Source: Hymenobacter oligotrophus
GTDB lineage: Bacteria > Bacteroidota > Bacteroidia > Cytophagales > Hymenobacteraceae
Direction: 5' to 3'
Assembly (NCBI RefSeq): GCF_003574965.1
Contig: NZ_CP032317.1
Span: 62,001-126,000, forward strand
Length of the DNA stretch: 64,000 bases
Part shown: positions 1 to 64,000 of the stretch, piece by piece
Layout of the letters: the number at the start of each line of letters is the position of its first letter
How positions within the stretch are numbered: position 1 is the first letter of the stretch
Position numbers and translations under genes: made by a program
Notes under the pieces: model-generated
Database searches by the model: none
What the model was told of the DNA's origin: nothing
Seen by the model: only the letters and a program-made list of their open reading frames with translations

Positions 1-452
1 TGCCGCAGCCTAACCAGATTGACAAGCCCCGCTCGGAGCAGCCGCTGCCCAGCGCCGCCGAGTTGCTGCAAGCCCCCGAAGGCACCATTACCGAAGACGG
101 CATGCGCCAGAACATCGATGTAGCCCTTCGCTACCTAGGAGCCTGGATTGGTGGCAACGGCTGCGTGCCGCTCTACAACCTAATGGAAGATGCCGCCACC
201 GCCGAAATTTCGCGCGTGCAACTGTGGCAGTGGCTACACACCCCCGAAACCGAGCTGGCCGATGGCCGAGCCATAACGCCGGAGCTGTACCGCGAGCTGC
301 TGCAAGATGTGGTGGATAAGTTGCGGCGCGAAGTAGGGGAGGATACCTACCAGGAGTACTACCGCTCCGCCGTGCACCTGCTCGACCGCCTCGTGACGGC
401 TGATCAGTGCGCCGATTTTCTTACGCTGCCAGCTTACGAAGTACTGGCTTAA
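1..452 (+). CDS. aceB: malate synthase, C-terminal part (5' end outside window)
   Basis: This is the last 149 residues of malate synthase, which condenses glyoxylate with acetyl-CoA to malate in the cytoplasm. The open frame runs in from the left edge (first full codon at position 3) and stops at 450-452. The visible part is the C-terminal helical domain, including the family's NIDVALRYLGAWIGGNGCVPLYN segment split as NIDVALRYLGAW and GGNGCVPLYNLMEDAATAEI, followed by the QLWQWLHT stretch. The catalytic barrel lies upstream of the window. Isocitrate lyase follows 238 bases downstream on the same strand, so the two glyoxylate-shunt enzymes are paired. The gene symbol follows the A-type enzyme (aceB), whose C-terminus it matches; the G-type is much longer and less similar here. 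Confidence 0.93.
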   Translation, partial: PQPNQIDKPRSEQPLPSAAELLQAPEGTITEDGMRQNIDVALRYLGAWIGGNGCVPLYNLMEDAATAEISRVQLWQWLHTPETELADGRAITPELYRELLQDVVDKLRREVGEDTYQEYYRSAVHLLDRLVTADQCADFLTLPAYEVLA

Positions 453-465
453 GCAGCCCTAAATC

Positions 466-562
466 ATGTAGCGCGAGCTTCGGTCCGCAGCCTAGGCGTG
501 CAAGTGCCAATCCGCTGGATGATTGGTGTTACCGCCGAACTGGGCTGAAGTTCGTGCTACAT
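466..562. repeat. degenerate inverted pair of a short palindromic repeat
   Basis: Positions 466-483 and 545-562 are inverted copies of an 18-base sequence with three mismatches. Both resemble the cleaner GTAGCGCGGACTT-type units at 52.3-52.55 kb, so this looks like a decayed copy of the same dispersed family. It lies in the 238-base gap between the malate synthase and isocitrate lyase genes; I see no convincing promoter there. Confidence 0.5.
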
Positions 563-690
563 CGGGCTACTGCTTGCCTGCTGCGGGCACATCCATCTGC
601 TTACCGCTTGCCTTAAGCCGCCTAAAAAAAGTGGCCTGGCTTCTCGTTGCCCTAACCGTCTCTGTTTTCTACTCCCAAAACACTACTCCT

Positions 691-1989
691 ATGAACCGCG
701 CCGAACGCATTGCCGCCATCAACCAAGATTGGGCTACCAACCCCCGCTGGAAAGGCATTGAGCGACCCTACTCTGCCGAAGACGTTGTAAAGCTGCAAGG
801 GTCTGTAAGAATTGAACACTCGTTGGCGCGGCACGGGGCCGAGCGGCTCTGGAAGCAGCTGCACACCGAGCCCTACGTGGCAGGCCTAGGAGCCCTTACC
901 GGCAACCAGGCCGTGCAGGAGGTGCAGGCCGGCCTCAACGCCATCTACCTTTCGGGCTGGCAAGTAGCCGCCGACGCCAACCTGGCCGGCCACATGTACC
1001 CCGACCAAAGCCTATACCCCGTCGACTCGGTGCCCGCCGTGGTGCGCCGCATCAACAACGCCCTGCTCCGCGCCGATCAAATTCAGCACCTCGATGGCAA
1101 AGACGGCGACGAAAACCGCGTGAATTACCTCGTGCCTATTGTGGCCGATGCCGAAGCCGGTTTTGGCGGCAACCTGAACGCGTTTGAGCTGATGAAGATG
1201 ATGATCGAAGCCGGCGCCGCGGGCGTGCACTTCGAGGATCAGCTGTCGTCGGCGAAGAAGTGCGGGCACCTAGGCGGCAAGGTGCTGGTGCCTACCCAAG
1301 AGGCCGTGCAAAAGTTGGTTGCCGCCCGCCTTGCTGCCGATGTGCTGGGTGTGCCCACGCTCATTGTGGCCCGCACCGATGCCGACGCCGCCGACCTGCT
1401 CACCTCCGATGTAGACGAGCGCGACAAGCCCTTTGTGCTGCAAGAAGCCGAACGCACTTCCGAGGGCTTTTACCGGGTGCGCTGCGGTGTAGAGGCGTGC
1501 ATTGCGCGCGGCCTGGCCTATGCACCTTATGCCGATATGCTCTGGATGGAAACTTCGCACCCCGACCTGGAGCAGGCCCGGCAGTTTGCTGAAGGCATCC
1601 ACGCCAAATACCCGGGCAAAATTCTGGCCTATAACTGCTCGCCCTCGTTCAACTGGGCCGCCAAGCTGACGGTGGAGCAGATGGAAACCTTCCGCGAAGA
1701 GCTGGCTGCCATGGGCTTCAAGTTTCAGTTCATCACACTGGCCGGTTTCCACGCCCTCAACACCAGCATGTTCGAGCTAGCCCAAGCCTACCGCGACCGG
1801 GGCATGGCCGGCTACTCGGAGCTGCAACAACGTGAGTTTGCCCTCCAGCAACACGGCTTTAAGGCCGTGAAGCACCAGGCTTTCGTGGGCACAGGCTACT
1901 TCGATGCTGTGCAGAACGTGGTGTCGAGCGGGCAGGCTAGCACGGCCGCGCTGGTGGGCTCTACCGAAGAAGCGCAGTTTCAGCACTAA
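691..1989 (+). CDS. aceA: isocitrate lyase
   Basis: Isocitrate lyase splits isocitrate into succinate and glyoxylate, the first step of the glyoxylate shunt, which lets the cell grow on acetate or fatty acids. The 432-residue product is close to the E. coli enzyme (434). The catalytic signature KKCGH lies at residues 189-193, with the active cysteine at 191. Other family blocks are [22 protein letters not shown] and YNCSPSFNW. An upstream open frame exists, but the family N-terminus ([14 protein letters not shown]) begins at the ATG at 691, so that start is used. It ends before a strong bidirectional terminator and converges on RNase D. Together with the preceding malate synthase it forms the complete bypass. 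Confidence 0.97.
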
Positions 1990-2037
1990 GCCACTAGCCA
2001 CACTTGCCTAGGTCACGTCAAGCAGGAGCATTACTCC

Positions 2038-2122
2038 TGTCATGTCGAGCGGCAGCAAGACATCTGGGGTAGAATGTTCGCGCTGTTTTTAGTTAGATGT
2101 CTCGCTTACGCTCGACATGACA
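2038..2122. repeat. intergenic imperfect palindrome (28-base arms)
   Basis: The arms at 2038-2065 and 2095-2122 are inverted copies matching at 25 of 28 positions around a 29-base spacer. The core reads TGTCATGTCGAGC, then AGACATCT. It lies after isocitrate lyase and before the terminator, and looks like a dispersed REP-type element rather than a terminator because it lacks a T-run. Confidence 0.65.
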
Positions 2123-2144
2123 ACAGCGCCGATACTACCGCTAC

Positions 2145-2186
2145 AAAACAACAGCGCCCGGCTTGGCTGCCGGGCGCTGTTGTTTT
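2145..2186. terminator. bidirectional terminator between aceA and rnd
   Basis: A perfect 16-base inverted repeat (2145-2160 and 2171-2186) with a 10-base loop. The stem starts with AAAA and ends with TTTT, so it can act in both directions. It sits between two convergent genes. Confidence 0.88.
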
Positions 2187-2205
2187 GGGATTTACCTAGG
2201 GCTGC

Positions 2206-3390
2206 TTACGCATTCACCGCATCGAAAGGCTCGGAGATAAAGCCGTAATCGAGGTTGTGGCGTTGGGTAGCGTCGCGGAGTAGCTGTTTTTGCCACGGGC
2301 GCAGCACGCGTTCGGTGCCTTGCTCCACGATGTCGGCAATCAGCCGGTTCGAGAGTACCAAGTTGGCCACGTAGCTATTGATGTCGTTGGCAATGTGCGC
2401 CTTCAGCGTCATCAGGAACTGCTCGCGAGCATCGGCGCGGGCGGCACGCTCGCCGTTAAGCCGACGACGGAACGGAAAGCGGCGCTGGTCGGCAGTCATG
2501 GGCGGCTCGGGCACGGGCACAAACTTATCCGGCGACATGGCCGCGAGCTGTTGAAGGTACGGCTCGCGCTTCAGCTCGGGGTGCAAGCCGCGGGCGGCGC
2601 GCCAGTCGTTGGTGCTGCGTGGGGTGTCGCGCACCAGCTCCGAGAGGCGGTCGTTCGAAAACACCATGTACGGCGGCCGGTCGAGCTCCTTGGCTACTTG
2701 GTCGCGCAGCAAGTACAAGTCGCGGAACAGCGGCAACTCGTGCGGCTGAATGCGGTACTTGCCCGCAATGCGCAGGTAAGGGCGTTCGTCGCGGGTGTAG
2801 CGCACATCTTCCAGAATGGCGTTTTCCTCGGCGCCCCACTGCGTGCGGCCCAGCTCGGCCAGTTTATCGGCCAGGCGGTCGGCCAGCTCCAGCAGGTACA
2901 GCACGTCGTTGGCGGCGTACTGCTTTTGAGCCTCGGTGAGTGGGCGCTTCAGCCAGTTCGACTTCTGCTCGCCCTTATCCACCTCAATGCCCAGCTCGCT
3001 CTGGATCAGCCGACCTAGGGCAATGTTGTTGTCCGACTCGGCCAGCAACGTGTGCAGCACGCTGGTATCGGTAATGCGGCGCACGCGCACGCCGTACAGC
3101 TCATCGAGCAGCAGAATATCCGATTTGCAGCTGTGGAATACCTTTTCCACGTTGGCATCGCCCAGTATGTCCCAAAGCGGCTGCAGCTGGGCGGCGGCAT
3201 CGACCAGCGGAATCGGGTCGATGAGGTATACCGTGGCCCCGTCGAAGAGTTGGATTAAGGCAAGATTGCGGCCGTAGTGATGGCGCATGTCGTCGAACTC
3301 CAGGTCGACGGCAATGCGGGGTTGGTTACGCAGCCAGTCGGCGGCTTGCCGAATTGCATCGGGCGTAGTGAGGTATTGTATTTCAGCCAT
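2206..3390 (-). CDS. rnd: ribonuclease D
   Basis: RNase D is a 3'-to-5' exoribonuclease that trims tRNA and other stable RNA precursors. The 394-residue product has the DEDDy exonuclease domain in its first half: Exo I at AVDLEFDD (D29, E31), Exo II in FHSCKSDILLLDEL and Exo III in the YAANDVLYLLELA segment. An HRDC-type helical region follows at about 205-290 (RPPYMVFSNDRLSELV ... ARGLHP). The ATG at 3390 gives the usual family start, MAEIQYLTTPDAI; upstream in-frame codons would add only a few atypical residues. It converges on isocitrate lyase and appears monocistronic. Confidence 0.93.
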   Translation of the reverse strand: MAEIQYLTTPDAIRQAADWLRNQPRIAVDLEFDDMRHHYGRNLALIQLFDGATVYLIDPIPLVDAAAQLQPLWDILGDANVEKVFHSCKSDILLLDELYGVRVRRITDTSVLHTLLAESDNNIALGRLIQSELGIEVDKGEQKSNWLKRPLTEAQKQYAANDVLYLLELADRLADKLAELGRTQWGAEENAILEDVRYTRDERPYLRIAGKYRIQPHELPLFRDLYLLRDQVAKELDRPPYMVFSNDRLSELVRDTPRSTNDWRAARGLHPELKREPYLQQLAAMSPDKFVPVPEPPMTADQRRFPFRRRLNGERAARADAREQFLMTLKAHIANDINSYVANLVLSNRLIADIVEQGTERVLRPWQKQLLRDATQRHNLDYGFISEPFDAVNA

Positions 3391-3986
3391 TAAATAACAA
3401 GTAGGCCACAAGGTAGAAACCTTACGCGAAGGTAGTAGCGCGGCTGCTTCGTACCCGGTAAAGGTAGGCAGGCCAAACGATGTACGCCAGCACCGGGCCC
3501 ACGCCCTAGGTGCGGGTAGCCGTGTTTGGGCACCCTACCGGGCCTCCGCACGCCGTAGCTTGCCACCCGAGGCTGAGGCACATGCCAAACACGGCGTGCG
3601 AAACCCAGCCAGGATGCAAACGTACCGGTTTCGCAACACGTATGAGCCTGCTTATAAATTTTGGTAGCACCATTACCAGAATAATTGGCTTCTGATTGCT
3701 CGGGTAGTGATATAATGTTGCGCAATAGTTATATTAGTTGCAAGCCAAGGCGTATTTTGCCAGTTGGCGGCAGTAAACCTTTCCACGGCTTTTTACTTCT
3801 TTTGACGCACAATGCTCGACAGGAAATTTTCCTAGGTGCCGGAAGCAGCTCCGGCCGCTGGGAACTGGCCTCGTTGGCGGCACCGCGGGTAGCGCTGTTA
3901 GCGGGCTAATTTCCAACGCTTAGCAGTAAGCATGGCATCACTTTTTTCGCTTTTCACTCACCAAACCGGCCGCAAGGCCACCCATT
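3391..3986. other. 596-base intergenic region upstream of the SusC gene
   Basis: No credible gene is seen here. The first part holds an 11-base inverted repeat (3519-3529 and 3585-3595) and a CCTAGG. The part from about 3640 to 3740 is clearly richer in A and T and is the likely promoter area for the divergent RNase D and SusC genes, but I found no exact TAnnTTTG element. Another CCTAGG lies near 3831. Confidence 0.5.
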
Positions 3987-6900
3987 ATGGATCATAAACT
4001 TCTACTCTCGCTGGCCCTCATGGGCCCAGCGGCAGTGGTAGCCCAGGCCCAAACGCGCACCGTAAGCGGGCGCGTTACGGCCGTAGCCGACGGCACCGGG
4101 TTGCCAGGGGCTACGGTATTGGAGCGCGGCACCACCAACGGCACCAGCACCGATGCCGATGGTAATTTCCGACTCACGGTGCAGCCCGGCGCCACGCTGG
4201 TTATTAGCTCGGTGGGATTTACCACGCAAACCATTCCGGTGGGCGAGCAGTCTACCGTAAACGTGCGCTTGGATACCAACGCCCAGCTGCTCAACGAAAC
4301 GGTGGTAGTAGGCTATGGCACGCAGGCCAAGCGCGAACTTACCGGCGCCGTTACGCAAGTAGGCTCACGCGAGGTGGAGAACGTGCCCGTGGTCAGCTTC
4401 GAGCAGGCCATTCAGGGCCGTACGCCGGGGGTGCAAATCAACCAGGGCACGGGCAAGCTCGGGGCCGGGGTGCAGATTCGGGTACGCGGTGCGGCCTCGG
4501 TATCGGGCTCCAACGAGCCGCTTTACGTTATCGACGGCATTCCGATAACCTCGCAGGACGTGGGCGCCGCCAACGACGAGCCCATCAACCCGCTGGCCGA
4601 CCTGAACCCGAACGACATCGAGTCGATTACCATCCTGAAGGACGCAGCCGCCTCGGCCATCTACGGTGCGCGCGCCTCCAACGGGGTAATTCTGGTAACC
4701 ACCAAAAAGGGGCGCCAAGGCGCTACCCGCGTAAATGTGGGTGCCTACTACGGCCGCAGCGAGCCTACGCGCTTGCGCGAGTTCCTGAACGCGGCCGAGT
4801 ACAAAGAGCTGTTCACGGAAGCCATTACCAACGCTGGCCTCGTCGACCCGAACGACCCGGACTTGTACCCGACGGTGGCCGATGCCTTTGAGGGCGAAGC
4901 CGGCCTCGACCTCAATTCTAATTTCGATACCGACTGGAACCGCGCTGCTTTTCGCACGGGCAGCGTGCAGCAGTACGACGCCAACGTAACCGGCGGCGAC
5001 GCCAAAACGCGCTTCTACCTTAGCGGCACCTTCAACGACCAAACCGGCATTATTGTGGGCAACCGCTACCGCCGCGGTTCGTTGCGCGCCAACATCGACC
5101 ACAACATTACCGAGAAGCTGAAAATCGGCTTTAACATTTCGGCTACGCGCTCCGTGAACGACCGCGTGCCCGACGACAACGCCTTCTCGAACCCGGTGCA
5201 GCTGAATGCAATTCCGCCTATTCAGCAGAAGGAAGACCCCAACGACCCCACCGGCCTAAATCGCAACACATTCTACTACAACGCACTCGTTGATGTGGTA
5301 AATGCCAGCAACCGCGCCGGCACGTACCGCTCGTTCAGCAACCTGTCGTTGCAGTACCAGCCCATTCAGGGCCTTACGCTGCGCTCCGAGCTGGGTGCCG
5401 ACTTCCTGAACCTGAACGAGAACATCTACCGCGGCCGTTACACCCTCGACGGGGCACCTACCGGCTACGGCTACTCCAACCAGGTTCAGTCGGTAAACTA
5501 CACCACCAACCAAACGGCCACCTACCTGAAAACGATCGGGGCCGATCACACCTTCGAGGGCTTGGTGGGCTTCTCGTTCCAGCGCTACAACCAGCAGGGC
5601 ACAGCCGCTGAGGGCCGCGGTTTCCCGAACGACCAATTCCGGCGCATTGCATCGGCCTCGCGCATCATCTCGGGTAGCTCGTCGCAAACCGACTACTCCT
5701 TTATCTCTTACCTGACGCGCGTCAACTACACCTTCCGCAACAAGCTGTTGCTATCGGTGAGTGCCCGCGCCGACGGTTCGTCGCGTTTCCCCTCCGACCG
5801 CAAGTACGGCGTGTTCCCGGCTGGTTCGGTAGGTTACGTAATCACCGAGGAGGACTTCCTGCGCGACAACTCGGTGCTGAGCCTGCTCAAGATTCGTGGT
5901 TCGTACGGCATCACGGGCAACGCCGAAATCGGCAACTTCAGCTACCAGCGCTTGTTTAGCACGCTGGCCTACGCCGACCAAGCCGGTATTGTGCTGGGTA
6001 CCAACGTGGGCAACCGCCGCCTCTCCTGGGAAACCACCAACCAGGCCAACGTAGGCCTCGAGTTTGGTTTGCTCAACAACCGCATCAGCGGCGAGGTTGA
6101 CGTGTACGAGAAGCGCACGGGTGTAGTAACCGATGGCGGCGCACTGCTGAACCTGCAGTTGCCCTACACCGGCGGCTACCCCATTGTGACGAAGAACCTA
6201 GGCGAAATCCGCAACCGCGGCATCGAGCTGAACCTGAACACGCGCAACTTCGAAGGTGACTTTAAGTGGAGCACTAACTTCAACATTACCTTCAACCGCA
6301 ACGAGGTAGTCGACCTCGACGGGCAGGAAATTTTCGGCGGTGGCCGCAACGTCGGCCGCATCCGCGAGGGCGAACCGATTGGTATATTCTGGGGCAAGAA
6401 GTACGCCGGCGTTGACCCCGCCACCGGCAACGCGCTGTACTTCACTGCCGATGGCGGCACCACAGCCCGCTACGCCGATGCCGTGGACCAGAAGCTAGGC
6501 GACCCGAACCCGAACTTCACGGGCGGCCTCACCAACACGTTCTCGTTCATGGGCTTCGAGCTGTCGATCCTGAACCAGTTCACGCAAGGCAACGATATTT
6601 ACAACGTGGCCGGCCTGTTCCAGTCGGTAAACGGCGACTACTTCGACAACCAAACCCGCGACCAACTGCGCCGCTGGCGCCAGCCCGGCGACGTAACCGA
6701 CGTGCCGCGTGCCGAGCTGTACGCCGCCAACGGCTCGCAGCCTTCGTCGCGCTGGGTTGAAGACGGCTCGTTCTTCCGTTTCAAAAACGTAACCCTCGGG
6801 TACAACCTGCCCAAAACGCTCATCGAGCGTGCCAAGCTGCAGTCGGCCCGCATCTACGTAACGGGGCAGAACATCCTCACCCTCACCGATTACACCGGCT

Positions 6901-7016
6901 ACGACCCTGAGGTGAACACCACCGGCTTAGGCAACACCAACGTGCTGCTGGGCCACGACTTTTACACGCCGCCGCTGGCACGCACCGTGCTGGTGGGCGT
7001 AAACCTGGGCTTTTAA
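3987..7016 (+). CDS. SusC/RagA-family TonB-linked outer membrane transporter
   Basis: A 1,009-residue TonB-dependent transporter of the SusC type, the outer-membrane channel of Bacteroidota nutrient-uptake pairs. In order: a signal peptide (about 1-22, ending AVVAQAQ); a carboxypeptidase-regulatory-like domain (VSGRVTAVADGTGLPGATV, about 25-105); the TonB-box region (NETVVVGYGTQAKREL TGAV); the plug (GRTPGVQI, PLYVIDGIPI, ESITILKDAAASAIYGARA, NGVILVTTKKG); then a long beta-barrel ending in Phe (VLVGVNLGF), typical of BAM-dependent barrels. The SusD partner starts 12 bases after its stop. No glycosidase, ECF sigma factor or anti-sigma gene is adjacent, so the substrate cannot be inferred. Confidence 0.96.
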   Translation: MDHKLLLSLALMGPAAVVAQAQTRTVSGRVTAVADGTGLPGATVLERGTTNGTSTDADGNFRLTVQPGATLVISSVGFTTQTIPVGEQSTVNVRLDTNAQLLNETVVVGYGTQAKRELTGAVTQVGSREVENVPVVSFEQAIQGRTPGVQINQGTGKLGAGVQIRVRGAASVSGSNEPLYVIDGIPITSQDVGAANDEPINPLADLNPNDIESITILKDAAASAIYGARASNGVILVTTKKGRQGATRVNVGAYYGRSEPTRLREFLNAAEYKELFTEAITNAGLVDPNDPDLYPTVADAFEGEAGLDLNSNFDTDWNRAAFRTGSVQQYDANVTGGDAKTRFYLSGTFNDQTGIIVGNRYRRGSLRANIDHNITEKLKIGFNISATRSVNDRVPDDNAFSNPVQLNAIPPIQQKEDPNDPTGLNRNTFYYNALVDVVNASNRAGTYRSFSNLSLQYQPIQGLTLRSELGADFLNLNENIYRGRYTLDGAPTGYGYSNQVQSVNYTTNQTATYLKTIGADHTFEGLVGFSFQRYNQQGTAAEGRGFPNDQFRRIASASRIISGSSSQTDYSFISYLTRVNYTFRNKLLLSVSARADGSSRFPSDRKYGVFPAGSVGYVITEEDFLRDNSVLSLLKIRGSYGITGNAEIGNFSYQRLFSTLAYADQAGIVLGTNVGNRRLSWETTNQANVGLEFGLLNNRISGEVDVYEKRTGVVTDGGALLNLQLPYTGGYPIVTKNLGEIRNRGIELNLNTRNFEGDFKWSTNFNITFNRNEVVDLDGQEIFGGGRNVGRIREGEPIGIFWGKKYAGVDPATGNALYFTADGGTTARYADAVDQKLGDPNPNFTGGLTNTFSFMGFELSILNQFTQGNDIYNVAGLFQSVNGDYFDNQTRDQLRRWRQPGDVTDVPRAELYAANGSQPSSRWVEDGSFFRFKNVTLGYNLPKTLIERAKLQSARIYVTGQNILTLTDYTGYDPEVNTTGLGNTNVLLGHDFYTPPLARTVLVGVNLGF

Positions 7017-7028
7017 CCGAACACGACC

Positions 7029-8444
7029 GTGAATACTTTTCTTTCTCACGTAATGCGGCGAACCGCCGCGGCGGGCCTGCTCCTCACGCTGGGGCTTGGC
7101 ACCGGCTGCCAAGACCAGCTGGACCTGCAGCCGCAGCAATCCGTTGATGCCGAACAGGCCCTGAGCACGCCCGAAGGCGTTGACGCGGCCGTGGTAGGGG
7201 GCTACGCCCGCCTGGGCCGCCCGCAGCTCTACGGCACCAACCTTTTGCTGATTCCGGAGCTGTTGGGTTCCAACAACTACATCAACTGGCTGGGCACGTT
7301 CCAGAGCTACCGCGAGCTTTCGCAGAAGACGAACCTGACGAGCTTCAACGTAGAAGCCGATCGGACCTTCGACCACGCCTACCGCACCATCAACCACGCC
7401 AACCTCATCATCGACGCGTTGCCCGTGGTAACCGACCCGGCCAACCGGCAGCGTTACGAGGGGGAGGCCCGCATGATGCGCGCGATGGTGTACTTTGAGC
7501 TGGTGCGCCTGTACGGGCAACCGTACCGCGCCGGCCAAACCAACAGCCAGCCGGGCGTACCCATCAACCTGACGCCAAACAAAACCGAAGAAGACGCTTC
7601 GCGCCGGTTGCCGCGCGCTTCGGTAGAGGAGGTGTACCAGCAGGTTGTAACCGACTTGCAGGCCGCTGTGCAGCTGTTGCCTACCAACAACGGCACCCGC
7701 CTCGACCGTTACGATGCACAGGCTTTCCTCTCGCGGGTACGCCTGCAGCAGGGCCGCTACGCCGAAGCCCTGACTTTGTCTAACGAAGTAATCAACAACA
7801 GCGGCGCCAGCCTCAACCCCTCGGTGCTGTCGGCCTTCACTAACCGCAACACCCGCGAGTCGCTGTTCGAAATTCAGCAAAACGACCAGAACAACGCCGG
7901 TGCCGTGAACGACGGCCTCGCCACGTTTTACACCAGCCGCGCTTCGGGCTTCAACGGCCGCGGCGACGTGCAGATTACCGCTGCCTTTGCCAGCCAGTAC
8001 GGCCCCGGCGACCAGCGCGGCTCCGGCCCGATCCTGGGCTCGTTGATTTACACCGGCGACGGCCCCCGCGCCGGCCGTCTGCGCAACTTCAAGTACAACG
8101 ACCCGGGCCAGAACATCCCGCTGATTCGCTTGGCCGAGATGTACCTGACGCGTGCTGAATGCAACGCACGCCTGGGCTCGACGGTAGGCGATACGCCCCT
8201 GAACGACGTGAACCGCATCCGCCGCCGCGCGGGCGCCGCGGCCCTCACTGCCGTTACGGTCGACGACGTATTGAAGGAGCGCGAACTGGAGTTGGCCTTC
8301 GAGGGTTTCCGCCTGCACGATTACAAGCGCACGCAGCGCAATATCACGTCGGTGTATACCTTCGATAGCCCGCGCCTGGTGCTGCCCATTCCGCAGCGCG
8401 AAATCAACTTGGGAAGCGCGTTGCCGCAAAATCCCGGCTACTAG
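7029..8444 (+). CDS. SusD/RagB-family outer membrane lipoprotein
   Basis: A 471-residue SusD-like lipoprotein that would cap the preceding SusC channel and bind its substrate outside the cell. The N-terminus has a hydrophobic signal ending in a lipobox (GLGTGC, Cys27 from the GTG at 7029; an ATG at 7053 would make an equally good, shorter signal). The family blocks ARMMRAMVYFELVRLYG, PLIRLAEMYLTRAEC and LKERELELAFEGFRLHDYKR are present, as is the usual end LPIPQREINL...NPGY. It is co-transcribed with SusC (12-base gap) and followed by a hairpin terminator. Confidence 0.95.
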   Translation: MNTFLSHVMRRTAAAGLLLTLGLGTGCQDQLDLQPQQSVDAEQALSTPEGVDAAVVGGYARLGRPQLYGTNLLLIPELLGSNNYINWLGTFQSYRELSQKTNLTSFNVEADRTFDHAYRTINHANLIIDALPVVTDPANRQRYEGEARMMRAMVYFELVRLYGQPYRAGQTNSQPGVPINLTPNKTEEDASRRLPRASVEEVYQQVVTDLQAAVQLLPTNNGTRLDRYDAQAFLSRVRLQQGRYAEALTLSNEVINNSGASLNPSVLSAFTNRNTRESLFEIQQNDQNNAGAVNDGLATFYTSRASGFNGRGDVQITAAFASQYGPGDQRGSGPILGSLIYTGDGPRAGRLRNFKYNDPGQNIPLIRLAEMYLTRAECNARLGSTVGDTPLNDVNRIRRRAGAAALTAVTVDDVLKERELELAFEGFRLHDYKRTQRNITSVYTFDSPRLVLPIPQREINLGSALPQNPGY

Positions 8445-8472
8445 GTGCTTACGCCCTAGGTTGCCTAACCAA

Positions 8473-8508
8473 AAAAGGCCACTCTGCCCTGGGCAGAGTG
8501 GCCTTTTG
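8473..8508 (+). terminator. terminator of the SusCD operon
   Basis: GC-rich hairpin with 13-base complementary arms (GGCCACTCTGCCC and its complement), preceded by AAAA and followed by TTTT, 28 bases after the SusD stop. Confidence 0.85.
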
Positions 8509-8607
8509 CATTGCTGGCCCGGCCTTACCTAGGGCTACGCAAGGGCTGCCGTTTGCATGGAGCGGCTTTGTTTAGGCACGTGCCCAAGGCTGGGCTGCTG
8601 CGGCCGG

Positions 8608-9084
8608 TTAGTCTTCGTCCTCGTCTTCGTCGGCTTGCTGCTGAAAATCCAACTCCGAGACCAGCTCAAACGCTTCTTCGATTACTTGATCCATGGCCGG
8701 GATGGAGTCGGCATCGAGGGTGCGCTCGAACAAGCCCAGCAGTTGGCTGCCTTCTTCGTTCACGTACAAATCGGTGTACAGGCGCTCGAAGCGGTGTGCT
8801 TCCTTCGTGATAACGGCGTCGATTTGCTGCGTGGAGCGCGCCTCCAGGGCTTTGTGCAGCACTTGCATTACCTGCCGGCTTTCGTCGTGGTCGCCTAGGT
8901 CGGCCAAAGCCTTCATCAGGCTCATGGCCACCAGCAGCCGCACGCGCTCAAAGCGAAAGCCTTGTTCGGCCGGGGGCACCTGCTGCAGCGTGTGGTAGGC
9001 TTGGAGGTCGTGGGGCTGCAGGTAAGTGGGGCCCTCTTGGCGGAAGGCGGCGCTGAGCAGCTGCTGAAAAGTAGTGGCGGGCAT
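8608..9084 (-). CDS. hypothetical protein with an acidic tail
   Basis: A soluble, mostly helical protein of 158 residues from the ATG at 9084 (MPATTFQQLLSAAF); an ATG at 9123 would add 13 residues. No signal peptide or membrane segment is seen. It has Leu- and Glu-rich helices (FRFERVRLLVAMSLMKALADLGDHDESRQ) and ends in an almost purely acidic tail (QQADEDEDED). I do not recognise the family. It lies alone between the SusCD operon and a divergent small membrane protein. The composition fits the surrounding genes, so recent transfer is unlikely. Confidence 0.7.
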   Translation of the reverse strand: MPATTFQQLLSAAFRQEGPTYLQPHDLQAYHTLQQVPPAEQGFRFERVRLLVAMSLMKALADLGDHDESRQVMQVLHKALEARSTQQIDAVITKEAHRFERLYTDLYVNEEGSQLLGLFERTLDADSIPAMDQVIEEAFELVSELDFQQQADEDEDED

Positions 9085-9236
9085 AGGCACTAAGTAACCG
9101 GAGTAGGCTGCAAAGGAACGCATTTGCTCGCAGCCGGCGCGCGGGCATCGCCGCGCAGCGCTCGTTTACGTACGCATAACCCTGCAGCCCGCAAGCGGGT
9201 TGTGGTTGCGCATCACCTAAAACTGCTCGAGCTGAA

Positions 9237-9500
9237 ATGACGCACAAAACCAAATGGTTGGTATTTGCCCCTAGCGGGCTGGTAGTAATAGGCCTTGGCG
9301 TATGCCTGATTCAGTGGGCCTCCAAACGCATGCAGGATGGCGCCGCTACCAAAGATTGGGTAATGGCTGGCACCGTGGCGCTGGGGGTGTTCAACGCCGG
9401 GGTAAGCCTGTTTGGGCGCGGCGTGGCCGAGAGTGTGCTTTACCAGCTTAAGGAGAAACCAAGTAAGGAGGCTAGCCCGGCCAAGTTGCCGCAGGATTAA
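9237..9500 (+). CDS. small two-helix membrane protein
   Basis: An 87-residue protein with two predicted membrane helices (WLVFAPSGLVVIGLGVCLI and MAGTVALGVFNAGVSLFG) and a short charged tail (LKEKPSKEASPAKLPQD). The connecting loop SKRMQDGAATKDW is polar. No family is recognised. It is divergent from the acidic-tail protein and followed by a small hairpin; the ATG at 9237 is the only reasonable start. Confidence 0.6.
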   Translation: MTHKTKWLVFAPSGLVVIGLGVCLIQWASKRMQDGAATKDWVMAGTVALGVFNAGVSLFGRGVAESVLYQLKEKPSKEASPAKLPQD

Positions 9501-9529
9501 CCCGCAGCGCGCCGGGGCAAAAGCAGAAA

Positions 9530-9550
9530 GCCGCAGTCAAAGACTGCGGC
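9530..9550 (+). terminator. hairpin after the small membrane protein
   Basis: Perfect 9-base stem (GCCGCAGTC and its complement) with a 3-base loop, 30 bases after the stop. There is no T-run after it, so termination is likely but not certain. From here to 9820 I see no gene. Confidence 0.5.
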
Positions 9551-9820
9551 CTTGCCTACGTGCCAGGTAATTTCTCACCAATACCCTTTTCTGGCACTTT
9601 TGCTTTCTAAGTAGCTGGCCGGCCCTCACCACAAAAGCCGGACAGCGATACAAAAGTACAGCGGCCACGGGGGTAGGCGGCCCAAACTGGCTGAACGGCA
9701 GCCCGAACTGTGTGAACAGTGCACTTGCCTAAGCGAGCGTGCGCGGTGGCTTTCAACTCAGTTCGGGCTTGCTGTCAGTAGTAGCCTGAACGCCGTACCA
9801 GGCAGCGGCCGCAAAAAAAA

Positions 9821-9853
9821 TTTGCAAGTTTCGGACGAGCTGTGTTAAGTTTG
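9821..9853 (+). promoter_or_regulatory. Bacteroidota promoter for tRNA-Lys
   Basis: TTTG at 9821-9824 (the -33 element) and TAAGTTTG at 9846-9853 (a -7 element fitting TAnnTTTG), separated by 21 bases. Transcription would begin about 40 bases before the tRNA. Confidence 0.8.
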
Positions 9854-9902
9854 CACCCCGTTTCAGCAATGCCTGTGCACGCAAGCACGCCGACCGGAAA
9901 AC

Positions 9903-9975
9903 GATTCTGTAGCTCAGCTGGTAGAGCAATACACTTTTAATGTATGGGTCCTGGGTTCGAATCCCAGCGGAATCA
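9903..9975 (+). tRNA. tRNA-Lys (anticodon TTT)
   Basis: A 73-base cloverleaf. The 7-base acceptor stem is GATTCTG with CGGAATC (one G-T pair), the D stem GCTC/GAGC, the anticodon stem ATACA/TGTAT with loop CTTTTAA giving anticodon TTT, a 5-base variable loop, and the T arm CTGGG-TTCGAAT-CCCAG. The discriminator base is A. CCA is not encoded. It has its own promoter and terminator. Confidence 0.96.
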
Positions 9976-9980
9976 CTCCA

Positions 9981-10009
9981 AAGCCTCGCACTTCTGCGGG
10001 GCTTTTTTG
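9981..10009 (+). terminator. terminator of tRNA-Lys
   Basis: A 10-base stem with one G-T pair (AAGCCTCGCA with TGCGGGGCTT), a 4-base loop and a run of six T, starting six bases after the tRNA. Confidence 0.88.
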
Positions 10010-10124
10010 TTGTAGCAGGTATCAGCTGCTGCCGTGCTCGCCCGCTTACCGCCTAGGTACTGGGCCAGCCCAAAACCGATGCAGGCCGCAGCTGCGTAAG
10101 CATTGCAACATCACCTTCTGCACT

Positions 10125-10691
10125 ATGCACATTCGTTCGGCTGTATTGCTGCTGCTAGCGGCGGGTTGGTTTTCGGGGGCGCAAGCCCAAACCAAGCCGG
10201 CAGGCGCCAAGCCACCAAAGCCCGCGGCGGCCAGGCCGGCCGCGCCGCGCAACCCCTACTACTCGCGCACCGATACCACCCGCTTGCGCCTCTCCGACGC
10301 ACAATGGCAAAAGGTACTTACGCCGGAGGTGTACCGCGTGGCCCGCGGCAAAGGCACGGAGCGCGCGTTTACGGGCAAATACTGGAACGCCACCGGCCGC
10401 GGTACTTACTATTGCGCACCCTGCGGCAACGCCCTGTTTCGCTCCGATGCCAAATTTGCCAGCGACTGTGGCTGGCCCAGCTTTTTTGAGCCCCTGCGTG
10501 CCAAATCGGTGAGGTACTTGCCCGACAACACGTACGGCATGGAGCGCATCGAGGTGGTGTGCGGCCGTTGCGATTCGCACCTCGGCCACATTTTCGACGA
10601 CGGGCCCGCGCCCACCTACAAGCGCTTTTGCATGAACTCCATCGTGCTCGACTTTGTGCCGAGTGGCGTGGCCAGCTTTGGCCTGCGCTAA
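10125..10691 (+). CDS. msrB: peptide-methionine (R)-S-oxide reductase MsrB, exported
   Basis: MsrB reduces the R-sulfoxide of methionine in damaged proteins. The 188-residue product starts with a signal peptide (about 1-22, ending GAQAQ) and a Pro/Ala-rich linker, so it works in the periplasm. The domain (about 55-182) has the four zinc cysteines (C97 and C100 in CAPC; C146 and C149 in CGRC), the recycling cysteine C115 (SDCGWPSF) and the catalytic C169 in KRFCMNS. Family blocks TGKYWNATGRGTYYC and SHLGHIFDDGP are intact. It appears to be a single gene after the tRNA terminator. Its periplasmic electron donor is not visible nearby. Confidence 0.95.
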   Translation: MHIRSAVLLLLAAGWFSGAQAQTKPAGAKPPKPAAARPAAPRNPYYSRTDTTRLRLSDAQWQKVLTPEVYRVARGKGTERAFTGKYWNATGRGTYYCAPCGNALFRSDAKFASDCGWPSFFEPLRAKSVRYLPDNTYGMERIEVVCGRCDSHLGHIFDDGPAPTYKRFCMNSIVLDFVPSGVASFGLR

Positions 10692-10715
10692 CGCAGCGCG
10701 CCTCGGAGTACCTAA

Positions 10716-11144
10716 TCAACGGCGGTTGGCCTCGTGGGCCTGCCGCCGTTGTTCGTTTTGTTGCAAGTCGTTCAGCTCGATGTTGAGGGCGTCTACGGAA
10801 ATCTGAATTTCCCACAGCGACAACCCCAACGATACCAGCAACATCAGCAAACTGGCCCCGAACACGAGCTTGCCTAGGTTGGCGAAACCGGCGTACAGCA
10901 AAAACATACACAGTACGCAGCCAAACATGCTGGCAATACCTACGGCCTGCATGTTGCGCACTAGCCCCAGGCGCCGCCGCAGGTTCCGGATTTGCCGCAT
11001 GTAATGTTCGTTGTGGGTTTCGGCGTACTGCGCCTTAAGCGTGCGCACTAGGTTGGCCAAGGCCAGAAAGCGGTTGGTAAACGCCAACAACAGCAACGAC
11101 AACGCCGGAAACAACAAGGCCGGGGTGGTAAGCGAAATATCCAT
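10716..11144 (-). CDS. DUF2721 family membrane protein
   Basis: A 142-residue membrane protein of the DUF2721 type. The ATG at 11144 gives the family start MDISLTTPALLFPALSLLLL; a longer frame reaches 11288 but its extra residues are low-complexity and overlap the upstream region. There is one N-terminal helix with a FTNRFLALANLVRTL segment, a charged central stretch (RQIRNLRRRLGLVRN), two further helices, and a C-terminal amphipathic helix (IQISVDALNIELNDLQQ). Function is unknown for the family. It is convergent with MsrB and divergent from the M14 peptidase. Confidence 0.82.
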   Translation of the reverse strand: MDISLTTPALLFPALSLLLLAFTNRFLALANLVRTLKAQYAETHNEHYMRQIRNLRRRLGLVRNMQAVGIASMFGCVLCMFLLYAGFANLGKLVFGASLLMLLVSLGLSLWEIQISVDALNIELNDLQQNEQRRQAHEANRR

Positions 11145-11300
11145 AAGCTCAGCAATAAGCAGCAGCGGCTGGCCCGGTGCGGCGAGCCTAAAAGTACCTA
11201 GGGGCGGTAGTATAACCACATCGGCTACCTTGCGGCGTACATTCGCTGCAGGGCCGCAGGTCCTTTCATCTACCCACGTTTTTTCCACCTAGGCAAAACG

Positions 11301-13874
11301 ATGACACTACCGTTTACCCGCGTGTTGCGCGCCGGGCTACTGGCCCTGAGTGTGGCAACGGCCGCCCCCAGCGTGGCGCAGCAGGCGCTGCAGTCGCCCG
11401 AGCAGTTTTTGGGGTACAAGCTGGGCAGCCGCTTTACCTACCACGCCGATGTGCTGCGCTACGCCGAGTACCTGGCGCAGCAGCACGCCGACCGCATGCG
11501 CATCGTGCCCTACGGCCGCACCTACGAAGGCCGCCCGCTCGAGGTGGTGCAAATAGCCTCCGCGCGCAACCTGCAACGCCTCGACGACATCCGGCGCAGC
11601 AACTTGCGCCGCGCCGGCCTCGAAAGCGGCACGCCCAGCCTCGATCAGCCGGCCATTGTGTGGCTGAGCTACAACGTGCACGGCAACGAGGCCGTGTCGA
11701 GCGAGGCCGTGCTGCAGGTGCTCTACGACTTCAGCAACCCGCAAAACAAAGAGGCGCAAGCCCTGCTCGAGCGGGTGGTGCTGCTGATTGACCCCTGCGT
11801 GAACCCCGACGGGCGCGAGCGGTACGCGCAGTGGTACGGCCGCGTGGCCGGGGCGCCCGCCAATGCCTCGCCGCTTAGCTGGGAGCACCGCGAGCCGTGG
11901 CCCGGCGGCCGCTTCAACCACTACATGTTCGATCTGAACCGCGACTGGGCCTGGCAAACCCAGCGCGAAAGCCAGCAGCGCATTGCCTTGTACAACCAGT
12001 GGCTGCCGCAGGTACACGCCGATTTTCACGAGATGAGTGCCGAAGCGCCGTATTACTTCTCGCCGGCGGCTAAGCCTTTCCACGAAGACATTACGCCTTA
12101 CCAGCGCAAGTTTCAGAACGTCATCGGCGACTACAACCGGCAAGTGTTCGATAAGAACGGCTGGCTTTATTTCAGCCGCGAAACTTACGACTTGTTTGCG
12201 CCCAGCTACGGCGACACCTGGCCCTCGTTTAACGGCGCCATCGGCATGACGTACGAGCAGGGCGGCAGCGGCCGCGCCGGCGTGCGCTACATCAAGAGCG
12301 ACGGCGACACGCTGACCTTGGCCGACCGCATTGCCCACCACCACGCCGCCAGCTGGGCCACCATCAGGGCCGCCGCCGACCACCAGCAGGAGATGCTAAA
12401 GGAGTTCGACAAGTACTACCAGGATGCCCGCCAGCGGCCCCGCGGCCGCTACAAGAGCTACGTGGTAAGCGGCTCGCCCGAGCGCATGGCGCCGCTCGTC
12501 GATTACCTGCAGCGCCAGCAAATTCAGTTTGGCTACCTAGGCGAGCGGCGCAAAACCCAGGCCTACAACTACAGCAGCGGCAAGCGCGAAGGCGTAACGC
12601 TGCAGCCTACCGATGTGGTCATTAGCATGTACCAGCCCAAATCGACGCTGGTAAAAGTGCTGTTTGAGCCGCAGGCGGCCTTGGAAGACTCGCTGACCTA
12701 CGACATCACGGCTTGGGCCTTGCCCTACGCCTACGGGTTGCAGGGCTACGCGCTTACCACTAACCTGAAGGCCGGGGGCAAGGCACCTGCTGCGGCAAGC
12801 AAGCCCAACGCTACGCTGCCCGCCGCCGATGGCACCACCTACGCCTACATTGCCCGCTGGAACTCGCTGCGCGATGCGCGCCTGCTCTCGGCTTTGCTGC
12901 AACGCCAGGTGCGCGTACGCGTGGCCTACCAGCCCTTCGAGGCCGGTGGGCAGAAATTTCAGGCCGGTACGCTGCTGATCAACCGCGGCAACAACCAAAA
13001 CCTGGGCAACCGCTTCGATGCTGTGGTGCGCAGCCTGGCCGATTCGGTGGGGGCTGAGCTAACGGCCGTGAAAACCGGCTTTGCCACCGAAGGCAGCGAC
13101 CTGGGCTCGGGCAACGTGCACGGCGTGGCCCGGCCCAACGTAGCCCTGCTGGCCGGCCCCGGCACCGATGCCACCGCTTTCGGCGAGGTGTGGCACTTCT
13201 TCGAGCAGCAACTGGGTTACCCCGTGTCGGTTATTGGCACCGATTACTTTGCCTCGGTGCCGCTGAACAAGTTTGATGTGCTGGTGCTGCCCGATGGCAA
13301 CTACGCCGATGTGCTAAATGAGCGGCAGCTCGAAAATCTGAAAACTTGGGTGCGCAGCGGCGGACGTCTGGTAGCCATGGAAGGCGCCATGGGTTACTTG
13401 GCCGGCAAAAAAGATTTTGCGCTGAAAACCAAATCGGCCGACTCAAGCCAAACCAACTCCAAGAAAGGCGCTGCCCCCGCCGACCCTTACCGGCAGCTGC
13501 GCCGCTACGGCACCGCCGAGCGCGAGGCCTTGCAGGAGCAAGTGCAAGGCAGCGTGTACCGCGTGGAGCTCGACAATACGCACCCGCTGGCCTTTGGCTA
13601 CCCCAGCAGCTACTTTGCCTTGGTGCGTAGCCCGCTCAACTACCAGTTTTTAGGCGAAGGCAGCTGGAACGTAGGCGTGCTGAAAAAAGGCCAGGCCGCC
13701 TCGGGCTTCACGGGCAGCCAGGTGCGCGCCAAACTCAACGACACCGTAGTGCTGGGCGTGCAGGACCTCGGCCGCGGCCAAGTGGTGTACCTCGGCGACA
13801 ACCCGCTGTTCCGGGGTTTTTGGCAAGCCGGCAAATTGCTGTTCACGAATGCCATTTTTATGGTGGGCCAGTAG
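11301..13874 (+). CDS. exported M14-family zinc carboxypeptidase
   Basis: A large (857 residues) exported metallopeptidase of the M14 type. A signal peptide covers about 1-27. The N-terminal catalytic domain carries the zinc ligands H127 and E130 (YNVHGNEAVSSEAV), the segment DPCVNPDGRERY, a FDLNRDWAWQTQ block and the later VHADFHEMS, which supplies the third ligand histidine. The C-terminal half has alternating alpha/beta segments (VLVLPDGNYADVL, LKTWVRSGGRLVAMEGAMGYL, GQVVYLGDNPLFRGFW) resembling the glutamine-amidotransferase-like domain often fused to these enzymes. It probably degrades peptides outside the cytoplasm. It is monocistronic, with a strong terminator downstream. Confidence 0.9.
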   Translation: MTLPFTRVLRAGLLALSVATAAPSVAQQALQSPEQFLGYKLGSRFTYHADVLRYAEYLAQQHADRMRIVPYGRTYEGRPLEVVQIASARNLQRLDDIRRSNLRRAGLESGTPSLDQPAIVWLSYNVHGNEAVSSEAVLQVLYDFSNPQNKEAQALLERVVLLIDPCVNPDGRERYAQWYGRVAGAPANASPLSWEHREPWPGGRFNHYMFDLNRDWAWQTQRESQQRIALYNQWLPQVHADFHEMSAEAPYYFSPAAKPFHEDITPYQRKFQNVIGDYNRQVFDKNGWLYFSRETYDLFAPSYGDTWPSFNGAIGMTYEQGGSGRAGVRYIKSDGDTLTLADRIAHHHAASWATIRAAADHQQEMLKEFDKYYQDARQRPRGRYKSYVVSGSPERMAPLVDYLQRQQIQFGYLGERRKTQAYNYSSGKREGVTLQPTDVVISMYQPKSTLVKVLFEPQAALEDSLTYDITAWALPYAYGLQGYALTTNLKAGGKAPAAASKPNATLPAADGTTYAYIARWNSLRDARLLSALLQRQVRVRVAYQPFEAGGQKFQAGTLLINRGNNQNLGNRFDAVVRSLADSVGAELTAVKTGFATEGSDLGSGNVHGVARPNVALLAGPGTDATAFGEVWHFFEQQLGYPVSVIGTDYFASVPLNKFDVLVLPDGNYADVLNERQLENLKTWVRSGGRLVAMEGAMGYLAGKKDFALKTKSADSSQTNSKKGAAPADPYRQLRRYGTAEREALQEQVQGSVYRVELDNTHPLAFGYPSSYFALVRSPLNYQFLGEGSWNVGVLKKGQAASGFTGSQVRAKLNDTVVLGVQDLGRGQVVYLGDNPLFRGFWQAGKLLFTNAIFMVGQ

Positions 13875-13893
13875 GCACCTAAGGCTAACTACC

Positions 13894-13930
13894 AAAAAGC
13901 CCCGCCGGAGCAATCCGGCGGGGCTTTTTT
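13894..13930. terminator. bidirectional terminator
   Basis: Perfect 16-base stem (13894-13909 with 13914-13929) and a GCAA loop, A-run on one side and T-run on the other, between the M14 peptidase and the convergent repeat protein. Confidence 0.9.
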
Positions 13931-13948
13931 ATGGGTTCGAGGCGAGGG

Positions 13949-14425
13949 TTAGTCTACGATGTCCTCGGCTTTGTTGCCTACTTTTTTGGCGCCGCTCTTA
14001 ACGCCGCGGCCTACTTTTTTAGCGCCTTTGCCCACGGTGCGGCCTACTTTCTTACCGCCGCGCTTTACGTCGCTGCCCGTGTTGCTTACCATACGGCCAG
14101 ATTTGGTGCGCTCGTAGGGCGTGTTGGTGCCGGTGGCGGGCGTAGCCGAGCTGTTGGCATCGTTCGTGGTCGTGGTGCCCGTCATGGTGCCGCCAGTAGT
14201 CGTCGTGCCCGTGGTGGTGGTGCCGGTGTTGTACGTACCCGAGGTAGTACCCGTCGACATGGTGCCCGACGTGGTGCCAGTAGACATAGTACCCGAGGTA
14301 GTGCCCGTAGTGGTGGTGCTACCGCCGGTGGTGGTAGTCGAAGACGACGAGGTGGTGCCGGTTTGGGCCATGGCCGAAATGCTGGTCAGCGCAACGGCCG
14401 ACAGGAGCATCAGTATCTTTTTCAT
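13949..14425 (-). CDS. secreted Thr/Ser/Gly-repeat protein with a basic C-terminus
   Basis: A 158-residue exported low-complexity protein. The signal peptide (MKKILMLLSAVALTSISAMA) is followed by a Thr/Ser/Gly region (about 22-100) with imperfect nine-residue repeats of the type TTSGTMSTG, then a linker, then a basic C-terminal part made of repeated GKKVGR / GAKKVGR units ending AEDIVD. The tandem DNA repeats at about 14170-14330 are this coding region. No enzyme motif is present. It may be a cell-surface or periplasmic protein binding acidic polymers, but that is a guess. The family is not recognised. Confidence 0.72.
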   Translation of the reverse strand: MKKILMLLSAVALTSISAMAQTGTTSSSSTTTTGGSTTTTGTTSGTMSTGTTSGTMSTGTTSGTYNTGTTTTGTTTTGGTMTGTTTTNDANSSATPATGTNTPYERTKSGRMVSNTGSDVKRGGKKVGRTVGKGAKKVGRGVKSGAKKVGNKAEDIVD

Positions 14426-14481
14426 AGGATGAGGTCAGATTAAGAATCGACCTTTCTACGCAAACCCGGCAACAAGGATAC

Positions 14482-15705
14482 TTAAGGCAGTAATAAAGAA
14501 CTGTCGCCGTAGCTTAAAAAGCGGTAGTTGTTGGCCAATGCGTGGTCGTACACACGGCGCCAGCCGGGCCCAATTAAGGCCGCAATGAGCAGCAGCAGGG
14601 TGCTTTCGGGCTGATGAAAATTGGTAATAAGCCCTTGCATGGCCCGAAAGCGGTAGCCCGGCGCAATTAGCAGCTGCGTGCTGGCTTGCAAGGCATCGTC
14701 GCCGCGGCGCTCCAGCTCATCGAGCAAGGCTTGCAGCGCCGCTTGCATGGGTACTTCGGTAGCGTGTTCGTAGGGCTCCCACTGCTGCACCACGCCCGAT
14801 AAGTTGCCGCCGCGCACCACTCGGCAGCCTAGCCAGTACAAGCTCTCGAGCGTGCGCAGGCTGGTGGTGCCCACGGCAATAACGGGCCTAGGTGCGTGGG
14901 CTATCAGCTGGCGCAGCACCTGGCGGGTGGCGCTTATCGGCTCGGAGTGCATGGCGTGGTCGGCCATCTGGGCGGCTTTCACCGGCTGAAACGTGCCCGC
15001 ACCCACGTGCAGAGTTAGCTGCGCGCTCTGAATGCCGCGGGCCCCGAGGGCTTGCAATACGCGCTCCGTAAAGTGCAGCCCGGCCGTAGGCGCCGCCACG
15101 GCGCCGTCGTGGGCAGCGTAAACAGTCTGGTAACGCTCGTCGTCGGTGGGGTTGGCTTCGCGGTTGAGGTAGGGCGGCAGCGGCAGGCGGCCCGCGCCGG
15201 CCAGCACCTGCGCAAACGGCAACTCAGCCGGCTGCCACCGAAACCGGATTAACGAGCTGCCTTCTTCGGCGGCTTCGCGCTCGGCCTCGAGCACGGCGGT
15301 TTGGCCATCGGGCGTGGTAAAGGTGGCCTGCACGGCGCCAGTTTTCCAGCGCTTGCCGTTGCCCACAAGGCAGCGCCACACGCACGCGCCGGTTTGTTGC
15401 ATGGCCGGCTCAATGGCGCGGCTGGGTGCTACGGGTTCCAGGCAAAATAACTCTATTTGGCCGCCGGTGGGCTTGTGCAAATACAGGCGCGCCCGCACCA
15501 CTTTCGTGTTGTTGAAAACGAGCAATGCATCAGGAGGCAATTGCTCGGGCAACTCCCGGAAAATATGATCGGCAATAGCGCCCTGGCGGTACACCAGCAG
15601 GCGCGAGCCGTCGCGGTCGGGTAGGGGCTCCGGCGCGATGCGCTCGGCCGGTAAGTCGTAGGCGAAGTCCTGTATGGAAAGCTGGCGGGGGTCGGGGGTG
15701 TGCAT
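14482..15705 (-). CDS. queA: S-adenosylmethionine:tRNA ribosyltransferase-isomerase
   Basis: QueA transfers and isomerises the ribosyl group of SAM onto preQ1 in tRNA, making epoxyqueuosine at the wobble position of GUN-anticodon tRNAs. The 407-residue product is slightly longer than typical (about 345-360) because of internal insertions. Family blocks seen: SIQDFAYDLPAERIA, LLVFNNTKVVRARL, AAPTAGLHFT, LHVGAGTFQPV, VGTTSLRTLES and the C-terminal NFHQPESTLLLL...NNYRFLSYGDSSLLL. The ATG at 15705 is chosen because translation upstream is atypical. It lies downstream of the methyltransferase-like gene on the same strand, with a hairpin between them. No other queuosine genes are in view. Confidence 0.95.
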   Translation of the reverse strand: MHTPDPRQLSIQDFAYDLPAERIAPEPLPDRDGSRLLVYRQGAIADHIFRELPEQLPPDALLVFNNTKVVRARLYLHKPTGGQIELFCLEPVAPSRAIEPAMQQTGACVWRCLVGNGKRWKTGAVQATFTTPDGQTAVLEAEREAAEEGSSLIRFRWQPAELPFAQVLAGAGRLPLPPYLNREANPTDDERYQTVYAAHDGAVAAPTAGLHFTERVLQALGARGIQSAQLTLHVGAGTFQPVKAAQMADHAMHSEPISATRQVLRQLIAHAPRPVIAVGTTSLRTLESLYWLGCRVVRGGNLSGVVQQWEPYEHATEVPMQAALQALLDELERRGDDALQASTQLLIAPGYRFRAMQGLITNFHQPESTLLLLIAALIGPGWRRVYDHALANNYRFLSYGDSSLLLP

Positions 15706-15766
15706 CGGGGCAAAATTAACCCAGTGGCCAATACGGCGCTGCCCTAGGTAAACGGGGTACAAACAA

Positions 15767-15800
15767 CACGGCCACACCCGTAAAGTTGGGTGTGGCCGTG
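15767..15800 (-). terminator. hairpin between methyltransferase gene and queA
   Basis: A 13-base perfect stem (15767-15779 with 15788-15800) and an 8-base loop, just after the stop of the gene at 15836; on the minus strand it is followed by TTGTTTGT. Confidence 0.75.
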
Positions 15801-15835
15801 CTTTGCGAAGTTGGAAGGTTGCGCACCTAGGCGAC

Positions 15836-16624
15836 TTAAGGGCGCTTGAAAATCAGCAAGTGTTGCTGCGGCAGCGCCTTGATGTTCTCGACAAACTGCA
15901 ACCCCACGGCTTGCAGCTCGCGGCGGGCCTGTTCTTCGCTCATCCGATGAATGCGCTTGATGGGCACGTTGGGGTCTTCGGCGCGGTACTCTACCAGCGC
16001 CACGCGGCCGCCCGGCTTCAGCGAGTTTTTAATGGCGCGCATCATTTCCCTGGGGTGGTCAAACTCGTGGTAGGCGTCCACAATCAGCGCCAAATCCACG
16101 GCGTTGGCCGGTAGGTTGGGGTTTTTCACGGTGCCCAGCACGGGCTCCACGTTGGCAACCTTGCGGCGCTGGCTGGTGGCTTGCAGCTTTTCGAGCATTT
16201 GCGGCTGAATATCCACCGCCAGCACTTTGCCCTGGGGCACCAGCTCGCTCATGCGGAAAGTGAAGAACCCGGTGCCAGCGCCAATATCGGCCACTACATC
16301 GGTGGGCTTCAGCTTCAGCTCGCGCAGCAAAATATCGGTGCCTTCTTCCTGCTCCCGATCGGGGCGCTCCAGCCAGCCGGCGCCGTCGTGGCCCATTACG
16401 TGCGCAATTTGGCGGCCCATGTAATAGCGGCTAATGCCGTTGGGGTCTTGGGGGGCGCGGCGTTGGTAGCCAGCCGTATCGGGCGAGGCCTCGGTGCGGC
16501 CCTGCACCACACGGGCGGCGTCGCTTTCGGCAATGGGCGTTTGGGTGCAGGCAAACAGCAGCGCAGGCACCGCAAAGGTGGCCACTACTGCTCTGCGCAG
16601 AAACAAGGAGGCATCCGTAGGCAT
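15836..16624 (-). CDS. exported class I SAM-dependent methyltransferase-like protein
   Basis: A 262-residue protein with a Rossmann-fold methyltransferase domain: motif I (DVVADIGAGTGFFTFRM), the acidic residue after beta-2 (LAVDIQPQML), a post-I GTVKNPNLP segment, the DAYHEFDHP motif and LKPGGRVALVEYR. From the ATG at 16624 the first 26 residues (LFLRRAVVATFAVPALLFAC) look like a lipoprotein signal with Cys26; an ATG at 16663 would add 13 residues. A SAM-binding domain outside the cytoplasm is unusual because SAM is cytoplasmic. Either the signal is a membrane anchor, the domain binds something else, or it is a repurposed fold. It precedes queA on the same strand but a terminator separates them. 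Confidence 0.85.
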   Translation of the reverse strand: MPTDASLFLRRAVVATFAVPALLFACTQTPIAESDAARVVQGRTEASPDTAGYQRRAPQDPNGISRYYMGRQIAHVMGHDGAGWLERPDREQEEGTDILLRELKLKPTDVVADIGAGTGFFTFRMSELVPQGKVLAVDIQPQMLEKLQATSQRRKVANVEPVLGTVKNPNLPANAVDLALIVDAYHEFDHPREMMRAIKNSLKPGGRVALVEYRAEDPNVPIKRIHRMSEEQARRELQAVGLQFVENIKALPQQHLLIFKRP

Positions 16625-16710
16625 AGGCACGTGCAAAGAAAACGGCAACTGCGGGTTTAACAACGCTTGCCGCCAAAACCGTTCGCTGAGCCCTAACGCC
16701 AGAAAAAACC

Positions 16711-16731
16711 CAATTGATCCTCAATCAATTG
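16711..16731 (+). promoter_or_regulatory. operator-like dyad upstream of the Ala-rich lipoprotein gene
   Basis: Perfect 8-base inverted repeat CAATTGAT-N5-ATCAATTG in an A/T-rich stretch about 105 bases before the start at 16835 and about 85 bases from the divergent gene. It resembles a repressor site more than a terminator, but nothing identifies the regulator. Confidence 0.4.
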
Positions 16732-16834
16732 AAGAAAGAATATAGTTAATACTTCTTTTCTCTGTGCTAACTCCTATTTTCGGCTCAAATTCGTACCATT
16801 CCTTGGTTCAAACCTTTCTTAACCCATAATCACT

Positions 16835-17416
16835 ATGAAGCAACTTGCCTCTGCCCTCCAGAAAATGGCTGCTGCGGCCCTGTTTGCCGCTGCCCTCACG
16901 GGCTGCGCACGCAACGAGTACGCCATGCTGCCCAAAACCAGCTCGTACCACGGCGACCAGCACCGCTCGGTAGCCGTTAAGCCTGCCGCTCCGGTAGCCG
17001 AGCAAACCCCGGCCGCTGTAGCCACCGAGCCCGTAGCGCCGGCTGCCACGGTAGCTGCCGCACCCGTGAAAGAAGAAGCCGCTGCTCCGCGCAAGGCTGC
17101 TAAAGTAGCCAAGCAAGAGCGCGCCGAAGTAGCTTCCGCTCCCGCTGCTAAGCCCAATTTGGTGCAAAAAGCTCTTGTTGCTAAAGCACTGAAGAAAGTA
17201 GACAAGCTGGCTGCTAAGGCCGAGCTGAAAAAGCAGTCGAACGCTGCTTCGGCCGACGACGCCAACGCCCTGGCTAAAAACATCAAGCTGGGTATCATCC
17301 TGCTGCTCATCGGTGTTCTGCTCGGCATTTTCGGCGGTATCATCGGTCTGCTCGGTCTGATCTTCGCCATCATCGGTATCGTACTGATCGTACTCGGCCT
17401 GCTCGAAGAAATCTAG
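16835..17416 (+). CDS. Ala-rich lipoprotein with a C-terminal membrane hairpin
   Basis: A 193-residue protein with a clear lipobox (AALTGC, Cys24), an Ala/Pro/Val-rich flexible region (about 45-100), a Lys/Ala-rich helix (KALKKVDKLAAKAELKKQ) and two Gly-rich hydrophobic helices at the end (GIILLLIGVLLGIFGGIIG and LIFAIIGIVLIVLGLL). Membrane hairpins of this kind occur in small Bacteroidota proteins of unknown role. A lipid anchor at one end and transmembrane helices at the other would tether it at both ends, perhaps spanning the periplasm through the flexible linker. No enzyme motif is seen. Codons are biased toward GCT and GTA, as in well-expressed genes here. It is monocistronic with a very strong terminator. 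Confidence 0.75.
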   Translation: MKQLASALQKMAAAALFAAALTGCARNEYAMLPKTSSYHGDQHRSVAVKPAAPVAEQTPAAVATEPVAPAATVAAAPVKEEAAAPRKAAKVAKQERAEVASAPAAKPNLVQKALVAKALKKVDKLAAKAELKKQSNAASADDANALAKNIKLGIILLLIGVLLGIFGGIIGLLGLIFAIIGIVLIVLGLLEEI

Positions 17417-17436
17417 GTCGTACGCAACGTATCAGC

Positions 17437-17483
17437 GCAAACAAAAGCGCCCCGGCTGTAATAGCCGGGGCGCTTTTGTTTGC
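17437..17483. terminator. bidirectional terminator
   Basis: A perfect 21-base stem (17437-17457 with 17463-17483) and 5-base loop between the lipoprotein gene and the convergent priA. The internal AAAA/TTTT flanks suit termination in both directions. Confidence 0.9.
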
Positions 17484-17500
17484 GGGCCCTAGGTGCAAGG

Positions 17501-20050
17501 CTACATCGGGTCCACGTCGGCTACAATGCGGGCCTGTCGGAAATCCTTTTCGTCGCGCACCAGCGTAATGGCCTCCAAAATTTGTGCTTTGGCGTGCTTC
17601 AGCACCGTGTGCTCGCGGCTGAGCTTGATGGTAATTTCCTGCAGGTAGAAGTTACGGATGCGAAAAATGTACGGTGCCTCGGGCCCCAGCACCGCATCTC
17701 TACCTAGGCGCTCCACCAGTTCCTGCGTCAGCAGTACGGCGGCTTCTAGGGCCATACGCTCTTCCACGTGCTTCACCGTAATCTTGATGACGCGAGCAAA
17801 CGGCGGGTACATGTGCTCGCGGCGTTGCGCAATTTCGTACTCGTAGAAATCCTGGTAATCGTTGCGCATCACCTTGTCGAAGATGGGCTGTTGCGGGTCG
17901 CCGGTCTGCACGATTACCTTGCCTTTTTTGCCCTTGCGCCCCGCGCGGCCGCTTACCTGCACAAACATTTGGTAGGCCCGTTCGTGCGCCCGGAAATCGG
18001 GGTAGTGGATGATGCTATCGGCGTTGATAATGCCCACCAGGCTCACGTTGCCGAAGTCGAGGCCCTTGGTCACCATCTGCGTACCCACCAGCACGTTGGT
18101 GCGCTGCTGCTCAAAGTCGCTGATGATTTGCTGGTAGGCGTTTTTGGCGCGTGTGGTGTCTAGGTCCATGCGCTGCACGTTGGCCTCGGGCAGCATCAGC
18201 TTCAGGTCGTCCTCGATGCGCTCGGTGCCAAAGCCCATGGCCCGAATTGCGCGCGAGCCGCAAGCCGGACATTCGCGCGGCATCACCTCGTGGTGCCCGC
18301 AGTAGTGGCAGCGCAGCTCGTGCGCGTTTTTGTGGTAGCTGAGGCTCACGGCGCAGCTCTTGCACTTGGGTATCCAGCCGCAATCCAGGCAGCTGATAAA
18401 GGGCGAATAGCCGCGGCGGTTCTGAAACAGAATCACTTGTTCGCCCTGCGACAAACGGCCTTCGATTGCCGCTGTGAGCTCGGGCGTGAAGTGGTGCGAA
18501 GGTTTCTTCTGACCTTGCTGCGCGTTTCGCCGCGTATCGATCAACTCGATTTCGGGCAAGCCTGCCTCGCCAAAACGCTTGGTAAGCGGCACCAGGCCCC
18601 AGCGGCCCGCCCGGCACTGGTAGTACGTTTCGACCGACGGCGTAGCCGACCCCAGCAGGATTTTGGCGCCTTGGAAAGTACCCATCATCAGGGCTACTTC
18701 GCGGGCGTTGTAGCGCGGGGCCGGGTCGTACTGCTTATAGCTCGATTCGTGTTCTTCGTCGACGATGATCAGCGACAAACTATCGAAAGGCAGAAACACG
18801 GCCGAGCGCACGCCCACCACCACCTGAAAGCGGCCCGAAAGCACGCCGTTCCATACTTCCACGCGCTCGTTGTCGGAGAACTTGGAGTGGTACACACCTA
18901 GGCGCGAGCCAAATACGCGCATCAGGCGCGTCACGATTTGTGCCGTCAGGGCAATTTCGGGCAGCAGGTACAGCACTTGGCCGCCGCCTTCCAGCGCTTT
19001 CCGAATCAGATCGATGTAAATCTCGGTTTTGCCGGCACCGGTTACGCCGTGCAGCAGCGTAATGTCCTTCTGCCCAAACAGCTCCAGCACTTGGTCGCGG
19101 GCTTTGGTTTGGGCTTCCGATAACTCGAAGGGCATTTGGTTGCCTTCTTTTTCATCGAGCGGGAAGCGCGACACAATCTGATCGAACTGCTCGAGCACGC
19201 CGTTTTTGATGAGCGTGTTTACGGCAGAGGGCGAGAGGTGCGGCGAGCTGGTGAGGGCCGCTTTCTCGAGGCCGGTGTGGTTGGCGTGCTCGTTTTGGTA
19301 CACCGGCACGCGCTGGATGTAGCGCATCAGCACATCCAGTTGTTTTGGCTTGCTGGCGAGGTTTTCAAATAAGCCCTCTAGCGCTGCCTCGGCCACGAAA
19401 TGATGCGCCAGGCGCACCTTCTTCACCACCTTGGGCGCGTACTTATCGGCAATGTGCTCGAACAGAAAGACAACGTCCTTCTGGATCAGACTCTTGATAA
19501 CCTTGTGGAACGAGCTGATGCCTAGGATTTCGCCCACCTCCGAAAAAGTCAGCGCTTTGCCGTCTTCGGTACCTAGGGCTTCCACAATTTTTTGCTCCTG
19601 CTCGCTTAGCGGGTAGGGCGTGCCTTCCGACAGATACTGCGGATGCAGCTGCACCCGCGACTCGGAGCTGAGCTTTAGCGCCGAGGGCAAAGCCGCGTTG
19701 ATGACCTCGCCCAGCGTGCACATGTAGTACTCCGCAATCCAGCGGAAAAGCTTGAGTTGAGGCTGCGTAACCACCGGCGCATCGTCGATGAACTCGAGGA
19801 TATACTTGGCCTGGTAGTCCTTGGGCGGGGTTTCGTGCACGGCCGCCACAATGCAGCTCAGCGTCTTTTTCGCGCCAAACTGCACCAGCACCCGCCCGCC
19901 AATTACCACTTGGTCGTTCAGCTCGAAGGGTACGCGGTACGTGTAGAGCTTGGGCAGCGGCAAGGGCAAAATCACGTCGGCGAAAAGCGTAACGCGGTCG
20001 GCCGCGGCGGGCTCGGACTGGGGCAAGGAGAAAAGGTGCGTTTGGGACAC
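17501..20050 (-). CDS. priA: primosomal protein N' (replication restart helicase PriA)
   Basis: PriA is the 3'-to-5' DNA helicase that reloads the replisome at stalled forks. In order: N-terminal DNA-binding domain (VILPLPLPKLYTYRVP), winged-helix region, helicase core with Walker A (LHGVTGAGKTEIYID) and the DEEH box (IIVDEEHESSYKQYDP), the zinc-binding insert with eight cysteines (CLDCGWIPKCKSC ... CHYCG ... CPACGS), then helicase lobe 2 (LVGTQMVTKGLDF, QVSGRAGRKGK) and the C-terminal domain. The GTG at 20050 is preferred, giving 849 residues. An in-frame TTG at 20074 lies inside the TATCTTTG promoter element, upstream of any likely transcript start. Confidence 0.95.
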   Translation of the reverse strand: MSQTHLFSLPQSEPAAADRVTLFADVILPLPLPKLYTYRVPFELNDQVVIGGRVLVQFGAKKTLSCIVAAVHETPPKDYQAKYILEFIDDAPVVTQPQLKLFRWIAEYYMCTLGEVINAALPSALKLSSESRVQLHPQYLSEGTPYPLSEQEQKIVEALGTEDGKALTFSEVGEILGISSFHKVIKSLIQKDVVFLFEHIADKYAPKVVKKVRLAHHFVAEAALEGLFENLASKPKQLDVLMRYIQRVPVYQNEHANHTGLEKAALTSSPHLSPSAVNTLIKNGVLEQFDQIVSRFPLDEKEGNQMPFELSEAQTKARDQVLELFGQKDITLLHGVTGAGKTEIYIDLIRKALEGGGQVLYLLPEIALTAQIVTRLMRVFGSRLGVYHSKFSDNERVEVWNGVLSGRFQVVVGVRSAVFLPFDSLSLIIVDEEHESSYKQYDPAPRYNAREVALMMGTFQGAKILLGSATPSVETYYQCRAGRWGLVPLTKRFGEAGLPEIELIDTRRNAQQGQKKPSHHFTPELTAAIEGRLSQGEQVILFQNRRGYSPFISCLDCGWIPKCKSCAVSLSYHKNAHELRCHYCGHHEVMPRECPACGSRAIRAMGFGTERIEDDLKLMLPEANVQRMDLDTTRAKNAYQQIISDFEQQRTNVLVGTQMVTKGLDFGNVSLVGIINADSIIHYPDFRAHERAYQMFVQVSGRAGRKGKKGKVIVQTGDPQQPIFDKVMRNDYQDFYEYEIAQRREHMYPPFARVIKITVKHVEERMALEAAVLLTQELVERLGRDAVLGPEAPYIFRIRNFYLQEITIKLSREHTVLKHAKAQILEAITLVRDEKDFRQARIVADVDPM

Positions 20051-20071
20051 GGTTCTATCAGCGGCGAATAA

Positions 20072-20100
20072 CAAAGATAGCCCGCTAAACGCCAGAACAA
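20072..20100 (-). promoter_or_regulatory. Bacteroidota promoter for priA
   Basis: On the minus strand, TTG (20100-20098), 18 bases, then TATCTTTG (20079-20072), a full match to TAnnTTTG. The transcript would start near 20065 and begin translation at the GTG at 20050. Confidence 0.7.
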
Positions 20101-20182
20101 TCCTGCCGGCAGAGCATCCGGAAATGGCTATTCAGCCATGTGCCTGCCGCAGAGCCGCCTGTTGGAACCTAGGGCCCCAACA

Positions 20183-22240
20183 TTAGCCGCGCAGGGTTGC
20201 CGCCTGCAGTTGCGCCAATGCCTCGGTGGGGTTGTACACCGGCTGTTGGCAGGCGCGGTTGTAGCACACGTAAATGGTGGTTTGGCCCTCGGCGGCGTGG
20301 CGGTTTTGCAGTAGCGGCAGTTCGCTGCTGGTGTTGGTGCCCGCTAGCACGGCGTTGGGCAGGTAGTGGCGGCTTAGCTCGCGCCTAAAGTGCTCCGCTT
20401 CGGGCCCAATCACGGCTACCTCAGCTAGCGGAGCCAGGAGGCTGAGGTACAACGAAGCCCAATTGCCGAGATGTTGCGGCTCATTTACAGCCAAATCCTG
20501 CGCAAGGGCCAGCATATTGGTGGCCCGTTCGTGCCAAGCCGGTACATCGAGCAGGGCACCTAAGCGCAACAGGTTATGCGCCATCAGGGAGTTGGAGCTG
20601 GGTATTACGTTATCGAACAACTCTTTCTTACGCGCAATCAGTGCCTCGCCGGTATCGTCGGTGTAGAATAAGTGCGAATCGGCTTCGTCGGCGAAGTGTT
20701 CGAGTACGTACTCCGTCAGCTCGCGGGCGCGTTGCAGCCACCGTTCGGCAAAGGTGGCTTCGTAGAGGGCCGTGTACGCATCAATCAGCAAGGCATAATC
20801 TTCCAGAAAGGCCACAATGGTAGCGCGGCCGTTTTTGTAGTTGCGCCACAGCCCTTGCCCGCGGCGTAAGTTTTGCTCGATGAACTCGGCATTTTGCAAG
20901 GCCAGCTCGAGGTATTGGGGCAGATGAAACGCCCGGTATGCGTCGACCAAACCGCGCAGCATGAGGGCATTCCAGCCAGTCAGGATTTTATCGTCGAGGG
21001 CGGGGCGGGCGCGTTGGCTGCGGTAGGCGAGCAGTTTTTCGCGCCAACCGGCGGCCAAGCTTGCTACCACGCCAGGGGTTAGTTGGTGTGCTTCGGCAAA
21101 CGCGGCATCGGATTGACGGCGGTGCAAAATGTTGTGCCCGTGCTCCCAGTTGCCCAGGGCTGTGCAGCCGTAGTACTCGGCCGCCAAGGGGGCCTCGTCA
21201 CCTAGGGCTTCGCGCAGTTGCTCCAGGCCAAAGACGTAAAACTTGCCTTCTTCGCCCTCGCTGTCGGCATCGAGCGAGGCGTAAAATCCGCCTTCCGGGC
21301 TCATCAGTTCGCGCTGCACAAAAGCCACAGTTTGCTCCACCACTTCGCGCCACTGCTCGTCTTGGGTAAGCTGATAGGCTTCGGCGTACAGGCTGATAAG
21401 CTGCCCGTTGTCGTACAGCATCTTTTCGAAGTGGGGCACCAACCACGCATCATCCACCGAATACCGCGCAAAACCGCCGCCTGCTTGGTCGTAGATACCG
21501 CCCCAGGCCATTTCGCGCAGCGTTAGGTTAGTTTGCTGCAAGGCAGCATCGTTACCGGTTAGCGCGTGCGCCCGCAGCAAAAAGCGCCAGATTACCGGCA
21601 TCGGGAATTTGGGGGCTTGGCCAGTGCCGCCGCGTTTAGCATCGAAGTGCTTGGCTAGGTTGCGCAGCAGGGTGCCAAACGCTTGTTGCCCCACGGGTTT
21701 GGTGCTGATTTTGGCGCCGTACTTCTCCAAATCGTTGGCACGCAGCACCCGCGCAAAATCCTCGGCCGATTTATCCAGCTCCGCCCGATGCTCGCTGCCG
21801 TAGGCATTGGCAATTTGCTGCAGCAGCTCAAACCAGTTGCGCGACGGGAAGTACGTGCCGCCATAAAAAGGTTTTGCCTCCGGTGTCAGAAACACGTTCA
21901 GCGGCCACCCGCCACCTAAGCCCATGGCTTGAATGGCATCCATGTACACTTGGTCCACGTCGGGCCGTTCCTCCCGATCGACCTTAATGCACACAAACCG
22001 CTCGTTCATGATTTGGGCAATTTCTTCATGCTCAAACGATTCACGCTCCATTACGTGGCACCAATGGCAGGCCGCATACCCGATGCTTACCAAAATTGGC
22101 TTCTGCTCTTTTTGAGCCCGGCTAAGCGCTTCTTCGCCCCACGGGTACCAGTCAACGGGGTTGTAGGCGTGCTGCAGCAAGTACGGGCTCGATTCGTGCG
22201 CCAGACGGTTGGGTTTGGCGTGGGGGGCAGGCGTTGGCAT
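20183..22240 (-). CDS. YyaL/DUF255 thioredoxin-domain protein
   Basis: A 685-residue protein of the YyaL / SSP411 (spermatogenesis-associated protein 20) family. The N-terminal thioredoxin-like domain has the family start [20 protein letters not shown] and the CHWCH active-site-like motif ([15 protein letters not shown]), followed by [14 protein letters not shown]. The rest is a six-hairpin (alpha/alpha)6-type domain ([40 protein letters not shown]), resembling N-acylglucosamine epimerase folds. Its exact reaction is not established. The ATG at 22240 is chosen; a TTG two codons earlier is unlikely. No signal peptide is seen, so it is cytoplasmic. It runs on the same strand as priA, 132 bases upstream of it. 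Confidence 0.92.
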
Positions 22241-22303
22241 AAGCAAATGCGAATTCGGATGGGCAGCACTATTGGAACTTGTACGCGTACGGGCTTAAAC
22301 AGC

Positions 22304-22329
22304 AAACCCGGCCACCTAGGGCCGGGTTT
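22304..22329 (-). terminator. terminator after the GSCFA gene
   Basis: A 10-base stem (AAACCCGGCC and its complement) with a CCTAGG-containing loop, directly after the stop at 22333. The T-run on the minus strand is short; it could also serve the plus strand. Confidence 0.6.
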
Positions 22330-22332
22330 GTT

Positions 22333-24300
22333 TTATTCTGCGGTTGGTGGTGCCTGCGGCTTGCGGCGCGGCGGTCGGCCACGGCGCTTGGCCTCCGTCG
22401 GTGGCGCCGCATTAGCATCCGCATTCGATACAGCCTCTGCCAACGGAGCCTGCGGCTCCGGGGTCGTTGCCCCCGGGTTATTCGGCTTGCGCCTAGGTGC
22501 CGGGCGCTTGCGGGCAGGAGCAGGGGCGGAGCCAATCTCGGCAACCGGAGCGGTTGGCTCTGCCGCCGGTGCCGCCGGCGTAAGAGTAGGCAAAGCGTCG
22601 ATAGCCGATTCTACGGCCGCCATCAATTTGCTGGTGCCCTTGCCTCGGCCAGCGCGGCTGCGCGACTTGGGCTTTGGCGGCTCGTTGGGGCTGGCCGTTG
22701 GGGCTTGGGTGGGTGCCGCTGCAAACGTAGGCACGGCTTCGGACGCGACGGGTGGCTGGGGTTCCGGCGCGCTTCGCTCGGGTTGTTCGTCGGGTTGCGG
22801 TTCGGCATACAAAACCGGCGATTGGCGAGCGGGCCGCCCGCGCCGCTTAGGAGGCCTAGCCGTAACGGATTCCGGTCCGGTTGGCTCAGGTGTCGGCTCT
22901 GCGGGTGCCAGCGCAACCGGCGAAGCGGCTTCAACAGGCTCGTTTGGCACCGTAGCTTCCACCAACAGTTCCTGCGGATTTTCTGCGCTGGTTTCGTCGG
23001 TGTCCGGTCTGTTTTTCTTTTTGTGCTTACGCCCGCCGCGTTTGCGCTTGCGCCGTTTGGCCGGGCCTGCTTCCGTCGTACCCGATTCCATTTCGTGAGT
23101 TACCTCGGCGGCCGGGCGCACGTCCTCGGCCTCATCGGATTCTTGCTCAGCCAAGGCTTCGGCCCACAGGTCGGCCGCATCAACTGCTGGCTGAGCAGCA
23201 GGTAGGGGCGCGGTCTGCCTATCGGTTTGGGGCGCCTCCACAGGTTCGCTTCCTTCGCCGATATCAATGCGCTCTTCGCCGTCGTCGTCCGGTTCGGGCG
23301 GCAACACAGGTTTCGGGGGCGGTGGCAAAGCCACGATGCGCTTGTGCACATCGCGCAGCTCCGCGCGTACATCAACCCGGCCCGCAAGGCGCTCGAGCCG
23401 TTGCTGAGTTTGCTCCAGAAAATGGCGGTGCTCGGGCGCGCCGGCGTGCAAGGGGCGGTGCTCAAGAGCCCGCCGAATGCCGTCCCATTCCTGCGCAAAT
23501 TGCCGGAAAGCGCTGTCGAAGTAAACCGCCGTAAACTTCTCCCAGATGTACTGTTCTGCCACTTCCGTCAGATGAATCATGTCGGCCGCGTAAAAGCGGT
23601 AGTCGCGCAAGTCATCCAGGAGCAGCTCGTATGCCGGAAAGTAAGTGGCCTGCGGCAACAATTCGCTCAGGTAGTGGCAAGCTACCCGCAGCACCGATTT
23701 GCTTACTGCGTTTAAGGGAAGCGTATCGCGCAGGTGCCTTACCGGGCTAACCGTCAGCACCAGCCTCAGCTTCGGATTAATTTGCCGTAGCAACGCGTAC
23801 GCCTCGGTTACGGCTGTAATAATCTCTTCGGCAGATAACAGCTCCTTCTCAAAACGCTCGGCTGGGATTTTATGGCAGTTATTTACCACTTCCCCCGTTT
23901 CCTGCAGGCGGTAGCCAAACGCAGTACCTAGGGTCCAGATAAGCACGTCGGCCGAGCGTACAAACTCGGCGGTTTCGCGTACGGTTTGCTCAATCCGCTG
24001 CAGCAGGGCAGGAGGGGAGTCGGCACCTAGGGTGGCGTGCAAATCAAAGCTCTGCCAACGCCCGCGGGCTTCAACCAAGTGCTGTTGCCAATCGGTTTCT
24101 TCGCCGGCCACCGCACGCAGCAGCCGCGCCGCCGCCAGCGGGTTAAACACAGTGCCAAACGGGTTTACAAGCGTGCGCACCTTGTGTTGGGCCAGCCGCT
24201 CACCTATGACATCGGAAAAGCACGACCCTAGGGTAAGCACACGTGCCCCCAGCGAAAGAGGTTGTGCGTCGGGTCGAAGTAGTAATTCAGTACGAAACAT
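22333..24300 (-). CDS. GSCFA-domain protein with a long basic, AT-hook-bearing tail
   Basis: A 655-residue protein. The N-terminal half (about 1-320) is a GSCFA domain, the SGNH-hydrolase-like family named for its conserved block: here LTLGSCFSDVIGERL, NPFGTVFNPLAAARLL, VLIWTLGTAFGY, LVLTVSPVRHLRDTLP and the late AADMIHLTEVAEQYIW. The C-terminal half is disordered and rich in Pro, Ala and Glu. It contains a strongly basic patch (KRRKRKRGGRKHKKK, about 412-428) and two AT-hook-like cores (KRRGRPAR near 487; KRRGRPPRRK, with RGRP at 640-643). No signal peptide is seen. GSCFA proteins are thought to act on glycan or acyl esters; why one should carry a nucleic-acid-type tail is unclear. The ATG at 24300 is the family start. 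Confidence 0.88.
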   Translation of the reverse strand: MFRTELLLRPDAQPLSLGARVLTLGSCFSDVIGERLAQHKVRTLVNPFGTVFNPLAAARLLRAVAGEETDWQQHLVEARGRWQSFDLHATLGADSPPALLQRIEQTVRETAEFVRSADVLIWTLGTAFGYRLQETGEVVNNCHKIPAERFEKELLSAEEIITAVTEAYALLRQINPKLRLVLTVSPVRHLRDTLPLNAVSKSVLRVACHYLSELLPQATYFPAYELLLDDLRDYRFYAADMIHLTEVAEQYIWEKFTAVYFDSAFRQFAQEWDGIRRALEHRPLHAGAPEHRHFLEQTQQRLERLAGRVDVRAELRDVHKRIVALPPPPKPVLPPEPDDDGEERIDIGEGSEPVEAPQTDRQTAPLPAAQPAVDAADLWAEALAEQESDEAEDVRPAAEVTHEMESGTTEAGPAKRRKRKRGGRKHKKKNRPDTDETSAENPQELLVEATVPNEPVEAASPVALAPAEPTPEPTGPESVTARPPKRRGRPARQSPVLYAEPQPDEQPERSAPEPQPPVASEAVPTFAAAPTQAPTASPNEPPKPKSRSRAGRGKGTSKLMAAVESAIDALPTLTPAAPAAEPTAPVAEIGSAPAPARKRPAPRRKPNNPGATTPEPQAPLAEAVSNADANAAPPTEAKRRGRPPRRKPQAPPTAE

Positions 24301-24335
24301 TAGCAAAAACAGCCCCTAGGGCCGCATACGGAAGG

Positions 24336-24367
24336 CCAACCTACGCAACTAGCAGCTTACGGCCAAA
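24336..24367 (-). promoter_or_regulatory. possible promoter of the GSCFA gene
   Basis: On the minus strand, TTTG (24367-24364), 20 bases, then TAGGTTGG (24343-24336), one base off TAnnTTTG. It sits about 40 bases before the start codon. Confidence 0.4.
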
Positions 24368-24412
24368 ACTTAACTTGGATTGGTGCAGCTTTTGTTGCCG
24401 AAAACGGCCAAT

Positions 24413-24444
24413 GAAAAAGCCCTACCGGGTGGGCAGGGCTTTTC
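24413..24444 (-). terminator. terminator of the rpsF-rpsR-rplI operon
   Basis: Hairpin GAAAAAGCCCT...AGGGCTTTTC with additional internal pairing, 26 bases after the rplI stop; a T-run follows on the minus strand. Confidence 0.8.
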
Positions 24445-24469
24445 TTAACGATGCGCATGCGCAAATAGC

Positions 24470-24913
24470 TTACTCAGCTACAACGTTTACGCGAATTTTG
24501 TGCTTCACCTCGCGGTGCAGATCGATAGAAGCGGTGTATTCACCTACAGCTACCGGATCCGAATCGAGGCTGATGCGCTTACGATCTACTTCAAAGCCTT
24601 TGGCCTTCAGTACATCGGCAATTTGCAGCGTCGTAACACGGCCGAAAATCTTGCCCGACTCGCCTACTTTCGCAGGAATGTCGATGCTCAAGTCGCCGAT
24701 GCGGTCGGCCAGGCCTTGCGCGTCGCTCTTAATCTTATCGGCTTTGTGCGAAGCCTGACGTACGTTCTCGGCTACGATTTTCTTGTTGGTCTTGTCGGCC
24801 AATACAGCCAGACCTTGGGGCAGCAGGTAATTGCGGCCGTAGCCGGGCTTTACCTTTACAACGTCGTTCTTGTAGCCCAGGCCTTTTACGTCGTCTTTCA
24901 GGATAACTTCCAT
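24470..24913 (-). CDS. rplI: 50S ribosomal protein bL9
   Basis: Ribosomal protein bL9, 147 residues, the normal length. The N-terminal domain has the family signature (GLGYKNDVVKVKPGYGRNYLLPQGLAV); a long helix follows and then the C-terminal domain (KIFGRVTTLQIADVL...VDRKRI). It is the last gene of the rpsF-rpsR-rplI unit, 30 bases after rpsR, and ends before a hairpin terminator. Ribosomal-type codon choice (CTT, GGT and CGT appear more often than in neighbours) supports high expression. Confidence 0.97.
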   Translation of the reverse strand: MEVILKDDVKGLGYKNDVVKVKPGYGRNYLLPQGLAVLADKTNKKIVAENVRQASHKADKIKSDAQGLADRIGDLSIDIPAKVGESGKIFGRVTTLQIADVLKAKGFEVDRKRISLDSDPVAVGEYTASIDLHREVKHKIRVNVVAE

Positions 24914-24943
24914 CTCGGTCAGTCGTCGTTAGGGGGTAATAGA

Positions 24944-25195
24944 CTACTTCATCTGGTCAGCCACGTAGGGCATCAGCGCCAGGTGACGGGCTTTTGCCAC
25001 GGCCTGCGCTACCTTGCGCTGGAATTTCAGGCTGGTGCCCGTGATGCGGCGGGGCAGAATGCGGCCCTGCTCGTTCACGAACTTCAGCAGGAAGTCCGGG
25101 TTTTTGTAATCTACGTAGCGAATGCCGGCCTTCTTGAAGCGGCAGTACTTCTTGCGTTGCTCCTGCTTGTGGATGCGTTCGTTGGCGAGGCTCAT
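24944..25195 (-). CDS. rpsR: 30S ribosomal protein bS18
   Basis: Ribosomal protein bS18, 83 residues. It has the conserved core [22 protein letters not shown], then [35 protein letters not shown]. In the small subunit it pairs with bS6, whose gene lies one base upstream. The ATG at 25195 is the only sensible start. Confidence 0.97.
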
Positions 25196-25196
25196 C

Positions 25197-25571
25197 TTAC
25201 TGGGCTACTGCTTCTGATTGTTTTGCTTTCTGCTGGTTCAGCTCGCCCTTACGACGACGCTCGTTGTAAGCCACAGCGTGCTTATCCAGAGCGGTAGTAA
25301 GGAAGCGGATTACGCGCTCGTCGCGGCGGAAGGCCAGTTCCAGCGTGTCTACCAGCGTAGATTCGCCGGTGAATTCTACCAGGAAGTAGTACCCGGTCGA
25401 TTTTTTCTGAATTGGGTAAGCAAGCTTACGCAAGCCCCAGCTTTCCGAATTCAGAATGTCGGCGCCATTTTCCTTAAGCACCTGCGTGAACTTCTCGATC
25501 GTCTCTTGAACCTGCGCGTCGTTGAGCACGGGCGTCAGGATGAAGACGGTCTCATAGTTTCTGTTTGCCAT
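25197..25571 (-). CDS. rpsF: 30S ribosomal protein bS6
   Basis: Ribosomal protein bS6, 124 residues from the ATG at 25571 ([14 protein letters not shown]). An earlier in-frame start would add 15 atypical residues. Family blocks: [40 protein letters not shown] and [12 protein letters not shown]. The C-terminal tail ([20 protein letters not shown]) is basic and then polar. First gene of the rpsF-rpsR-rplI operon, divergent from the respiratory cluster. A TACCTTTG element at 25621-25614 lies about 43 bases upstream. Confidence 0.97.
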
Positions 25572-25613
25572 TGCGGAACAGAGAAAAAGTAAGTGAGACG
25601 ATGAATGAGCCGG

Positions 25614-25621
25614 CAAAGGTA
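25614..25621 (-). promoter_or_regulatory. -7 element of the rpsF operon
   Basis: TACCTTTG on the minus strand matches TAnnTTTG. The -33 position has only TTCG, so the match is half strong. Confidence 0.5.
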
Positions 25622-25785
25622 AGAGTTTTTCTTAATCAGCGAACGATGCGAATACAATAATTGTGTCAGTTTAAGAAGTAAAGCCACTGAAGATCAACTC
25701 GTAAACCTTGTATAGCGTAGTCGGTTAATTACAACGCGGGCCGCCCTCGTCTTTGTTTCTGGGTGCAAGATCTAGCAGAGGTATC

Positions 25786-25813
25786 CTTACACCTATATAT
25801 AATAAGGTGTAAG
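25786..25813. promoter_or_regulatory. operator-like dyad upstream of the actA promoter (distal)
   Basis: Perfect 9-base inverted repeat CTTACACCT / AGGTGTAAG around a 10-base AT-only spacer. It lies about 60-85 bases before the actA -33 element in the rpsF-actA divergent region. It could be a regulator site or a short hairpin; no regulator is identified. Confidence 0.45.
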
Positions 25814-25822
25814 TCAAGGCTT

Positions 25823-25839
25823 CTTAGAATGATTCTAAG
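25823..25839. promoter_or_regulatory. operator-like dyad upstream of the actA promoter (proximal)
   Basis: A 17-base palindrome, CTTAGAAT-G-ATTCTAAG, 34 bases before the actA -33 element, 9 bases after the other dyad. Its position suits control of the respiratory operon. Confidence 0.5.
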
Positions 25840-25873
25840 CAATGGCGCTAGGCCAAAATTTAGCAAACCCCGG

Positions 25874-25904
25874 TTTGCGGTCTGGCAATCGTGGGCTACA
25901 TTTG
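25874..25904 (+). promoter_or_regulatory. promoter of the act-cox operon
   Basis: TTTG (25874-25877), 19 bases, TACATTTG (25897-25904): an exact match to the Bacteroidota housekeeping promoter. The predicted transcript start near 25911 lies after one in-frame upstream start and before the ATG at 25951, fixing the actA start. Confidence 0.85.
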
Positions 25905-25950
25905 TGGCCCTAAAGCGCCCTGCTTTTACGTTTTTCCAGCACGTTTTGCA

Positions 25951-27282
25951 ATGAGTAGCTTCCGACTACGTCCCTTTTCACACTGGCTCCTCGCTCTGTT
26001 TCTGACGTTTACTGCTGTTGGCCAAGTGGCCGCGCAGGACAACGCGACAGTAAGCAAGGAGGGTGTGACCCCCGGCGCCACTGCCGGAGCCGCCCCTGCG
26101 GCTGCAGCGGGTAGTGCCCCCGCCGGCGACGCTGCCGCCATTTCGGCCGGCGACGCTTTGTTCAAAGGCAACTGCGCCCAGTGCCACGCCATCAACGATG
26201 TGGTGGTAGGTCCCGCATTGGCCGGTATCGAGCAGCGTCGTCCGCTGCCCTGGCTAATTAAGTGGGTTCAGAACTCAAGCAAGATGGTAGCCAGCGGCGA
26301 CGAGTACGCGGTGAAAATCTTCAACGAGTACCAGAAACAGCAGATGCCCAACTTCGCGTTAAGCGACGAGGAAATCACCTCGATCTTCGCTTATGTGAAA
26401 GCTGAAGCCTCGAAGCCTGCTAATGCCGCAGTAGGTGGTGATGACCGCGGTGCCGAAGGGAAACCCTCCGGTGAAGTAGCCGACGGCGCCGGTGCTGGTG
26501 CCGGAAAGTATGTGAACGTAGTACTCATCGTTCTGATTGTAGTACTCATCGTTCTGGTTGTTACCCTAGTTATCATCGCCAACATCATGCGCGATGTGCT
26601 GCGTGGTCGCAAAGACCTCGACGGCCGCGATGTTGAGATGATTGACCAGAAAACCGACTGGATGGCCATCCTGAAGTCGGGCTGGTTTAAAGGCACCGTT
26701 GGTACGTTGTTCGTACTTGTGGTTCTGTACGAATCCATCCAGGGATTGATGGCTATCGGTTTGCAGCAGGGTTACCAGCCGTCGCAGCCGATTGCGTTTT
26801 CGCACAAGCTGCACGCCGGCGAGCATCAAATCAACTGCGCGTACTGCCACACTTCGGTGTACAAGAGCAAGTCGGCTAACATTCCTTCGGCGAACATCTG
26901 TATGAACTGCCACTCGCAGATCAAAGCAACGTCGCCCGAAATCAAGAAGATTTACCGCGCAATCCAGCGCAACCAGCCGATTCAGTGGGTACGTGTTCAC
27001 AACCTGCCCGACTTGGCTTATTTCAACCATGCGCAGCACACCCAAGTAGGTGGCATTGAGTGCCAGACTTGCCACGGCCCGATCCAGAACATGGAGGTTG
27101 TGTACCAGTACTCTGCTCTAACGATGGGCTGGTGCATCAACTGCCACCGCGAGACGCCGCTCAACACCAAAGGCAACGGTTACTATGATAACCTGGTGAA
27201 GCTGCACGATAATGCCAATGCCGGTGCTCCGTTCACCGTGTCGTCGAACGGCGGCACCGAATGCTCGAAGTGCCACTACTAA
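25951..27282 (+). CDS. actA: alternative complex III subunit ActA, six-heme cytochrome c
   Basis: Multiheme c-type cytochrome subunit of alternative complex III, passing electrons from quinol oxidation to the oxidase. The 443-residue product has a signal peptide (ending VAAQ), then a monoheme cytochrome c domain with CAQCH (about residues 50-155), a Gly/Ala linker, two transmembrane helices (NVVLIVLIVVLIVLVVTLVII and GTVGTLFVLVVLY), and a C-terminal part with five heme motifs: CAYCH, CMNCH, CQTCH, CINCH and CSKCH. That totals six CXXCH sites. The start at 25951 follows from the promoter position. It is the first gene of actABCDEF-coxB-coxA. The pentaheme part is the recognised ActA; the extra N-terminal domain looks like a fused cytochrome c. 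Confidence 0.94.
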   Translation: MSSFRLRPFSHWLLALFLTFTAVGQVAAQDNATVSKEGVTPGATAGAAPAAAAGSAPAGDAAAISAGDALFKGNCAQCHAINDVVVGPALAGIEQRRPLPWLIKWVQNSSKMVASGDEYAVKIFNEYQKQQMPNFALSDEEITSIFAYVKAEASKPANAAVGGDDRGAEGKPSGEVADGAGAGAGKYVNVVLIVLIVVLIVLVVTLVIIANIMRDVLRGRKDLDGRDVEMIDQKTDWMAILKSGWFKGTVGTLFVLVVLYESIQGLMAIGLQQGYQPSQPIAFSHKLHAGEHQINCAYCHTSVYKSKSANIPSANICMNCHSQIKATSPEIKKIYRAIQRNQPIQWVRVHNLPDLAYFNHAQHTQVGGIECQTCHGPIQNMEVVYQYSALTMGWCINCHRETPLNTKGNGYYDNLVKLHDNANAGAPFTVSSNGGTECSKCHY

Positions 27283-27384
27283 TAATGAAAGTACTGAGCT
27301 AGGGTGTCGAGTAAGGAAGTAAGCCATTCGCTGCTTCGTACTGGATGCCCTAACTCTCTGCCAAATACGACTACCCAACCCACG

Positions 27385-30300
27385 ATGCAAGAGTCGCCTA
27401 AGTACTGGAAGGGAATTGAGGAGCTCGAAAACTCGCCGGAGTTTTTGCATAACGCCCTGAGCGAATTCGGGACGTTGCCGGTGAAAGAAAGCCACCCCTC
27501 AACGGATGATACGGTTGCACCGCGTCGCGACTTCCTGAAGCTGATGGGCTTTGGCCTGGCTGCCGCTACCTTGGCTAGCTGCGAAGCGCCCGTCCGTAAA
27601 GCCATTCCGTACCTGAACAAGCCCGAGGAAGTAGACCCGGGTATTGCCAACTTCTACGCTTCAACCTACTTCAACGGTCAGGACTACAACAGCGTGCTTA
27701 TCAAAACGCGCGAAGGTCGTCCGATCAAGGTTGAAGGCAACCCTGAGTCGCCGGTAACGCGTGGCGGTCTGTCCGCTCGTGGTCAGGCGTCGCTGCTGAA
27801 CCTGTATGACCAGGCTCGTTTGCAGTCGTTTGCGATTAACGGTAAGCCTGCCGATAAAAACCAGGTTGACCAAGAAATTCGCACGAAACTGGCTGGTGTG
27901 AATGGTCGCATCGCAATCGTTTCGCCCACCATTATCAGCCCTACTACTAAGCGTGTAATTGCTGAGTTTGCAGGCCGTTATGCCAACACGGAGCACGTAA
28001 TGTACGATGCTGTGTCGCACTCAGGTCTGCTTCGTGCGAACGGGGGCGTAGTTCCGGGTTATGATTTCAGCAAAGCAGCTGTAATTGTAAGCCTAGGTGC
28101 TGACTTCCTCGGTACTTGGGTTTCGCCCGTAGAGTACGCTTCTCAGTACATCGTTAACCGCAAGGTTTCTTCTTCGAAGCGGACGATGTCGCGGCACTTC
28201 CAATTCGAGTCGAACATGTCGCTCACAGGCGCAAATGCCGACGTGCGCGTAGCCGTTAAACCTTCGGAATTGGGGCAAGTTGCATTGGCTCTGTACAACG
28301 GTGTTGTGGGCGGCGGTGCTGGTTCTTCTTACAAGAACGCCCAACTCACCAAGGCCATCAACGAGCTGAAAGCTGCTGGCAGCCGTGCGCTCGTTGTGTC
28401 GGGTTCTAACGATGCAGCTGTTCAAACGCTCGTAACAGCTATCAATGCTGCCTTAGGTAACAACGGCACTACGATCAATCCCGCAACGCCTTCATTTGTG
28501 CGCCAGGGGGATGATGCTCGCATGGCCCGTTTGGTTGCAGATATGAAAGCTGGACAAGTAGGAGCAGTTATCTTCTACCATGCCAACCCTGCCTACGATC
28601 ATCCGCTGGCTGCAGATGTAAAGCAAGCGCTGCAGAATAAAAACCTGCTTAGCATTTCGTTCAACGAAAAGATGGACGAAACCACCTTGCTTTGCCAGTA
28701 CCAGTGCCCTGACCACAACTGGATGGAGTCGTGGAACGACTTCGAGCCCCGTCGTGGTGCGTTGAGCTTGTCGCAGCCGGTTATCACGCCGCTTTTCAAA
28801 ACGCGCCAAGCACAAGAGAGCTTGCTCGTGTGGGCGGGTAATCCTAATACCTACTATAACTACCTGCGCAATAACTGGCGCGGTGTTCTAGGTGGCAACT
28901 TCCAGGCTGGCTGGGATAAAGCAGTACACGATGGTGTTGCTGCTGGTACCCTTACTGCAGCACCTACTGCACAAGTTGCGCCTGCTATTTCAGCTGACCA
29001 AGCTGCCAGTCAAGTGGCCGCCTCTAAGGCTGCTTCGGGACTTGAGTTAGCGCTTTACGAGAAAGTTGGTGTAGGCAATGGTTCGCTTGCCAACAACCCG
29101 TGGCTGCAAGAGCTCCCGGACCCAGTTTCCAAAGCTACGTGGGGTAACTACGTTACCGTTTCCCGAGCTATGGCAAAGGAGCAAGGTTGGGAGCAAGGCG
29201 ATGTAATTCGCGTTACGGCCAATGGCAAGTCAGTTGAATTGCCAGTGCTGATTCAACCAGGCCAAGCGCAAGGTTCAGTAGGTATCGCAGTAGGTTACGG
29301 CCGCGAGAAGGCCGGCAAAGTGGGCGACAAAGTAGGCGCTAATGCCTTCCCGTTGGCTCAGCTCCGCAACGGCGCCATTGTTTACAATGTGCCCGTAACG
29401 CTGGAGAAAACTGACGCTTCGCAGCCCATTGCCCAGACGCAGACACACCACACCATAATGGACCGCAAGCCGGTGGTGCAGGAAGCAACGCTGGCTCAGT
29501 ACATCAAGAATCCTAAGGCCGTAACTGAGTACGACAAAATCTCCACGCCGGAAGGTTTGGAGAAGCCGAACAAAGTTTCGCTGTGGCAGGACTACGAGTA
29601 CAAGAACCACCACTGGGCTATGGCTATCGACCTCAACTCATGCATTGGCTGCGGCTCGTGCGTGTTGGGTTGCCAGGTTGAGAACAATATCCCAGTAGTT
29701 GGAAAGCAAGAAGTAATCAACCGTCGCGAAATGCACTGGTTGCGTATCGACCGCTACTACAGTTCGAATACGCACAAAGATTCATTTGAGACGGAGGGTA
29801 AACTGGCTACCTACGCACTGATGGAAGACCCTTCGGATAACCCGCAGGTTATTTTCCAACCAATGCTGTGCCAGCACTGCAATCACGCTCCTTGCGAAAC
29901 GGTGTGCCCCGTACTGGCTACCACCCACAGCAGTGAAGGTCTGAACCAGATGACCTACAACCGTTGCGTAGGTACCCGCTACTGCGCCAACAACTGTCCT
30001 TACAAGGTTCGCCGCTTCAACTGGTTCTCGTACTACTCTAACGAAAAGTTTGAGACCGTGAACGGGCACATGTTCACCGACCTAGGTCGCATGGTGCTTA
30101 ACCCGGACGTTACGGTTCGTGCGCGTGGTGTAATCGAGAAATGCTCGTTCTGCGTGCAGCGCATCCAGTTGGGCAAACTCGAAGCCAAAAAGGAAAAGCG
30201 TCGTCCTGTTGATGGCGAAGTTGTAACGGCCTGCGCTCAATCTTGCCCCACTCAAGCCATTGTATTTGGCGACCTGAAAGATCCGAACTCTCGTGTGGCG

Positions 30301-30465
30301 CAAATCTGGCGCCGCGAAGATGGTGAGCGTGGCTTTAAAGTGCTCGACGCTATCAATACGCAGCCGAACATTACTTATCTGACCAAGATTCGTAACACGG
30401 ACGTATCGAATTTCTTCGCGCCCGAAGCTGAGCATGCAGCAAAGGCTGAGCCCCACAATGCGTAA
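27385..30465 (+). CDS. actB: alternative complex III subunit ActB, iron-sulfur and molybdopterin-like
   Basis: Peripheral periplasmic subunit of complex III, 1,026 residues. Near the N-terminus a twin-arginine motif (RRDFLKLMGFGL, Arg47-48) and a possible lipobox (LASC, Cys66) indicate Tat export. A large molybdopterin-oxidoreductase-like region follows (EGRPIKVEGNPESPVTRGGLSARGQASLL and onward), as in other ActB proteins, which use the fold without a pterin cofactor. The C-terminal part from Cys753 is a four-cluster ferredoxin domain: CIGCGSCVLGC, CQHCNHAPCETVC, CVGTRYCANNC and CSFC...CAQSCP. A GTG at 27304 would add 27 residues, but the family starts at the ATG at 27385 (MQESPKYWKGIEEL). 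Codon use here is shifted to T-ending codons. Confidence 0.95.
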   Translation: MQESPKYWKGIEELENSPEFLHNALSEFGTLPVKESHPSTDDTVAPRRDFLKLMGFGLAAATLASCEAPVRKAIPYLNKPEEVDPGIANFYASTYFNGQDYNSVLIKTREGRPIKVEGNPESPVTRGGLSARGQASLLNLYDQARLQSFAINGKPADKNQVDQEIRTKLAGVNGRIAIVSPTIISPTTKRVIAEFAGRYANTEHVMYDAVSHSGLLRANGGVVPGYDFSKAAVIVSLGADFLGTWVSPVEYASQYIVNRKVSSSKRTMSRHFQFESNMSLTGANADVRVAVKPSELGQVALALYNGVVGGGAGSSYKNAQLTKAINELKAAGSRALVVSGSNDAAVQTLVTAINAALGNNGTTINPATPSFVRQGDDARMARLVADMKAGQVGAVIFYHANPAYDHPLAADVKQALQNKNLLSISFNEKMDETTLLCQYQCPDHNWMESWNDFEPRRGALSLSQPVITPLFKTRQAQESLLVWAGNPNTYYNYLRNNWRGVLGGNFQAGWDKAVHDGVAAGTLTAAPTAQVAPAISADQAASQVAASKAASGLELALYEKVGVGNGSLANNPWLQELPDPVSKATWGNYVTVSRAMAKEQGWEQGDVIRVTANGKSVELPVLIQPGQAQGSVGIAVGYGREKAGKVGDKVGANAFPLAQLRNGAIVYNVPVTLEKTDASQPIAQTQTHHTIMDRKPVVQEATLAQYIKNPKAVTEYDKISTPEGLEKPNKVSLWQDYEYKNHHWAMAIDLNSCIGCGSCVLGCQVENNIPVVGKQEVINRREMHWLRIDRYYSSNTHKDSFETEGKLATYALMEDPSDNPQVIFQPMLCQHCNHAPCETVCPVLATTHSSEGLNQMTYNRCVGTRYCANNCPYKVRRFNWFSYYSNEKFETVNGHMFTDLGRMVLNPDVTVRARGVIEKCSFCVQRIQLGKLEAKKEKRRPVDGEVVTACAQSCPTQAIVFGDLKDPNSRVAQIWRREDGERGFKVLDAINTQPNITYLTKIRNTDVSNFFAPEAEHAAKAEPHNA

Positions 30466-30493
30466 GTCAACCCGAAACTATTAACTGATCAAT

Positions 30494-31948
30494 ATGCAGC
30501 ACGTTTCGCCTGTACGCCTGCCGCTCGTTACGAGTGGTAAAACGTACCACGACGTCACCCAGGACGTGTGCCGCCAAGTGGAGGCCAAGCCGAACATCCG
30601 CTGGATGGCCGCGCTAGCCGTTGCTTTGTTCTTTCTGGGCATTTTCTTTTACTCGGTTTACCGCACCCTGTGGTATGGTATCGGTGAATGGGGCCTGAAC
30701 AAGACCGTTGACTGGGCTTGGGACATTACCAACTTCGTTTGGTGGGTAGGTATCGGTCACGCTGGTACCCTGATTTCAGCAGTACTGCTGCTGTTCCGCC
30801 AGAAGTGGCGCACCTCGATCAACCGAGCTGCAGAGGCAATGACCATCTTTGCCGTTATCTGCGCTGCAATGTTCCCGGTCCTGCACATGGGCCGTCCTTG
30901 GTTGGCTTATTGGGTATTGCCGCTGCAGAACACTTGGGGTTCGCTGTGGGTAAACTTCAATTCGCCCTTGCTTTGGGACGTATTCGCTATTTCGACCTAC
31001 TTCTCGGTTTCGCTGGTTTTCTGGTACACAGGTCTGATTCCCGACTTTGCTACCATCCGCGACCGTGCTAAAGGACCCATTGCTCGTCGTGCTTACGCTT
31101 TGTTGAGCTTCGGTTGGAAAGGTGGAGCTAAGCATTGGTCGCGTTACGAGACTGTGTCGCTGATCTTGGCTGGTGTTTCAACGCCGCTGGTACTTTCGGT
31201 ACACACTATTGTATCGATGGACTTCGCTACTTCGGTAGTACCAGGCTGGCATACCACCATCTTCCCACCTTACTTCGTAGCTGGCGCCATCTTCTCGGGC
31301 TTCGCTATGGTACTCACGCTAATGCTGATTACCCGTGTAGTTTTCCGTCTCGAAGACTACATCACGCTGGAGCACATCGCTCTCATGAATAAAATCATGA
31401 TGATCACGGGCTCCATCGTAGGTGTAGCCTACATCACCGAATTCTTTATTGCTTGGTATTCGCAAGTAGAGTTCGAGCAGTACGCGTTTATCAACCGTGC
31501 TACTGGCCCTTACTGGTGGGCTTACTGGTCGATGATGACTTGCAACGTAATCTCGCCTCAATTGGTGTGGATTCGTCGTATCCGTTATAGCATCCCGGCA
31601 ACCTTCGTCCTGTCGATCATCGTGAACATCGGTATGTGGTTTGAGCGTTTTGTGATTATCGTCACTTCGCTGCACCGCGACTACTTGCCCTCCAGCTGGG
31701 CAATGTTCTCTCCCTCGATCATTGACATTGGCATTTATGTAGGCACACTTGGTCTGTTCTTCACTTTGTTCTTGCTCTTTGCCAAGTTCTTCCCGGTGAT
31801 CAACATGGCCGAAGTGAAGTCTATCCTCAAATACGGTGTGGACAACGGTCCGACTTATGGTGGCACTAACACAGGTGCTCAACAGTCGAGCTACCGTCCG
31901 ACTGGTGCTCCTGCTTCTGCTCCCGTAAACTACAACAAGCATGACTAA
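30494..31948 (+). CDS. actC: alternative complex III subunit ActC (NrfD/PsrC-like quinol-binding membrane protein)
   Basis: A 484-residue polytopic membrane protein of the NrfD/PsrC family, the main quinol-oxidising membrane subunit of complex III. About ten hydrophobic helices are visible, beginning [21 protein letters not shown] after a short soluble N-terminus. Typical family segments are [37 protein letters not shown] and [22 protein letters not shown]. The C-terminal tail is polar and Gly/Ser/Pro-rich. It starts 28 bases after actB and its last 8 bases overlap the start of actD. Confidence 0.95.
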
Positions 31949-32465
31949 GCGGTACGCGCTCGGCATCTTCGAAGACGAAGACGTGCTTCTGCACGCAATT
32001 GAAAACATTCGCGCTGCCGGCGTTAAAATCTACGACGTGTTTTCACCTTACCCAGTTCACGGCATCGACGATGCATTGGGTATTGAACGCTCGCGTTTGC
32101 CAATTGCTGCCTTCTTCTACGGGTTGTGCGGCTTGTCATTCGCACTCTGGATGCAGATTTATATGATGGGCTTCGACTGGCCAATGATTGTTGGGGGCAA
32201 ACCTCACATCGGCCTTCCAGCCTTCATACCAGTTGCTTTTGAGCTGACGGTTCTCTTCACAGCCCACGGCATGATGATTACCTTCTTCCTTATCAGCAAG
32301 CTTTGGCCTCGGTGGCGCGTACCCGTGATGGACGTGCGCTCCACTGATGATAAATTCGTCATGGCTATTGAGCTTAAAGAGGGAACCGATCTGGCTCAGC
32401 TCACCCAACTGCTGCGTAGCAACGGTGCTTCTGAGGTGAACGAGAAAGAAATGACCAAAGAATAA
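31941..32465 (+). CDS. actD: alternative complex III subunit ActD (DUF3341)
   Basis: A 174-residue DUF3341 protein, the small membrane-anchored ActD subunit. An N-terminal soluble part resembles a ferredoxin-like regulatory fold ([21 protein letters not shown]...[19 protein letters not shown]), two helices follow ([42 protein letters not shown]) and the C-terminus is soluble ([13 protein letters not shown]). It overlaps actC by 8 bases and its stop shares one base with the actE start (TAATG), so translation is coupled. Confidence 0.95.
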
Positions 32466-33190
32466 TGACGCATTTTGTAAAATACGGCGTCCAGGCTTCG
32501 GCCATTCTGTTCGCTTCGGTGCTAGTATCTGCTTGCAACGATGCCAACGATCCTGGCTTGGAGTATGCGCCTCAGATGTACGAATCTATTCCGTACGAGC
32601 CGCTGAAACAGTACGATGCCAACACGGTTAATCCGACTGGCATCAACATGCGGACTCCAGCCATTGCTACCGTTCCGCGTGGAAAGCTGGACTACTTCAA
32701 CCACATCGGAAAGGATAGTGTAGGCATTGCAGAGCGCACGTTGCGCAACCCGCTTGCTTACAGCCGTCAGAATTTAGAAGAAGGCAAGGTTCTTTACACG
32801 CGCGTTTGCCAGCATTGCCATGGCGAACAAGGCAATGGCGATGGGCCAGTTGGTGTGAAGTTCAAAGGTGTGCCGAACTACTCGGCAGGTGCTTACGCAA
32901 CCATGAATGACGCCCATATCTACCACGTAATTCAGTGGGGTAAAGGGCGCATGATGCCGCACGGTTCAATCGTAAATCCGGAGGAACGCTGGAAGATTGC
33001 GATGTACGTGCGCGTACTCCAGAAAGGAAAAGGTCCTGATGGCATGAGCGAGTTGGTACAAGACGAACTCACTCCTACCCAAAAAACCAACCCCGAAAAC
33101 CAGGAGCCTTACGGGCAAGCACAAGCTGGCAAAGGTTCGGAAACCCCGGGCCAAGGTGGCACGGAAGCTCGTAACGGCACGGCAGAGTAA
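32465..33190 (+). CDS. actE: alternative complex III subunit ActE, monoheme cytochrome c lipoprotein
   Basis: A 241-residue lipid-anchored monoheme cytochrome c. A signal peptide ends in the lipobox LVSAC (Cys24). The heme motif is CQHCH (YTRVCQHCHGEQGNGDGPVG) and the methionine ligand probably lies in KGRMMPHGS. The C-terminus is a disordered Gln/Gly/Thr-rich tail. ActE passes electrons from ActA toward the oxidase. Its start overlaps the actD stop by one base and actF follows after 5 bases. Confidence 0.95.
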   Translation: MTHFVKYGVQASAILFASVLVSACNDANDPGLEYAPQMYESIPYEPLKQYDANTVNPTGINMRTPAIATVPRGKLDYFNHIGKDSVGIAERTLRNPLAYSRQNLEEGKVLYTRVCQHCHGEQGNGDGPVGVKFKGVPNYSAGAYATMNDAHIYHVIQWGKGRMMPHGSIVNPEERWKIAMYVRVLQKGKGPDGMSELVQDELTPTQKTNPENQEPYGQAQAGKGSETPGQGGTEARNGTAE

Positions 33191-33195
33191 TCTAT

Positions 33196-34515
33196 ATGGC
33201 TTCAACGCATCATCACGAACCTGTAACGGCTGAGTTCCTAGAACTTTCGCCCGCTGCTCGCCGTCGGTTCATCCTGTTCATTGTTGCCGGGGTCGTGCTT
33301 ATGGCCATCGGTCTGATTATGGCTGCCATGAACATTGGCGGCCATCACGAAGTAGCCGCAGCTCACGGCGCCTCTGAAGGTGCTGGGGCTTCGGTTGAGC
33401 ATGGTGGCGACCATGCTCCCATTTGGCTTCGTCGTCTTTTTGCTAGCCTCTGGCAAAGCAACACCTACTTGATCGGCATATCGGTTGTAGGTACTGTATT
33501 TGTCGCAATAAACACAGTTGCCTACGCTGGTTGGTCGATCATCGTTCGCCGGATTGCAGAAGCATTTAGTGCGTGGCTGCTGCCGGGCTTGGCGATTATG
33601 CTGATTGTTTTCTTTGCGAGCGGGCACAACCTGTTTCACTGGCGTACGGAAGGCATCATGGATCCTGCTTCAGAGCACTATGATGCCATTATCGCAGGCA
33701 AGTCGGGCTTTTTAAACTTGCCTTTCTACCTGATCAGAATGGTGCTGTTTGTACTTATCTGGTGGTTTTTCTCCGAACGTTTACGCAAGCTTTCGCTTGA
33801 GGAGGATCAACTAGGTGGTACGGGCTTTTGGGACAAAAGCATCAATGTTTCGGCGCTCTTCCTTGTTCTGTTTGCCGTAACCTCGTCTATTGCCGCTTGG
33901 GACTGGGTGATGTCGATTGACACGCACTGGTTCTCCACTATGTTTGGGTGGTATGTATTCGCCTCGTGGTGGGTAGCCGGCATCGCAGCTATTCTGCTAA
34001 CCGCTATCTTCTTAAAGCAAGCTGGTTACCTACGCTTCCTGAACTCAAACCACTTGCACGACCTAGGGAAGTTGATGTTTGGATTCAGCATCTTCTGGAC
34101 CTACATCTGGTTCTCGCAGTTCATGCTGATCTGGTACGCAAACCTGCCTGAAGAATCTGTGTACTTCAATCAGCGTTTGGGTGGGTTTAATGGTCAATAC
34201 ACGTGGCTGTTCTTCTTCAACCTGATCATCAACTTCGCATTCCCCTTCTTGGCTCTTATGACCCGGGACGCAAAGCGTCAAATGATTATGCTGAAGATCG
34301 TTGCCATTGCCGTATTGATTGGTCACTGGCTAGACTTCTACATGATGATCATGCCCGGAACGTTGAAGGCCGACAGTGGGTTTATCATAGAGATTGGTAC
34401 CGCGCTGGTTTTCCTCGGCTCGTTCCTCCTACTTATGACGAAGCGTCTTTCACAGGCCTCGCTTATTCCTGTGAATCACCCCTTCGTAGAGGAAAGCGTT
34501 CATCACACTACCTAA
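33196..34515 (+). CDS. actF: alternative complex III subunit ActF (NrfD-like membrane protein)
   Basis: A 439-residue NrfD-like membrane protein, the second large membrane subunit, paralogous to ActC. About ten helices are seen, from FILFIVAGVVLMAIGLIMAAM onward, with a His-rich loop after the first (GGHHEVAAAHGASEG...HGGDHAP). Further segments such as SIDTHWFSTMFGWYVFASWW, FGFSIFWTYIWFSQFMLIWY and GHWLDFYMMIMPGTL are typical of the family. It completes actABCDEF; coxB follows after 43 bases in the same unit. Confidence 0.94.
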   Translation: MASTHHHEPVTAEFLELSPAARRRFILFIVAGVVLMAIGLIMAAMNIGGHHEVAAAHGASEGAGASVEHGGDHAPIWLRRLFASLWQSNTYLIGISVVGTVFVAINTVAYAGWSIIVRRIAEAFSAWLLPGLAIMLIVFFASGHNLFHWRTEGIMDPASEHYDAIIAGKSGFLNLPFYLIRMVLFVLIWWFFSERLRKLSLEEDQLGGTGFWDKSINVSALFLVLFAVTSSIAAWDWVMSIDTHWFSTMFGWYVFASWWVAGIAAILLTAIFLKQAGYLRFLNSNHLHDLGKLMFGFSIFWTYIWFSQFMLIWYANLPEESVYFNQRLGGFNGQYTWLFFFNLIINFAFPFLALMTRDAKRQMIMLKIVAIAVLIGHWLDFYMMIMPGTLKADSGFIIEIGTALVFLGSFLLLMTKRLSQASLIPVNHPFVEESVHHTT

Positions 34516-34558
34516 GCCTTGCGCTGTTCGGACCACTGACTTTCACAACGTACAACTA

Positions 34559-35623
34559 ATGATTGCTCTAGGTATCCTTCTGGCGCTGGTGCTTCTTCTG
34601 GTCGTGTTCGGCCTATTGTTCCGGCTTCAGATTCTGACATCCATTTTCTCGGGCAGCTACAATCGGCCGATTGGTCTGAGCAACCGAGTAAATGCCATAT
34701 TAATGCTGGCCTTCCTGATCTTGGGTGGTGCCGCATTCGCTTACTCATTTGTCGATAATTTCGACAAGATGAACCCTCCGATTGCTTCTGTGCACGGGGT
34801 TCATACTGAGAAGCTTTTTTGGACTACGATGGTCGTTATCGGCATCGTATTCGTAATCACCCAGGTAGCATTGTTCGTTTATTCGTACCGCTACCAGTAC
34901 CGCGAAGGGCGTCGTGCTTTCTTCTTCTCTCACAACAATAAGATCGAAATCATTTGGACTGTTATCCCCGCTGTGGTGATGTCCGGTTTGATTTTCGGCG
35001 GCTGGAAGGAGTGGACTAGCATCATGGGCCCCGCTCCTAAGGATGCCATTGAAGTAGAGGTGATGGGCAAGCAATTCAACTTTCTTGTGCGTTACCCTGG
35101 TCGCGACCAAAAGCTTGGTAACATCAACTACCGGTTGATTGACGCAACCAACGAGTTCGGCTTCGATTTAAATGACCAGCGTGGCATGGACGACTTTACC
35201 GCTGGTGAAGTTCACGTGCCGAAAGGCCACCCGGTGTTGATGCGTATCCGTTCGCGCGACGTGCTGCACGCTGTCTACGCTCCGCACTTCCGTGTGCAGA
35301 TGTACGCCGTACCTGGTATGCCAACCAAGTTTTGGTTTACTCCTACGAAGACCACCGATGAGATGCGGGCGCAAACTGGCAACCCAAATTTCAATTATGA
35401 AATTGCCTGCAACCAGATTTGCGGTCGTGGTCACTTTGCAATGAAAGCTACCATCATCGTGGATGAGCCTGAAGACTACATTGCTTGGTATTCGCAGCAA
35501 AAGCCATTCGTAGAGCAAAACCCAGATGTTTTGGCCGACTTCAAACAGAAAAAGGCTACGTCTGTTGAACAAGCACAGGCTTCTGCAGCAGTACCTACTG
35601 TTTCGGCAAAAGCCGCCCTCTAA
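34559..35623 (+). CDS. coxB: cytochrome c oxidase subunit II
   Basis: Subunit II of the heme-copper oxidase, 354 residues. It has an N-terminal helix (ALGILLALVLLLVVFGLLF), two more helices, and a periplasmic cupredoxin domain. The CuA site is complete: C284, C288, H292 and M295 in CNQICGRGHFAM, with the upstream histidine in HAVYAPHFRVQMYAVPGMP. It accepts electrons from cytochrome c or directly from ActA/ActE. The C-terminal tail is Ala-rich without a heme motif, so this is an aa3-type subunit II lacking a fused cytochrome c domain. coxA follows after 27 bases. Confidence 0.96.
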   Translation: MIALGILLALVLLLVVFGLLFRLQILTSIFSGSYNRPIGLSNRVNAILMLAFLILGGAAFAYSFVDNFDKMNPPIASVHGVHTEKLFWTTMVVIGIVFVITQVALFVYSYRYQYREGRRAFFFSHNNKIEIIWTVIPAVVMSGLIFGGWKEWTSIMGPAPKDAIEVEVMGKQFNFLVRYPGRDQKLGNINYRLIDATNEFGFDLNDQRGMDDFTAGEVHVPKGHPVLMRIRSRDVLHAVYAPHFRVQMYAVPGMPTKFWFTPTKTTDEMRAQTGNPNFNYEIACNQICGRGHFAMKATIIVDEPEDYIAWYSQQKPFVEQNPDVLADFKQKKATSVEQAQASAAVPTVSAKAAL

Positions 35624-35650
35624 CGAGTAACCAATAAGCACGCTTTACTG

Positions 35651-37504
35651 ATGGCTGCATCTAATATTCCGATGGGCTCGGCGCCTACCAGCGCGCCGCA
35701 AATCCAGCATCACGTAGCCGGCGACCACCACGACGAGCACCATGATGAAGGCAACTTCTTGACGAAGTACGTCTTCAGCACGGACCACAAGATGATTGCT
35801 AAGCAATTCCTGATTTCAGGTATTGCTTGGGCTTTCATCGGTGCGACGCTCTCCACGCTGTTCCGCATTCAGCTTGGGTGGCCCGACGCTCAGCTTACCT
35901 GGCTCGAGCCTTTGCTCGGCCGTTGGGTAGAAGGTGGTAAGCTCAACCCTGAATTCTACCTCGCATTGGTAACTATGCACGGCACCATTATGGTGTTCTT
36001 CGTGCTGACTGCTGGTTTGAGCGGTACGTTCTCAAACTTCCTCATTCCGCTGCAGATTGGTGCCCGTGACATGGCTTCGGGCTTCATGAACATGCTCTCG
36101 TTCTGGTTTTTCTTCCTGGCGGGTGTAGTAATGTTCGTGTCGCTTTTCCTTGAGACCGGTCCTGCTGCTGCTGGTTGGACAATCTACCCGCCGCTGAGCG
36201 CTCTGCCGCAAGCAATTCCTGGCTCAGGCGCTGGTCAAACTTTGTGGCTGGTATCGATGGCTTTGTTCATCGTTTCTCAGCTGCTGGGTGGTGTAAACTA
36301 CATCACCACTGTAATTAACCTTCGTACGGCTGGTATGTCGATGGCTAAGCTGCCGCTTACTATCTGGTCGTTCTTCCTGACTGCAATTCTGGGCTTGTTG
36401 TCATTCCCGGTTCTTTTCTCAGCCGCTTTGCTGCTGATTTTTGACCGCTCGTTTGGCACCAGCTTCTTCCTATCGGATATCTACATTGGTGGTGAAGCTT
36501 TGAACCACGTTGGTGGTAGCCCGATCCTTTTCCAACACTTGTTCTGGTTCCTAGGTCACCCGGAGGTTTACATCGTGATCATGCCGGCAATGGGTATCGT
36601 TTCTGAAGTTATGGCCACGAATGCTCGTAAGCCTATCTTCGGTTATCGTGCCATGATTGGTTCGCTGATCGGTATTTCGCTGCTGTCGTTCGTTGTGTGG
36701 GCTCACCACATGTTCGTTACGGGCATGAACCCTTTCCTCGGTTCGGTGTTCATGTTCCTCACGCTGATTATCGCAGTTCCTTCGGCAGTTAAAACATTCA
36801 ACTGGTTGGCTACGCTGTGGCGCGGTAATATCCGTTTCACGACAGCTATGCTCTTCGCCATCGGTTTCGTTTCGCTGTTCGTTTCCGGCGGTCTGACTGG
36901 TATCATTCTAGGTAACGCTGCCCTCGATATTCAGATGCACAACACCTACTTCGTGGTAGCTCACTTCCACTTGGTAATGGGTAGCTCTGCTTTCTTCGGC
37001 ATGTTTGCTGGTGTTTACCACTGGTTCCCGAAGATGTTTGGCCGAATGATGGACGAAAAGCTTGGCTATGTTCACTTCTGGCTCACCATTCTGGCTGCTT
37101 ACCTGGTGTTCCTGCCGATGCACTACGTTGGTATTGCTGGCTTTCCGCGTCGTTATTACGCCTACACAGCTTACGAAACGTTTAATCAGTTCGCTGACCT
37201 GAACACGTTCATCTCGATTGCGGCCATCTTCGCTTTCTTTGCCCAGTTCGTGTTCTTGTTCAACTTCGTGTACAGCATCTTCCGTGGCCGCCGCGCTACC
37301 GAGAACCCCTGGAATTCGAATACACTTGAGTGGACTACCCCAGTGGTGCCTGGTCACGGTAACTGGCCTGGTGCAATCCCTGCTGTGTACCGTTGGCCTT
37401 ACGACTACAGCAAGCCAGGCGCTGAACAGGACTTTATTCCGCAACACATTCCGTACTCGCAGACCGTATCTTCGAACCTGCCGTACGAGCGCGAAATGGA
37501 ATAA
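35651..37504 (+). CDS. coxA: cytochrome c oxidase subunit I
   Basis: Catalytic subunit of the oxidase, 617 residues and at least 12 helices, with the heme A and heme a3-CuB ligands in the usual segments: a low-spin heme histidine in LVTMHGTIMVFF, CuB/Tyr cross-link site FWFLGHPEVYIVI (His303), WAHHMFVTG and HNTYFVVAHFHLVMG. It reduces oxygen to water and pumps protons. The N-terminus carries a His-rich soluble stretch (HHVAGDHHDEHHDEG). It ends the first transcription unit; a strong terminator follows at 37524. Confidence 0.97.
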   Translation: MAASNIPMGSAPTSAPQIQHHVAGDHHDEHHDEGNFLTKYVFSTDHKMIAKQFLISGIAWAFIGATLSTLFRIQLGWPDAQLTWLEPLLGRWVEGGKLNPEFYLALVTMHGTIMVFFVLTAGLSGTFSNFLIPLQIGARDMASGFMNMLSFWFFFLAGVVMFVSLFLETGPAAAGWTIYPPLSALPQAIPGSGAGQTLWLVSMALFIVSQLLGGVNYITTVINLRTAGMSMAKLPLTIWSFFLTAILGLLSFPVLFSAALLLIFDRSFGTSFFLSDIYIGGEALNHVGGSPILFQHLFWFLGHPEVYIVIMPAMGIVSEVMATNARKPIFGYRAMIGSLIGISLLSFVVWAHHMFVTGMNPFLGSVFMFLTLIIAVPSAVKTFNWLATLWRGNIRFTTAMLFAIGFVSLFVSGGLTGIILGNAALDIQMHNTYFVVAHFHLVMGSSAFFGMFAGVYHWFPKMFGRMMDEKLGYVHFWLTILAAYLVFLPMHYVGIAGFPRRYYAYTAYETFNQFADLNTFISIAAIFAFFAQFVFLFNFVYSIFRGRRATENPWNSNTLEWTTPVVPGHGNWPGAIPAVYRWPYDYSKPGAEQDFIPQHIPYSQTVSSNLPYEREME

Positions 37505-37523
37505 ATCACTTTCCAATAAATGC

Positions 37524-37560
37524 AAAAAGGGAAGCCACAATTTGGCTTCCCTTTTTCTTT
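37524..37560 (+). terminator. terminator of the act-cox operon
   Basis: Perfect 14-base stem (AAAAAGGGAAGCCA with its complement) and a T-rich tail, 20 bases after the coxA stop. It separates actA-coxA from ctaA onward. Confidence 0.9.
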
Positions 37561-37611
37561 TTCATCCAATACGGTAGGAACTTCGCCGCCCCATCTGGTT
37601 TTACATTTTAG

Positions 37612-38691
37612 ATGAACACACCAGCTTTCGAACGTCGTTTTAGGTTTGTTGCTACGCTCACATTGGTAGCGGTGTACATACTGATTTTGGTTGGCGGCAT
37701 TGTTAGAAGCACCGGTTCAGGTATGGGCTGCCCCGACTGGCCTAAATGCTTTGGGCAATGGGTGCCACCTACTCATATCAGCCAATTGCCCGCCAACTAC
37801 AAAGAGATTTACACCGCGCAACGAGTCGCTAAAAATAAGCGCGTTGCTAAGACTCTTGAAAGCCTAGGCTTTGCTGAAGTAGCTGCTAACATTTTTGCGC
37901 ACCCCAACCAATACATCGAAACGGACTTCAATCCTGTAAAAACGTGGATTGAGTACCTGAACCGTTTGACCGGCGTCGTCATCGGCTTTCTGATAATGTT
38001 GACGATGGTAGCTGCATGGCCCTATCGTAAGCGCGACCCATTGATCTTCTGGGCGGCTTTCGCAAGCTTCATTACCGTTGGGGTGCAGGGTTGGCTGGGC
38101 TCTTTGGTAGTGTCGACCAACCTGCTGCCTGTCATGGTAACTATCCACATGAGCTTAGCATTGGTCTTGGTTGGGCTGCTCATTTGGGCTGTTGTACGGG
38201 CAAGTAAGGTTAGCACTTTTGCGCATAAGCAGCCTTTAGGCATTAGTGTGGCTATCCTATTAAGCCTCCTGGTAGCACTGACTTTCCTGCAAATTGTCTT
38301 GGGCACGCAGGTGCGCGAGGATATTGATATGGTGGCATTTGGAATGAACTACCTTAACCGCGAACTGTGGATTGCGAAGTTGGGTGGCGTCTTTCGATTT
38401 CACCGGACCTTCTCGGCGGTTTTGCTGATTGGTAATGTGTATGCAGCGGTACGCCTTTTTCAAACGGGTATTCCTAGCTTGGCTAAAATGGCATATGCCA
38501 CCCTGTTAGTGCTGGTGATGGAAATCATTGCTGGCGTTACCCTTGCTTACTTTGCCATGCCGGCTGCTGCCCAGCCTATTCACCTCACCCTAGGCACGTT
38601 GCTGTTCGGAGTGCAATTCCTCGCTTTGGTGCAATACCAAAAGCTAATGCAAATTCCGCAAGCAAGCCCGCATACGGTTGTTGTTGCGTAA
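37612..38691 (+). CDS. ctaA: heme A synthase (COX15/CtaA)
   Basis: A 359-residue membrane protein that oxidises heme O to heme A for the oxidase. Eight helices are visible; family blocks are LVGGIVRSTGSGMGCPDWPKC, RLTGVVIGFL, HMSLALVLVGLL and FRFHRTFSAVLLIGN, which supply the conserved histidines. The GMGCPDWPKC cysteine pair is present. It starts 107 bases after the coxA stop, beyond the terminator, so it probably has its own promoter (the nearby TACATTTT is one base off consensus). Confidence 0.95.
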   Translation: MNTPAFERRFRFVATLTLVAVYILILVGGIVRSTGSGMGCPDWPKCFGQWVPPTHISQLPANYKEIYTAQRVAKNKRVAKTLESLGFAEVAANIFAHPNQYIETDFNPVKTWIEYLNRLTGVVIGFLIMLTMVAAWPYRKRDPLIFWAAFASFITVGVQGWLGSLVVSTNLLPVMVTIHMSLALVLVGLLIWAVVRASKVSTFAHKQPLGISVAILLSLLVALTFLQIVLGTQVREDIDMVAFGMNYLNRELWIAKLGGVFRFHRTFSAVLLIGNVYAAVRLFQTGIPSLAKMAYATLLVLVMEIIAGVTLAYFAMPAAAQPIHLTLGTLLFGVQFLALVQYQKLMQIPQASPHTVVVA

Positions 38692-38742
38692 CTTTGCGGC
38701 CCATTTGTAGCCGAATGCCCGGCTTGATTGTTTCTGCTGGTG

Positions 38743-39606
38743 ATGACAAAGGCCAGGGCCTACTTCCAACTTCTGAAATTTCGGCTTTCGCTCACGGTAG
38801 CGTTTTCTGCGGCCATTGGCTTCATGCTTGGCCAGCGCGAATTTGCTTGGCGCAGTCATTGGGCAGAAGCGCTATTGGTGATGCTTGGAGGCTTGCTGGT
38901 AACAGGCTCGGCCAACACCATTAACCAAATCTACGAGAAGGACCTAGACCGGCTGATGAAGCGCACCGCCCAGCGCCCGTTGCCGCAAGGGGTGCTATCG
39001 GTAACGGAAGCTTGGATTTTTGTTGTCGTGACGGGAATGGCCGGTTTGGTGCTGTTGGGGTGGTATTTCAATCCGCTTACGGCCGCCATCTCGCTGCTTT
39101 CGTTAATCCTGTACGGTTTTATCTACACGCCGCTTAAGCGTATTTCGCCGATTTGTGTGGCAGTAGGCGCAATACCCGGAGGCTTGCCGCCCATGATCGG
39201 GTGGGTAGCCGCCACTGGTATGCTCACAGTAGAAGCATGGATTCTGTTTGGCATTCAGTTTATGTGGCAGTTCCCGCACTTCTGGGCTATTGCTTGGGTG
39301 CTGGACGAAGATTACAGTAAAGCTGGCTTCCGGATGCTACCTACCGCAGGCGGGCGCGATTTGCGCACGGCTTTCCAAATCATGACGTACACGCTGCTTC
39401 TCATTCCGTTGAGCTTGTTGCCTATGCAATTCGGGATGACGGGGAAAACTTCGGCACTTATTGCTGTGCTGTGCGGAGTTTTATTCTTGATGCAGACGTT
39501 TTACTTGATGCGTACAGGTTCCAAGAAAGCCGCGATGCGCATCATGTTTGGCTCTTTTCTGTACCTCCCAATTGTGCAGATAGCCTTGGTAATTGACAAA
39601 CTCTAA
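38743..39606 (+). CDS. ctaB: protoheme IX farnesyltransferase (heme O synthase)
   Basis: A 287-residue UbiA-family prenyltransferase that adds a farnesyl group to heme B, making heme O, the substrate of CtaA. The two Asp-rich motifs are present: NQIYEKDLDRLMKRTAQRPLP and, later, DEDYSKAGFRMLPT. Nine hydrophobic segments are visible, with YTPLKRISPICVAVGAIPGGLPPMIGW in the middle. The ATG at 38743 is taken; a TTG at 38728 would add five residues. It ends 10 bases before coxC, in the same unit as ctaA. Confidence 0.95.
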   Translation: MTKARAYFQLLKFRLSLTVAFSAAIGFMLGQREFAWRSHWAEALLVMLGGLLVTGSANTINQIYEKDLDRLMKRTAQRPLPQGVLSVTEAWIFVVVTGMAGLVLLGWYFNPLTAAISLLSLILYGFIYTPLKRISPICVAVGAIPGGLPPMIGWVAATGMLTVEAWILFGIQFMWQFPHFWAIAWVLDEDYSKAGFRMLPTAGGRDLRTAFQIMTYTLLLIPLSLLPMQFGMTGKTSALIAVLCGVLFLMQTFYLMRTGSKKAAMRIMFGSFLYLPIVQIALVIDKL

Positions 39607-39616
39607 CATTTCGGAT

Positions 39617-40204
39617 ATGCATCCTTCCGAGTCGTTAAACAACAAGCAGGTCGCCCTAGGTATTCATCCGTTGCGCTTCCTGCTTTGGCTGATGATTATC
39701 AGCATCACCATGATGTTTGCCGCTTTTACCAGCGCCTACATCGTGCGCCGGGGTGAGGGCGGCTGGCTCGAGTTCGATCTGCCCTCGGGGCTAATCTTTA
39801 ACTCGGTGGTGATACTGCTGAGCAGTGCTGCTATACAATGGGCATGGCATTCGGCGCGCCGCGACGAGCTGCGCCGGGTTCAAGTGGCCATGCTGATAAC
39901 TTTTGCCCTAGGTGTTCTTTTCCTTTTTGGGCAGTGGCAGGTATGGCAGGAGTTGGTTCAGAGCAAGATTTTCTTTGGTGGGGCCGACAGCAATCCGGCG
40001 GGTTCTTTCGTATATGTGCTCACCGGTGTACACGGCTTTCACTTGATAACGGGTTTGGTTTTCCTGGTAGTGGTACTGCTTAAAAGTCTGCGTTTTCAGG
40101 TTCATTCCCGGCAAATGATGGCCATGACCAACGGAACCATCTATTGGCACTTCCTGGGTGGGCTTTGGTTGTACCTGTATTTGTTTCTACTTTTGAACCA
40201 CTGA
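39617..40204 (+). CDS. coxC: cytochrome c oxidase subunit III (shorter copy)
   Basis: A 195-residue subunit III of the heme-copper oxidase with five helices, giving the short form common in bacteria. The start at 39617 (MHPSESLNNKQVALGIHPL) follows the ctaB stop closely; a TTG at 39593 would overlap ctaB. Helices include FLLWLMIISITMMFAAFTSAYIV and GVHGFHLITGLVFLVVVLL, with a typical YVLTGVHGFH segment and an IYWHFLGGLWLYLYLFLLL end. A second subunit III gene follows 20 bases downstream; the pair is usual in Bacteroidota. Confidence 0.9.
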   Translation: MHPSESLNNKQVALGIHPLRFLLWLMIISITMMFAAFTSAYIVRRGEGGWLEFDLPSGLIFNSVVILLSSAAIQWAWHSARRDELRRVQVAMLITFALGVLFLFGQWQVWQELVQSKIFFGGADSNPAGSFVYVLTGVHGFHLITGLVFLVVVLLKSLRFQVHSRQMMAMTNGTIYWHFLGGLWLYLYLFLLLNH

Positions 40205-40224
40205 TTCCGTTTTTCTCGCACACT

Positions 40225-40989
40225 ATGGCCATTTCCACTACGGCAACGCAGAACGCCGCATACGAAGCGCCGCGCAGCGGCACCTGGGACGGCGGCAACG
40301 AACCTTTCAAGGCTAGCTATGGCAAGCTGATGATGTGGTTCTTTCTGCTGTCGGATGCATTCACGTTCGCGGCATTCCTGACCACCTACGGCATGGTGCG
40401 TCACCGCCACCTTGCTTACACCGGTACGCCCGAGGCGTTCAAATTCAGCACCGCTTATTGGCCCATTCCGGAGAAAGTATTCAACGCTTTCCCCGGCCTG
40501 CACGGTGTTGATATTCCTCTGGCTTTCGTGGCCTTGATGACCATGATCCTTATCGTGTCGTCGGTAACGATGGTATTGGCAGTGGAAGCTGGCCACCGCA
40601 TGGACAAGGACGACGTGCAGAAGTGGCTGCTGTGGACTATCCTGTTCGGTGGCATGTTCTTGGGCTGCCAGGCTTGGGAATGGGCTCACTTTATCTCCGG
40701 TACCGACGAGGGTACGCTGATGGCCGATGGTACGCGCTTCTTTGGTGCTAACCTCACCATGAATCAGTACGGCCCGGTGCTATTCGCCGACCTGTTTTTC
40801 TTCATTACAGGTTTCCACGGTACCCACGTATTCTCGGGTGTCTGCCTTTTGGTGTACGCGTTTATCGCCACCACCAACGGCACCTTTCACAAACGTGGCC
40901 ACTACGAAATGGTTGAGAAGATTGGCCTTTACTGGCACTTTGTAGACCTGGTGTGGGTATTCGTTTTCACCTTCTTCTACCTGATCTAA
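40225..40989 (+). CDS. coxC: cytochrome c oxidase subunit III (longer copy)
   Basis: A 254-residue second subunit III. Helices include KLMMWFFLLSDAFTFAAFL, IPLAFVALMTMILIVSSVTMV, WLLWTILFGGMFLGCQAWEW and GPVLFADLFFFITGFHGTHVF, and the C-terminal IGLYWHFVDLVWVFVFTFFYLI is characteristic. It shares little with the upstream copy outside the core helices, so the two are old paralogues rather than a recent duplication. The ATG at 40225 (MAISTTATQNAAYEAP) is taken; the longer frame starts inside the previous gene. A 13-base inverted repeat lies between it and coxD. Confidence 0.92.
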   Translation: MAISTTATQNAAYEAPRSGTWDGGNEPFKASYGKLMMWFFLLSDAFTFAAFLTTYGMVRHRHLAYTGTPEAFKFSTAYWPIPEKVFNAFPGLHGVDIPLAFVALMTMILIVSSVTMVLAVEAGHRMDKDDVQKWLLWTILFGGMFLGCQAWEWAHFISGTDEGTLMADGTRFFGANLTMNQYGPVLFADLFFFITGFHGTHVFSGVCLLVYAFIATTNGTFHKRGHYEMVEKIGLYWHFVDLVWVFVFTFFYLI

Positions 40990-41003
40990 TTGCTTGATAG
41001 TTG

Positions 41004-41051
41004 AATGGCTAAATGGCTGCATGTTCATCGGACATCAACCATTTAGCCATT
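41004..41051 (+). promoter_or_regulatory. intercistronic inverted repeat between coxC and coxD
   Basis: Perfect 13-base arms (41004-41016 and 41039-41051, core ATGGCTAAATGG) around a 22-base spacer that itself can pair weakly (ATGT/ACAT). There is no T-run, so it may stabilise or process the mRNA, or set the ratio between the genes. Confidence 0.55.
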
Positions 41052-41075
41052 TGGCTGTTTAAACCTCGTCATAAC

Positions 41076-41426
41076 ATGGCTCACCACGCTCCCGAAAACG
41101 ATTACAATGCCGAAGGGCACGCAGTACACGGCAAGCCCAACGTGAAGCCCATTCTGCGTGCACTAGCGTGGATTGTAGGCATCACAGCCTTCGAATTCTT
41201 GCTGGCTTTCGTAATGGATGCAAGCACGCTGCGCAACTCGATTTTCATCATCCTGACCATTTTCAAAGCCTTCTTCATCGTTGCCGAGTTTATGCACTTG
41301 CGCCACGAAACAAAGGGCCTGATTTGGTCAATCATGATTCCGATGGCCCTGCTCATTTGGCTGCTGGTGGCCTTGGTGTCCGAAGGTAGCTTCGTAGGCG
41401 AAGCCATCTTCAGCGCTTACAAATAA
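41076..41426 (+). CDS. coxD: cytochrome c oxidase subunit IV-like membrane protein
   Basis: A 116-residue protein with three helices (ILRALAWIVGITAFEFLLAFV, SIFIILTIFKAFFIVAEFMHL, WSIMIPMALLIWLLVALV), the layout of bacterial oxidase subunit IV. The soluble N-terminus (MAHHAPENDYNAEGHA) is His-rich. The ATG at 41076 is chosen; a frame opening at 41013 would run through the inverted repeat. The Sco gene starts 3 bases after its stop. Confidence 0.85.
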   Translation: MAHHAPENDYNAEGHAVHGKPNVKPILRALAWIVGITAFEFLLAFVMDASTLRNSIFIILTIFKAFFIVAEFMHLRHETKGLIWSIMIPMALLIWLLVALVSEGSFVGEAIFSAYK

Positions 41427-41429
41427 GGC

Positions 41430-42103
41430 ATGAGGCCCCAGAAAATCTTAATACTGGGCCTGCTTCTGCTCTTGCCGGTACTGGCGTTTCTGTTCTTATA
41501 CAGCTTCGGTACCAACCATTTCGCGCTGCGCATTTTCTACCCAGTTCGTGTCGATTCGACGCAGGTGGGGGGAAGTGGCAGCGCGATACGGTTTTTCACC
41601 GAGTTGGTAATTTCCGTTTGCAGAACCAGTCGGGGCAGCTTGTTACCGCCAAAAACCTGGAAGGCAGTGTGTACGTGAGCAGCTTTTTCTCTGCCACTTG
41701 CACCAAGGAGTGCCTCAAGCTGAACAGCCAGTTGCAGCGGGTGCAGGAAAAATTCAGGAAGGAACCGCGCCTGAAACTGATTTCGTTTAGTGTTGATCCG
41801 CAGCACGACTCGGTGCCTGTGCTGGCCGGCTATGCCGAGCAGTACGGCGCCATTGCTGGCAAATGGTACTTTCTGACGGGAGCTGCGGACAGTGTGCAGC
41901 GCTTGGCCGTGCAGGATTACAAGATTGCCCAGACCGAGTCGGCAACTATCGGCTCGGCAGTTGGTTTAGTACATAGCCAACGGTTGGTTCTGGTCGACCG
42001 CGATAAGCAGATACGAGGCATCTACGACGGCCTCGACCCGAAAGACGTGGACCGGTTAATGACTGAAATTCGCATTTTGCTTTACACTTATGACCACGAC
42101 TAG
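41430..42103 (+). pseudogene. Sco1/SenC copper chaperone, interrupted by a frameshift
   Basis: A Sco-family protein that would deliver copper to the CuA site of CoxB. The first frame (from ATG 41430) has the usual membrane anchor (ILILGLLLLLPVLAFLFLYSFG) and RIFYPVRVDSTQVG, then leaves the family. The second frame continues as KWQRDTVFHRVGNFRLQNQ...SGQLVTAKNLEG, with the copper-binding CTKEC (CxxxC), the conserved histidine in GLVHSQRLVLVDRD and a normal C-terminus. The switch falls at the G6 run at 41567-41572: one G too few or two too many. Either this is a real frameshift, or slippage or a sequencing error at the G-run. If it is an error, the intact protein is about 224 residues. It overlaps the DUF420 gene by 14 bases. 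Confidence 0.85.
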
Positions 42104-42653
42104 CACCGGCGTAGTGGCTGGCCCCGTAATGCCGCGCGGGTACAAAGTGGTAATGATTGCACTGGGCGTTATCATCCCGATAGCGGTAGCCGTGCTCTAC
42201 TATTTTCCGCAGCTTTTCCGCATCGAAGGAGCTGACGTAAGTTTTCTGCCGGCGGTTAACGCCGGGCTTAATTCGCTCACGGCGGTTTGTTTGGTGCTGG
42301 GGTATTACTTCATCCGCAACAAGGATGTTGCTAAGCACCGGACCATGATGGGCACTGCCTTTTTGCTCGGATCAATTTTTTTAGTGTCGTACGTGGTGTA
42401 CCACTCCCAAGCTGAAACCACGCGTTTCGGCGGAGAAGGACTCATCCGTTACGTGTACTACTTCGTGTTGCTGACGCACATTTTGCTGGCGGCGGTAACG
42501 GTTGGTTTGGTGCTGTTCACGCTGTACTTTGCCATATCCAACCAGTTTGCCAAGCACCGCAAAATTGCGCGCTGGACATACCCCATCTGGCTCTATGTGT
42601 CGGTTACAGGCGTAATCGTATATTTCATGATTGCGCCGTATTACGTACACTAG
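42090..42653 (+). CDS. DUF420 (CtaM/YozB-like) membrane protein
   Basis: A 187-residue polytopic membrane protein of the DUF420 family, whose Firmicutes member CtaM is needed for maturation of a heme A oxidase. Five helices are visible (VVMIALGVIIPIAVAVLYYF, AVNAGLNSLTAVCLVLGYYFI, MMGTAFLLGSIFLVSYVVYH, VYYFVLLTHILLAAVTVGLVL, PIWLYVSVTGVIVYFMIAPYY), with conserved His residues in KDVAKHRTMM, YVVYHSQ and LLTHILL. It overlaps the Sco gene by 14 bases and precedes the CxxC protein by 41 bases. The context supports an oxidase-assembly role; the exact task is an inference. Confidence 0.85.
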   Translation: MTTTSTGVVAGPVMPRGYKVVMIALGVIIPIAVAVLYYFPQLFRIEGADVSFLPAVNAGLNSLTAVCLVLGYYFIRNKDVAKHRTMMGTAFLLGSIFLVSYVVYHSQAETTRFGGEGLIRYVYYFVLLTHILLAAVTVGLVLFTLYFAISNQFAKHRKIARWTYPIWLYVSVTGVIVYFMIAPYYVH

Positions 42654-42694
42654 CTCCGACGGAACTTCACTTCTGAAAAGCTGTTGAAAGAAGT

Positions 42695-42949
42695 ATGAAA
42701 AAGGTATTGTTTGCCGTTTTGCCGTTGCTGTTGGTAATGCTGTTGAGCATTGCCCCGCGTGCTAGCTATGCGCAATGCACTCTGTGCAAAAACAACGTTG
42801 AGTCGGCCCGCACTGATAAAGACGGGTACGACATTTCGGGACTCAACAAGGGCATTTTGTACATGATGGCGGCTCCCTACGTCATGGGTGGTTTGGTTGG
42901 GTTCTTCTGGTACCGCAACGTGCGCCGTAAACGCCAGCAGGCTGCCTAA
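42695..42949 (+). CDS. small exported CxxC membrane protein of the oxidase cluster
   Basis: An 84-residue protein with a signal peptide (ending APRASYAQ), immediately followed by CTLCKNNVESA, a polar stretch, one transmembrane helix (GILYMMAAPYVMGGLVGFFWY) and a basic tail (RNVRRKRQQAA). The CxxC is placed outside the membrane and could bind copper or serve as a redox pair. It is the last gene of the ctaA-coxC-coxD-Sco-DUF420 unit, before a terminator. No named family is recognised, but the position at the end of an oxidase-assembly operon suggests a role there. Confidence 0.75.
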   Translation: MKKVLFAVLPLLLVMLLSIAPRASYAQCTLCKNNVESARTDKDGYDISGLNKGILYMMAAPYVMGGLVGFFWYRNVRRKRQQAA

Positions 42950-43106
42950 CAAAAGCACCGTTGCTACGCTCTAGGTGCTCGGCAGTCCTACGGGCAAGCG
43001 CAGAGCTAAAGCCTGCCTAGGCGCCAATTTGCTAGGCCTGCCCACGAGCTGAGGTGGACACAACCACCTAGGGCAACAAACCGATCAACGAATATGCTTT
43101 GCACGC

Positions 43107-43133
43107 AAATGCCGCCGCCTGGCGGCATTTTTG
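43107..43133 (+). terminator. terminator of the oxidase-assembly operon
   Basis: Perfect 10-base stem (AAATGCCGCC with its complement) and a GCCT loop, followed by a run of T. It lies after the 84-residue gene and before the histidine kinase, and overlaps a TTG that would otherwise open the kinase frame. Confidence 0.82.
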
Positions 43134-43199
43134 CTTATTGCCCCGTCGAATGCTAAGCAAGTGCTTAATCTTGCTCCGGTTACACCCACAACTTTTTTA

Positions 43200-46100
43200 G
43201 TGACGAAGCGCTTTTCACCGCTGGTGCTGCTGCTGGCGGCTTTGCTCTGCTTTTCGGGAGCTTTATTGAGCAACCACTTTACGGCGCCGGGGGTGCTGAT
43301 GCAGGCCGATATGACGCGGCTACAGCAACTGCTTTCGGGGGCCGAGCAGCGGGCCGAGCGCGAGGCGGAAAGCTTGGCCGTGCAGCTGCTGCGCGGGCAA
43401 GGCAGTTTTGCAACGTTGCAGGGAGCTACGTACCCAACGTTTGTCTTTAAAGGTACGCAACTGCTCTATTGGTCCGACCACACCATTCGGCCAGATGCGC
43501 AAAACGTAGCCCAGGCTTTCCGCGACAAGCTGGTACGGATGCGGTTCGGTACCTATTTGGCCGTGCGCAGGCCAGCGGGCAACTTCACTATTCTCACGTA
43601 CATCCCGCTCCAACGGCAATACGGTATTAGCAACCGCTACTTGCGCGAAGGGCCAGAGCAGGCATTGTTTAAGGGCTCGGATGTGCAGTTGCTGCCCAGC
43701 GCCGAGCACAACGACCAGTTGCCTAGGTTGTACTCGCACGAAGGGCACTACCTTTTCTCGGTTGAGAGCCGGCAGCCTAACCCCGTTACCGGCAAATACC
43801 TGCCGCTGGCGCTGCTGGTCGTGGGGGTAGGCTTGTATGTGGCCGCTGCCTTGTTGTTCGGCCACGGCCTATTTAAGCGGCGTAAGGCCGGGCTAGGAGC
43901 GGTGGCAGTGGTGGCACCATTGGTAGTGTTGCGCGCAGTCCTGCTTCATTTCAACCTGCCGTTTTCATTTATTGAGCTACCGCTGTTCGACCCCAAGGTG
44001 TACGCGGCCTCGTGGGTATCGCCGTCGTTGGGCGATTTGCTCATCAACGCCGCGTTGCTCTTGGTGGTGGCTTGGTACACGCTGTTGCTTTTCCGGCGCT
44101 ACGGCCTGTTGCGGTACATGCGCAGGGTAAGCGGGCAACCCAAACGGCTAACGGCGGCCGCCCTCGTTTTTGTCGTGTTTTATGGGCTGTTGCTGCTGCT
44201 GTATCATTTTTACCTGAGCACGGCTACCAACTCGCAACTGGTGCTCGATGTAACGCAGAGCATCCAGTTCTCGCGTTTCAAATTGCTGCTTTGCGCCGCC
44301 ATCGTGATGCACACGGGCAGCTATTGCTTGGGCTTTTGGTTGCTCACGCAGCTGTACATGGCCGTGGTGCGGCCGCAGCCCAAGCCAATTCACTTGTTGC
44401 TGCTGGGCGTGCCGGCCTTGCTGATTTTGCCGGTGGGCTTTGCTTTGGGCGAGCCGATGCTGGGGATACTCGGCCTGACGCTGTTGTTCTTTTTGCTGCT
44501 GCGCATATCGTCGCTGCGGCTGCTTTCGGGAGTATTGCCGTACCGCGTGTACGTGTTCGTGTTTCTGATGCTGGGCCTGAGCTCCAGCCTAGGCTCGTTG
44601 GCACTGTACCAGCACTTCAAGGATCAGCTAATCCTAAGCAAGCAACGAATGGCCGGCAACTTGCTGGTCGACAACGACCTGCAGGGCGAGTTTATGCTGG
44701 TGGAACGCGCCCGCGACATTGCCGCCGACCCCGCCATCCGCACGCGCCTGGCTAGCCCTTTTGCCGATCAGGACGTAGTAAGGCAGAAAATTGCCAAGTA
44801 TTACCTGCGCGGCTATTTCGATAAGTACGAGGTGCAGGTTACGCTGTTCGACGCCAATGGTATCCCGATGGACGAGCCGGCCAGCACGCCCCGGTTGCCT
44901 GCCCTGCGGCCGTCGTTGCTGCAGCAAGCCATACCTACGGACTTACCCAATTTGTACCTGCTGAACCCAGCCGGCTCTTTTGATACGCGCCGGTACGTTG
45001 CATTTGTGCCGGTGCCCACGGTGGCGGGCGATGTGGCCACCGTAATGCTGCAACTCACCCTAAAAAAGCTCACGGCCAACAGCGTAGTACCCGAGCTGCT
45101 GGTCGATCAGAACTTCTTTCAGCCGGGCCTAGGCAACGAGCTAAGCTACGCCGGCTACGAGTACGACCGGTTGGTGTACAGCGAGGGCGACTTCGACTAC
45201 GTGAACAACTTGCCCGTGCCCGCCCTGCACGACGAACGCCTTTATACCGCTGGCGTGGTACTCAACGGCGGGCACCACCTAGGGGTAAAAGGCCCCCAGC
45301 ACCGCAGCGTGGTGGTATCGACGCCCACGTACGCCGTGGCCGAGTGGCTAGCCAATTTCTCGTTCTGGTTTTTGCTGCATACGCTGGGCGGCGTGCTGGC
45401 GGGCGTGGTAGTGGTGCTGGTGCGGGGCCGGCACCCGCAGCTTTCGCGCGCCACGTTCAGCGCCAAAATTCAGCTGTTCCTGAACATCGGCATTCTGATG
45501 ACGCTGCTGGTGGTAAGCCTGGCCACGGCCAGCCTGTTCACCGACACCTACAAGCGCGATTTGCGCCGCACCTACGAGCGCCGCGGCCAGCTGGCGCAGG
45601 CCACGCTGCTCAAAAACCGCGACCTGCTTACCGAGCCCGAAGGCCGCGAACGACTAACTGAGCTGGCCGAAAACGTTTCGACGCTAACGGAAGCTGACCT
45701 GAACCTGTACGACGCCAAGGGCCAACTGCTGGTGAGCAGCCAGCCGCTAATTTTTGAGTACGGCTTGGTAAGCGAGCTAATGAACCCCGAAGCCGTAACG
45801 GCCCTGGCCGAGCGCGGGCAGCCGCGTACTTTGGTAAACGAGCGAGCGGGGTCGTTGTCGTTTAATACGCTGTACCTGCCGCTTCGGGCGCAAACGGCCG
45901 CCCCGGGTGGGGGAGCGGTGCTGGGCTACGTGGGCATTCCGTTTTTCGATTCGGAAAAGGAGCTGAACACCAAGCTAACGGAGCTGACCACCACCATCCT
46001 GAACATCTTCACCGTGATGTTCATCTTGTTCTTGTTCCTCACGTTTGTAGCCACGCGCGTGCTCACGCAGCCGCTCAAGCTGATTACCGAAAAGCTGCGC

Positions 46101-46901
46101 CACACCACGCTCACGGGCCAAAACGAGCCGCTGGCCTACGAATCGAACGATGAAATTGGCCTACTCGTGCGCGAGTACAACACCATGCTGCACAAGCTCG
46201 AAGACAGCAAGCAGGAGCTGGCTATGCAGGAGAAGGAAGCCGCGTGGCGCGAAATGGCCCGGCAGGTGGCGCACGAAATCAAGAATCCGCTTACGCCCAT
46301 GAAGCTGAGCCTGCAGTTTTTGCAGCGGGCCTTGGCCGAAAAGCGCGACAACATCGAGGAAATGATCGGGCGCATTTCGCAAACGCTCATCACGCAGATT
46401 GATGTGCTGACGGACATTGCCACCTCGTTCTCCAACTTCACCAACCTGCCCGCCATGCGCCCCGAGCGCCTAGGTATTGCCTCGGTGCTGCGGCGCTGCG
46501 TGGCCCTGCACCAGCACGTGCGCATGGAGGTAGAGCCCGGCGGCGAAGACGTGGTGGTGTACGCCGATGAAAGCCTGATCGTGCGCACCTTCAACAATTT
46601 GTTGCTGAATGCGTTGCAAGCGGTGCCAGAGGCGCGCAAGCCCGAGGTGGTGGCGCGCGTGCAGCTGCCCGCTCCGGGACTGGTGCGCATCAGCATTGAG
46701 GACAACGGCAGCGGCATTGCCGCCGACGTGCGCGACAACGTTTTCAAGCCCAACTTTACCACCAAGGAGAAAGGCTCGGGCATTGGCTTGGCCGTGGCTC
46801 GGCGCGGCATTGAGAGTGCCGGCGGTAAAATATGGTTTGAGACGACGGAAGGCCTAGGTACTACCTTCTTCATCGAGCTGCCGCAGGCGCCTAGCTTGTA
46901 A
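43200..46901 (+). CDS. large NtrY-like membrane histidine kinase
   Basis: A 1,233-residue sensor histidine kinase. After an N-terminal helix there is a periplasmic region, about eight further helices between roughly residues 200 and 480, another extracytoplasmic region (about 510-740), a helix, a second periplasmic domain (about 770-920), a further helix, a HAMP domain (RVLTQPLKLITEKLRHT...NDEIGLLVREYNTML), a HisKA domain with the phospho-acceptor His1025 in VAHEIKNPLTPMKLS (the NtrY-type H box), and the ATPase domain (NNLLLNALQAVPE, EDNGSGIAADV, GSGIGLAVARRGIE). The GTG at 43200 (TKRFSPLVLLL) is chosen because an earlier TTG lies in the terminator. No response regulator is adjacent. Ligand unknown. 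Confidence 0.88.
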   Translation: MTKRFSPLVLLLAALLCFSGALLSNHFTAPGVLMQADMTRLQQLLSGAEQRAEREAESLAVQLLRGQGSFATLQGATYPTFVFKGTQLLYWSDHTIRPDAQNVAQAFRDKLVRMRFGTYLAVRRPAGNFTILTYIPLQRQYGISNRYLREGPEQALFKGSDVQLLPSAEHNDQLPRLYSHEGHYLFSVESRQPNPVTGKYLPLALLVVGVGLYVAAALLFGHGLFKRRKAGLGAVAVVAPLVVLRAVLLHFNLPFSFIELPLFDPKVYAASWVSPSLGDLLINAALLLVVAWYTLLLFRRYGLLRYMRRVSGQPKRLTAAALVFVVFYGLLLLLYHFYLSTATNSQLVLDVTQSIQFSRFKLLLCAAIVMHTGSYCLGFWLLTQLYMAVVRPQPKPIHLLLLGVPALLILPVGFALGEPMLGILGLTLLFFLLLRISSLRLLSGVLPYRVYVFVFLMLGLSSSLGSLALYQHFKDQLILSKQRMAGNLLVDNDLQGEFMLVERARDIAADPAIRTRLASPFADQDVVRQKIAKYYLRGYFDKYEVQVTLFDANGIPMDEPASTPRLPALRPSLLQQAIPTDLPNLYLLNPAGSFDTRRYVAFVPVPTVAGDVATVMLQLTLKKLTANSVVPELLVDQNFFQPGLGNELSYAGYEYDRLVYSEGDFDYVNNLPVPALHDERLYTAGVVLNGGHHLGVKGPQHRSVVVSTPTYAVAEWLANFSFWFLLHTLGGVLAGVVVVLVRGRHPQLSRATFSAKIQLFLNIGILMTLLVVSLATASLFTDTYKRDLRRTYERRGQLAQATLLKNRDLLTEPEGRERLTELAENVSTLTEADLNLYDAKGQLLVSSQPLIFEYGLVSELMNPEAVTALAERGQPRTLVNERAGSLSFNTLYLPLRAQTAAPGGGAVLGYVGIPFFDSEKELNTKLTELTTTILNIFTVMFILFLFLTFVATRVLTQPLKLITEKLRHTTLTGQNEPLAYESNDEIGLLVREYNTMLHKLEDSKQELAMQEKEAAWREMARQVAHEIKNPLTPMKLSLQFLQRALAEKRDNIEEMIGRISQTLITQIDVLTDIATSFSNFTNLPAMRPERLGIASVLRRCVALHQHVRMEVEPGGEDVVVYADESLIVRTFNNLLLNALQAVPEARKPEVVARVQLPAPGLVRISIEDNGSGIAADVRDNVFKPNFTTKEKGSGIGLAVARRGIESAGGKIWFETTEGLGTTFFIELPQAPSL

Positions 46902-47008
46902 TCTTAGTTGAAGCCCGGCGTCGGCAGGATTTTTCCGGCCGTATGCGACGTTAGCGTGCCGTACGTTATTTCGCCTTTGGGTTGCCGCCGCTCCGCCGCG
47001 AGCTTTCT

Positions 47009-50000
47009 ATGTTGCCACTGATACGCTGCTACTTGCGCTGCTTTTTGCTGCTGGCTTTGCTGGCAGGTAGCGCATGGGCGCGTGCGCAACAGCGGCCCGA
47101 GCTCATGTCGTCGCGTAGGTGCGTGTGGGTGCGTGTGCCCGCCGGCCGCGACACCACCGAGTTTGTGCTTCGCGATTCGCTGACCGTAGTACCATCGTCG
47201 GTTTCCGTTTCGGTGCCGGGCCGAGCAGTGGCTTACGACCGCACCACCGACCGTTACCGCATTCTGTGGCCGAGCAGCCGCGTGGCTTCGCCCGAGCCCA
47301 CCGAGCCCGAACTGCGCCTGCCCACCAACCGGCCCGATTCGGTGCTGGTATGTTACCGCGTGCTGCCCATGCGCCTAGGTGCGCCGGTAGCGCGCCGGCC
47401 CAGGGGGCTGATGGATACCATTAGCTTCAACAACCGGCCGTTTACGGGGTACGCGGGCCTAGGTCAGCAGGAGCAGATTTTGTCCACGCCGGGCATCAAC
47501 AAAACGGGCAACCTCACGCGGGGCGTTTCGTTCGGCAACGCCCAAAACGTGTTCGTCAACTCGGCGCTCAACCTGCAACTCGAAGGCAAGCTCACCGAGA
47601 AAATCGGGCTTACGGCAGCCATCAGCGACCAGAATGTACCGTTTCAGCCCGAGGGCAACACGCAGCAGCTGCAGGAGTTCGACCGCATCTACATCACCCT
47701 TACGCACCCAAATTGGGCGCTTACGGCCGGCGACGTGGTACTGCGTAACAAGCCCGATTACTTCCTGCGTTTTTACAAAAACGTGCAGGGCGCGGCGGCC
47801 GAGGCGCAGTTTTGGCAGCGGCCCGGCTGGCGCAGCTCCACCAACGTGGCGGCGGGCGTGGCCAAAGGCAAATTTGCCAGCACCACCGTCGAGCCTATTG
47901 AGAACGTGCAGGGGCCGTACCGCTTGCGCGGGCCCAACGGCGAGCAGTTTATTATCATTCTGGCCAACTCCGAGCGCGTGTACCTCGACGGCCGCCTGCT
48001 GGTGCGAGGGTTTGATAACGACTATGTCATTGACTACAACACGGCCGAACTCACGTTTTCGCCGCGGCACCTCATCACGCGCAACTCGCGCATTCGCGTT
48101 GATTACGAGTACTCCGATTTCAACTACGCCCGCTCACTCTACCACCTCAGCCACTACCAGGAGGCCGGGCGCCTGCAGCTGCACGCCAACTACTACCGCG
48201 AGGCCGATAACCCCGACAACTCGCCCAACCTCACGCTCGACGACGACGACCGCGACTTTTTGCGCCGCTTGCCCGAAAATGTGAGCATTGCCGCCACGCC
48301 CGGCGCCGACTCGGTGAATTACGACCGCCGCCAAGTGCAGTATAACCGCGTGCGCTACCGCGACCCCGCTACCGGCGAGCAGCGCTGGGTATTTGAGCTA
48401 CTGACCGACTCGACGCGCAGCGTGTACAACGTGCGCTTCACGGATGTGGGCGAGGGCAACGCCGACTACGTGCTGAGCACCGACCCCAACAAAACCAACG
48501 CCAACGGCCGCGTGTACGAGTACGTGCCGCCCATTGGCGGCGTAGCGCGGGGGCGCTACCGGCCCGAGCGCCTGCTACCCACCCCGCTCGAAAAGCAGCT
48601 GATTTCGGCTGGTGCCAACTTCCGGGTCGATTCGACCACCTCGGTGTTCGTGGATGTGGCCTCGTCGGACCTCGACCTGAACCGTTTCTCGCCGCAATCG
48701 GATCAGGGCCACTCCATGCGCGTGGGTTACGCCGTGCACGACAAGCCCTTGGCCGTGCCGGGGCTGCGCAACTACCGCTTGCGCTCCGCCATGGATTACG
48801 AGTACACCAGCCGCCGCTTTTCGCCCATCGACCGCTACCGCGACATCGAGTTCGACCGGAACTGGAGCACCACTGCTACGCAGCAGAGCAACGGCATTGG
48901 CGGGCGCCTCTCGCGCGAAGACAACATCTTCAACTTTGCGGTGGGCGCTGCCAAGGACCTCAACAACCACTTTGGCTACCGCGTGAGCCGGCGCTACCGG
49001 GCGGGCGAGGTAAGCGGCGTGCAACACTGGTTTGATGCCGCGCAGCGCGTGGGAGACGTGGAGCTGCGCGGCTCGCTGTTCTTGCTCGGAGCCGAAGCTG
49101 GCCGGCGCCGCTCCAGCTGGACGCGCGGCGAAGGCGCCGTGCGCTACGCCCGCGGCCCGGTGGTGCCCGGCTACGCCTACCGCTTCGATAAAAACCGCGT
49201 AGCGCTGCCTTCGGGCGACTCGCTCTCGTCGGCTAATTACTTCGACGAGCATGCTGTGTTTCTGCAAAGTCAGGACAGCGCCCGCACCAAATACCGCCTC
49301 GATTACACCTACCGCCGCGACCGTACGCCCAACGCCGAGCAAACCGCCCTGCAGCTGCGCGGCACCGCCCAAACCTGGCAGGGCCAGCTCACCACGCGCA
49401 TCGGCCGCAACCAAGATTTGAGCCTGCTGGCCACGTACCGCGACTTGCTGGCCCGCGACAGTGCCCGGCAGCGCACGGCCCTAGGTCAGTTGGCCTGGAA
49501 CGTGGCCTTGCTGCAGGGGCAGGTGCGCTCCGAGCTGACCTACAACGTAGCCACGGGCCGCGAACCGAAGCGCGATTACGTGTTCATACCGGTGCCCAGC
49601 GGCCAGCAGGGGCAAGGCACGCACTACTACGCCGGCGACCTGAACAACAACGGCCGCCAAGACAAAGAGGAGTTTTTGGAGGCCGCCACGCCCGATGCGG
49701 TGTTCCGCACCCACATCAAGGTATTTCTCTTTACCGATACCTACGTTACGGCCTTCACCAACCGCTTTGGTTACCGCCTGCTGCTGGCTGCACCTAGGGA
49801 GTGGCGCGATGGCAGCGGCTGGCGAGCCATGCTAGCTCGGTTTAGCAACGTGAGCAGCGTCAACCTCGATCGGCGCACCACTGAAAAGTCGCTGTCGGCG
49901 CGCCTGAACCCGTTTGCGTACCAAACCAACGACGAGCAGCTGTTGTCGCTCAACAAGCTCTTGCGCAACACGCTGTACTTCAATCGTTCCAATCCGGTGT

Positions 50001-50608
50001 TCGGCGCCGAGCTAACCGTGCTGCAAAACCAGCAGAAGACACTGCTCACCACCGGCACCGACACGCGCAACCTCGCCAGCCAAAGTGTGCTGCTGCGCCG
50101 CACCCTGGCGCAATCGTTTACCTCGCGCCTCACGGCCACGCGCAGCATCCGCGAAAACAGCAGCACGTACCTGCTCACGCGCAACTTCCGCATCCGGCAG
50201 TACGAGGTAGCGCCCGAGCTGAGCTTCCAGCCCACGGGCACGTGGCGCTTTACGGGCACCTACCAGCACACCACCAAGGAAAACGTGTTCGGCCCCGAAA
50301 CCGGTGCCCGCGGTGCTTTCGATGAGCTGGGTGTCGAAACGCGCATCAGCCAGGTGAACAAGCGCACGGTTACGGCCGCCAGCCGCTACGTGCGCGTGGC
50401 CTACAGCGGCGACCAAGCCTCCGAAGCTTCGGTTGTAGGCCTCGAAATACTGCAGGCCCTGCGCCCCGGCAACAACGTAACCTGGACGATAAACTTGGAG
50501 CAGCGCCTCAGCAACGGCCTTAACATCACCATCAGCTACGACGGCCGCAAACCCGATGGCCTGCGCAGCATTCATACCGGGCGTATGCAGGCTTCGGTGT
50601 TGTTTTAA
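47009..50608 (+). CDS. large predicted outer-membrane beta-barrel protein
   Basis: A 1,199-residue exported protein, unnamed to me but of a type found widely in Bacteroidota. A signal peptide covers about 1-27 (LLALLAGSAWARAQ). An N-terminal domain of about 150 residues is followed by conserved-looking segments (GNLTRGVSFGNAQNVFVNSALNLQLEGKL, RGPNGEQFIIILANSERVYLDGR, IDYNTAELTFSPRHLIT, NSRIRVDYEYSD), then a long stretch of alternating hydrophobic/polar beta-strands with many Tyr, Arg and Asp residues, ending RMQASVLF. A terminal Phe is usual for outer-membrane barrels. Function is unknown; it could be a transporter or an envelope-assembly factor. The start at 47009 gives the best signal peptide. 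Confidence 0.78.
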   Translation: MLPLIRCYLRCFLLLALLAGSAWARAQQRPELMSSRRCVWVRVPAGRDTTEFVLRDSLTVVPSSVSVSVPGRAVAYDRTTDRYRILWPSSRVASPEPTEPELRLPTNRPDSVLVCYRVLPMRLGAPVARRPRGLMDTISFNNRPFTGYAGLGQQEQILSTPGINKTGNLTRGVSFGNAQNVFVNSALNLQLEGKLTEKIGLTAAISDQNVPFQPEGNTQQLQEFDRIYITLTHPNWALTAGDVVLRNKPDYFLRFYKNVQGAAAEAQFWQRPGWRSSTNVAAGVAKGKFASTTVEPIENVQGPYRLRGPNGEQFIIILANSERVYLDGRLLVRGFDNDYVIDYNTAELTFSPRHLITRNSRIRVDYEYSDFNYARSLYHLSHYQEAGRLQLHANYYREADNPDNSPNLTLDDDDRDFLRRLPENVSIAATPGADSVNYDRRQVQYNRVRYRDPATGEQRWVFELLTDSTRSVYNVRFTDVGEGNADYVLSTDPNKTNANGRVYEYVPPIGGVARGRYRPERLLPTPLEKQLISAGANFRVDSTTSVFVDVASSDLDLNRFSPQSDQGHSMRVGYAVHDKPLAVPGLRNYRLRSAMDYEYTSRRFSPIDRYRDIEFDRNWSTTATQQSNGIGGRLSREDNIFNFAVGAAKDLNNHFGYRVSRRYRAGEVSGVQHWFDAAQRVGDVELRGSLFLLGAEAGRRRSSWTRGEGAVRYARGPVVPGYAYRFDKNRVALPSGDSLSSANYFDEHAVFLQSQDSARTKYRLDYTYRRDRTPNAEQTALQLRGTAQTWQGQLTTRIGRNQDLSLLATYRDLLARDSARQRTALGQLAWNVALLQGQVRSELTYNVATGREPKRDYVFIPVPSGQQGQGTHYYAGDLNNNGRQDKEEFLEAATPDAVFRTHIKVFLFTDTYVTAFTNRFGYRLLLAAPREWRDGSGWRAMLARFSNVSSVNLDRRTTEKSLSARLNPFAYQTNDEQLLSLNKLLRNTLYFNRSNPVFGAELTVLQNQQKTLLTTGTDTRNLASQSVLLRRTLAQSFTSRLTATRSIRENSSTYLLTRNFRIRQYEVAPELSFQPTGTWRFTGTYQHTTKENVFGPETGARGAFDELGVETRISQVNKRTVTAASRYVRVAYSGDQASEASVVGLEILQALRPGNNVTWTINLEQRLSNGLNITISYDGRKPDGLRSIHTGRMQASVLF

Positions 50609-50630
50609 GTCCCTGAAATCCTAGGTGCTC

Positions 50631-51248
50631 TTAGTAGCGCCAATAACTAGCGCGTCGTACCGGGGCTTGCTTGCCCACCTTCTTGGTAATGTCGCGCTGG
50701 CGGAAGCAGAAATCGAACGGGTGGTTGCTGCGCAAGGCGCGCAGCGTTAGCTCGGCGCAAGCCAAGGCGTCGGAAAGGCTGTCGTGGTGGTTTAGCTCGA
50801 TGCCGAAATGAGCCGACAGCTCGCTTAGCTTGCTGCGCCCGATGTGCGGAAAGGCATCCTTGCAGAGCTTGATTGAGCACATGCTGAAAAACTCGGGCAT
50901 GGGCAGCTGGTGCGTGGCTAAGCTGTGCTGCAGCACGCTCACATCGAAGGAAGCGTTGTGCGCTACCACCAATTGCCCCTGCACGTAGTGCTCGATGCTG
51001 GACCACAATTGCAGCAGCGTAGCGGCGGGGCGCAGTTGCTCGGCCGATATGCGGTGGATGCTGTAGTTGATGCCCGACACGCGCAGCTCGGGCGGACGAA
51101 TGAGGTGCTGCTCGCGCGCTACAACGTTGCCGCCGCGCACTTGCACAATGCCAATGGAGCAGGCGCTGTCGCGCTTCTCGTACGCCGTCTCAAAGTCAAT
51201 AGCCGTGAAGTTGAACTCCTGAAGGTCTTGGAGAATGCGTTGCTGCAT
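50631..51248 (-). CDS. DEDDh 3'-5' exonuclease (DnaQ-like)
   Basis: A 205-residue exonuclease of the DnaQ/PolC-epsilon type. Motif I is FTAIDFETA, motif II HNASFDVSVL and motif III HDSLSDALACAEL, giving the full DEDDh set. No polymerase or BRCT domain is attached, so it is a stand-alone exonuclease, possibly an oligoribonuclease-like or repair enzyme. The ATG at 51248 (MQQRILQDLQEFNFTAI) is taken; an earlier frame start adds 23 atypical residues. It lies 22 bases after the outer-membrane protein gene, convergent with it. Confidence 0.88.
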   Translation of the reverse strand: MQQRILQDLQEFNFTAIDFETAYEKRDSACSIGIVQVRGGNVVAREQHLIRPPELRVSGINYSIHRISAEQLRPAATLLQLWSSIEHYVQGQLVVAHNASFDVSVLQHSLATHQLPMPEFFSMCSIKLCKDAFPHIGRSKLSELSAHFGIELNHHDSLSDALACAELTLRALRSNHPFDFCFRQRDITKKVGKQAPVRRASYWRY

Positions 51249-51335
51249 GGCTGCGCGGTAAACAGAAGGTGGGTAATGCGCCGGGCCTTGCCCGAAAAGC
51301 GGCATGCAATTACGCACTCTGCGGCCGCAACAACC

Positions 51336-52253
51336 CTACGGCAACGGCGCTTTTTGCCCGGCCGCTACCGTGGGGCGTGGCCGCACCAACGTGTAAAGCA
51401 GGCGGCCACGCCGAAGCTCGGCACCTTGCAGGCGCAGGCTGTAGAGGCGTACCGTGTCGGGTGTGCTTTCGTAGGCCAGGCGGCGTCGGCGCGGCGTGTT
51501 AGCATCGAGCAGCACGTAGTCGAGGTTGTTGGCGTGGGTTTCGGCGAAATCGGTGGCGGCTTGGTAGCTGCGGTAGCGCCCCAGGCCACGTATGCTGCCA
51601 TCGGCACCTAGGCGCACCTGGTTGCGGCGCCCAGCCGAATCGGTAGCCGCGTAGGTGCCGGCTAGTAGTTGCTGGTGCACGAAGCGTTGCACAGCGCTGG
51701 CCTCGGTGCCCGCGGCAGTGGGGTTGCGCTGCAGCCTGACATAGCGCTCCGAGGCCAGCTGCCGGCCGCCCTTGCTGTAGCGGTTGAGCAGCAGGGTAGT
51801 GTCGGCCAAGCGCTTGTCGTAGGCTAGCTCAAAGGCATCGTCGGGCTTTTCGGCGTTGCGGTAGTTGGTGGGCAATGCCTTTTCGGCGGCACCCGGGCGG
51901 AAATACACCGTTAGCTCGCCGGCTTCGTGGTTGTTCAGGTTCAGCGCTACGCGCAGGCTATCGGCCGAGCGCGTGGCCGGGTTGATACGCAGGGCGGCAA
52001 TACCCTGCAGCGCCGCCGCGGCTTGCAACGGCGAGCGGGTTCGGGCTATTTCGGCCATGTATGCCTCCTTAACCCACACGCCGCGCAGCATGGGGCCGTA
52101 CTCGCGGGCCAGCGCCTCCACAGCAGCAGGCGTTACCGATTCGGCCGTGGAGGCTGGGTTGCGCTCGGCATCCTGCTGGCCGCGTTGGCAACCGAGCAAT
52201 AAGCCGCCGCTCGAAAGCAAAGTGAATAAGAAGGGACGCGGGAAACCGGGCAT
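51336..52253 (-). CDS. hypothetical lipoprotein
   Basis: A 305-residue predicted lipoprotein: a signal ending in the lipobox LLLGC (Cys22) and then a soluble domain. Segments such as SLRVALNLNNHEAGELTVYFRP, DDAFELAYDKRLADTTLLLNRY, RNQVRLGADGSIRGLGRYRSYQ and YVLLDANTPRRRRLAYE suggest a mixed alpha/beta fold. No enzyme motif or named domain is recognised. It runs on the same strand as the exonuclease (87-base gap) and is followed upstream by a repeat cluster, so it probably has its own promoter. Confidence 0.7.
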   Translation of the reverse strand: MPGFPRPFLFTLLSSGGLLLGCQRGQQDAERNPASTAESVTPAAVEALAREYGPMLRGVWVKEAYMAEIARTRSPLQAAAALQGIAALRINPATRSADSLRVALNLNNHEAGELTVYFRPGAAEKALPTNYRNAEKPDDAFELAYDKRLADTTLLLNRYSKGGRQLASERYVRLQRNPTAAGTEASAVQRFVHQQLLAGTYAATDSAGRRNQVRLGADGSIRGLGRYRSYQAATDFAETHANNLDYVLLDANTPRRRRLAYESTPDTVRLYSLRLQGAELRRGRLLYTLVRPRPTVAAGQKAPLP

Positions 52254-52325
52254 GAAGACAGAAAAGAAGTTATTGGCCTTTACCGCAACTCGGCGCTTTG
52301 CGTTGCCCTAGGTGGTGTAGCGCCA

Positions 52326-52553
52326 TGTAGCGCGGACTTTGTAGTCCGCGTCCACAGATAGTAAAATCAATCGTTGCGCGGTAGCGCGTGTAGCGCGGAC
52401 TTCAGTCCGCGTTGGCGTGAACAGCCGGTCATGCGCGGTTTCGCACCTACGATTTCGTGCTGGCAAAGGTGGGCTAAAGCCCGCGCTACACGCGCTGTAT
52501 CCCTAGGTCAAAAATTGCTATCTGTGGACGCGGACTACAAAGTCCGCGCTACA
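52326..52553. repeat. nested inverted REP-type repeat cluster
   Basis: Two perfect 36-base arms (52326-52361 and 52518-52553) form an outer inverted repeat; inside it, 14-base arms (52385-52398 and 52481-52494) form a second one. Each unit contains its own small palindrome of the type GCGGACT...AGTCCGC. Four units of the GTAGCGCGGACTT family are therefore packed in 230 bases between the lipoprotein and hexosaminidase genes. The whole could fold into one large cruciform. Confidence 0.8.
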
Positions 52554-52577
52554 CCGCGCAACGTGACCTGGGGCATC

Positions 52578-54614
52578 CTAGCGCGTAATGGCTTTCCGCA
52601 CCACTTCAGCCAAAGGCAACTCGGTTTGGCCGGCGGGCTTCTGGGCTTGCTCTAGTTGCTTTTGCGCGGCCGCCAACCATTCGGCGGAAGCTGGTTTGCC
52701 CTTCTCCAATTGCTCAAGGCGCTGCAGCATCAGGGTTGATACAACGGTAAGCTGCGTGGAAAGCGGAGCGTACTCGCGCAGGCTGGGATTGGCTTGCAGC
52801 AGCGGCTGCACCAGGGCATCGTTCTGCTGCCATTGTTTTAGCTGCGTGCGCAGGCGGGCCAGCTGCCGCCGCGTTTCGGGGGTGTGCGGCAACTGCGTAG
52901 TAAGCGCCCGCGGATAGGAGAGCAGGCTATCGAGCGTCGCGCCAAACTGCCGCACCACTTCCGACTCGGCCGGTGCCGCATCAACCAAGCGGTTGAGCGG
53001 CGTTTGCGTGGTGTATTTGAAGCCCTGAAAATGGCGCTTGTATTCTTTAACGGGCTCCAGTGCGTGGGCCAAGGTGCGCAGCGGGGCCACATCGTGGCCG
53101 GCGGCCATCATGCCCAGCAGCTGCTCGGGTGCGCGGCGGTGTTGCAGACCCAGGCCTTCGAGCTGCGCCGATATAGCACCTAGGCGGCGGTACATATCGG
53201 GCACGTTGGTAACCGTAGCCTCCGACCACAACCGCTCGGCCACGGCCGCTGCCCGGGGCCACGTCCGCGAATCGTAAATAACCGAATCGGCAAACTCCGA
53301 CCACATGGTAGCCTCGCCGCCGAGGATGCGTTTCTTCTCTTCGTCGGTTAGGGGTGCATCGGCAGGCACGGGGTCGGGGGCGTAGTGCGAAGCGGCGGTT
53401 AAGTACAGATCGATGTAGTAGCCATTCGATAGAATAGCCTGGTGGCCCGCTTTGGCGGCTTCGTAGAGGCCTTTTTTGCCGCGCCAGCTCTGGATTACAG
53501 CATCGGGCGGCAGCCCAGGGCCCAGGATTTCGTCCCAGCCGACCATGCGCTTCTGGTACTTCGTCAGCATGGTCAGTACGCGGCGGTTAAAGGCCGTTTG
53601 CAGCGCGTGCTTGTCCACCGAGCCGTCGCGCTTTACCATGCCTTGCTGGCGCATGTACTGGGCAATGCGCGGGTTGCGGCGCCACTGCCGGCCGTCGTTT
53701 TCGTCGCCGCCGATGTGAAAGTACGGGTCGGGGAACAACGCCGTCATTTCGGCAAACAGCTTGTCGAGCAGCTCGTAAGTCGACTCCTTGGTGGGGTCCA
53801 TGGCAATGTTCAGCACGCCCCAGCGCGGCGATACGCCGTACGTCGAGTCGTTGGAAGCCAGCTCGGGGTAAGCCGCCAGCCAAGCCGTAGCGTGGCCCGG
53901 TACATCGAACTCGGGCACCACCCGAATGCCGCGCGCCTGGGCATACTGCAGCACTTCGCGCACCTGCTCCTGGGTGTAGTAGCCGTTGGCGCCGCCCACT
54001 TGATGCAGCTTGGGCAGTACTTTGCTTTCTATTCGAAAACCTTGGTCGTCGGTAAGGTGCCAGTGCAGCACGTTCAGCTTCACCGCCGCCATGGCATCGA
54101 GGTTGCGCTTTATAACCGAAACGGGCAAAAAGTGCCGGGCCGGATCGAGCAGCAGCCCCCGCCACGGAAAGCGCGGTTGGTCTTGTATCTCTACTTCGGG
54201 CAAGTAGCTGCGCTTGGCGTCGCCTTGCGGCAGTTGCTCTAGGGTGGCCAAAGCCCGCAGCACACCTAGGGAAGTAGGCGCATCAATGGTAACGCCGTTG
54301 GGCGTTACGCGCAGGCTGTAGCGTTCCTCATCAAACTGCTCCATGCGGCCAAGCTTGCCGTACCGGATTTGCAGCGGCAAGGCAGTGGTTGCGGCCGTGC
54401 CGTTTCGTCGTAGGCGGTCGAGGGTGCGCGTAACGGCGGCGCGCAGTTGGGCGTCTTCGGGGCCGTCGAGTTGGGGCTTCAGCAGGGCTTTAGGTGCCAG
54501 CGAGGCCTTGCCCCAACTAACTTGGGTTGGCACGGGCAGGAGCTGGCGCGTATCGGTAGGCTGGGCAAAAGCGGCAAGCGGCAGGAGGAGCAGAAGCAAA
54601 AGCAAACGAAGCAT
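52578..54614 (-). CDS. exported beta-N-acetylhexosaminidase (GH20)
   Basis: A 678-residue family 20 glycoside hydrolase that would cleave terminal N-acetylglucosamine or N-acetylgalactosamine from chitin fragments, glycans or peptidoglycan. A signal peptide (LLLLLLLLPLAAFAQ) is followed by the N-terminal GH20b domain (about 25-145) and the catalytic barrel: RGLLLDPARHFLPVSVIKR, LNVLHWHLTDDQGFRIES, GIRVVPEFDVPGHATAW, and the Asp-Glu pair in YFHIGGDEND. The C-terminal part is helical. It appears to be a single gene; no polysaccharide-utilisation neighbours are present. Confidence 0.95.
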   Translation of the reverse strand: MLRLLLLLLLLPLAAFAQPTDTRQLLPVPTQVSWGKASLAPKALLKPQLDGPEDAQLRAAVTRTLDRLRRNGTAATTALPLQIRYGKLGRMEQFDEERYSLRVTPNGVTIDAPTSLGVLRALATLEQLPQGDAKRSYLPEVEIQDQPRFPWRGLLLDPARHFLPVSVIKRNLDAMAAVKLNVLHWHLTDDQGFRIESKVLPKLHQVGGANGYYTQEQVREVLQYAQARGIRVVPEFDVPGHATAWLAAYPELASNDSTYGVSPRWGVLNIAMDPTKESTYELLDKLFAEMTALFPDPYFHIGGDENDGRQWRRNPRIAQYMRQQGMVKRDGSVDKHALQTAFNRRVLTMLTKYQKRMVGWDEILGPGLPPDAVIQSWRGKKGLYEAAKAGHQAILSNGYYIDLYLTAASHYAPDPVPADAPLTDEEKKRILGGEATMWSEFADSVIYDSRTWPRAAAVAERLWSEATVTNVPDMYRRLGAISAQLEGLGLQHRRAPEQLLGMMAAGHDVAPLRTLAHALEPVKEYKRHFQGFKYTTQTPLNRLVDAAPAESEVVRQFGATLDSLLSYPRALTTQLPHTPETRRQLARLRTQLKQWQQNDALVQPLLQANPSLREYAPLSTQLTVVSTLMLQRLEQLEKGKPASAEWLAAAQKQLEQAQKPAGQTELPLAEVVRKAITR

Positions 54615-54679
54615 AGGGCGAGTTTACGGCGAAGCGCCCGAGCAGGCGCAATTTCTTTGCCGTTTAGCTTCGCTCGCGC

Positions 54680-56059
54680 TCAGATCATGCCCCGCGACTT
54701 AAACTCGAGGTACCGGTTGATGGTGTTGGCCGTGAGGTTTTGCGGCGCCGTGAGCAAGGCATGAATGCCGTAGCGCTGCAGCTCCAGCACCATGCGGCGC
54801 TTGTCCTGCACAAATTTTTCGGCCACGGTTTGGTGGTACAGTTCTTCGGTGCTGGTAGCTGGTGTTTCGATCACGCCGCGCAGCTCGGTGTTTTCGAAGA
54901 ATATCACCAGCAGCAGGTGCCGGCTGGCTAGGCGGCGCAGGTAGGGCAACTGGCGCTGCAGGCCGTGCAGGCTTTCGAAGTTGGTGAACAGCACCAGCAG
55001 GCTGCGCTGCTTTACCTGCCGCTGCACCAGGGCAGCCAGCCGCTCAAAGTCCGATTCAAGAAAGCGGGTTTGCTGCCGGTACAGCACCTCCAACAAGCGC
55101 GGCAGCTGGCCCCGGCGGCGGTCGGCGGGTACTACGTCGCCGGGTTCGTGGGCGAAGGTGATGAGGCCGGCGCGGTCGTGCTTGATTAGGGCGATGTTGC
55201 TAAGCACGAGCGAAGCGTTGATGGCGTAATCGAGCAAGGCTAGCTCCTCGAAGGGCATGCGCATTACGCGGCCTTTATCAATCACGCAGTACACCTGCTG
55301 GGCGCGCTCGTCTTCGTGGTGGTTCACGAGCAGCTGGTCGCCGGCTTGACTGGGGCGGCGGGCCGTGGCTTTCCAGTTGATGGTGCGCGGGTCGTCGCCG
55401 AGGGCATAGGGCCGAATGTGGTCGAACTCCATGCTTTGGCCCACGCGGCGGATGCGCTTCACGCCGACTTCGGTAAGGCGGTTGCTAAGGGCAAGCAGCT
55501 CGTAGCGCCGCATCTGCAAAAATGAAGGGTACACAGCCGTCGTCACGTCGGCCTCGCCGAAGCGGTAGCGGCGCTGCACCAGGCCCAATGGCGAGCGGGC
55601 CAGCACGTTGGTTTGGCCAAACACGTACTCGCCGCGGCGCGTGGGGCGCAGTTGGTAGTGCAGGGTGGTGCTGGTGCCGCCGCTCAGCTGCAGCGGAAAG
55701 AGCAAGTCGCGGCGCTGAAACTGCACCGGCACGTCGTCGACCACATCGAGGCGCGCGGCAAAGGGGTAGCGGTTTTCGATTACTACTTGCACGTCGTTGT
55801 CGTCGCCGTTGGAGAGGCGCCGGCCAAGTACCCGCCGCGCAAATACGCCCTCCCCGCGGCCCAGGGTGTAGAGCAACCCTAGGTCGAGGAGTGTAAACAA
55901 GGCCAGCGCAACCGCCAGAATTTGCGCCGGCGCTACCAGCACGGGCCAAAAGTGCGCCACAATCAGGAGGGTAATTACCACCGCCCACGCGGCAAAAAAG
56001 CGCGGCGGCAGCAACAACGAGGCTACCAGGTTGCGGAAGAAAGATGATTTAGGTGACAC
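54680..56059 (-). CDS. DUF58 domain protein
   Basis: A protein of about 459 residues with two N-terminal helices (FFAAWAVVITLLIVAHFWPVLV and ILAVALALFTLLDLGLLYTLG), a beta-rich domain (RYPFAARLDVVDDVP...RRGEYVFGQTNV), then the DUF58 signature MEFDHIRPYALGDDPRTINWKATAR and a von Willebrand A-like domain (VYCVIDKGRV...LLVLFTNFES). DUF58 proteins sit beside MoxR ATPases and are thought to be their partners or substrates. The GTG at 56059 is a guess, since the upstream sequence is a repeat array; the true start may be a few codons away. It is downstream of moxR on the same strand. Confidence 0.9.
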   Translation of the reverse strand: MSPKSSFFRNLVASLLLPPRFFAAWAVVITLLIVAHFWPVLVAPAQILAVALALFTLLDLGLLYTLGRGEGVFARRVLGRRLSNGDDNDVQVVIENRYPFAARLDVVDDVPVQFQRRDLLFPLQLSGGTSTTLHYQLRPTRRGEYVFGQTNVLARSPLGLVQRRYRFGEADVTTAVYPSFLQMRRYELLALSNRLTEVGVKRIRRVGQSMEFDHIRPYALGDDPRTINWKATARRPSQAGDQLLVNHHEDERAQQVYCVIDKGRVMRMPFEELALLDYAINASLVLSNIALIKHDRAGLITFAHEPGDVVPADRRRGQLPRLLEVLYRQQTRFLESDFERLAALVQRQVKQRSLLVLFTNFESLHGLQRQLPYLRRLASRHLLLVIFFENTELRGVIETPATSTEELYHQTVAEKFVQDKRRMVLELQRYGIHALLTAPQNLTANTINRYLEFKSRGMI

Positions 56060-56102
56060 GTAACAGGTTATAGGTAACACGTAGCAGGCGACACGTGACA
56101 GG
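56052..56102. repeat. CACGTG-type repeat array, downstream side of the moxR gap
   Basis: Short degenerate copies of GTCACGTGTNAC-like units in one orientation. A matching array in the opposite orientation lies at 56333-56394, so the two flank the large palindrome at 56142-56226. It overlaps the likely start region of the DUF58 gene. Confidence 0.55.
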
Positions 56103-56141
56103 CTTTAGACGTGTTCCTGAATAGGCAAACGCACTGGAACG

Positions 56142-56226
56142 GTCATGCTGAGCTTGTCGAAGCATCTCTACCGCTTCGCCAGATACCAACAAAGCGGTAA
56201 AGATGCTTCGACAAGCTCAGCATGAC
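56142..56226. repeat. large palindromic repeat in the moxR-DUF58 gap
   Basis: Inverted 35-base arms (56142-56176 and 56192-56226) matching at 34 of 35 positions around a 15-base spacer. The arm begins GTCATGCTGAGCTTGTCGAA and contains AAGCATCT. Sequences of this type are widespread dispersed repeats in Bacteroidota genomes. No T-run follows, so it is not an ordinary terminator. Confidence 0.82.
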
Positions 56227-56332
56227 GGCCTTTGCCGAGTTTGCTTGTCCACGAACAAGTCTTTTGGGTAAAAAGTGATGGGTGAGAATCAGCGCCTGAC
56301 CGTGGGGCGCAAAGCAGACCGCCTAAATCCGC

Positions 56333-56394
56333 TCGTCACGTGTTACTTGTCACGTGTCACGTGTTGCCCACAAGTTACTTGTCACCTGTCACTC
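56333..56394. repeat. CACGTG-type repeat array, upstream side of the moxR gap
   Basis: Repeated units of the kind GTCACGTGTTACTT and GTCACGTGTCAC, inverted relative to those at 56052-56102. It ends just before the moxR stop codon. The flanked arrangement around the palindrome suggests one composite element. Confidence 0.55.
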
Positions 56395-56399
56395 AAAAC

Positions 56400-57419
56400 T
56401 TACCTAGGCACCTCCACTTGCTGCAGCAGCTGGCGCACTACGTCGTCGGGGCCCAGGCCTTCCAGCTCGCGCTCGGGGGTTAGCTGAATCCGGTGGCGCA
56501 GCACCGGCGCGGCCAGGTGCTGAATGTCTTCGGGCGTTACGAAGTCGCGGCCGCGCAGGGCGGCCAGGGCTTTTGCGCCGTTCAGCAAGGCGATAGAGGC
56601 CCGCGGCGACGCGCCTAGGTGCAGCGACTTGTGCGTGCGCGTGAGGCCCACCAAACGGGCCACGTACTCGAACAACCTTGGCTCGACGTGCTGCTCGCGC
56701 ACTTGCCGGCGCAGGGCGTGCAGCTGCTCGGGCGTAACCACGGGCCGCACCGCCTCGAGCGGTAGCCCGCCGGCGCCGGCGTGGTGGCCCTGCAAAATCA
56801 GGATTTCCTCGGCCTCGGTGGGGTAGGGCACCAGCACCTTGAACAGGAAACGGTCGAGCTGCGCTTCGGGCAGGCGGTAGGTGCCTTCCTGCTCCACGGG
56901 GTTTTGCGTGGCCAGCACCATAAAAGGCTCGCCGAGGTGGTGGGTTTGCCCGTCGTGGGTAATGTGGCGCTCCTCCATTACCTCGAACAACGCCGACTGC
57001 GTTTTGGCCGGGGCGCGGTTAATCTCGTCGATCAGCACCACGCTTGAGAAAATAGGGCCCTGCCGAAACTCGAAGCTGCCGCGCGCCGGCACGTACACCG
57101 AGGTGCCCAGCACATCGGAGGGCATGAGGTCGGGCGTGAACTGAATGCGGCCAAACGGTACCGACAGCGTGCGGGCCAGCAGCTTGGCCGTGAGCGTTTT
57201 GGCTACGCCGGGTACGCCTTCGAGCAGCACGTGGCCATCGGCCAGCAGGGCCACCAGCAGCAGCTCTACCAGGTCGTGCTGGCCTACGAGCACGCGGCCT
57301 ACCTCTTGCCGCACGGCCGCGGTGGTGCCGGAAAGCTGGCTCAGGTCGGTGCGGGTGCCGAAGGGCATTTCGGCGGTAGCGGTTTGGGTGTGCGGGGTAT
57401 GGTTGGTGGAGGGTTCCAT
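56400..57419 (-). CDS. MoxR-family AAA+ ATPase
   Basis: A 339-residue AAA+ ATPase of the MoxR type, a chaperone-like ATPase that matures or regulates membrane or periplasmic complexes. Walker A (LLEGVPGVAKTLTAKLLA), Walker B with the DE pair (VVLIDEINRAPAKTQSALFEVMEERHIT), sensor 1 (FMVLATQNPVEQEGTYRLPEAQLDRFLF) and the C-terminal lid (RLVGLTRTHKSLHLGASPRASIALL) are all present. It sits between DUF4350 (70 bases upstream) and DUF58 (about 340 bases downstream, across the repeats), the usual MoxR setting. Confidence 0.95.
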   Translation of the reverse strand: MEPSTNHTPHTQTATAEMPFGTRTDLSQLSGTTAAVRQEVGRVLVGQHDLVELLLVALLADGHVLLEGVPGVAKTLTAKLLARTLSVPFGRIQFTPDLMPSDVLGTSVYVPARGSFEFRQGPIFSSVVLIDEINRAPAKTQSALFEVMEERHITHDGQTHHLGEPFMVLATQNPVEQEGTYRLPEAQLDRFLFKVLVPYPTEAEEILILQGHHAGAGGLPLEAVRPVVTPEQLHALRRQVREQHVEPRLFEYVARLVGLTRTHKSLHLGASPRASIALLNGAKALAALRGRDFVTPEDIQHLAAPVLRHRIQLTPERELEGLGPDDVVRQLLQQVEVPR

Positions 57420-57489
57420 GCGGTAAAATTGGCCACAGCACCTAGGGCAAGGCGGGCGGCAAGTAGGTGATAGAAGTTAACCCAAGCGG

Positions 57490-58734
57490 CTAGCGCTCGG
57501 CGCGTTGCTGAAAGTTGGAAAGCAATTGATAAAGCTGATGCAGCTCGGTTTCGGAAACGTGCTCGGCATCAAGCCAATTGTTCAGGCGAGCCAGCAGCGC
57601 TGTTACCTCGCCCACCGGAATGCCGGTGCGCACGCTCAGGCGGCGCGGGTAATCGGTATCAATCGTGAGCGGCACGGGCTCCTGAAAGCGGGTGCGCAGG
57701 TAGTCGAAAAACAAGCGGATGCGCAACGCGGCCAAGGCTTGGTGGTTGCGGCCCTGGCGGTACACGCTGGCCACGGTGCGCACAAACTGCAGGCTGGTAT
57801 TGGGCAGCGGCCGCAGCGTAGGCACGGGCCGCTGGCGGCGCCGCGCACCTAGCAAGGCAAACAGCAGCCCGCCGAGCAACAGCCCGTTCCAGGCCCAGGT
57901 AAGCGCCGGGCTGGTGTGCACCACGCGCAGCAGCGAGTCGTCGCCCTCGCGGCCTTGGGTGTAAAACGCATCCCATAGCACCGGGCCTTGGGGCAGGTAG
58001 CTTAGGGCGCCGGCCACAAACGCGGCGTTGCGCCCGTACAGCACGCCGTAGTTGCTCAGCAGCGCCGGCACCGAGCACACGTACAAGTGCCCACGCCCTA
58101 CGGAGGTGTGCACCAGCACGGGGCGCTGCTGGGCATTGGTAGCCAGCACGGTAGCCGCCGAGGTTTGCCCCTTGCGCTTGGCCGAAGCCGCCAACAACCG
58201 ACCCAGGCTGTCGTGGGCGAAATAGGTGCCGACTACGCGGTTGGGCAAAGCAGCCGTGCGCCGCTGCAGCGCGGCTGCCGCAAAGCGAAAGCGTACGGTA
58301 TCCTTGTTGTTGGCCGCCAAATCGAAGGGTGCATCAACCGTGGCGGGCATTAGCCAGAGGCTGTCAATTTCGTTGGGCAGCAGAAACTGCTCGGCGGCCA
58401 GCCACACGGTGCCGCCCCGCTGCAGGTAGCGCGTAATGGCCTGGGCATCGGCCGGGCTGGGCTGAAACGTTTGGAGCGCCAGGAAATACACGGCCGGCCG
58501 CGCTTCCGTCGAGTCTTGCAAAGCCACATACGGCGACTCGCGCGTGAGCCGCACGGGAGCTTTGGCCAAGGTGGGCAGCAGCCGGAAGGCGGCGTAGGTA
58601 CCCAGGGGGCGTTTGTGGTCGGAGCGGTACGAGGGTGTCCAGTCGAGCTTTTTGGGCTGGTTGTAGGCAATCAGCAACCAAATGCCCACCAGCGCCCCCA
58701 GCACCGTAAGCGGCCATCGGATAGAGCGGAGCAT
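57490..58734 (-). CDS. DUF4350 domain protein
   Basis: A 414-residue membrane-anchored protein. One N-terminal helix (IRWPLTVLGALVGIWLLIAY) precedes a DUF4350 domain (SDHKRPLGTYAAFRLLPTL...QAITRYLQRGGTVWLAAEQFLLP), which resembles an amidotransferase-like or GATase fold; a second helix (WNGLLLGGLLFALLGARRR) follows about residue 300, then a helical C-terminal cytoplasmic part. The ATG at 58734 overlaps the stop of the upstream DUF4129 gene by one base (TAATG). Found next to MoxR/DUF4129 in many genomes. Confidence 0.85.
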   Translation of the reverse strand: MLRSIRWPLTVLGALVGIWLLIAYNQPKKLDWTPSYRSDHKRPLGTYAAFRLLPTLAKAPVRLTRESPYVALQDSTEARPAVYFLALQTFQPSPADAQAITRYLQRGGTVWLAAEQFLLPNEIDSLWLMPATVDAPFDLAANNKDTVRFRFAAAALQRRTAALPNRVVGTYFAHDSLGRLLAASAKRKGQTSAATVLATNAQQRPVLVHTSVGRGHLYVCSVPALLSNYGVLYGRNAAFVAGALSYLPQGPVLWDAFYTQGREGDDSLLRVVHTSPALTWAWNGLLLGGLLFALLGARRRQRPVPTLRPLPNTSLQFVRTVASVYRQGRNHQALAALRIRLFFDYLRTRFQEPVPLTIDTDYPRRLSVRTGIPVGEVTALLARLNNWLDAEHVSETELHQLYQLLSNFQQRAER

Positions 58735-59519
58735 TAGGCGGCGCGGCGGTTTTGGAGGTCGGTAAGAAATGCTTGGCGCATGGCGCGTACCTGCTCGTAA
58801 GGCGCGGCCTCCAGCTCCAGCTCGCCGTACCACACGTACTCGAACTGGCGCGTAACGGAGGCAAAGGCGGGCACCAGCCGCGCCGCATTGGTTTGCAGCT
58901 CGGCCTGGTAGTGGTGGTTGGTTTTGTCGGGCGTCCAGCTAATCAGGCCCCGATCGGTGAGGGCCTTCAGCACCAGCAAATAACCTAGGCGCGTGGCCAG
59001 GCGCCACTGGCCTTGTGCCTCGGCTTGCTGCAGGCGCTGCGGCAGGGTTTGCTCGTGCACATCGTCGGCCTCGGTGGCGTAAGGCACCGCAATGTCGCGC
59101 CCGCGGCCCCGCAGCCAATCGGAAAGCCGCAGGTTGAGCAGCTGCATTACGATGAGCACCAGCGCCACTGCGGCCACGCCGTAAGCCAGCACCCGCCAAA
59201 ACATGGCACTGCTGCCTTCGGGCAAGGCCTCAAACAGCCGTTGCATCAAGTCGCGCCACCAGCGGCTTAAGGGGTTGGTGGGCGGCGGGGCCTCGTGGTA
59301 CTGCAGGTCGTCGTCGGCTTGGAGGCGCTGCAGCTCCGCGGCCTCAAAGTGCCGTACCGATACGGGCGCCGGCGCTGGCTGTGCCGCTGCTGCCCGGGCC
59401 ACAGGAGGTTGCGGCTGCGGCTGCGGCGCGGCCGGAGCGGCTACGGCCAGCTGCACCAGCAGCAAAGCCGCAGCCAGGCTGCCTAGGTGGTGCGCAAAAC
59501 GGCGCGGGTAAGGGAGCAT
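58734..59519 (-). CDS. DUF4129 domain protein
   Basis: A 261-residue exported or membrane protein. The N-terminal signal (LGSLAAALLLVQLAVA) precedes a Pro/Ala-rich linker, a transmembrane helix (FWRVLAYGVAAVALVLIVMQLL) and a cytoplasmic C-terminal DUF4129 region (LATRLGYLLVLKALTDRGLISW...FEYVWYGELELEAAPYEQVRAM). The ATG at 59519 overlaps the stop of the next upstream gene by one base (TGATG). The linker is unusually rich in Pro and Gln and ends before the DDDLQYHEAPPPTNPLSRWW segment. Confidence 0.85.
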   Translation of the reverse strand: MLPYPRRFAHHLGSLAAALLLVQLAVAAPAAPQPQPQPPVARAAAAQPAPAPVSVRHFEAAELQRLQADDDLQYHEAPPPTNPLSRWWRDLMQRLFEALPEGSSAMFWRVLAYGVAAVALVLIVMQLLNLRLSDWLRGRGRDIAVPYATEADDVHEQTLPQRLQQAEAQGQWRLATRLGYLLVLKALTDRGLISWTPDKTNHHYQAELQTNAARLVPAFASVTRQFEYVWYGELELEAAPYEQVRAMRQAFLTDLQNRRAA

Positions 59520-60472
59520 CAAAGGGTAGGGTCGCCGTAGCTGGGGCGGAACAACGTGTCGTCGGTACCACTGGCGGCGTTGCCGGCGGCTGGCGTTTGG
59601 CCGATTTCCTGCACGCGCCATTGCAGGCTTATCCCGTCGCGGCGCTCAACCAGGTTGAAATACTGAAACATCAGCAGCAAGAATAGCACAGGGTACAGGG
59701 CCATGTTCAGGGCCATTTGCACGCTCTGGACGAATGCGAAGCCTGCCGTGCCCACGGCATCGGAGCTGAAAACGCCCATGAAACCGAATACCAGCCCCAA
59801 CACGCCGCCCACTGCGGCCGAAACAATAAATACGCCAATGCCGCCCACCATCATCAGCCCGAACGTGGACCACCACTTGCCGCGAATTAGGCCCACGGAG
59901 CGGCTTAGCGTTTGGCCTAGGTCGGCGCGCTCAAACACCACCACGCAGGGCAGCAGGTACATGGCCATCGTCAGGTAAGCGCCCGGCAGGAAAAACAGCA
60001 TGTAGCCCAGCATCACCAGCACCGCGGCCACAAAGCCGTAGCCCAGCAAGGGCAGCATATTCGGCCGAGCCTCGGCCCACACCTCGGCCACGGTAAGCGG
60101 CGCGGTGGCGTCGGGGCTTTCCATGCGGCGCTTTACAAAAGCGTACATCATGGCGTAGGTGGCCAGCGAAGCCAGCATGACAACGATAAACAGCCCCACG
60201 AAGGCCGGTACCATCAGCAGCTGCACCGATGAAATATCGCCGCGTTCCAGCGTTGGCATGCTGCTGAATACCGAGAAAAACAGCCCAGCCATGGCCGCCA
60301 TGGTTACCAGCATGGGCACCAGCAACACGCGGTACAGGTTGCCGCCGTGTTTGCCCAAAAAAGCGAACGTGGCCTCGAACTTCTGGCCGAAGTCGCGGCG
60401 GCGGTAAAAGTCCTGCGGGCTGGTAAACGCGCGCTCCGACTCGGTGCGCGGCGCAAGGGTAGAGGTTTGCAT
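59519..60472 (-). CDS. polytopic membrane protein, paralogue 1 of the MoxR cluster
   Basis: A 317-residue membrane protein with six or seven helices. Its N-terminal soluble part (FTSPQDFYRRRDFGQKFEATFAFL) and its C-terminal end (LFLLLMFQYFNLVERRDG) match those of the next gene upstream, so the two are tandem paralogues. A GlyPro-bearing helix pair (GYMLFFLPGAYLTMAMYLLPCVVVFERADLGQTLSRSVGLIRGKWW) resembles the DUF975-like membrane family of channel-like proteins. Position in the MoxR/DUF4129 operon suggests a membrane component of the same system. I do not recognise a name for it. Confidence 0.78.
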   Translation of the reverse strand: MQTSTLAPRTESERAFTSPQDFYRRRDFGQKFEATFAFLGKHGGNLYRVLLVPMLVTMAAMAGLFFSVFSSMPTLERGDISSVQLLMVPAFVGLFIVVMLASLATYAMMYAFVKRRMESPDATAPLTVAEVWAEARPNMLPLLGYGFVAAVLVMLGYMLFFLPGAYLTMAMYLLPCVVVFERADLGQTLSRSVGLIRGKWWSTFGLMMVGGIGVFIVSAAVGGVLGLVFGFMGVFSSDAVGTAGFAFVQSVQMALNMALYPVLFLLLMFQYFNLVERRDGISLQWRVQEIGQTPAAGNAASGTDDTLFRPSYGDPTL

Positions 60473-60520
60473 GCGGCTATGGGTATGGTTGGGGTTGTTG
60501 AGAATGCGGCAAACGGGCGG

Positions 60521-61411
60521 TTACAGCAAGTATTCGCCTTCGGTAATGGCGCCTAGGTCGGTGGGGTGGCTGCCGGACGCCGGGGCCTGGCCAATGCGTG
60601 AAGCCCGCCAGCTGAGGCCGGGGCTTTCCTTGCTCTCTACTATGCTAAAGTAATTAAATGCCAGCAAGATAGCCGTAATGGGCTGGAGCAAAAACTGCAG
60701 GCCCGAAATGAGCAGGCGCACCGGCAACACCCACAACCACTCCGACTGATCCATTTCCAGCGCGGCACCTAGGCTTTGCAAGAGCAACTGGGGCACCTGA
60801 ACAACGGCCACGCTGAGCAACCATGTCATCAGTGCCAATCCCAGCGTTGTCCACCAAAAGCCTTCCACCAGCTTAAAGCACCGCGACATCGACTCTTCGC
60901 TGTCTTCGAGCATTACCACGCCGGGCAGCAGCGTGAAGGCCGGCCAAATGTAAATGCCCGGTGCAATCAGGCACAGAAAGCCCAGCAGCATAAGGGCACC
61001 GAAGATGAGGTAGCTGCCGAAGAAGGAGCCCAAGCCGTTTGCAAAGTCCCAGATCTGATCGGGCGTGTAGCGCGCGCCGGGCTCGTCGAGGGCGTGCATG
61101 CGGGCGCGCAGAAAACCGTACACCACGCCCGTGCCCACAAAGGTTCCGATGGCGTAAAACACCGAGCCCACGGGGTACAGCATGGCGCCATCGGTGCCTA
61201 CGTAATGCTCGCCCGCCGCCTGAAATAGCGCCCCAATGAGCATGTACAAGCCCGAGTAGCGCACCAAAGCCCCGAGCAGCTCGCGGTAGTGCAGGCGCAG
61301 CAGTTGGGCCGTGGCTTCCCATTTCTGGCCAAAGTCGCGCACTTGGTAAAAATCGGCCGGGTGGCTAAACGGCGGCGTAACTGTGGGCTTGGCCGAGGTA
61401 AGCGTAGGCAT
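60521..61411 (-). CDS. polytopic membrane protein, paralogue 2 of the MoxR cluster
   Basis: A 296-residue membrane protein with about six helices, paralogous to the next gene downstream. Shared features: a FSHPADFYQVRDFGQKWEAT start, a Pro/Gly helix pair (LGFLCLIAPGIYIWPAFTLLPGVVMLEDSEESMSRCFKLVEG) and the end LLAFNYFSIVESKE, followed by a polar tail. It precedes paralogue 1 by 48 bases and follows SpoIIM by 48 bases. Function unknown; the tandem pair may form a heteromeric membrane complex. Confidence 0.78.
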   Translation of the reverse strand: MPTLTSAKPTVTPPFSHPADFYQVRDFGQKWEATAQLLRLHYRELLGALVRYSGLYMLIGALFQAAGEHYVGTDGAMLYPVGSVFYAIGTFVGTGVVYGFLRARMHALDEPGARYTPDQIWDFANGLGSFFGSYLIFGALMLLGFLCLIAPGIYIWPAFTLLPGVVMLEDSEESMSRCFKLVEGFWWTTLGLALMTWLLSVAVVQVPQLLLQSLGAALEMDQSEWLWVLPVRLLISGLQFLLQPITAILLAFNYFSIVESKESPGLSWRASRIGQAPASGSHPTDLGAITEGEYLL

Positions 61412-61459
61412 AACAACGTAGCGGTGGAGGAATAAGCAAGTGCAGAGTAGGTACTAAAA

Positions 61460-62449
61460 TCAAGGAGCCTGCTCGTCGGTATCGGGCAGGGCCAGACCTA
61501 GGCGCGTGGTGCGGCGGTACACCCACCAGGGGTACACCACAAAGTAGCCCACTACCAGCACCAGCGAAAGGCCGATGGCCGGCAAACTCACGGCCAGCGG
61601 GTGCCGCGGGGCCAGGCGCGTTATAAAGCCCTCCAGAAAGGCCGCTACCACAATCAGCGGCACCAGGCCGGCCATCAGGCGCATGCCGTCGCGGGCGCCG
61701 CGGCGCAGGGCCTCGCCGCGCGGGTAGCTGCCCGGAAACAGCAAGCTGTTGCCGAGCACCAGTCCCGCTCCGGCGGCCAGAATAATGCAGCTGATTTCGA
61801 TGGTGCCGTGCACCCAAATGGCCAGGGCCGATTTCAGCCCCACGCCCTGCTCGAAAAAGAAATACTGAAAGCTGCCCACCATCACGGCGTTACGAAACAG
61901 CACGAACAGCGTGCCCAAGCCGCCTATCGCGCCGAACGCAAACGTGAGCAAAGCCACGCGCACGTTGTTGAAGGCGATGTACAGAAACATGGACATTTCG
62001 GGCGCGGTGCCATACACATCGGTGGGGCGGCCGCGCCGAATGTTTTCGAGCGTAGAGTTGACGTAGGCGTCGCCCAAAATCAGGCGCACAAAGCTGTCGT
62101 CTTCGGCCGCCGACAGCGCACCTAGGCCCGCAAACAGCGAAAACAGCACAAAGGCCAGCAGCATGGGCCGCCAGTGGCGCGCCATCAGCAGGGGCAGCTC
62201 GAGGCGCCAAAACGTACCTAGGGGCTGGCGGCGCGTGCTGCGGCGGCGGTACAGTTGCTCATGAAAGCGCGCGGCCAGCTGGTTGAGGTGCTCGGTAACG
62301 GGCGCCGAGGGGTAGAACGTACGGGCGTACGCCAGGTCGTCGGTGAGGGCCACAAACCGCTCGGCCAGCTCCTCGGGCGTGCCGGCCGGGGTGTGTTCGT
62401 AAGAGTGCCACCGCTCTTGGTTGCGGCGAATGAATACAGCTTCGCGCAT
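61460..62449 (-). CDS. SpoIIM/DUF95 family membrane protein
   Basis: A 329-residue protein of the stage II sporulation M (DUF95) family, named for Bacillus SpoIIM, which takes part in septal membrane engulfment. This organism is not a spore former. An N-terminal soluble helical part (MREAVFIRRNQERWHSYE...VTEHLNQLAARFHEQLY) is followed by six or seven helices, with the family block GDAYVNSTLENI...GTAPEMSMFLYIAFNNVRVALLTFAFG and the GTIEISCIILAAGAGLVLGNSLL segment. The ATG at 62449 is used; a TTG at 62482 would add 11 residues. First gene of the cluster on this strand, divergent from RDD. Confidence 0.9.
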   Translation of the reverse strand: MREAVFIRRNQERWHSYEHTPAGTPEELAERFVALTDDLAYARTFYPSAPVTEHLNQLAARFHEQLYRRRSTRRQPLGTFWRLELPLLMARHWRPMLLAFVLFSLFAGLGALSAAEDDSFVRLILGDAYVNSTLENIRRGRPTDVYGTAPEMSMFLYIAFNNVRVALLTFAFGAIGGLGTLFVLFRNAVMVGSFQYFFFEQGVGLKSALAIWVHGTIEISCIILAAGAGLVLGNSLLFPGSYPRGEALRRGARDGMRLMAGLVPLIVVAAFLEGFITRLAPRHPLAVSLPAIGLSLVLVVGYFVVYPWWVYRRTTRLGLALPDTDEQAP

Positions 62450-62537
62450 AAAGAAACGCCCGACCAAAGGCAGCGGGCGCAAATCGTGTCAGGAAGATTA
62501 TATTTTTGAAAGTATTCTCCAATTATAGTTTGCCCCG

Positions 62538-63287
62538 ATGGCTCAGTTGCGCATCCCAACCACCCAAAACGTTACGCTCGAGTACGAAACCGCCTCTATT
62601 GGCGAACGAATTGCCGCCACCTTGCTCGACGGCGTAGTGCAAGCCGGCTGGGTTATTTTGTGGATGCTGCTGCTGTTCGGCGTGTTCGACGTGCAGACCA
62701 ACCGCAACGAGGTGCTGTTGGGCGTAATCGTGATTGGATTCGTGGTGCTGCCGCTGTTTTTGTACCACTTGGTGTCGGAGGCGCTGTGGCAGGGCCAGAG
62801 CATCGGCAAGCGCATCATGAAGGTGCGCGTTATCAGCCTGAACGGCACGCCGGCGCGCTTTACGCAGTACCTGCTGCGCTGGGTGTTGCGCCTGGTTGAT
62901 GTGAGCATGTTCTATGGCATTGTGGCCATTGCCTGCATTTTGGGCAGCGGCCGCGGGCAGCGCCTTGGCGATATGGCCGCCGGCACCGCCGTGGTACGCC
63001 TCAACCGCCGCCAAACCACCGCCGACAACTCCCTGTTCGGTTCCGATTACGACCCCAACTACCGCGTTACCTTTCCGCAGGTAGCGCAGCTCGCCGACCA
63101 CGACGTGCGCCTGATACAAGAGCTGGTAACGCAAAGCGAGAAACGCGGCGCCTACCACATCCTCGACGAAGTAGCCCAGCGCGTACGCACGCTTACCGGC
63201 ATCGAAACCACCATGCCTAACCACGAATTTTTGCTGGTGGTGCTGCGCGATTACGGCTACCTGGCCTCGCAGGCGGCGGCGCGCTAG
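62538..63287 (+). CDS. RDD-family membrane protein
   Basis: A 249-residue RDD-domain membrane protein. The family Arg-Asp-Asp residues lie in SIGERIAATLLDGVV and the later GQSIGKRIMKVRVISLNG segment; two or three helices follow (GWVILWMLLLFGVF, VLLGVIVIGFVVLPLFLYHLV, FYGIVAIACILGSG). A C-terminal soluble domain of about 90 residues (FPQVAQLADHDVRLIQELV...NHEFLLVVLRDYGYLA) is present. It is divergent from SpoIIM with an 88-base gap and belongs to the same conserved neighbourhood. RDD proteins are often thought of as transporters, but without firm evidence. Confidence 0.88.
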   Translation: MAQLRIPTTQNVTLEYETASIGERIAATLLDGVVQAGWVILWMLLLFGVFDVQTNRNEVLLGVIVIGFVVLPLFLYHLVSEALWQGQSIGKRIMKVRVISLNGTPARFTQYLLRWVLRLVDVSMFYGIVAIACILGSGRGQRLGDMAAGTAVVRLNRRQTTADNSLFGSDYDPNYRVTFPQVAQLADHDVRLIQELVTQSEKRGAYHILDEVAQRVRTLTGIETTMPNHEFLLVVLRDYGYLASQAAAR

Positions 63288-63384
63288 GTGCCAATTGGCT
63301 GCCGCCCAGGCAACAAGGCCGGCCGCGCCCAACTCCGCTGCCGTTTGGCCGTAGCAGGAGGGTAAACCTTACGCTGATACCGCC

Positions 63385-63780
63385 ATGGCTACCGATAATA
63401 GAAACGACAACGACAAATTCGATTTCGTAAAGGACAACGACCCGCGCGAGTCGCCCAACCTCAGCCCCCAGCCCGAAAACCTGCGCCGGGGCGCCGAGGT
63501 AGCCAACCAGCCCGAGGGCATACCCGGCCAAACGGCCAACCCCGGCCTGCAGGCTCCGCACCAGCAGGCGCCCAACTACGGCGATTTTGGCAAGCCCGAA
63601 AACGTGCTGCCGCAAAGCCAGGCTTCGACCTCCGGCGAAAACTTTCAGCCGTACTACGGCCAGGAAACCCCGCCCGAGCCCGACACCACTCGCCACGGCG
63701 ACACACGTTTCCGGCAGAGCGGCACCCGCAACTGGGAAACCAACGAACCCGAAAACCCGCACCAGGGCTCCGAGAGCTAA
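63385..63780 (+). CDS. disordered hydrophilic small protein
   Basis: A 131-residue hydrophilic protein without signal peptide or helices. It starts with a Asn/Asp-rich stretch (MATDNRNDNDKFDFVKDND) and is otherwise rich in Pro, Gln, Gly and Asn (PGQTANPGLQAPHQQAPNYGDFG), with no repeats. It looks intrinsically disordered. A clear terminator follows. No family is recognised. It could be a stress or desiccation protein, but nothing in the sequence shows that. Confidence 0.65.
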   Translation: MATDNRNDNDKFDFVKDNDPRESPNLSPQPENLRRGAEVANQPEGIPGQTANPGLQAPHQQAPNYGDFGKPENVLPQSQASTSGENFQPYYGQETPPEPDTTRHGDTRFRQSGTRNWETNEPENPHQGSES

Positions 63781-63810
63781 GCCCACGGGTCCTAGGTGCC
63801 TGATAGCAAT

Positions 63811-63844
63811 AAGCCCCTGCCAGCTTGCTGGCAGGGGCTTTTTA
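63811..63844 (+). terminator. terminator after the disordered-protein gene
   Basis: A 14-base stem (AAGCCCCTGCCAGC with its complement), TT loop and a T-run, 30 bases after the stop; it also faces the end of the convergent gene at the window edge. Confidence 0.87.
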
Positions 63845-63865
63845 GTAGCTAAGCAAACCGGACTG

Positions 63866-64000
63866 TTACCCGGCTGTGTGCTGCATCTTGTTTTTGCGAC
63901 CCGGCCGCACGGGTAGGCGGTCTTCGCCCTGGGCCAGCAAATCCTCGTCGCGTTCGGTTTTCTTCACCACCCAGCTTACCGAATACAGGTCTTTGCGCCG
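63866..64000 (-). CDS. C-terminal end of an unidentified protein (5' end outside window)
   Basis: The last 44 residues of a minus-strand gene that runs off the right edge; the stop is at 63866-63868. The visible part is basic and polar (RRKDLYSVSWVVKKTERDE, then DLLAQGEDRLPVRPGRK, ending NKMQHTAG). Codon choice matches the neighbours and the frame is open throughout, convergent with the preceding gene across a terminator. The protein cannot be identified from this piece. Confidence 0.6.
   Translation of the reverse strand, partial: RRKDLYSVSWVVKKTERDEDLLAQGEDRLPVRPGRKNKMQHTAG

Follow-up and report, generated by a model that had tools for sequence, protein, structure and literature searches.

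CCTAGG as the core of an iterated, asymmetric DNA word in Hymenobacter oligotrophus, with related words in other species and a tentative link to DNA exchange

The hexamer CCTAGG is over-represented far beyond chance in Hymenobacter oligotrophus, where it forms the core of an asymmetric word (CCCTAGGT/ACCTAGGG) found throughout a clade of three genomes, namely G000, which holds the 64,000-nucleotide stretch analyzed here ("the window"), its sister G005, and G007 (together "D1"). Fixation is biased toward the word in this clade, with gains raised and losses lowered, and samples from related species carry different words that have CCTA in common. We tentatively suggest that CCTAGG is the core of a species-dialect watermark spread by sequence-preferring DNA exchange, much like an uptake signal and with a putative reader independent of the type IV pilus. 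Few lineages are known to have iterated words in their genomes, namely uptake signals, HIP1, and Chi.

Counting gave 73 CCTAGG in the window, as compared to a mean of 11.1 (largest, 17) in 100 dinucleotide shuffles and to Markov expectations of 20.3, 11.9, 9.6, and 15.4 at orders 0, 1, 2, and 3; the order-4 expectation was high (57.6), as the word itself supplies the pentamers CCTAG and CTAGG, and ranking by z placed CCTAGG first among 6-mers at each of orders 1, 2, and 3. By the gene calls made in this analysis, 25 of the 73 sites were non-coding, within 6,647 bp of such DNA, while 43 lay in the Leu-Gly phase (C-CTA-GG) and five in the Pro-Arg phase (CCT-AGG). A preliminary description of the window had put the copies at about 70, with about 20 expected from base composition, about 23 in about 6 kb of non-coding DNA, and nearly all coding copies reading Leu-Gly; our counts bear out each of these statements, the excess persists against the third-order Markov model that it had proposed as a check, and it understated the over-representation. 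Across the whole genome of G000 (4,188,814 bp), CCTAGG occurs 5,678 times versus 67 for the reversed control GGATCC, i.e., about 1,355 per million bases or around one site per kb. In G000 it is denser in non-coding (2.61/kb) than in coding DNA (1.11/kb). The strong genome-wide enrichment is the opposite of the avoidance typical of a restriction-modification target.

Table 1 Perfect CCCTAGGT/ACCTAGGG sites of the window (27 among all CCTAGG sites at 1..64000, with 30 more being GCCTAGGT/ACCTAGGC)
Word	Position	Strand	Context
CCCTAGGT	3504..3511	+	non-coding
CCCTAGGT	8454..8461	+	non-coding, directly past end of gene 7053-8444
CCCTAGGT	15742..15749	+	non-coding
CCCTAGGT	17487..17494	+	non-coding, between convergent genes (priA end = 17501)
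CCCTAGGT	39654..39661	+	non-coding
CCCTAGGT	39906..39913	+	Leu-Gly
CCCTAGGT	49479..49486	+	Leu-Gly
CCCTAGGT	52306..52313	+	non-coding
CCCTAGGT	52501..52508	+	non-coding
CCCTAGGT	55877..55884	+	Leu-Gly
CCCTAGGT	2194..2201	-	non-coding
CCCTAGGT	3013..3020	-	Leu-Gly
CCCTAGGT	8527..8534	-	non-coding
CCCTAGGT	11196..11203	-	non-coding
CCCTAGGT	19571..19578	-	Leu-Gly, inside priA
CCCTAGGT	20167..20174	-	non-coding
CCCTAGGT	21200..21207	-	Leu-Gly
CCCTAGGT	22314..22321	-	non-coding
CCCTAGGT	23926..23933	-	Leu-Gly
CCCTAGGT	24025..24032	-	Leu-Gly
CCCTAGGT	34061..34068	-	Leu-Gly
CCCTAGGT	43066..43073	-	non-coding
CCCTAGGT	45277..45284	-	Leu-Gly
CCCTAGGT	49792..49799	-	Pro-Arg
CCCTAGGT	54264..54271	-	Leu-Gly
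CCCTAGGT	57440..57447	-	non-coding
CCCTAGGT	62216..62223	-	Leu-Gly

Only the 6-bp core is palindromic, and the word of the D1 clade is not truly the palindrome for which it had been taken: its soft 11-bp consensus is GCCCTAGGTGC, and the flank pairs at 164 non-coding G000 sites were A..G in 105, A..T in 2, and C..G in 6, the palindromic 8-mers ACCTAGGT and CCCTAGGG thus accounting for only 2 + 6 sites. The strongest flank rule was A or T on one flank but not on both (CCCTAGGT or GCCTAGGT; i.e., ACCTAGGG or ACCTAGGC), with GC beyond the A/T-bearing flank as a weaker part of the extension; the previously proposed form CCTAGGTGC (19 in the window on the two strands together; 753 + 689 genome-wide versus 2 + 1 for the reversed word) covers just a portion of this extension. 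The Gly codon after C-CTA-GG was GGT in 121/135 cases with a preceding C versus 5/119 with a preceding A. In G070 (27/53 sites) and G109 (22/59 sites) the 8-mer was palindromic too, while the CCCTACC dialect is plainly non-palindromic.

In the stretches read from the three D1 genomes (350–400 kb each), perfect CCCTAGGT reached 0.55–0.75/kb and CCTAGG cores 1.26–1.40/kb, with 301 CCCTAGGT observed in G000 versus 6.8 expected. Its two orientations numbered 150/151 in G000, 157/133 in G005, and 104/89 in G007, and, when compared by 50-kb bin (23 bins) rather than by replichore, were never further apart than 22 to 10. GC skew was positive in 6/8, 4/8, and 5/7 of the 50-kb bins of these genomes. 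A Chi-like word for recombination or self-protection, species-specific, host-enriched, and read by a RecBCD/AddAB-type nuclease, would likewise be an asymmetric octamer that occurs inside and outside genes, but the balanced orientations and an excess far above that of E. coli Chi (1008 versus 151 in PMC1939737, with expectations from different models) make this explanation quite improbable.

At synonymous Leu-Gly sites in the context of the word, CTA was used in 345/520 cases in G000, 296/550 in G005, and 292/400 in G007 (54–73%), as compared to 0–6% in the same context of five word-poor relatives and to 3–15% elsewhere in the D1 genomes (3–10% in other contexts of G000 and G005, 8–14.5% in G007), where CTA is indeed the poor Leu codon it had been said to be. 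Flank preference was graded across contexts, the best (ACCTAGGG/CCCTAGGT) being near saturation at 83–93% CTA. Gains and losses were then compared in the three sister lineages between the context xxC-CTN-GG and matched codons out of context. CTG>CTA gains were seen at 4/23, 3/19, and 11/26 sites in context versus 67/1668, 35/1608, and 103/1710 outside it (odds, in versus out, of 5.0, 8.4, and 11.4), and the transversion CTC>CTA was also raised (2/9, 1/10, and 2/11 versus 7/525, 1/494, and 7/515). Conversely, CTA was lost to any base at 11/142, 36/167, and 4/135 sites in context versus 10/34, 29/53, and 7/31 outside (odds of 0.20, 0.23, and 0.10), which is 4–10 times less readily; CTA>CTG loss alone (p of 0.15, 0.06, and 0.004) was significant in G007 only, and in G005 was high out of context as well (18/53). 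Gain counts were small, and across the three lineages gains were not concentrated in best-flank contexts (0/5, 0/5, and 2/7 versus 2/6, 0/5, and 4/8 in weak-flank ones). Since gains are raised and losses lowered in matched codons, a fixation bias is indicated rather than a mutation hot spot.

Site conservation among relatives, another check proposed beforehand, pointed the same way, as 315 of 458 gaplessly aligned G000 sites (69%) were kept in G005, where the two genomes are 88.3% identical and a crude yardstick (0.883^6) gives about 47%. Most single-base differences at sites between these genomes (78/101) were CCTAGG/CCCAGG, and this dominance of transitions would suit pure mutation bias (e.g., cytosine deamination, CCCAGG>CCTAGG) or codon usage as the whole cause, yet we regard that as very improbable: the loss rates already contradict it, losses being lowered as well as gains raised, transversion gains are raised, CTA is rare outside the context, non-coding DNA is the richer in sites, and the distribution of Vsr/Dcm-type genes does not follow that of the word. 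T>C loss at the T of CCTAGG was slightly below that of an average T in two lineages (0.026 versus 0.032 and 0.008 versus 0.024) but above it in G005 (0.104 versus 0.037). The codon bias, gains, losses, conservation, and patchiness between species together strongly support the preliminary view of CCTAGG as a selected, or driven, DNA word.

Among 204 genomes of the family, CCTAGG numbered >5,000 in 9, 1,209–2,331 in 4, and 54–888 in 191. The D1 clade (support 100/98) has word-poor species as neighbors in a tree that holds only six word-bearing genomes, and the H. fodinae/H. wooponensis pair forms a single branch, as does D1. Genome samples, scored as observed/backward-word control, contained five dialects: CCCTAGGT in D1 (301/0, 290/0, 193/0), ACCTAGGT (27/0, 11/0, 5/0), CCCTAGGG (22/0, 8/0), TGGCCTAG (35/1, 16/0, 20/0, 5/0, 10/0, 14/0), and CCCTACC (19/2, 22/0, 24/1). 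CCTA was common to all five, mostly one word occurred per genome, copies were dispersed over each sample, and most sampled congeners were without any such word. The dialect words of related species were absent from the preliminary description.

Along the chromosome, spacing was slightly even in G000 (2-kb variance/mean 0.73 versus 1.02 for the null, 0/1000 nulls as low); G005 had 13 gaps over 2.5 kb versus 20.4 expected, with variance tests not significant (0.11, 0.15), and G007 showed no even spacing (p = 0.44), its spacing CV exceeding that of the null. CTA share was higher the farther away the next site lay, both in G000 (p = 0.024) and in G005 (p = 0.026), and sites were flat along genes in all three genomes, with no gene-end bias. 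Relative to the stretches compared, so that unaligned runs may include DNA with a partner outside them, a 42.5-kb stretch of G007 unaligned to G000 and G005 held 21 sites (0.49/kb versus 1.37/kb aligned), and unaligned DNA was poorer in G005 (0.98 versus 1.24/kb) but not in G000 (1.35 versus 1.32/kb).

The slightly even spacing in G000 and, by some measures, in G005, the near-saturated best contexts, a graded flank preference resembling an affinity matrix, and the inverted pair of xCCTA half-sites in CCCTAGGT, ACCTAGGT, and CCCTAGGG are consistent with an abundant chromosomal protein (nucleoid organizer, segregation or replication-transcription factor) that needs thousands of such half-site pairs, with weak selection per site and with dialects arising as its DNA-binding domain co-evolves. 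We hold this explanation, a nucleoid-protein target included, to be somewhat unlikely, as thousands of single sites would have to be under simultaneous selection, CCCTACC has no inverted half-site, the orientation bias of polar chromosome words is absent, and, with most sampled congeners lacking any such word, one would have to assume that cells can do without the protein.

As for candidate readers, methyltransferases had been suggested beforehand, and our search covered four families. None of the four (PF00145, PF01555, PF02384, PF07669) had an over-cut-off match in all of G000, G005, and G007: PF01555 was not found in G000, PF00145 in G000 or G007, PF02384 in G007, or PF07669 in G007 (G000 match only below cut-off). 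Vsr (PF03852) was present in only 2/9 word-rich genomes. The type IV pilus/type II secretion ATPase PF00437 was found in 0/30 genomes, word-rich or word-poor, by a search that matched 14/14 control genomes (13 over cut-off). Neither these four methyltransferase families nor Vsr nor the type IV pilus motor accounts for the word. A HIP-like repair drive, in which a word-reading methyltransferase or nicking enzyme plus mismatch repair would resolve mismatches toward the word (cf. the HIP1 repair-coupling model of Elhai 2015, PMC4390886), could also raise gains and lower losses, and both the density, close to HIP1's 500–2500 per million, and the existence of alternate HIPs in single cyanobacteria speak for it; it is nonetheless improbable, given the asymmetric word, one non-palindromic dialect, no common methyltransferase in the four families, and the scarcity of Vsr. 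The earlier comparison to HIP1 therefore stands for density and fails for the palindrome.

That word creation is favored and losses are resisted suggests a DNA-reading system at work, and we infer that a sequence-reading protein exerts the bias, with molecular drive through DNA exchange as the most likely process. Under exchange, word-bearing fragments would be preferentially acquired (or kept) and then recombined into the chromosome, word-creating mutations would tend to spread, and losses would tend to be overwritten. Neisseriaceae and Pasteurellaceae uptake signals work in this way, but here the reader would lie outside the type IV pilus; changes in it would shift the outer letters and yield dialects, and in lineages that lost the system the word would erode until they were as word-poor as most relatives. 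Of the earlier comparisons, uptake signals fit the pattern best, except that no pilus motor was found in the 30 genomes; ComP, the uptake-signal receptor that is known, belongs to the minor pilins of type IV pili (PMC12061091). A binding-site or repair function would yield most of the same patterns as DNA exchange. Somewhat unlikely is a fuller version of the exchange reading, namely a hitherto undescribed self-recognition system in Hymenobacteraceae, in which a fast-evolving, pilus-independent receptor would prefer its dialect of the CCTA word and biased exchange would have written thousands of copies per genome, with at least five dialects in the one family and with gene flow between species limited by barriers encoded in the sequence.

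Among the literature matches listed, none dealt with uptake signals or competence in Hymenobacter, and, if the word is an uptake signal, it would to our knowledge be the first from Bacteroidota as well as the first in genomes that lack a type IV pilus motor. Because several dialects, many word-free controls, and close rich and poor relatives occur in one family, the cause is testable by comparison, which could tell which gene accompanies each dialect and whether uptake of DNA, protein binding, or biased repair acts on the word. Like Chi octamers, the word is species-specific, asymmetric, and enriched in the host chromosome, but it is balanced between the strands and its excess is larger. Like HIP1 (GCGATCGC) and alternate HIPs, it is iterated, patchy between species, and sometimes replaced by another word, whereas HIP1 is palindromic with cognate methyltransferases; what maintains HIP1 is still debated, on our reading of PMC4390886. 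Pasteurellaceae USS resemble it in copy number (hundreds to thousands) and in lying both inside and outside coding DNA, but differ in their pilus motor and in a bias toward gene ends (PMC2346458); even spacing is reported for USS (cited in PMC1939737). The DUS/USS form (asymmetric, about 9–12 bp, roughly one per kb, both orientations) is that of the 11-bp consensus at the densities given above. Unlike DUS of Neisseriaceae, the word lies in another phylum and in genomes without a detected type IV pilus ATPase, is shorter (7–8 strong positions), and is missing from most sampled relatives; like DUS, it is asymmetric and occurs in thousands of copies on both strands, and its dialects have a short common core (CCTA here, three nucleotides there), differ outside the core, and, judging by the six word-bearing genomes placed here, may sit on tree branches, as DUS dialects do (Frye et al. 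2013, PMC3630211).

In the 64-kb window, positions 62001-126000 of contig C1, the hexamer CCTAGG occurs 73 times, where Markov models of order 0, 1, 2, and 3 expect 20.3, 11.9, 9.6, and 15.4 copies, and 5,678 times in the whole genome of H. oligotrophus (G000; 4,188,814 bp, four contigs) versus 67 copies of GGATCC, the same word written backwards and used here as a control. By the report's own gene calls, 43 of the window sites read as Leu-Gly in the phase C-CTA-GG, 5 read as CCT-AGG, and 25 lie in the 6,647 non-coding bases, so that the counts in the preliminary description (a surplus over composition, strongest in non-coding DNA and of one phase within genes) were correct, and the surplus also stands when measured against the order-3 model. 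Two sister species (G005 and G007, the latter probably Solirubrum puertoriconensis MC1A) are similarly rich, and sites are denser in non-coding than in coding DNA in all three (2.61 v 1.11 per kb in G000, 2.28 v 0.97 in G005, 1.87 v 1.09 in G007), being densest just 3' of stop codons (5.9, 5.8, and 4.9 per kb, respectively; within 50 bp for G000). A terminator role was rejected, as tight pairs of sites are no commoner than chance gives (38.9 gaps <60 bp expected, 35 seen) and the majority of sites are inside genes (375 coding and 164 non-coding among 558 sites in 400 kb of G000, the remainder on gene edges or overlaps); the three genomes showed no bias of the word toward gene ends.

The palindrome originally described is not the entire word. 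At the 558 sites, the flanking bases were A..G in 301, A..C in 160, A..T in 8, and C..G in 9 (105, 31, 2, and 6 at the 164 non-coding sites), while independent flanks (A 0.45, C 0.38) would give about 33 A..T and 24 C..G; because these two pairs are so scarce, the word is asymmetric, with T (A if read backwards) at one end and, as a rule, not at both. Orienting 143 non-coding G000 sites gave G (.54), C (.73), CCTAGGT, G (.53), and C (.50), i.e., the soft consensus GCCCTAGGTGC, which is identical in G005 and G007. The same asymmetry is visible in coding DNA, where C-CTA-GG is completed by the Gly codon GGT in 121 of 135 instances if C precedes it versus 5 of 119 if A does, a contrast that is weaker after C-CT[CGT]-GG (20/48 v 1/37). 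The resulting 8-mer, CCCTAGGT, occurs 301 times on both strands of the 400 kb (6.8 expected at order 2; reversed control 0), and a Chi-like role for this word, which is split 150 to 151 between the strands, seems to us improbable.

Codon choice follows the word closely. CTA makes up 345/520 (G000), 296/550 (G005), and 292/400 (G007) of Leu codons in xxC-CTN-GG, rising to 83-93% with the best flanks, versus 3-10% (G000, G005) and 8-14.5% (G007) outside this context and 0-6% inside it among five word-poor relatives. AGG is likewise used in 38/307, 40/307, and 32/263 Pro-Arg pairs of the three rich genomes versus 1/279 in poor relatives. The sites themselves are conserved, a check proposed at the outset, with 315 of 458 kept in G005 (sites with gaps, 6/464 for G005, were excluded here and from the gain and loss analyses). 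Comparing identical codon changes inside and outside the word context across the three aligned sisters, with ancestral states by parsimony, CTG>CTA gains were in excess inside (4/23, 3/19, and 11/26 in G000, G005, and G007) relative to outside (67/1668, 35/1608, 103/1710; Fisher p 0.014, 0.009, 2e-7), as were CTC>CTA transversions (2/9, 1/10, 2/11 v 7/525, 1/494, 7/515; p 0.009, 0.039, 0.013), and CTA losses to any base were reduced (11/142, 36/167, 4/135 v 10/34, 29/53, 7/31; p 0.0016, 1e-5, 8e-4). CTA>CTG loss alone was lower inside in all three lineages, significantly so in G007 only (p 0.15, 0.06, 0.004), and the word gains are small in number and not concentrated in the best flanks (0/5, 0/5, 2/7). 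In each lineage, gains are thus raised and losses lowered, which is the pattern of selection, biased repair, or biased recombination and not of a mutational hot spot; a deamination hot spot in particular is ruled out by the lowered losses and raised transversion gains, and mutation or codon bias as the cause of the word is very improbable.

The 78 of 101 exchanges with CCCAGG, at first suggestive of deamination, fit synonymous CTA/CTG exchange, strongest in G005. That lineage has synonymous changes going GC-ward (CTA>CTG, CTTGG>CCTGG) relative to the other two, and 42 of its 58 lost sites went to CCCAGG/CCTGGG, the main route of CCTAGG decay there. CCCAGG depletion was not telling as a sign of conversion, since G000 (0.72 per kb) and G005 (1.13) lie inside the range of five poor relatives (0.65-1.57), with G007 (0.52) just under it.

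Across 204 family genomes, CCTAGG copies exceed 5,000 in 9, number 1,209-2,331 in 4, and 54-888 in 191. The window's own genus holds three rich genomes (5,678, 5,325, and 6,212) and five poor ones (123-249), probably H. edaphi, H. jeollabukensis, H. busanensis, Hymenobacter sp. CRA2, and Hymenobacter sp. 15J16-1T3B, and the rich sisters form a single supported branch (100/98) adjoining word-poor species in a PriA tree of 25 rows, from which H. psychrophilus (L217) was excluded for a match longer than the gene. Among 22 order-level relatives the top count was that of G048 (f14 g19; 807 versus 62 control copies in 4.0 Mb), whose 20-kb sample had no clear word. Separately, GGATCC is bimodal within genus g5 (0-30 copies in many genomes, about 60-325 in others, and 42, 43, and 51 between), which would fit avoidance of a BamHI-like target by some of its members. 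Other features seen along the way are collected in the table.

Coordinates of features observed apart from the CCTA words
Location	Coordinates	Feature	CCTAGG
Window	24500-40989	Matches to multihaem cytochrome QrcA, QrcC/Fe-S, DsrP, and cytochrome oxidase subunit I, mostly under curated cut-offs; a block we take to resemble alternative complex III plus oxidase	8 in 16.5 kb, below window mean
G007:C8	about 1358920-1401426	42.5 kb unaligned to the G000/G005 stretches compared; either an acquired island or DNA whose partner lies outside those stretches	0.49 per kb
G005:C1	3010308 and 3021030	Genes for Vsr and for a C5-methyltransferase, separated by about 10 kb	
G066:C1 (L153)	9659-19090	GGCAAGCTAAAGCTTACCGCAC, REP-like paired inverted hairpin-like elements, unrelated to CCTA words	
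G109:C1 (L135)	from base 10 on	GCTTGTCGAAGCATCTC, elements of the same kind, unrelated to CCTA words	

Related genomes carry other words, mostly one per genome and all sharing CCTA with CCCTAGGT. Given as observed/reversed control, these are ACCTAGGT (G070 27/0, G158 11/0, G076 5/0), CCCTAGGG (G109 22/0, G125 8/0), TGGCCTAG (G082 35/1, G172 16/0, G164 20/0, G080 5/0, H. fodinae 10/0, H. wooponensis 14/0), and CCCTACC (G060 19/2, G083 22/0, H. citatus 24/1). G140 is an exception in being mixed (CCCTAGGT 13, CCCTAGGG 6, CCCTACC 15/2), and G125 also carries 7 CCCTAGGT. Copies are dispersed over the samples, in coding and non-coding DNA. In the rest of the 58 samples (52 genomes at most, as handles and named records may overlap), none of the four words other than CCCTACC exceeded 0.1 per kb, and CCCTACC had a background of 0-0.35 per kb. 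Samples were 7.5-400 kb long, of which those of 20 kb would miss a weak word, and some of those from g5 were picked by CCTAGG count, not at random; the word matrix was built from loci of the genus group only, G048 being dropped, as was a sample of G098 with 1,019 N bases. CTAG observed/expected was 0.07-0.44 in most word-poor Hymenobacter samples (G129, G154, and G171 being exceptions at 0.64-0.82) and never below 0.54 in the sampled genomes whose dialect word contains CTAG. A Bacteroidia MAG (3_bin.84, L236; 22.5 kb) held 19 dispersed CCATGGA versus 1 reversed control, several as ATCCATGGAT, which may be a further iterated word, of a separate lineage.

What reads the word was approached through candidate protein families. 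The suggestion that CCTAGG is a methylation target gained nothing from this search, in which no methyltransferase among PF01555 and PF00145 (8 genomes each) or PF02384 and PF07669 (30 genomes each) had an over-cut-off match in all three rich sisters: PF01555 is absent from G000, PF00145 from G000 and G007, and PF02384 and PF07669 from G007, with PF07669 in G000 below cut-off only. A cognate methyltransferase from these families was therefore rejected as the reader, as was short-patch repair of the Vsr type (PF03852 was detected in 8 of 32 genomes and, of the rich ones, in only 2 of 9), and we consider repair-coupled drive, which would draw on the biased repair that the gains and losses allow, unlikely.

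When sites were reassigned among allowed places and compared by five measures, those of G000 were under-dispersed at 2 kb (0 of 1000) and likewise at 5 kb (0.008), as they were in the CV of their spacing (0.047). In G005, long gaps were scarce (0.011) and the CV was low (0.017), with non-significant variance at 2 kb (0.15) and at 5 kb (0.11); G007 showed no under-dispersion against the same null. CTA share also grows the farther away the closest neighbouring site lies, in G000 and G005 (logistic p 0.024, 0.026; 0.44 in G007). Gap-filling pressure is thus weak at most, in two of three genomes. A chromosomal binding protein as the cause of the word is a somewhat doubtful reading. Tentatively, we prefer that the CCTA word may have been spread by exchange drive, and a small share of the probability goes to no named cause.

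Titles and abstracts of the open-licence literature gave, among the matches listed, no prior report of CCTAGG or its dialects in Hymenobacter or Bacteroidetes. Of known systems, the pattern appears closest to DNA uptake signals: the word is asymmetric, occurs about once per kb on both strands, has dialects with a shared core, and shows a two-way fixation bias and, in two of the three genomes, at most weakly even spacing. The argument for such a drive in uptake signals, by way of biased uptake and recombination, is made in PMC1939737 (which also gives GCCTAGGC as an under-represented word in a column headed E. coli), and PMC3630211 describes uptake-signal dialects whose common core is three bases long. 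The resemblance drawn in the preliminary description therefore stands for the pattern but not for the machinery: type IV pilus uptake was rejected, as the ATPase PF00437 (type IV pilus/type II secretion) was found in 0 of 30 genomes, rich or poor, versus 14 of 14 control genomes (13 over cut-off). We do not class the CCTA word as a DUS/USS, since this defining part was sought here and not found. The likeness to HIP1, also raised there, extends to density and patchiness, but HIP1, as portrayed in PMC4390886, is a palindrome tied to methyltransferases, unlike the asymmetric CCTA word.
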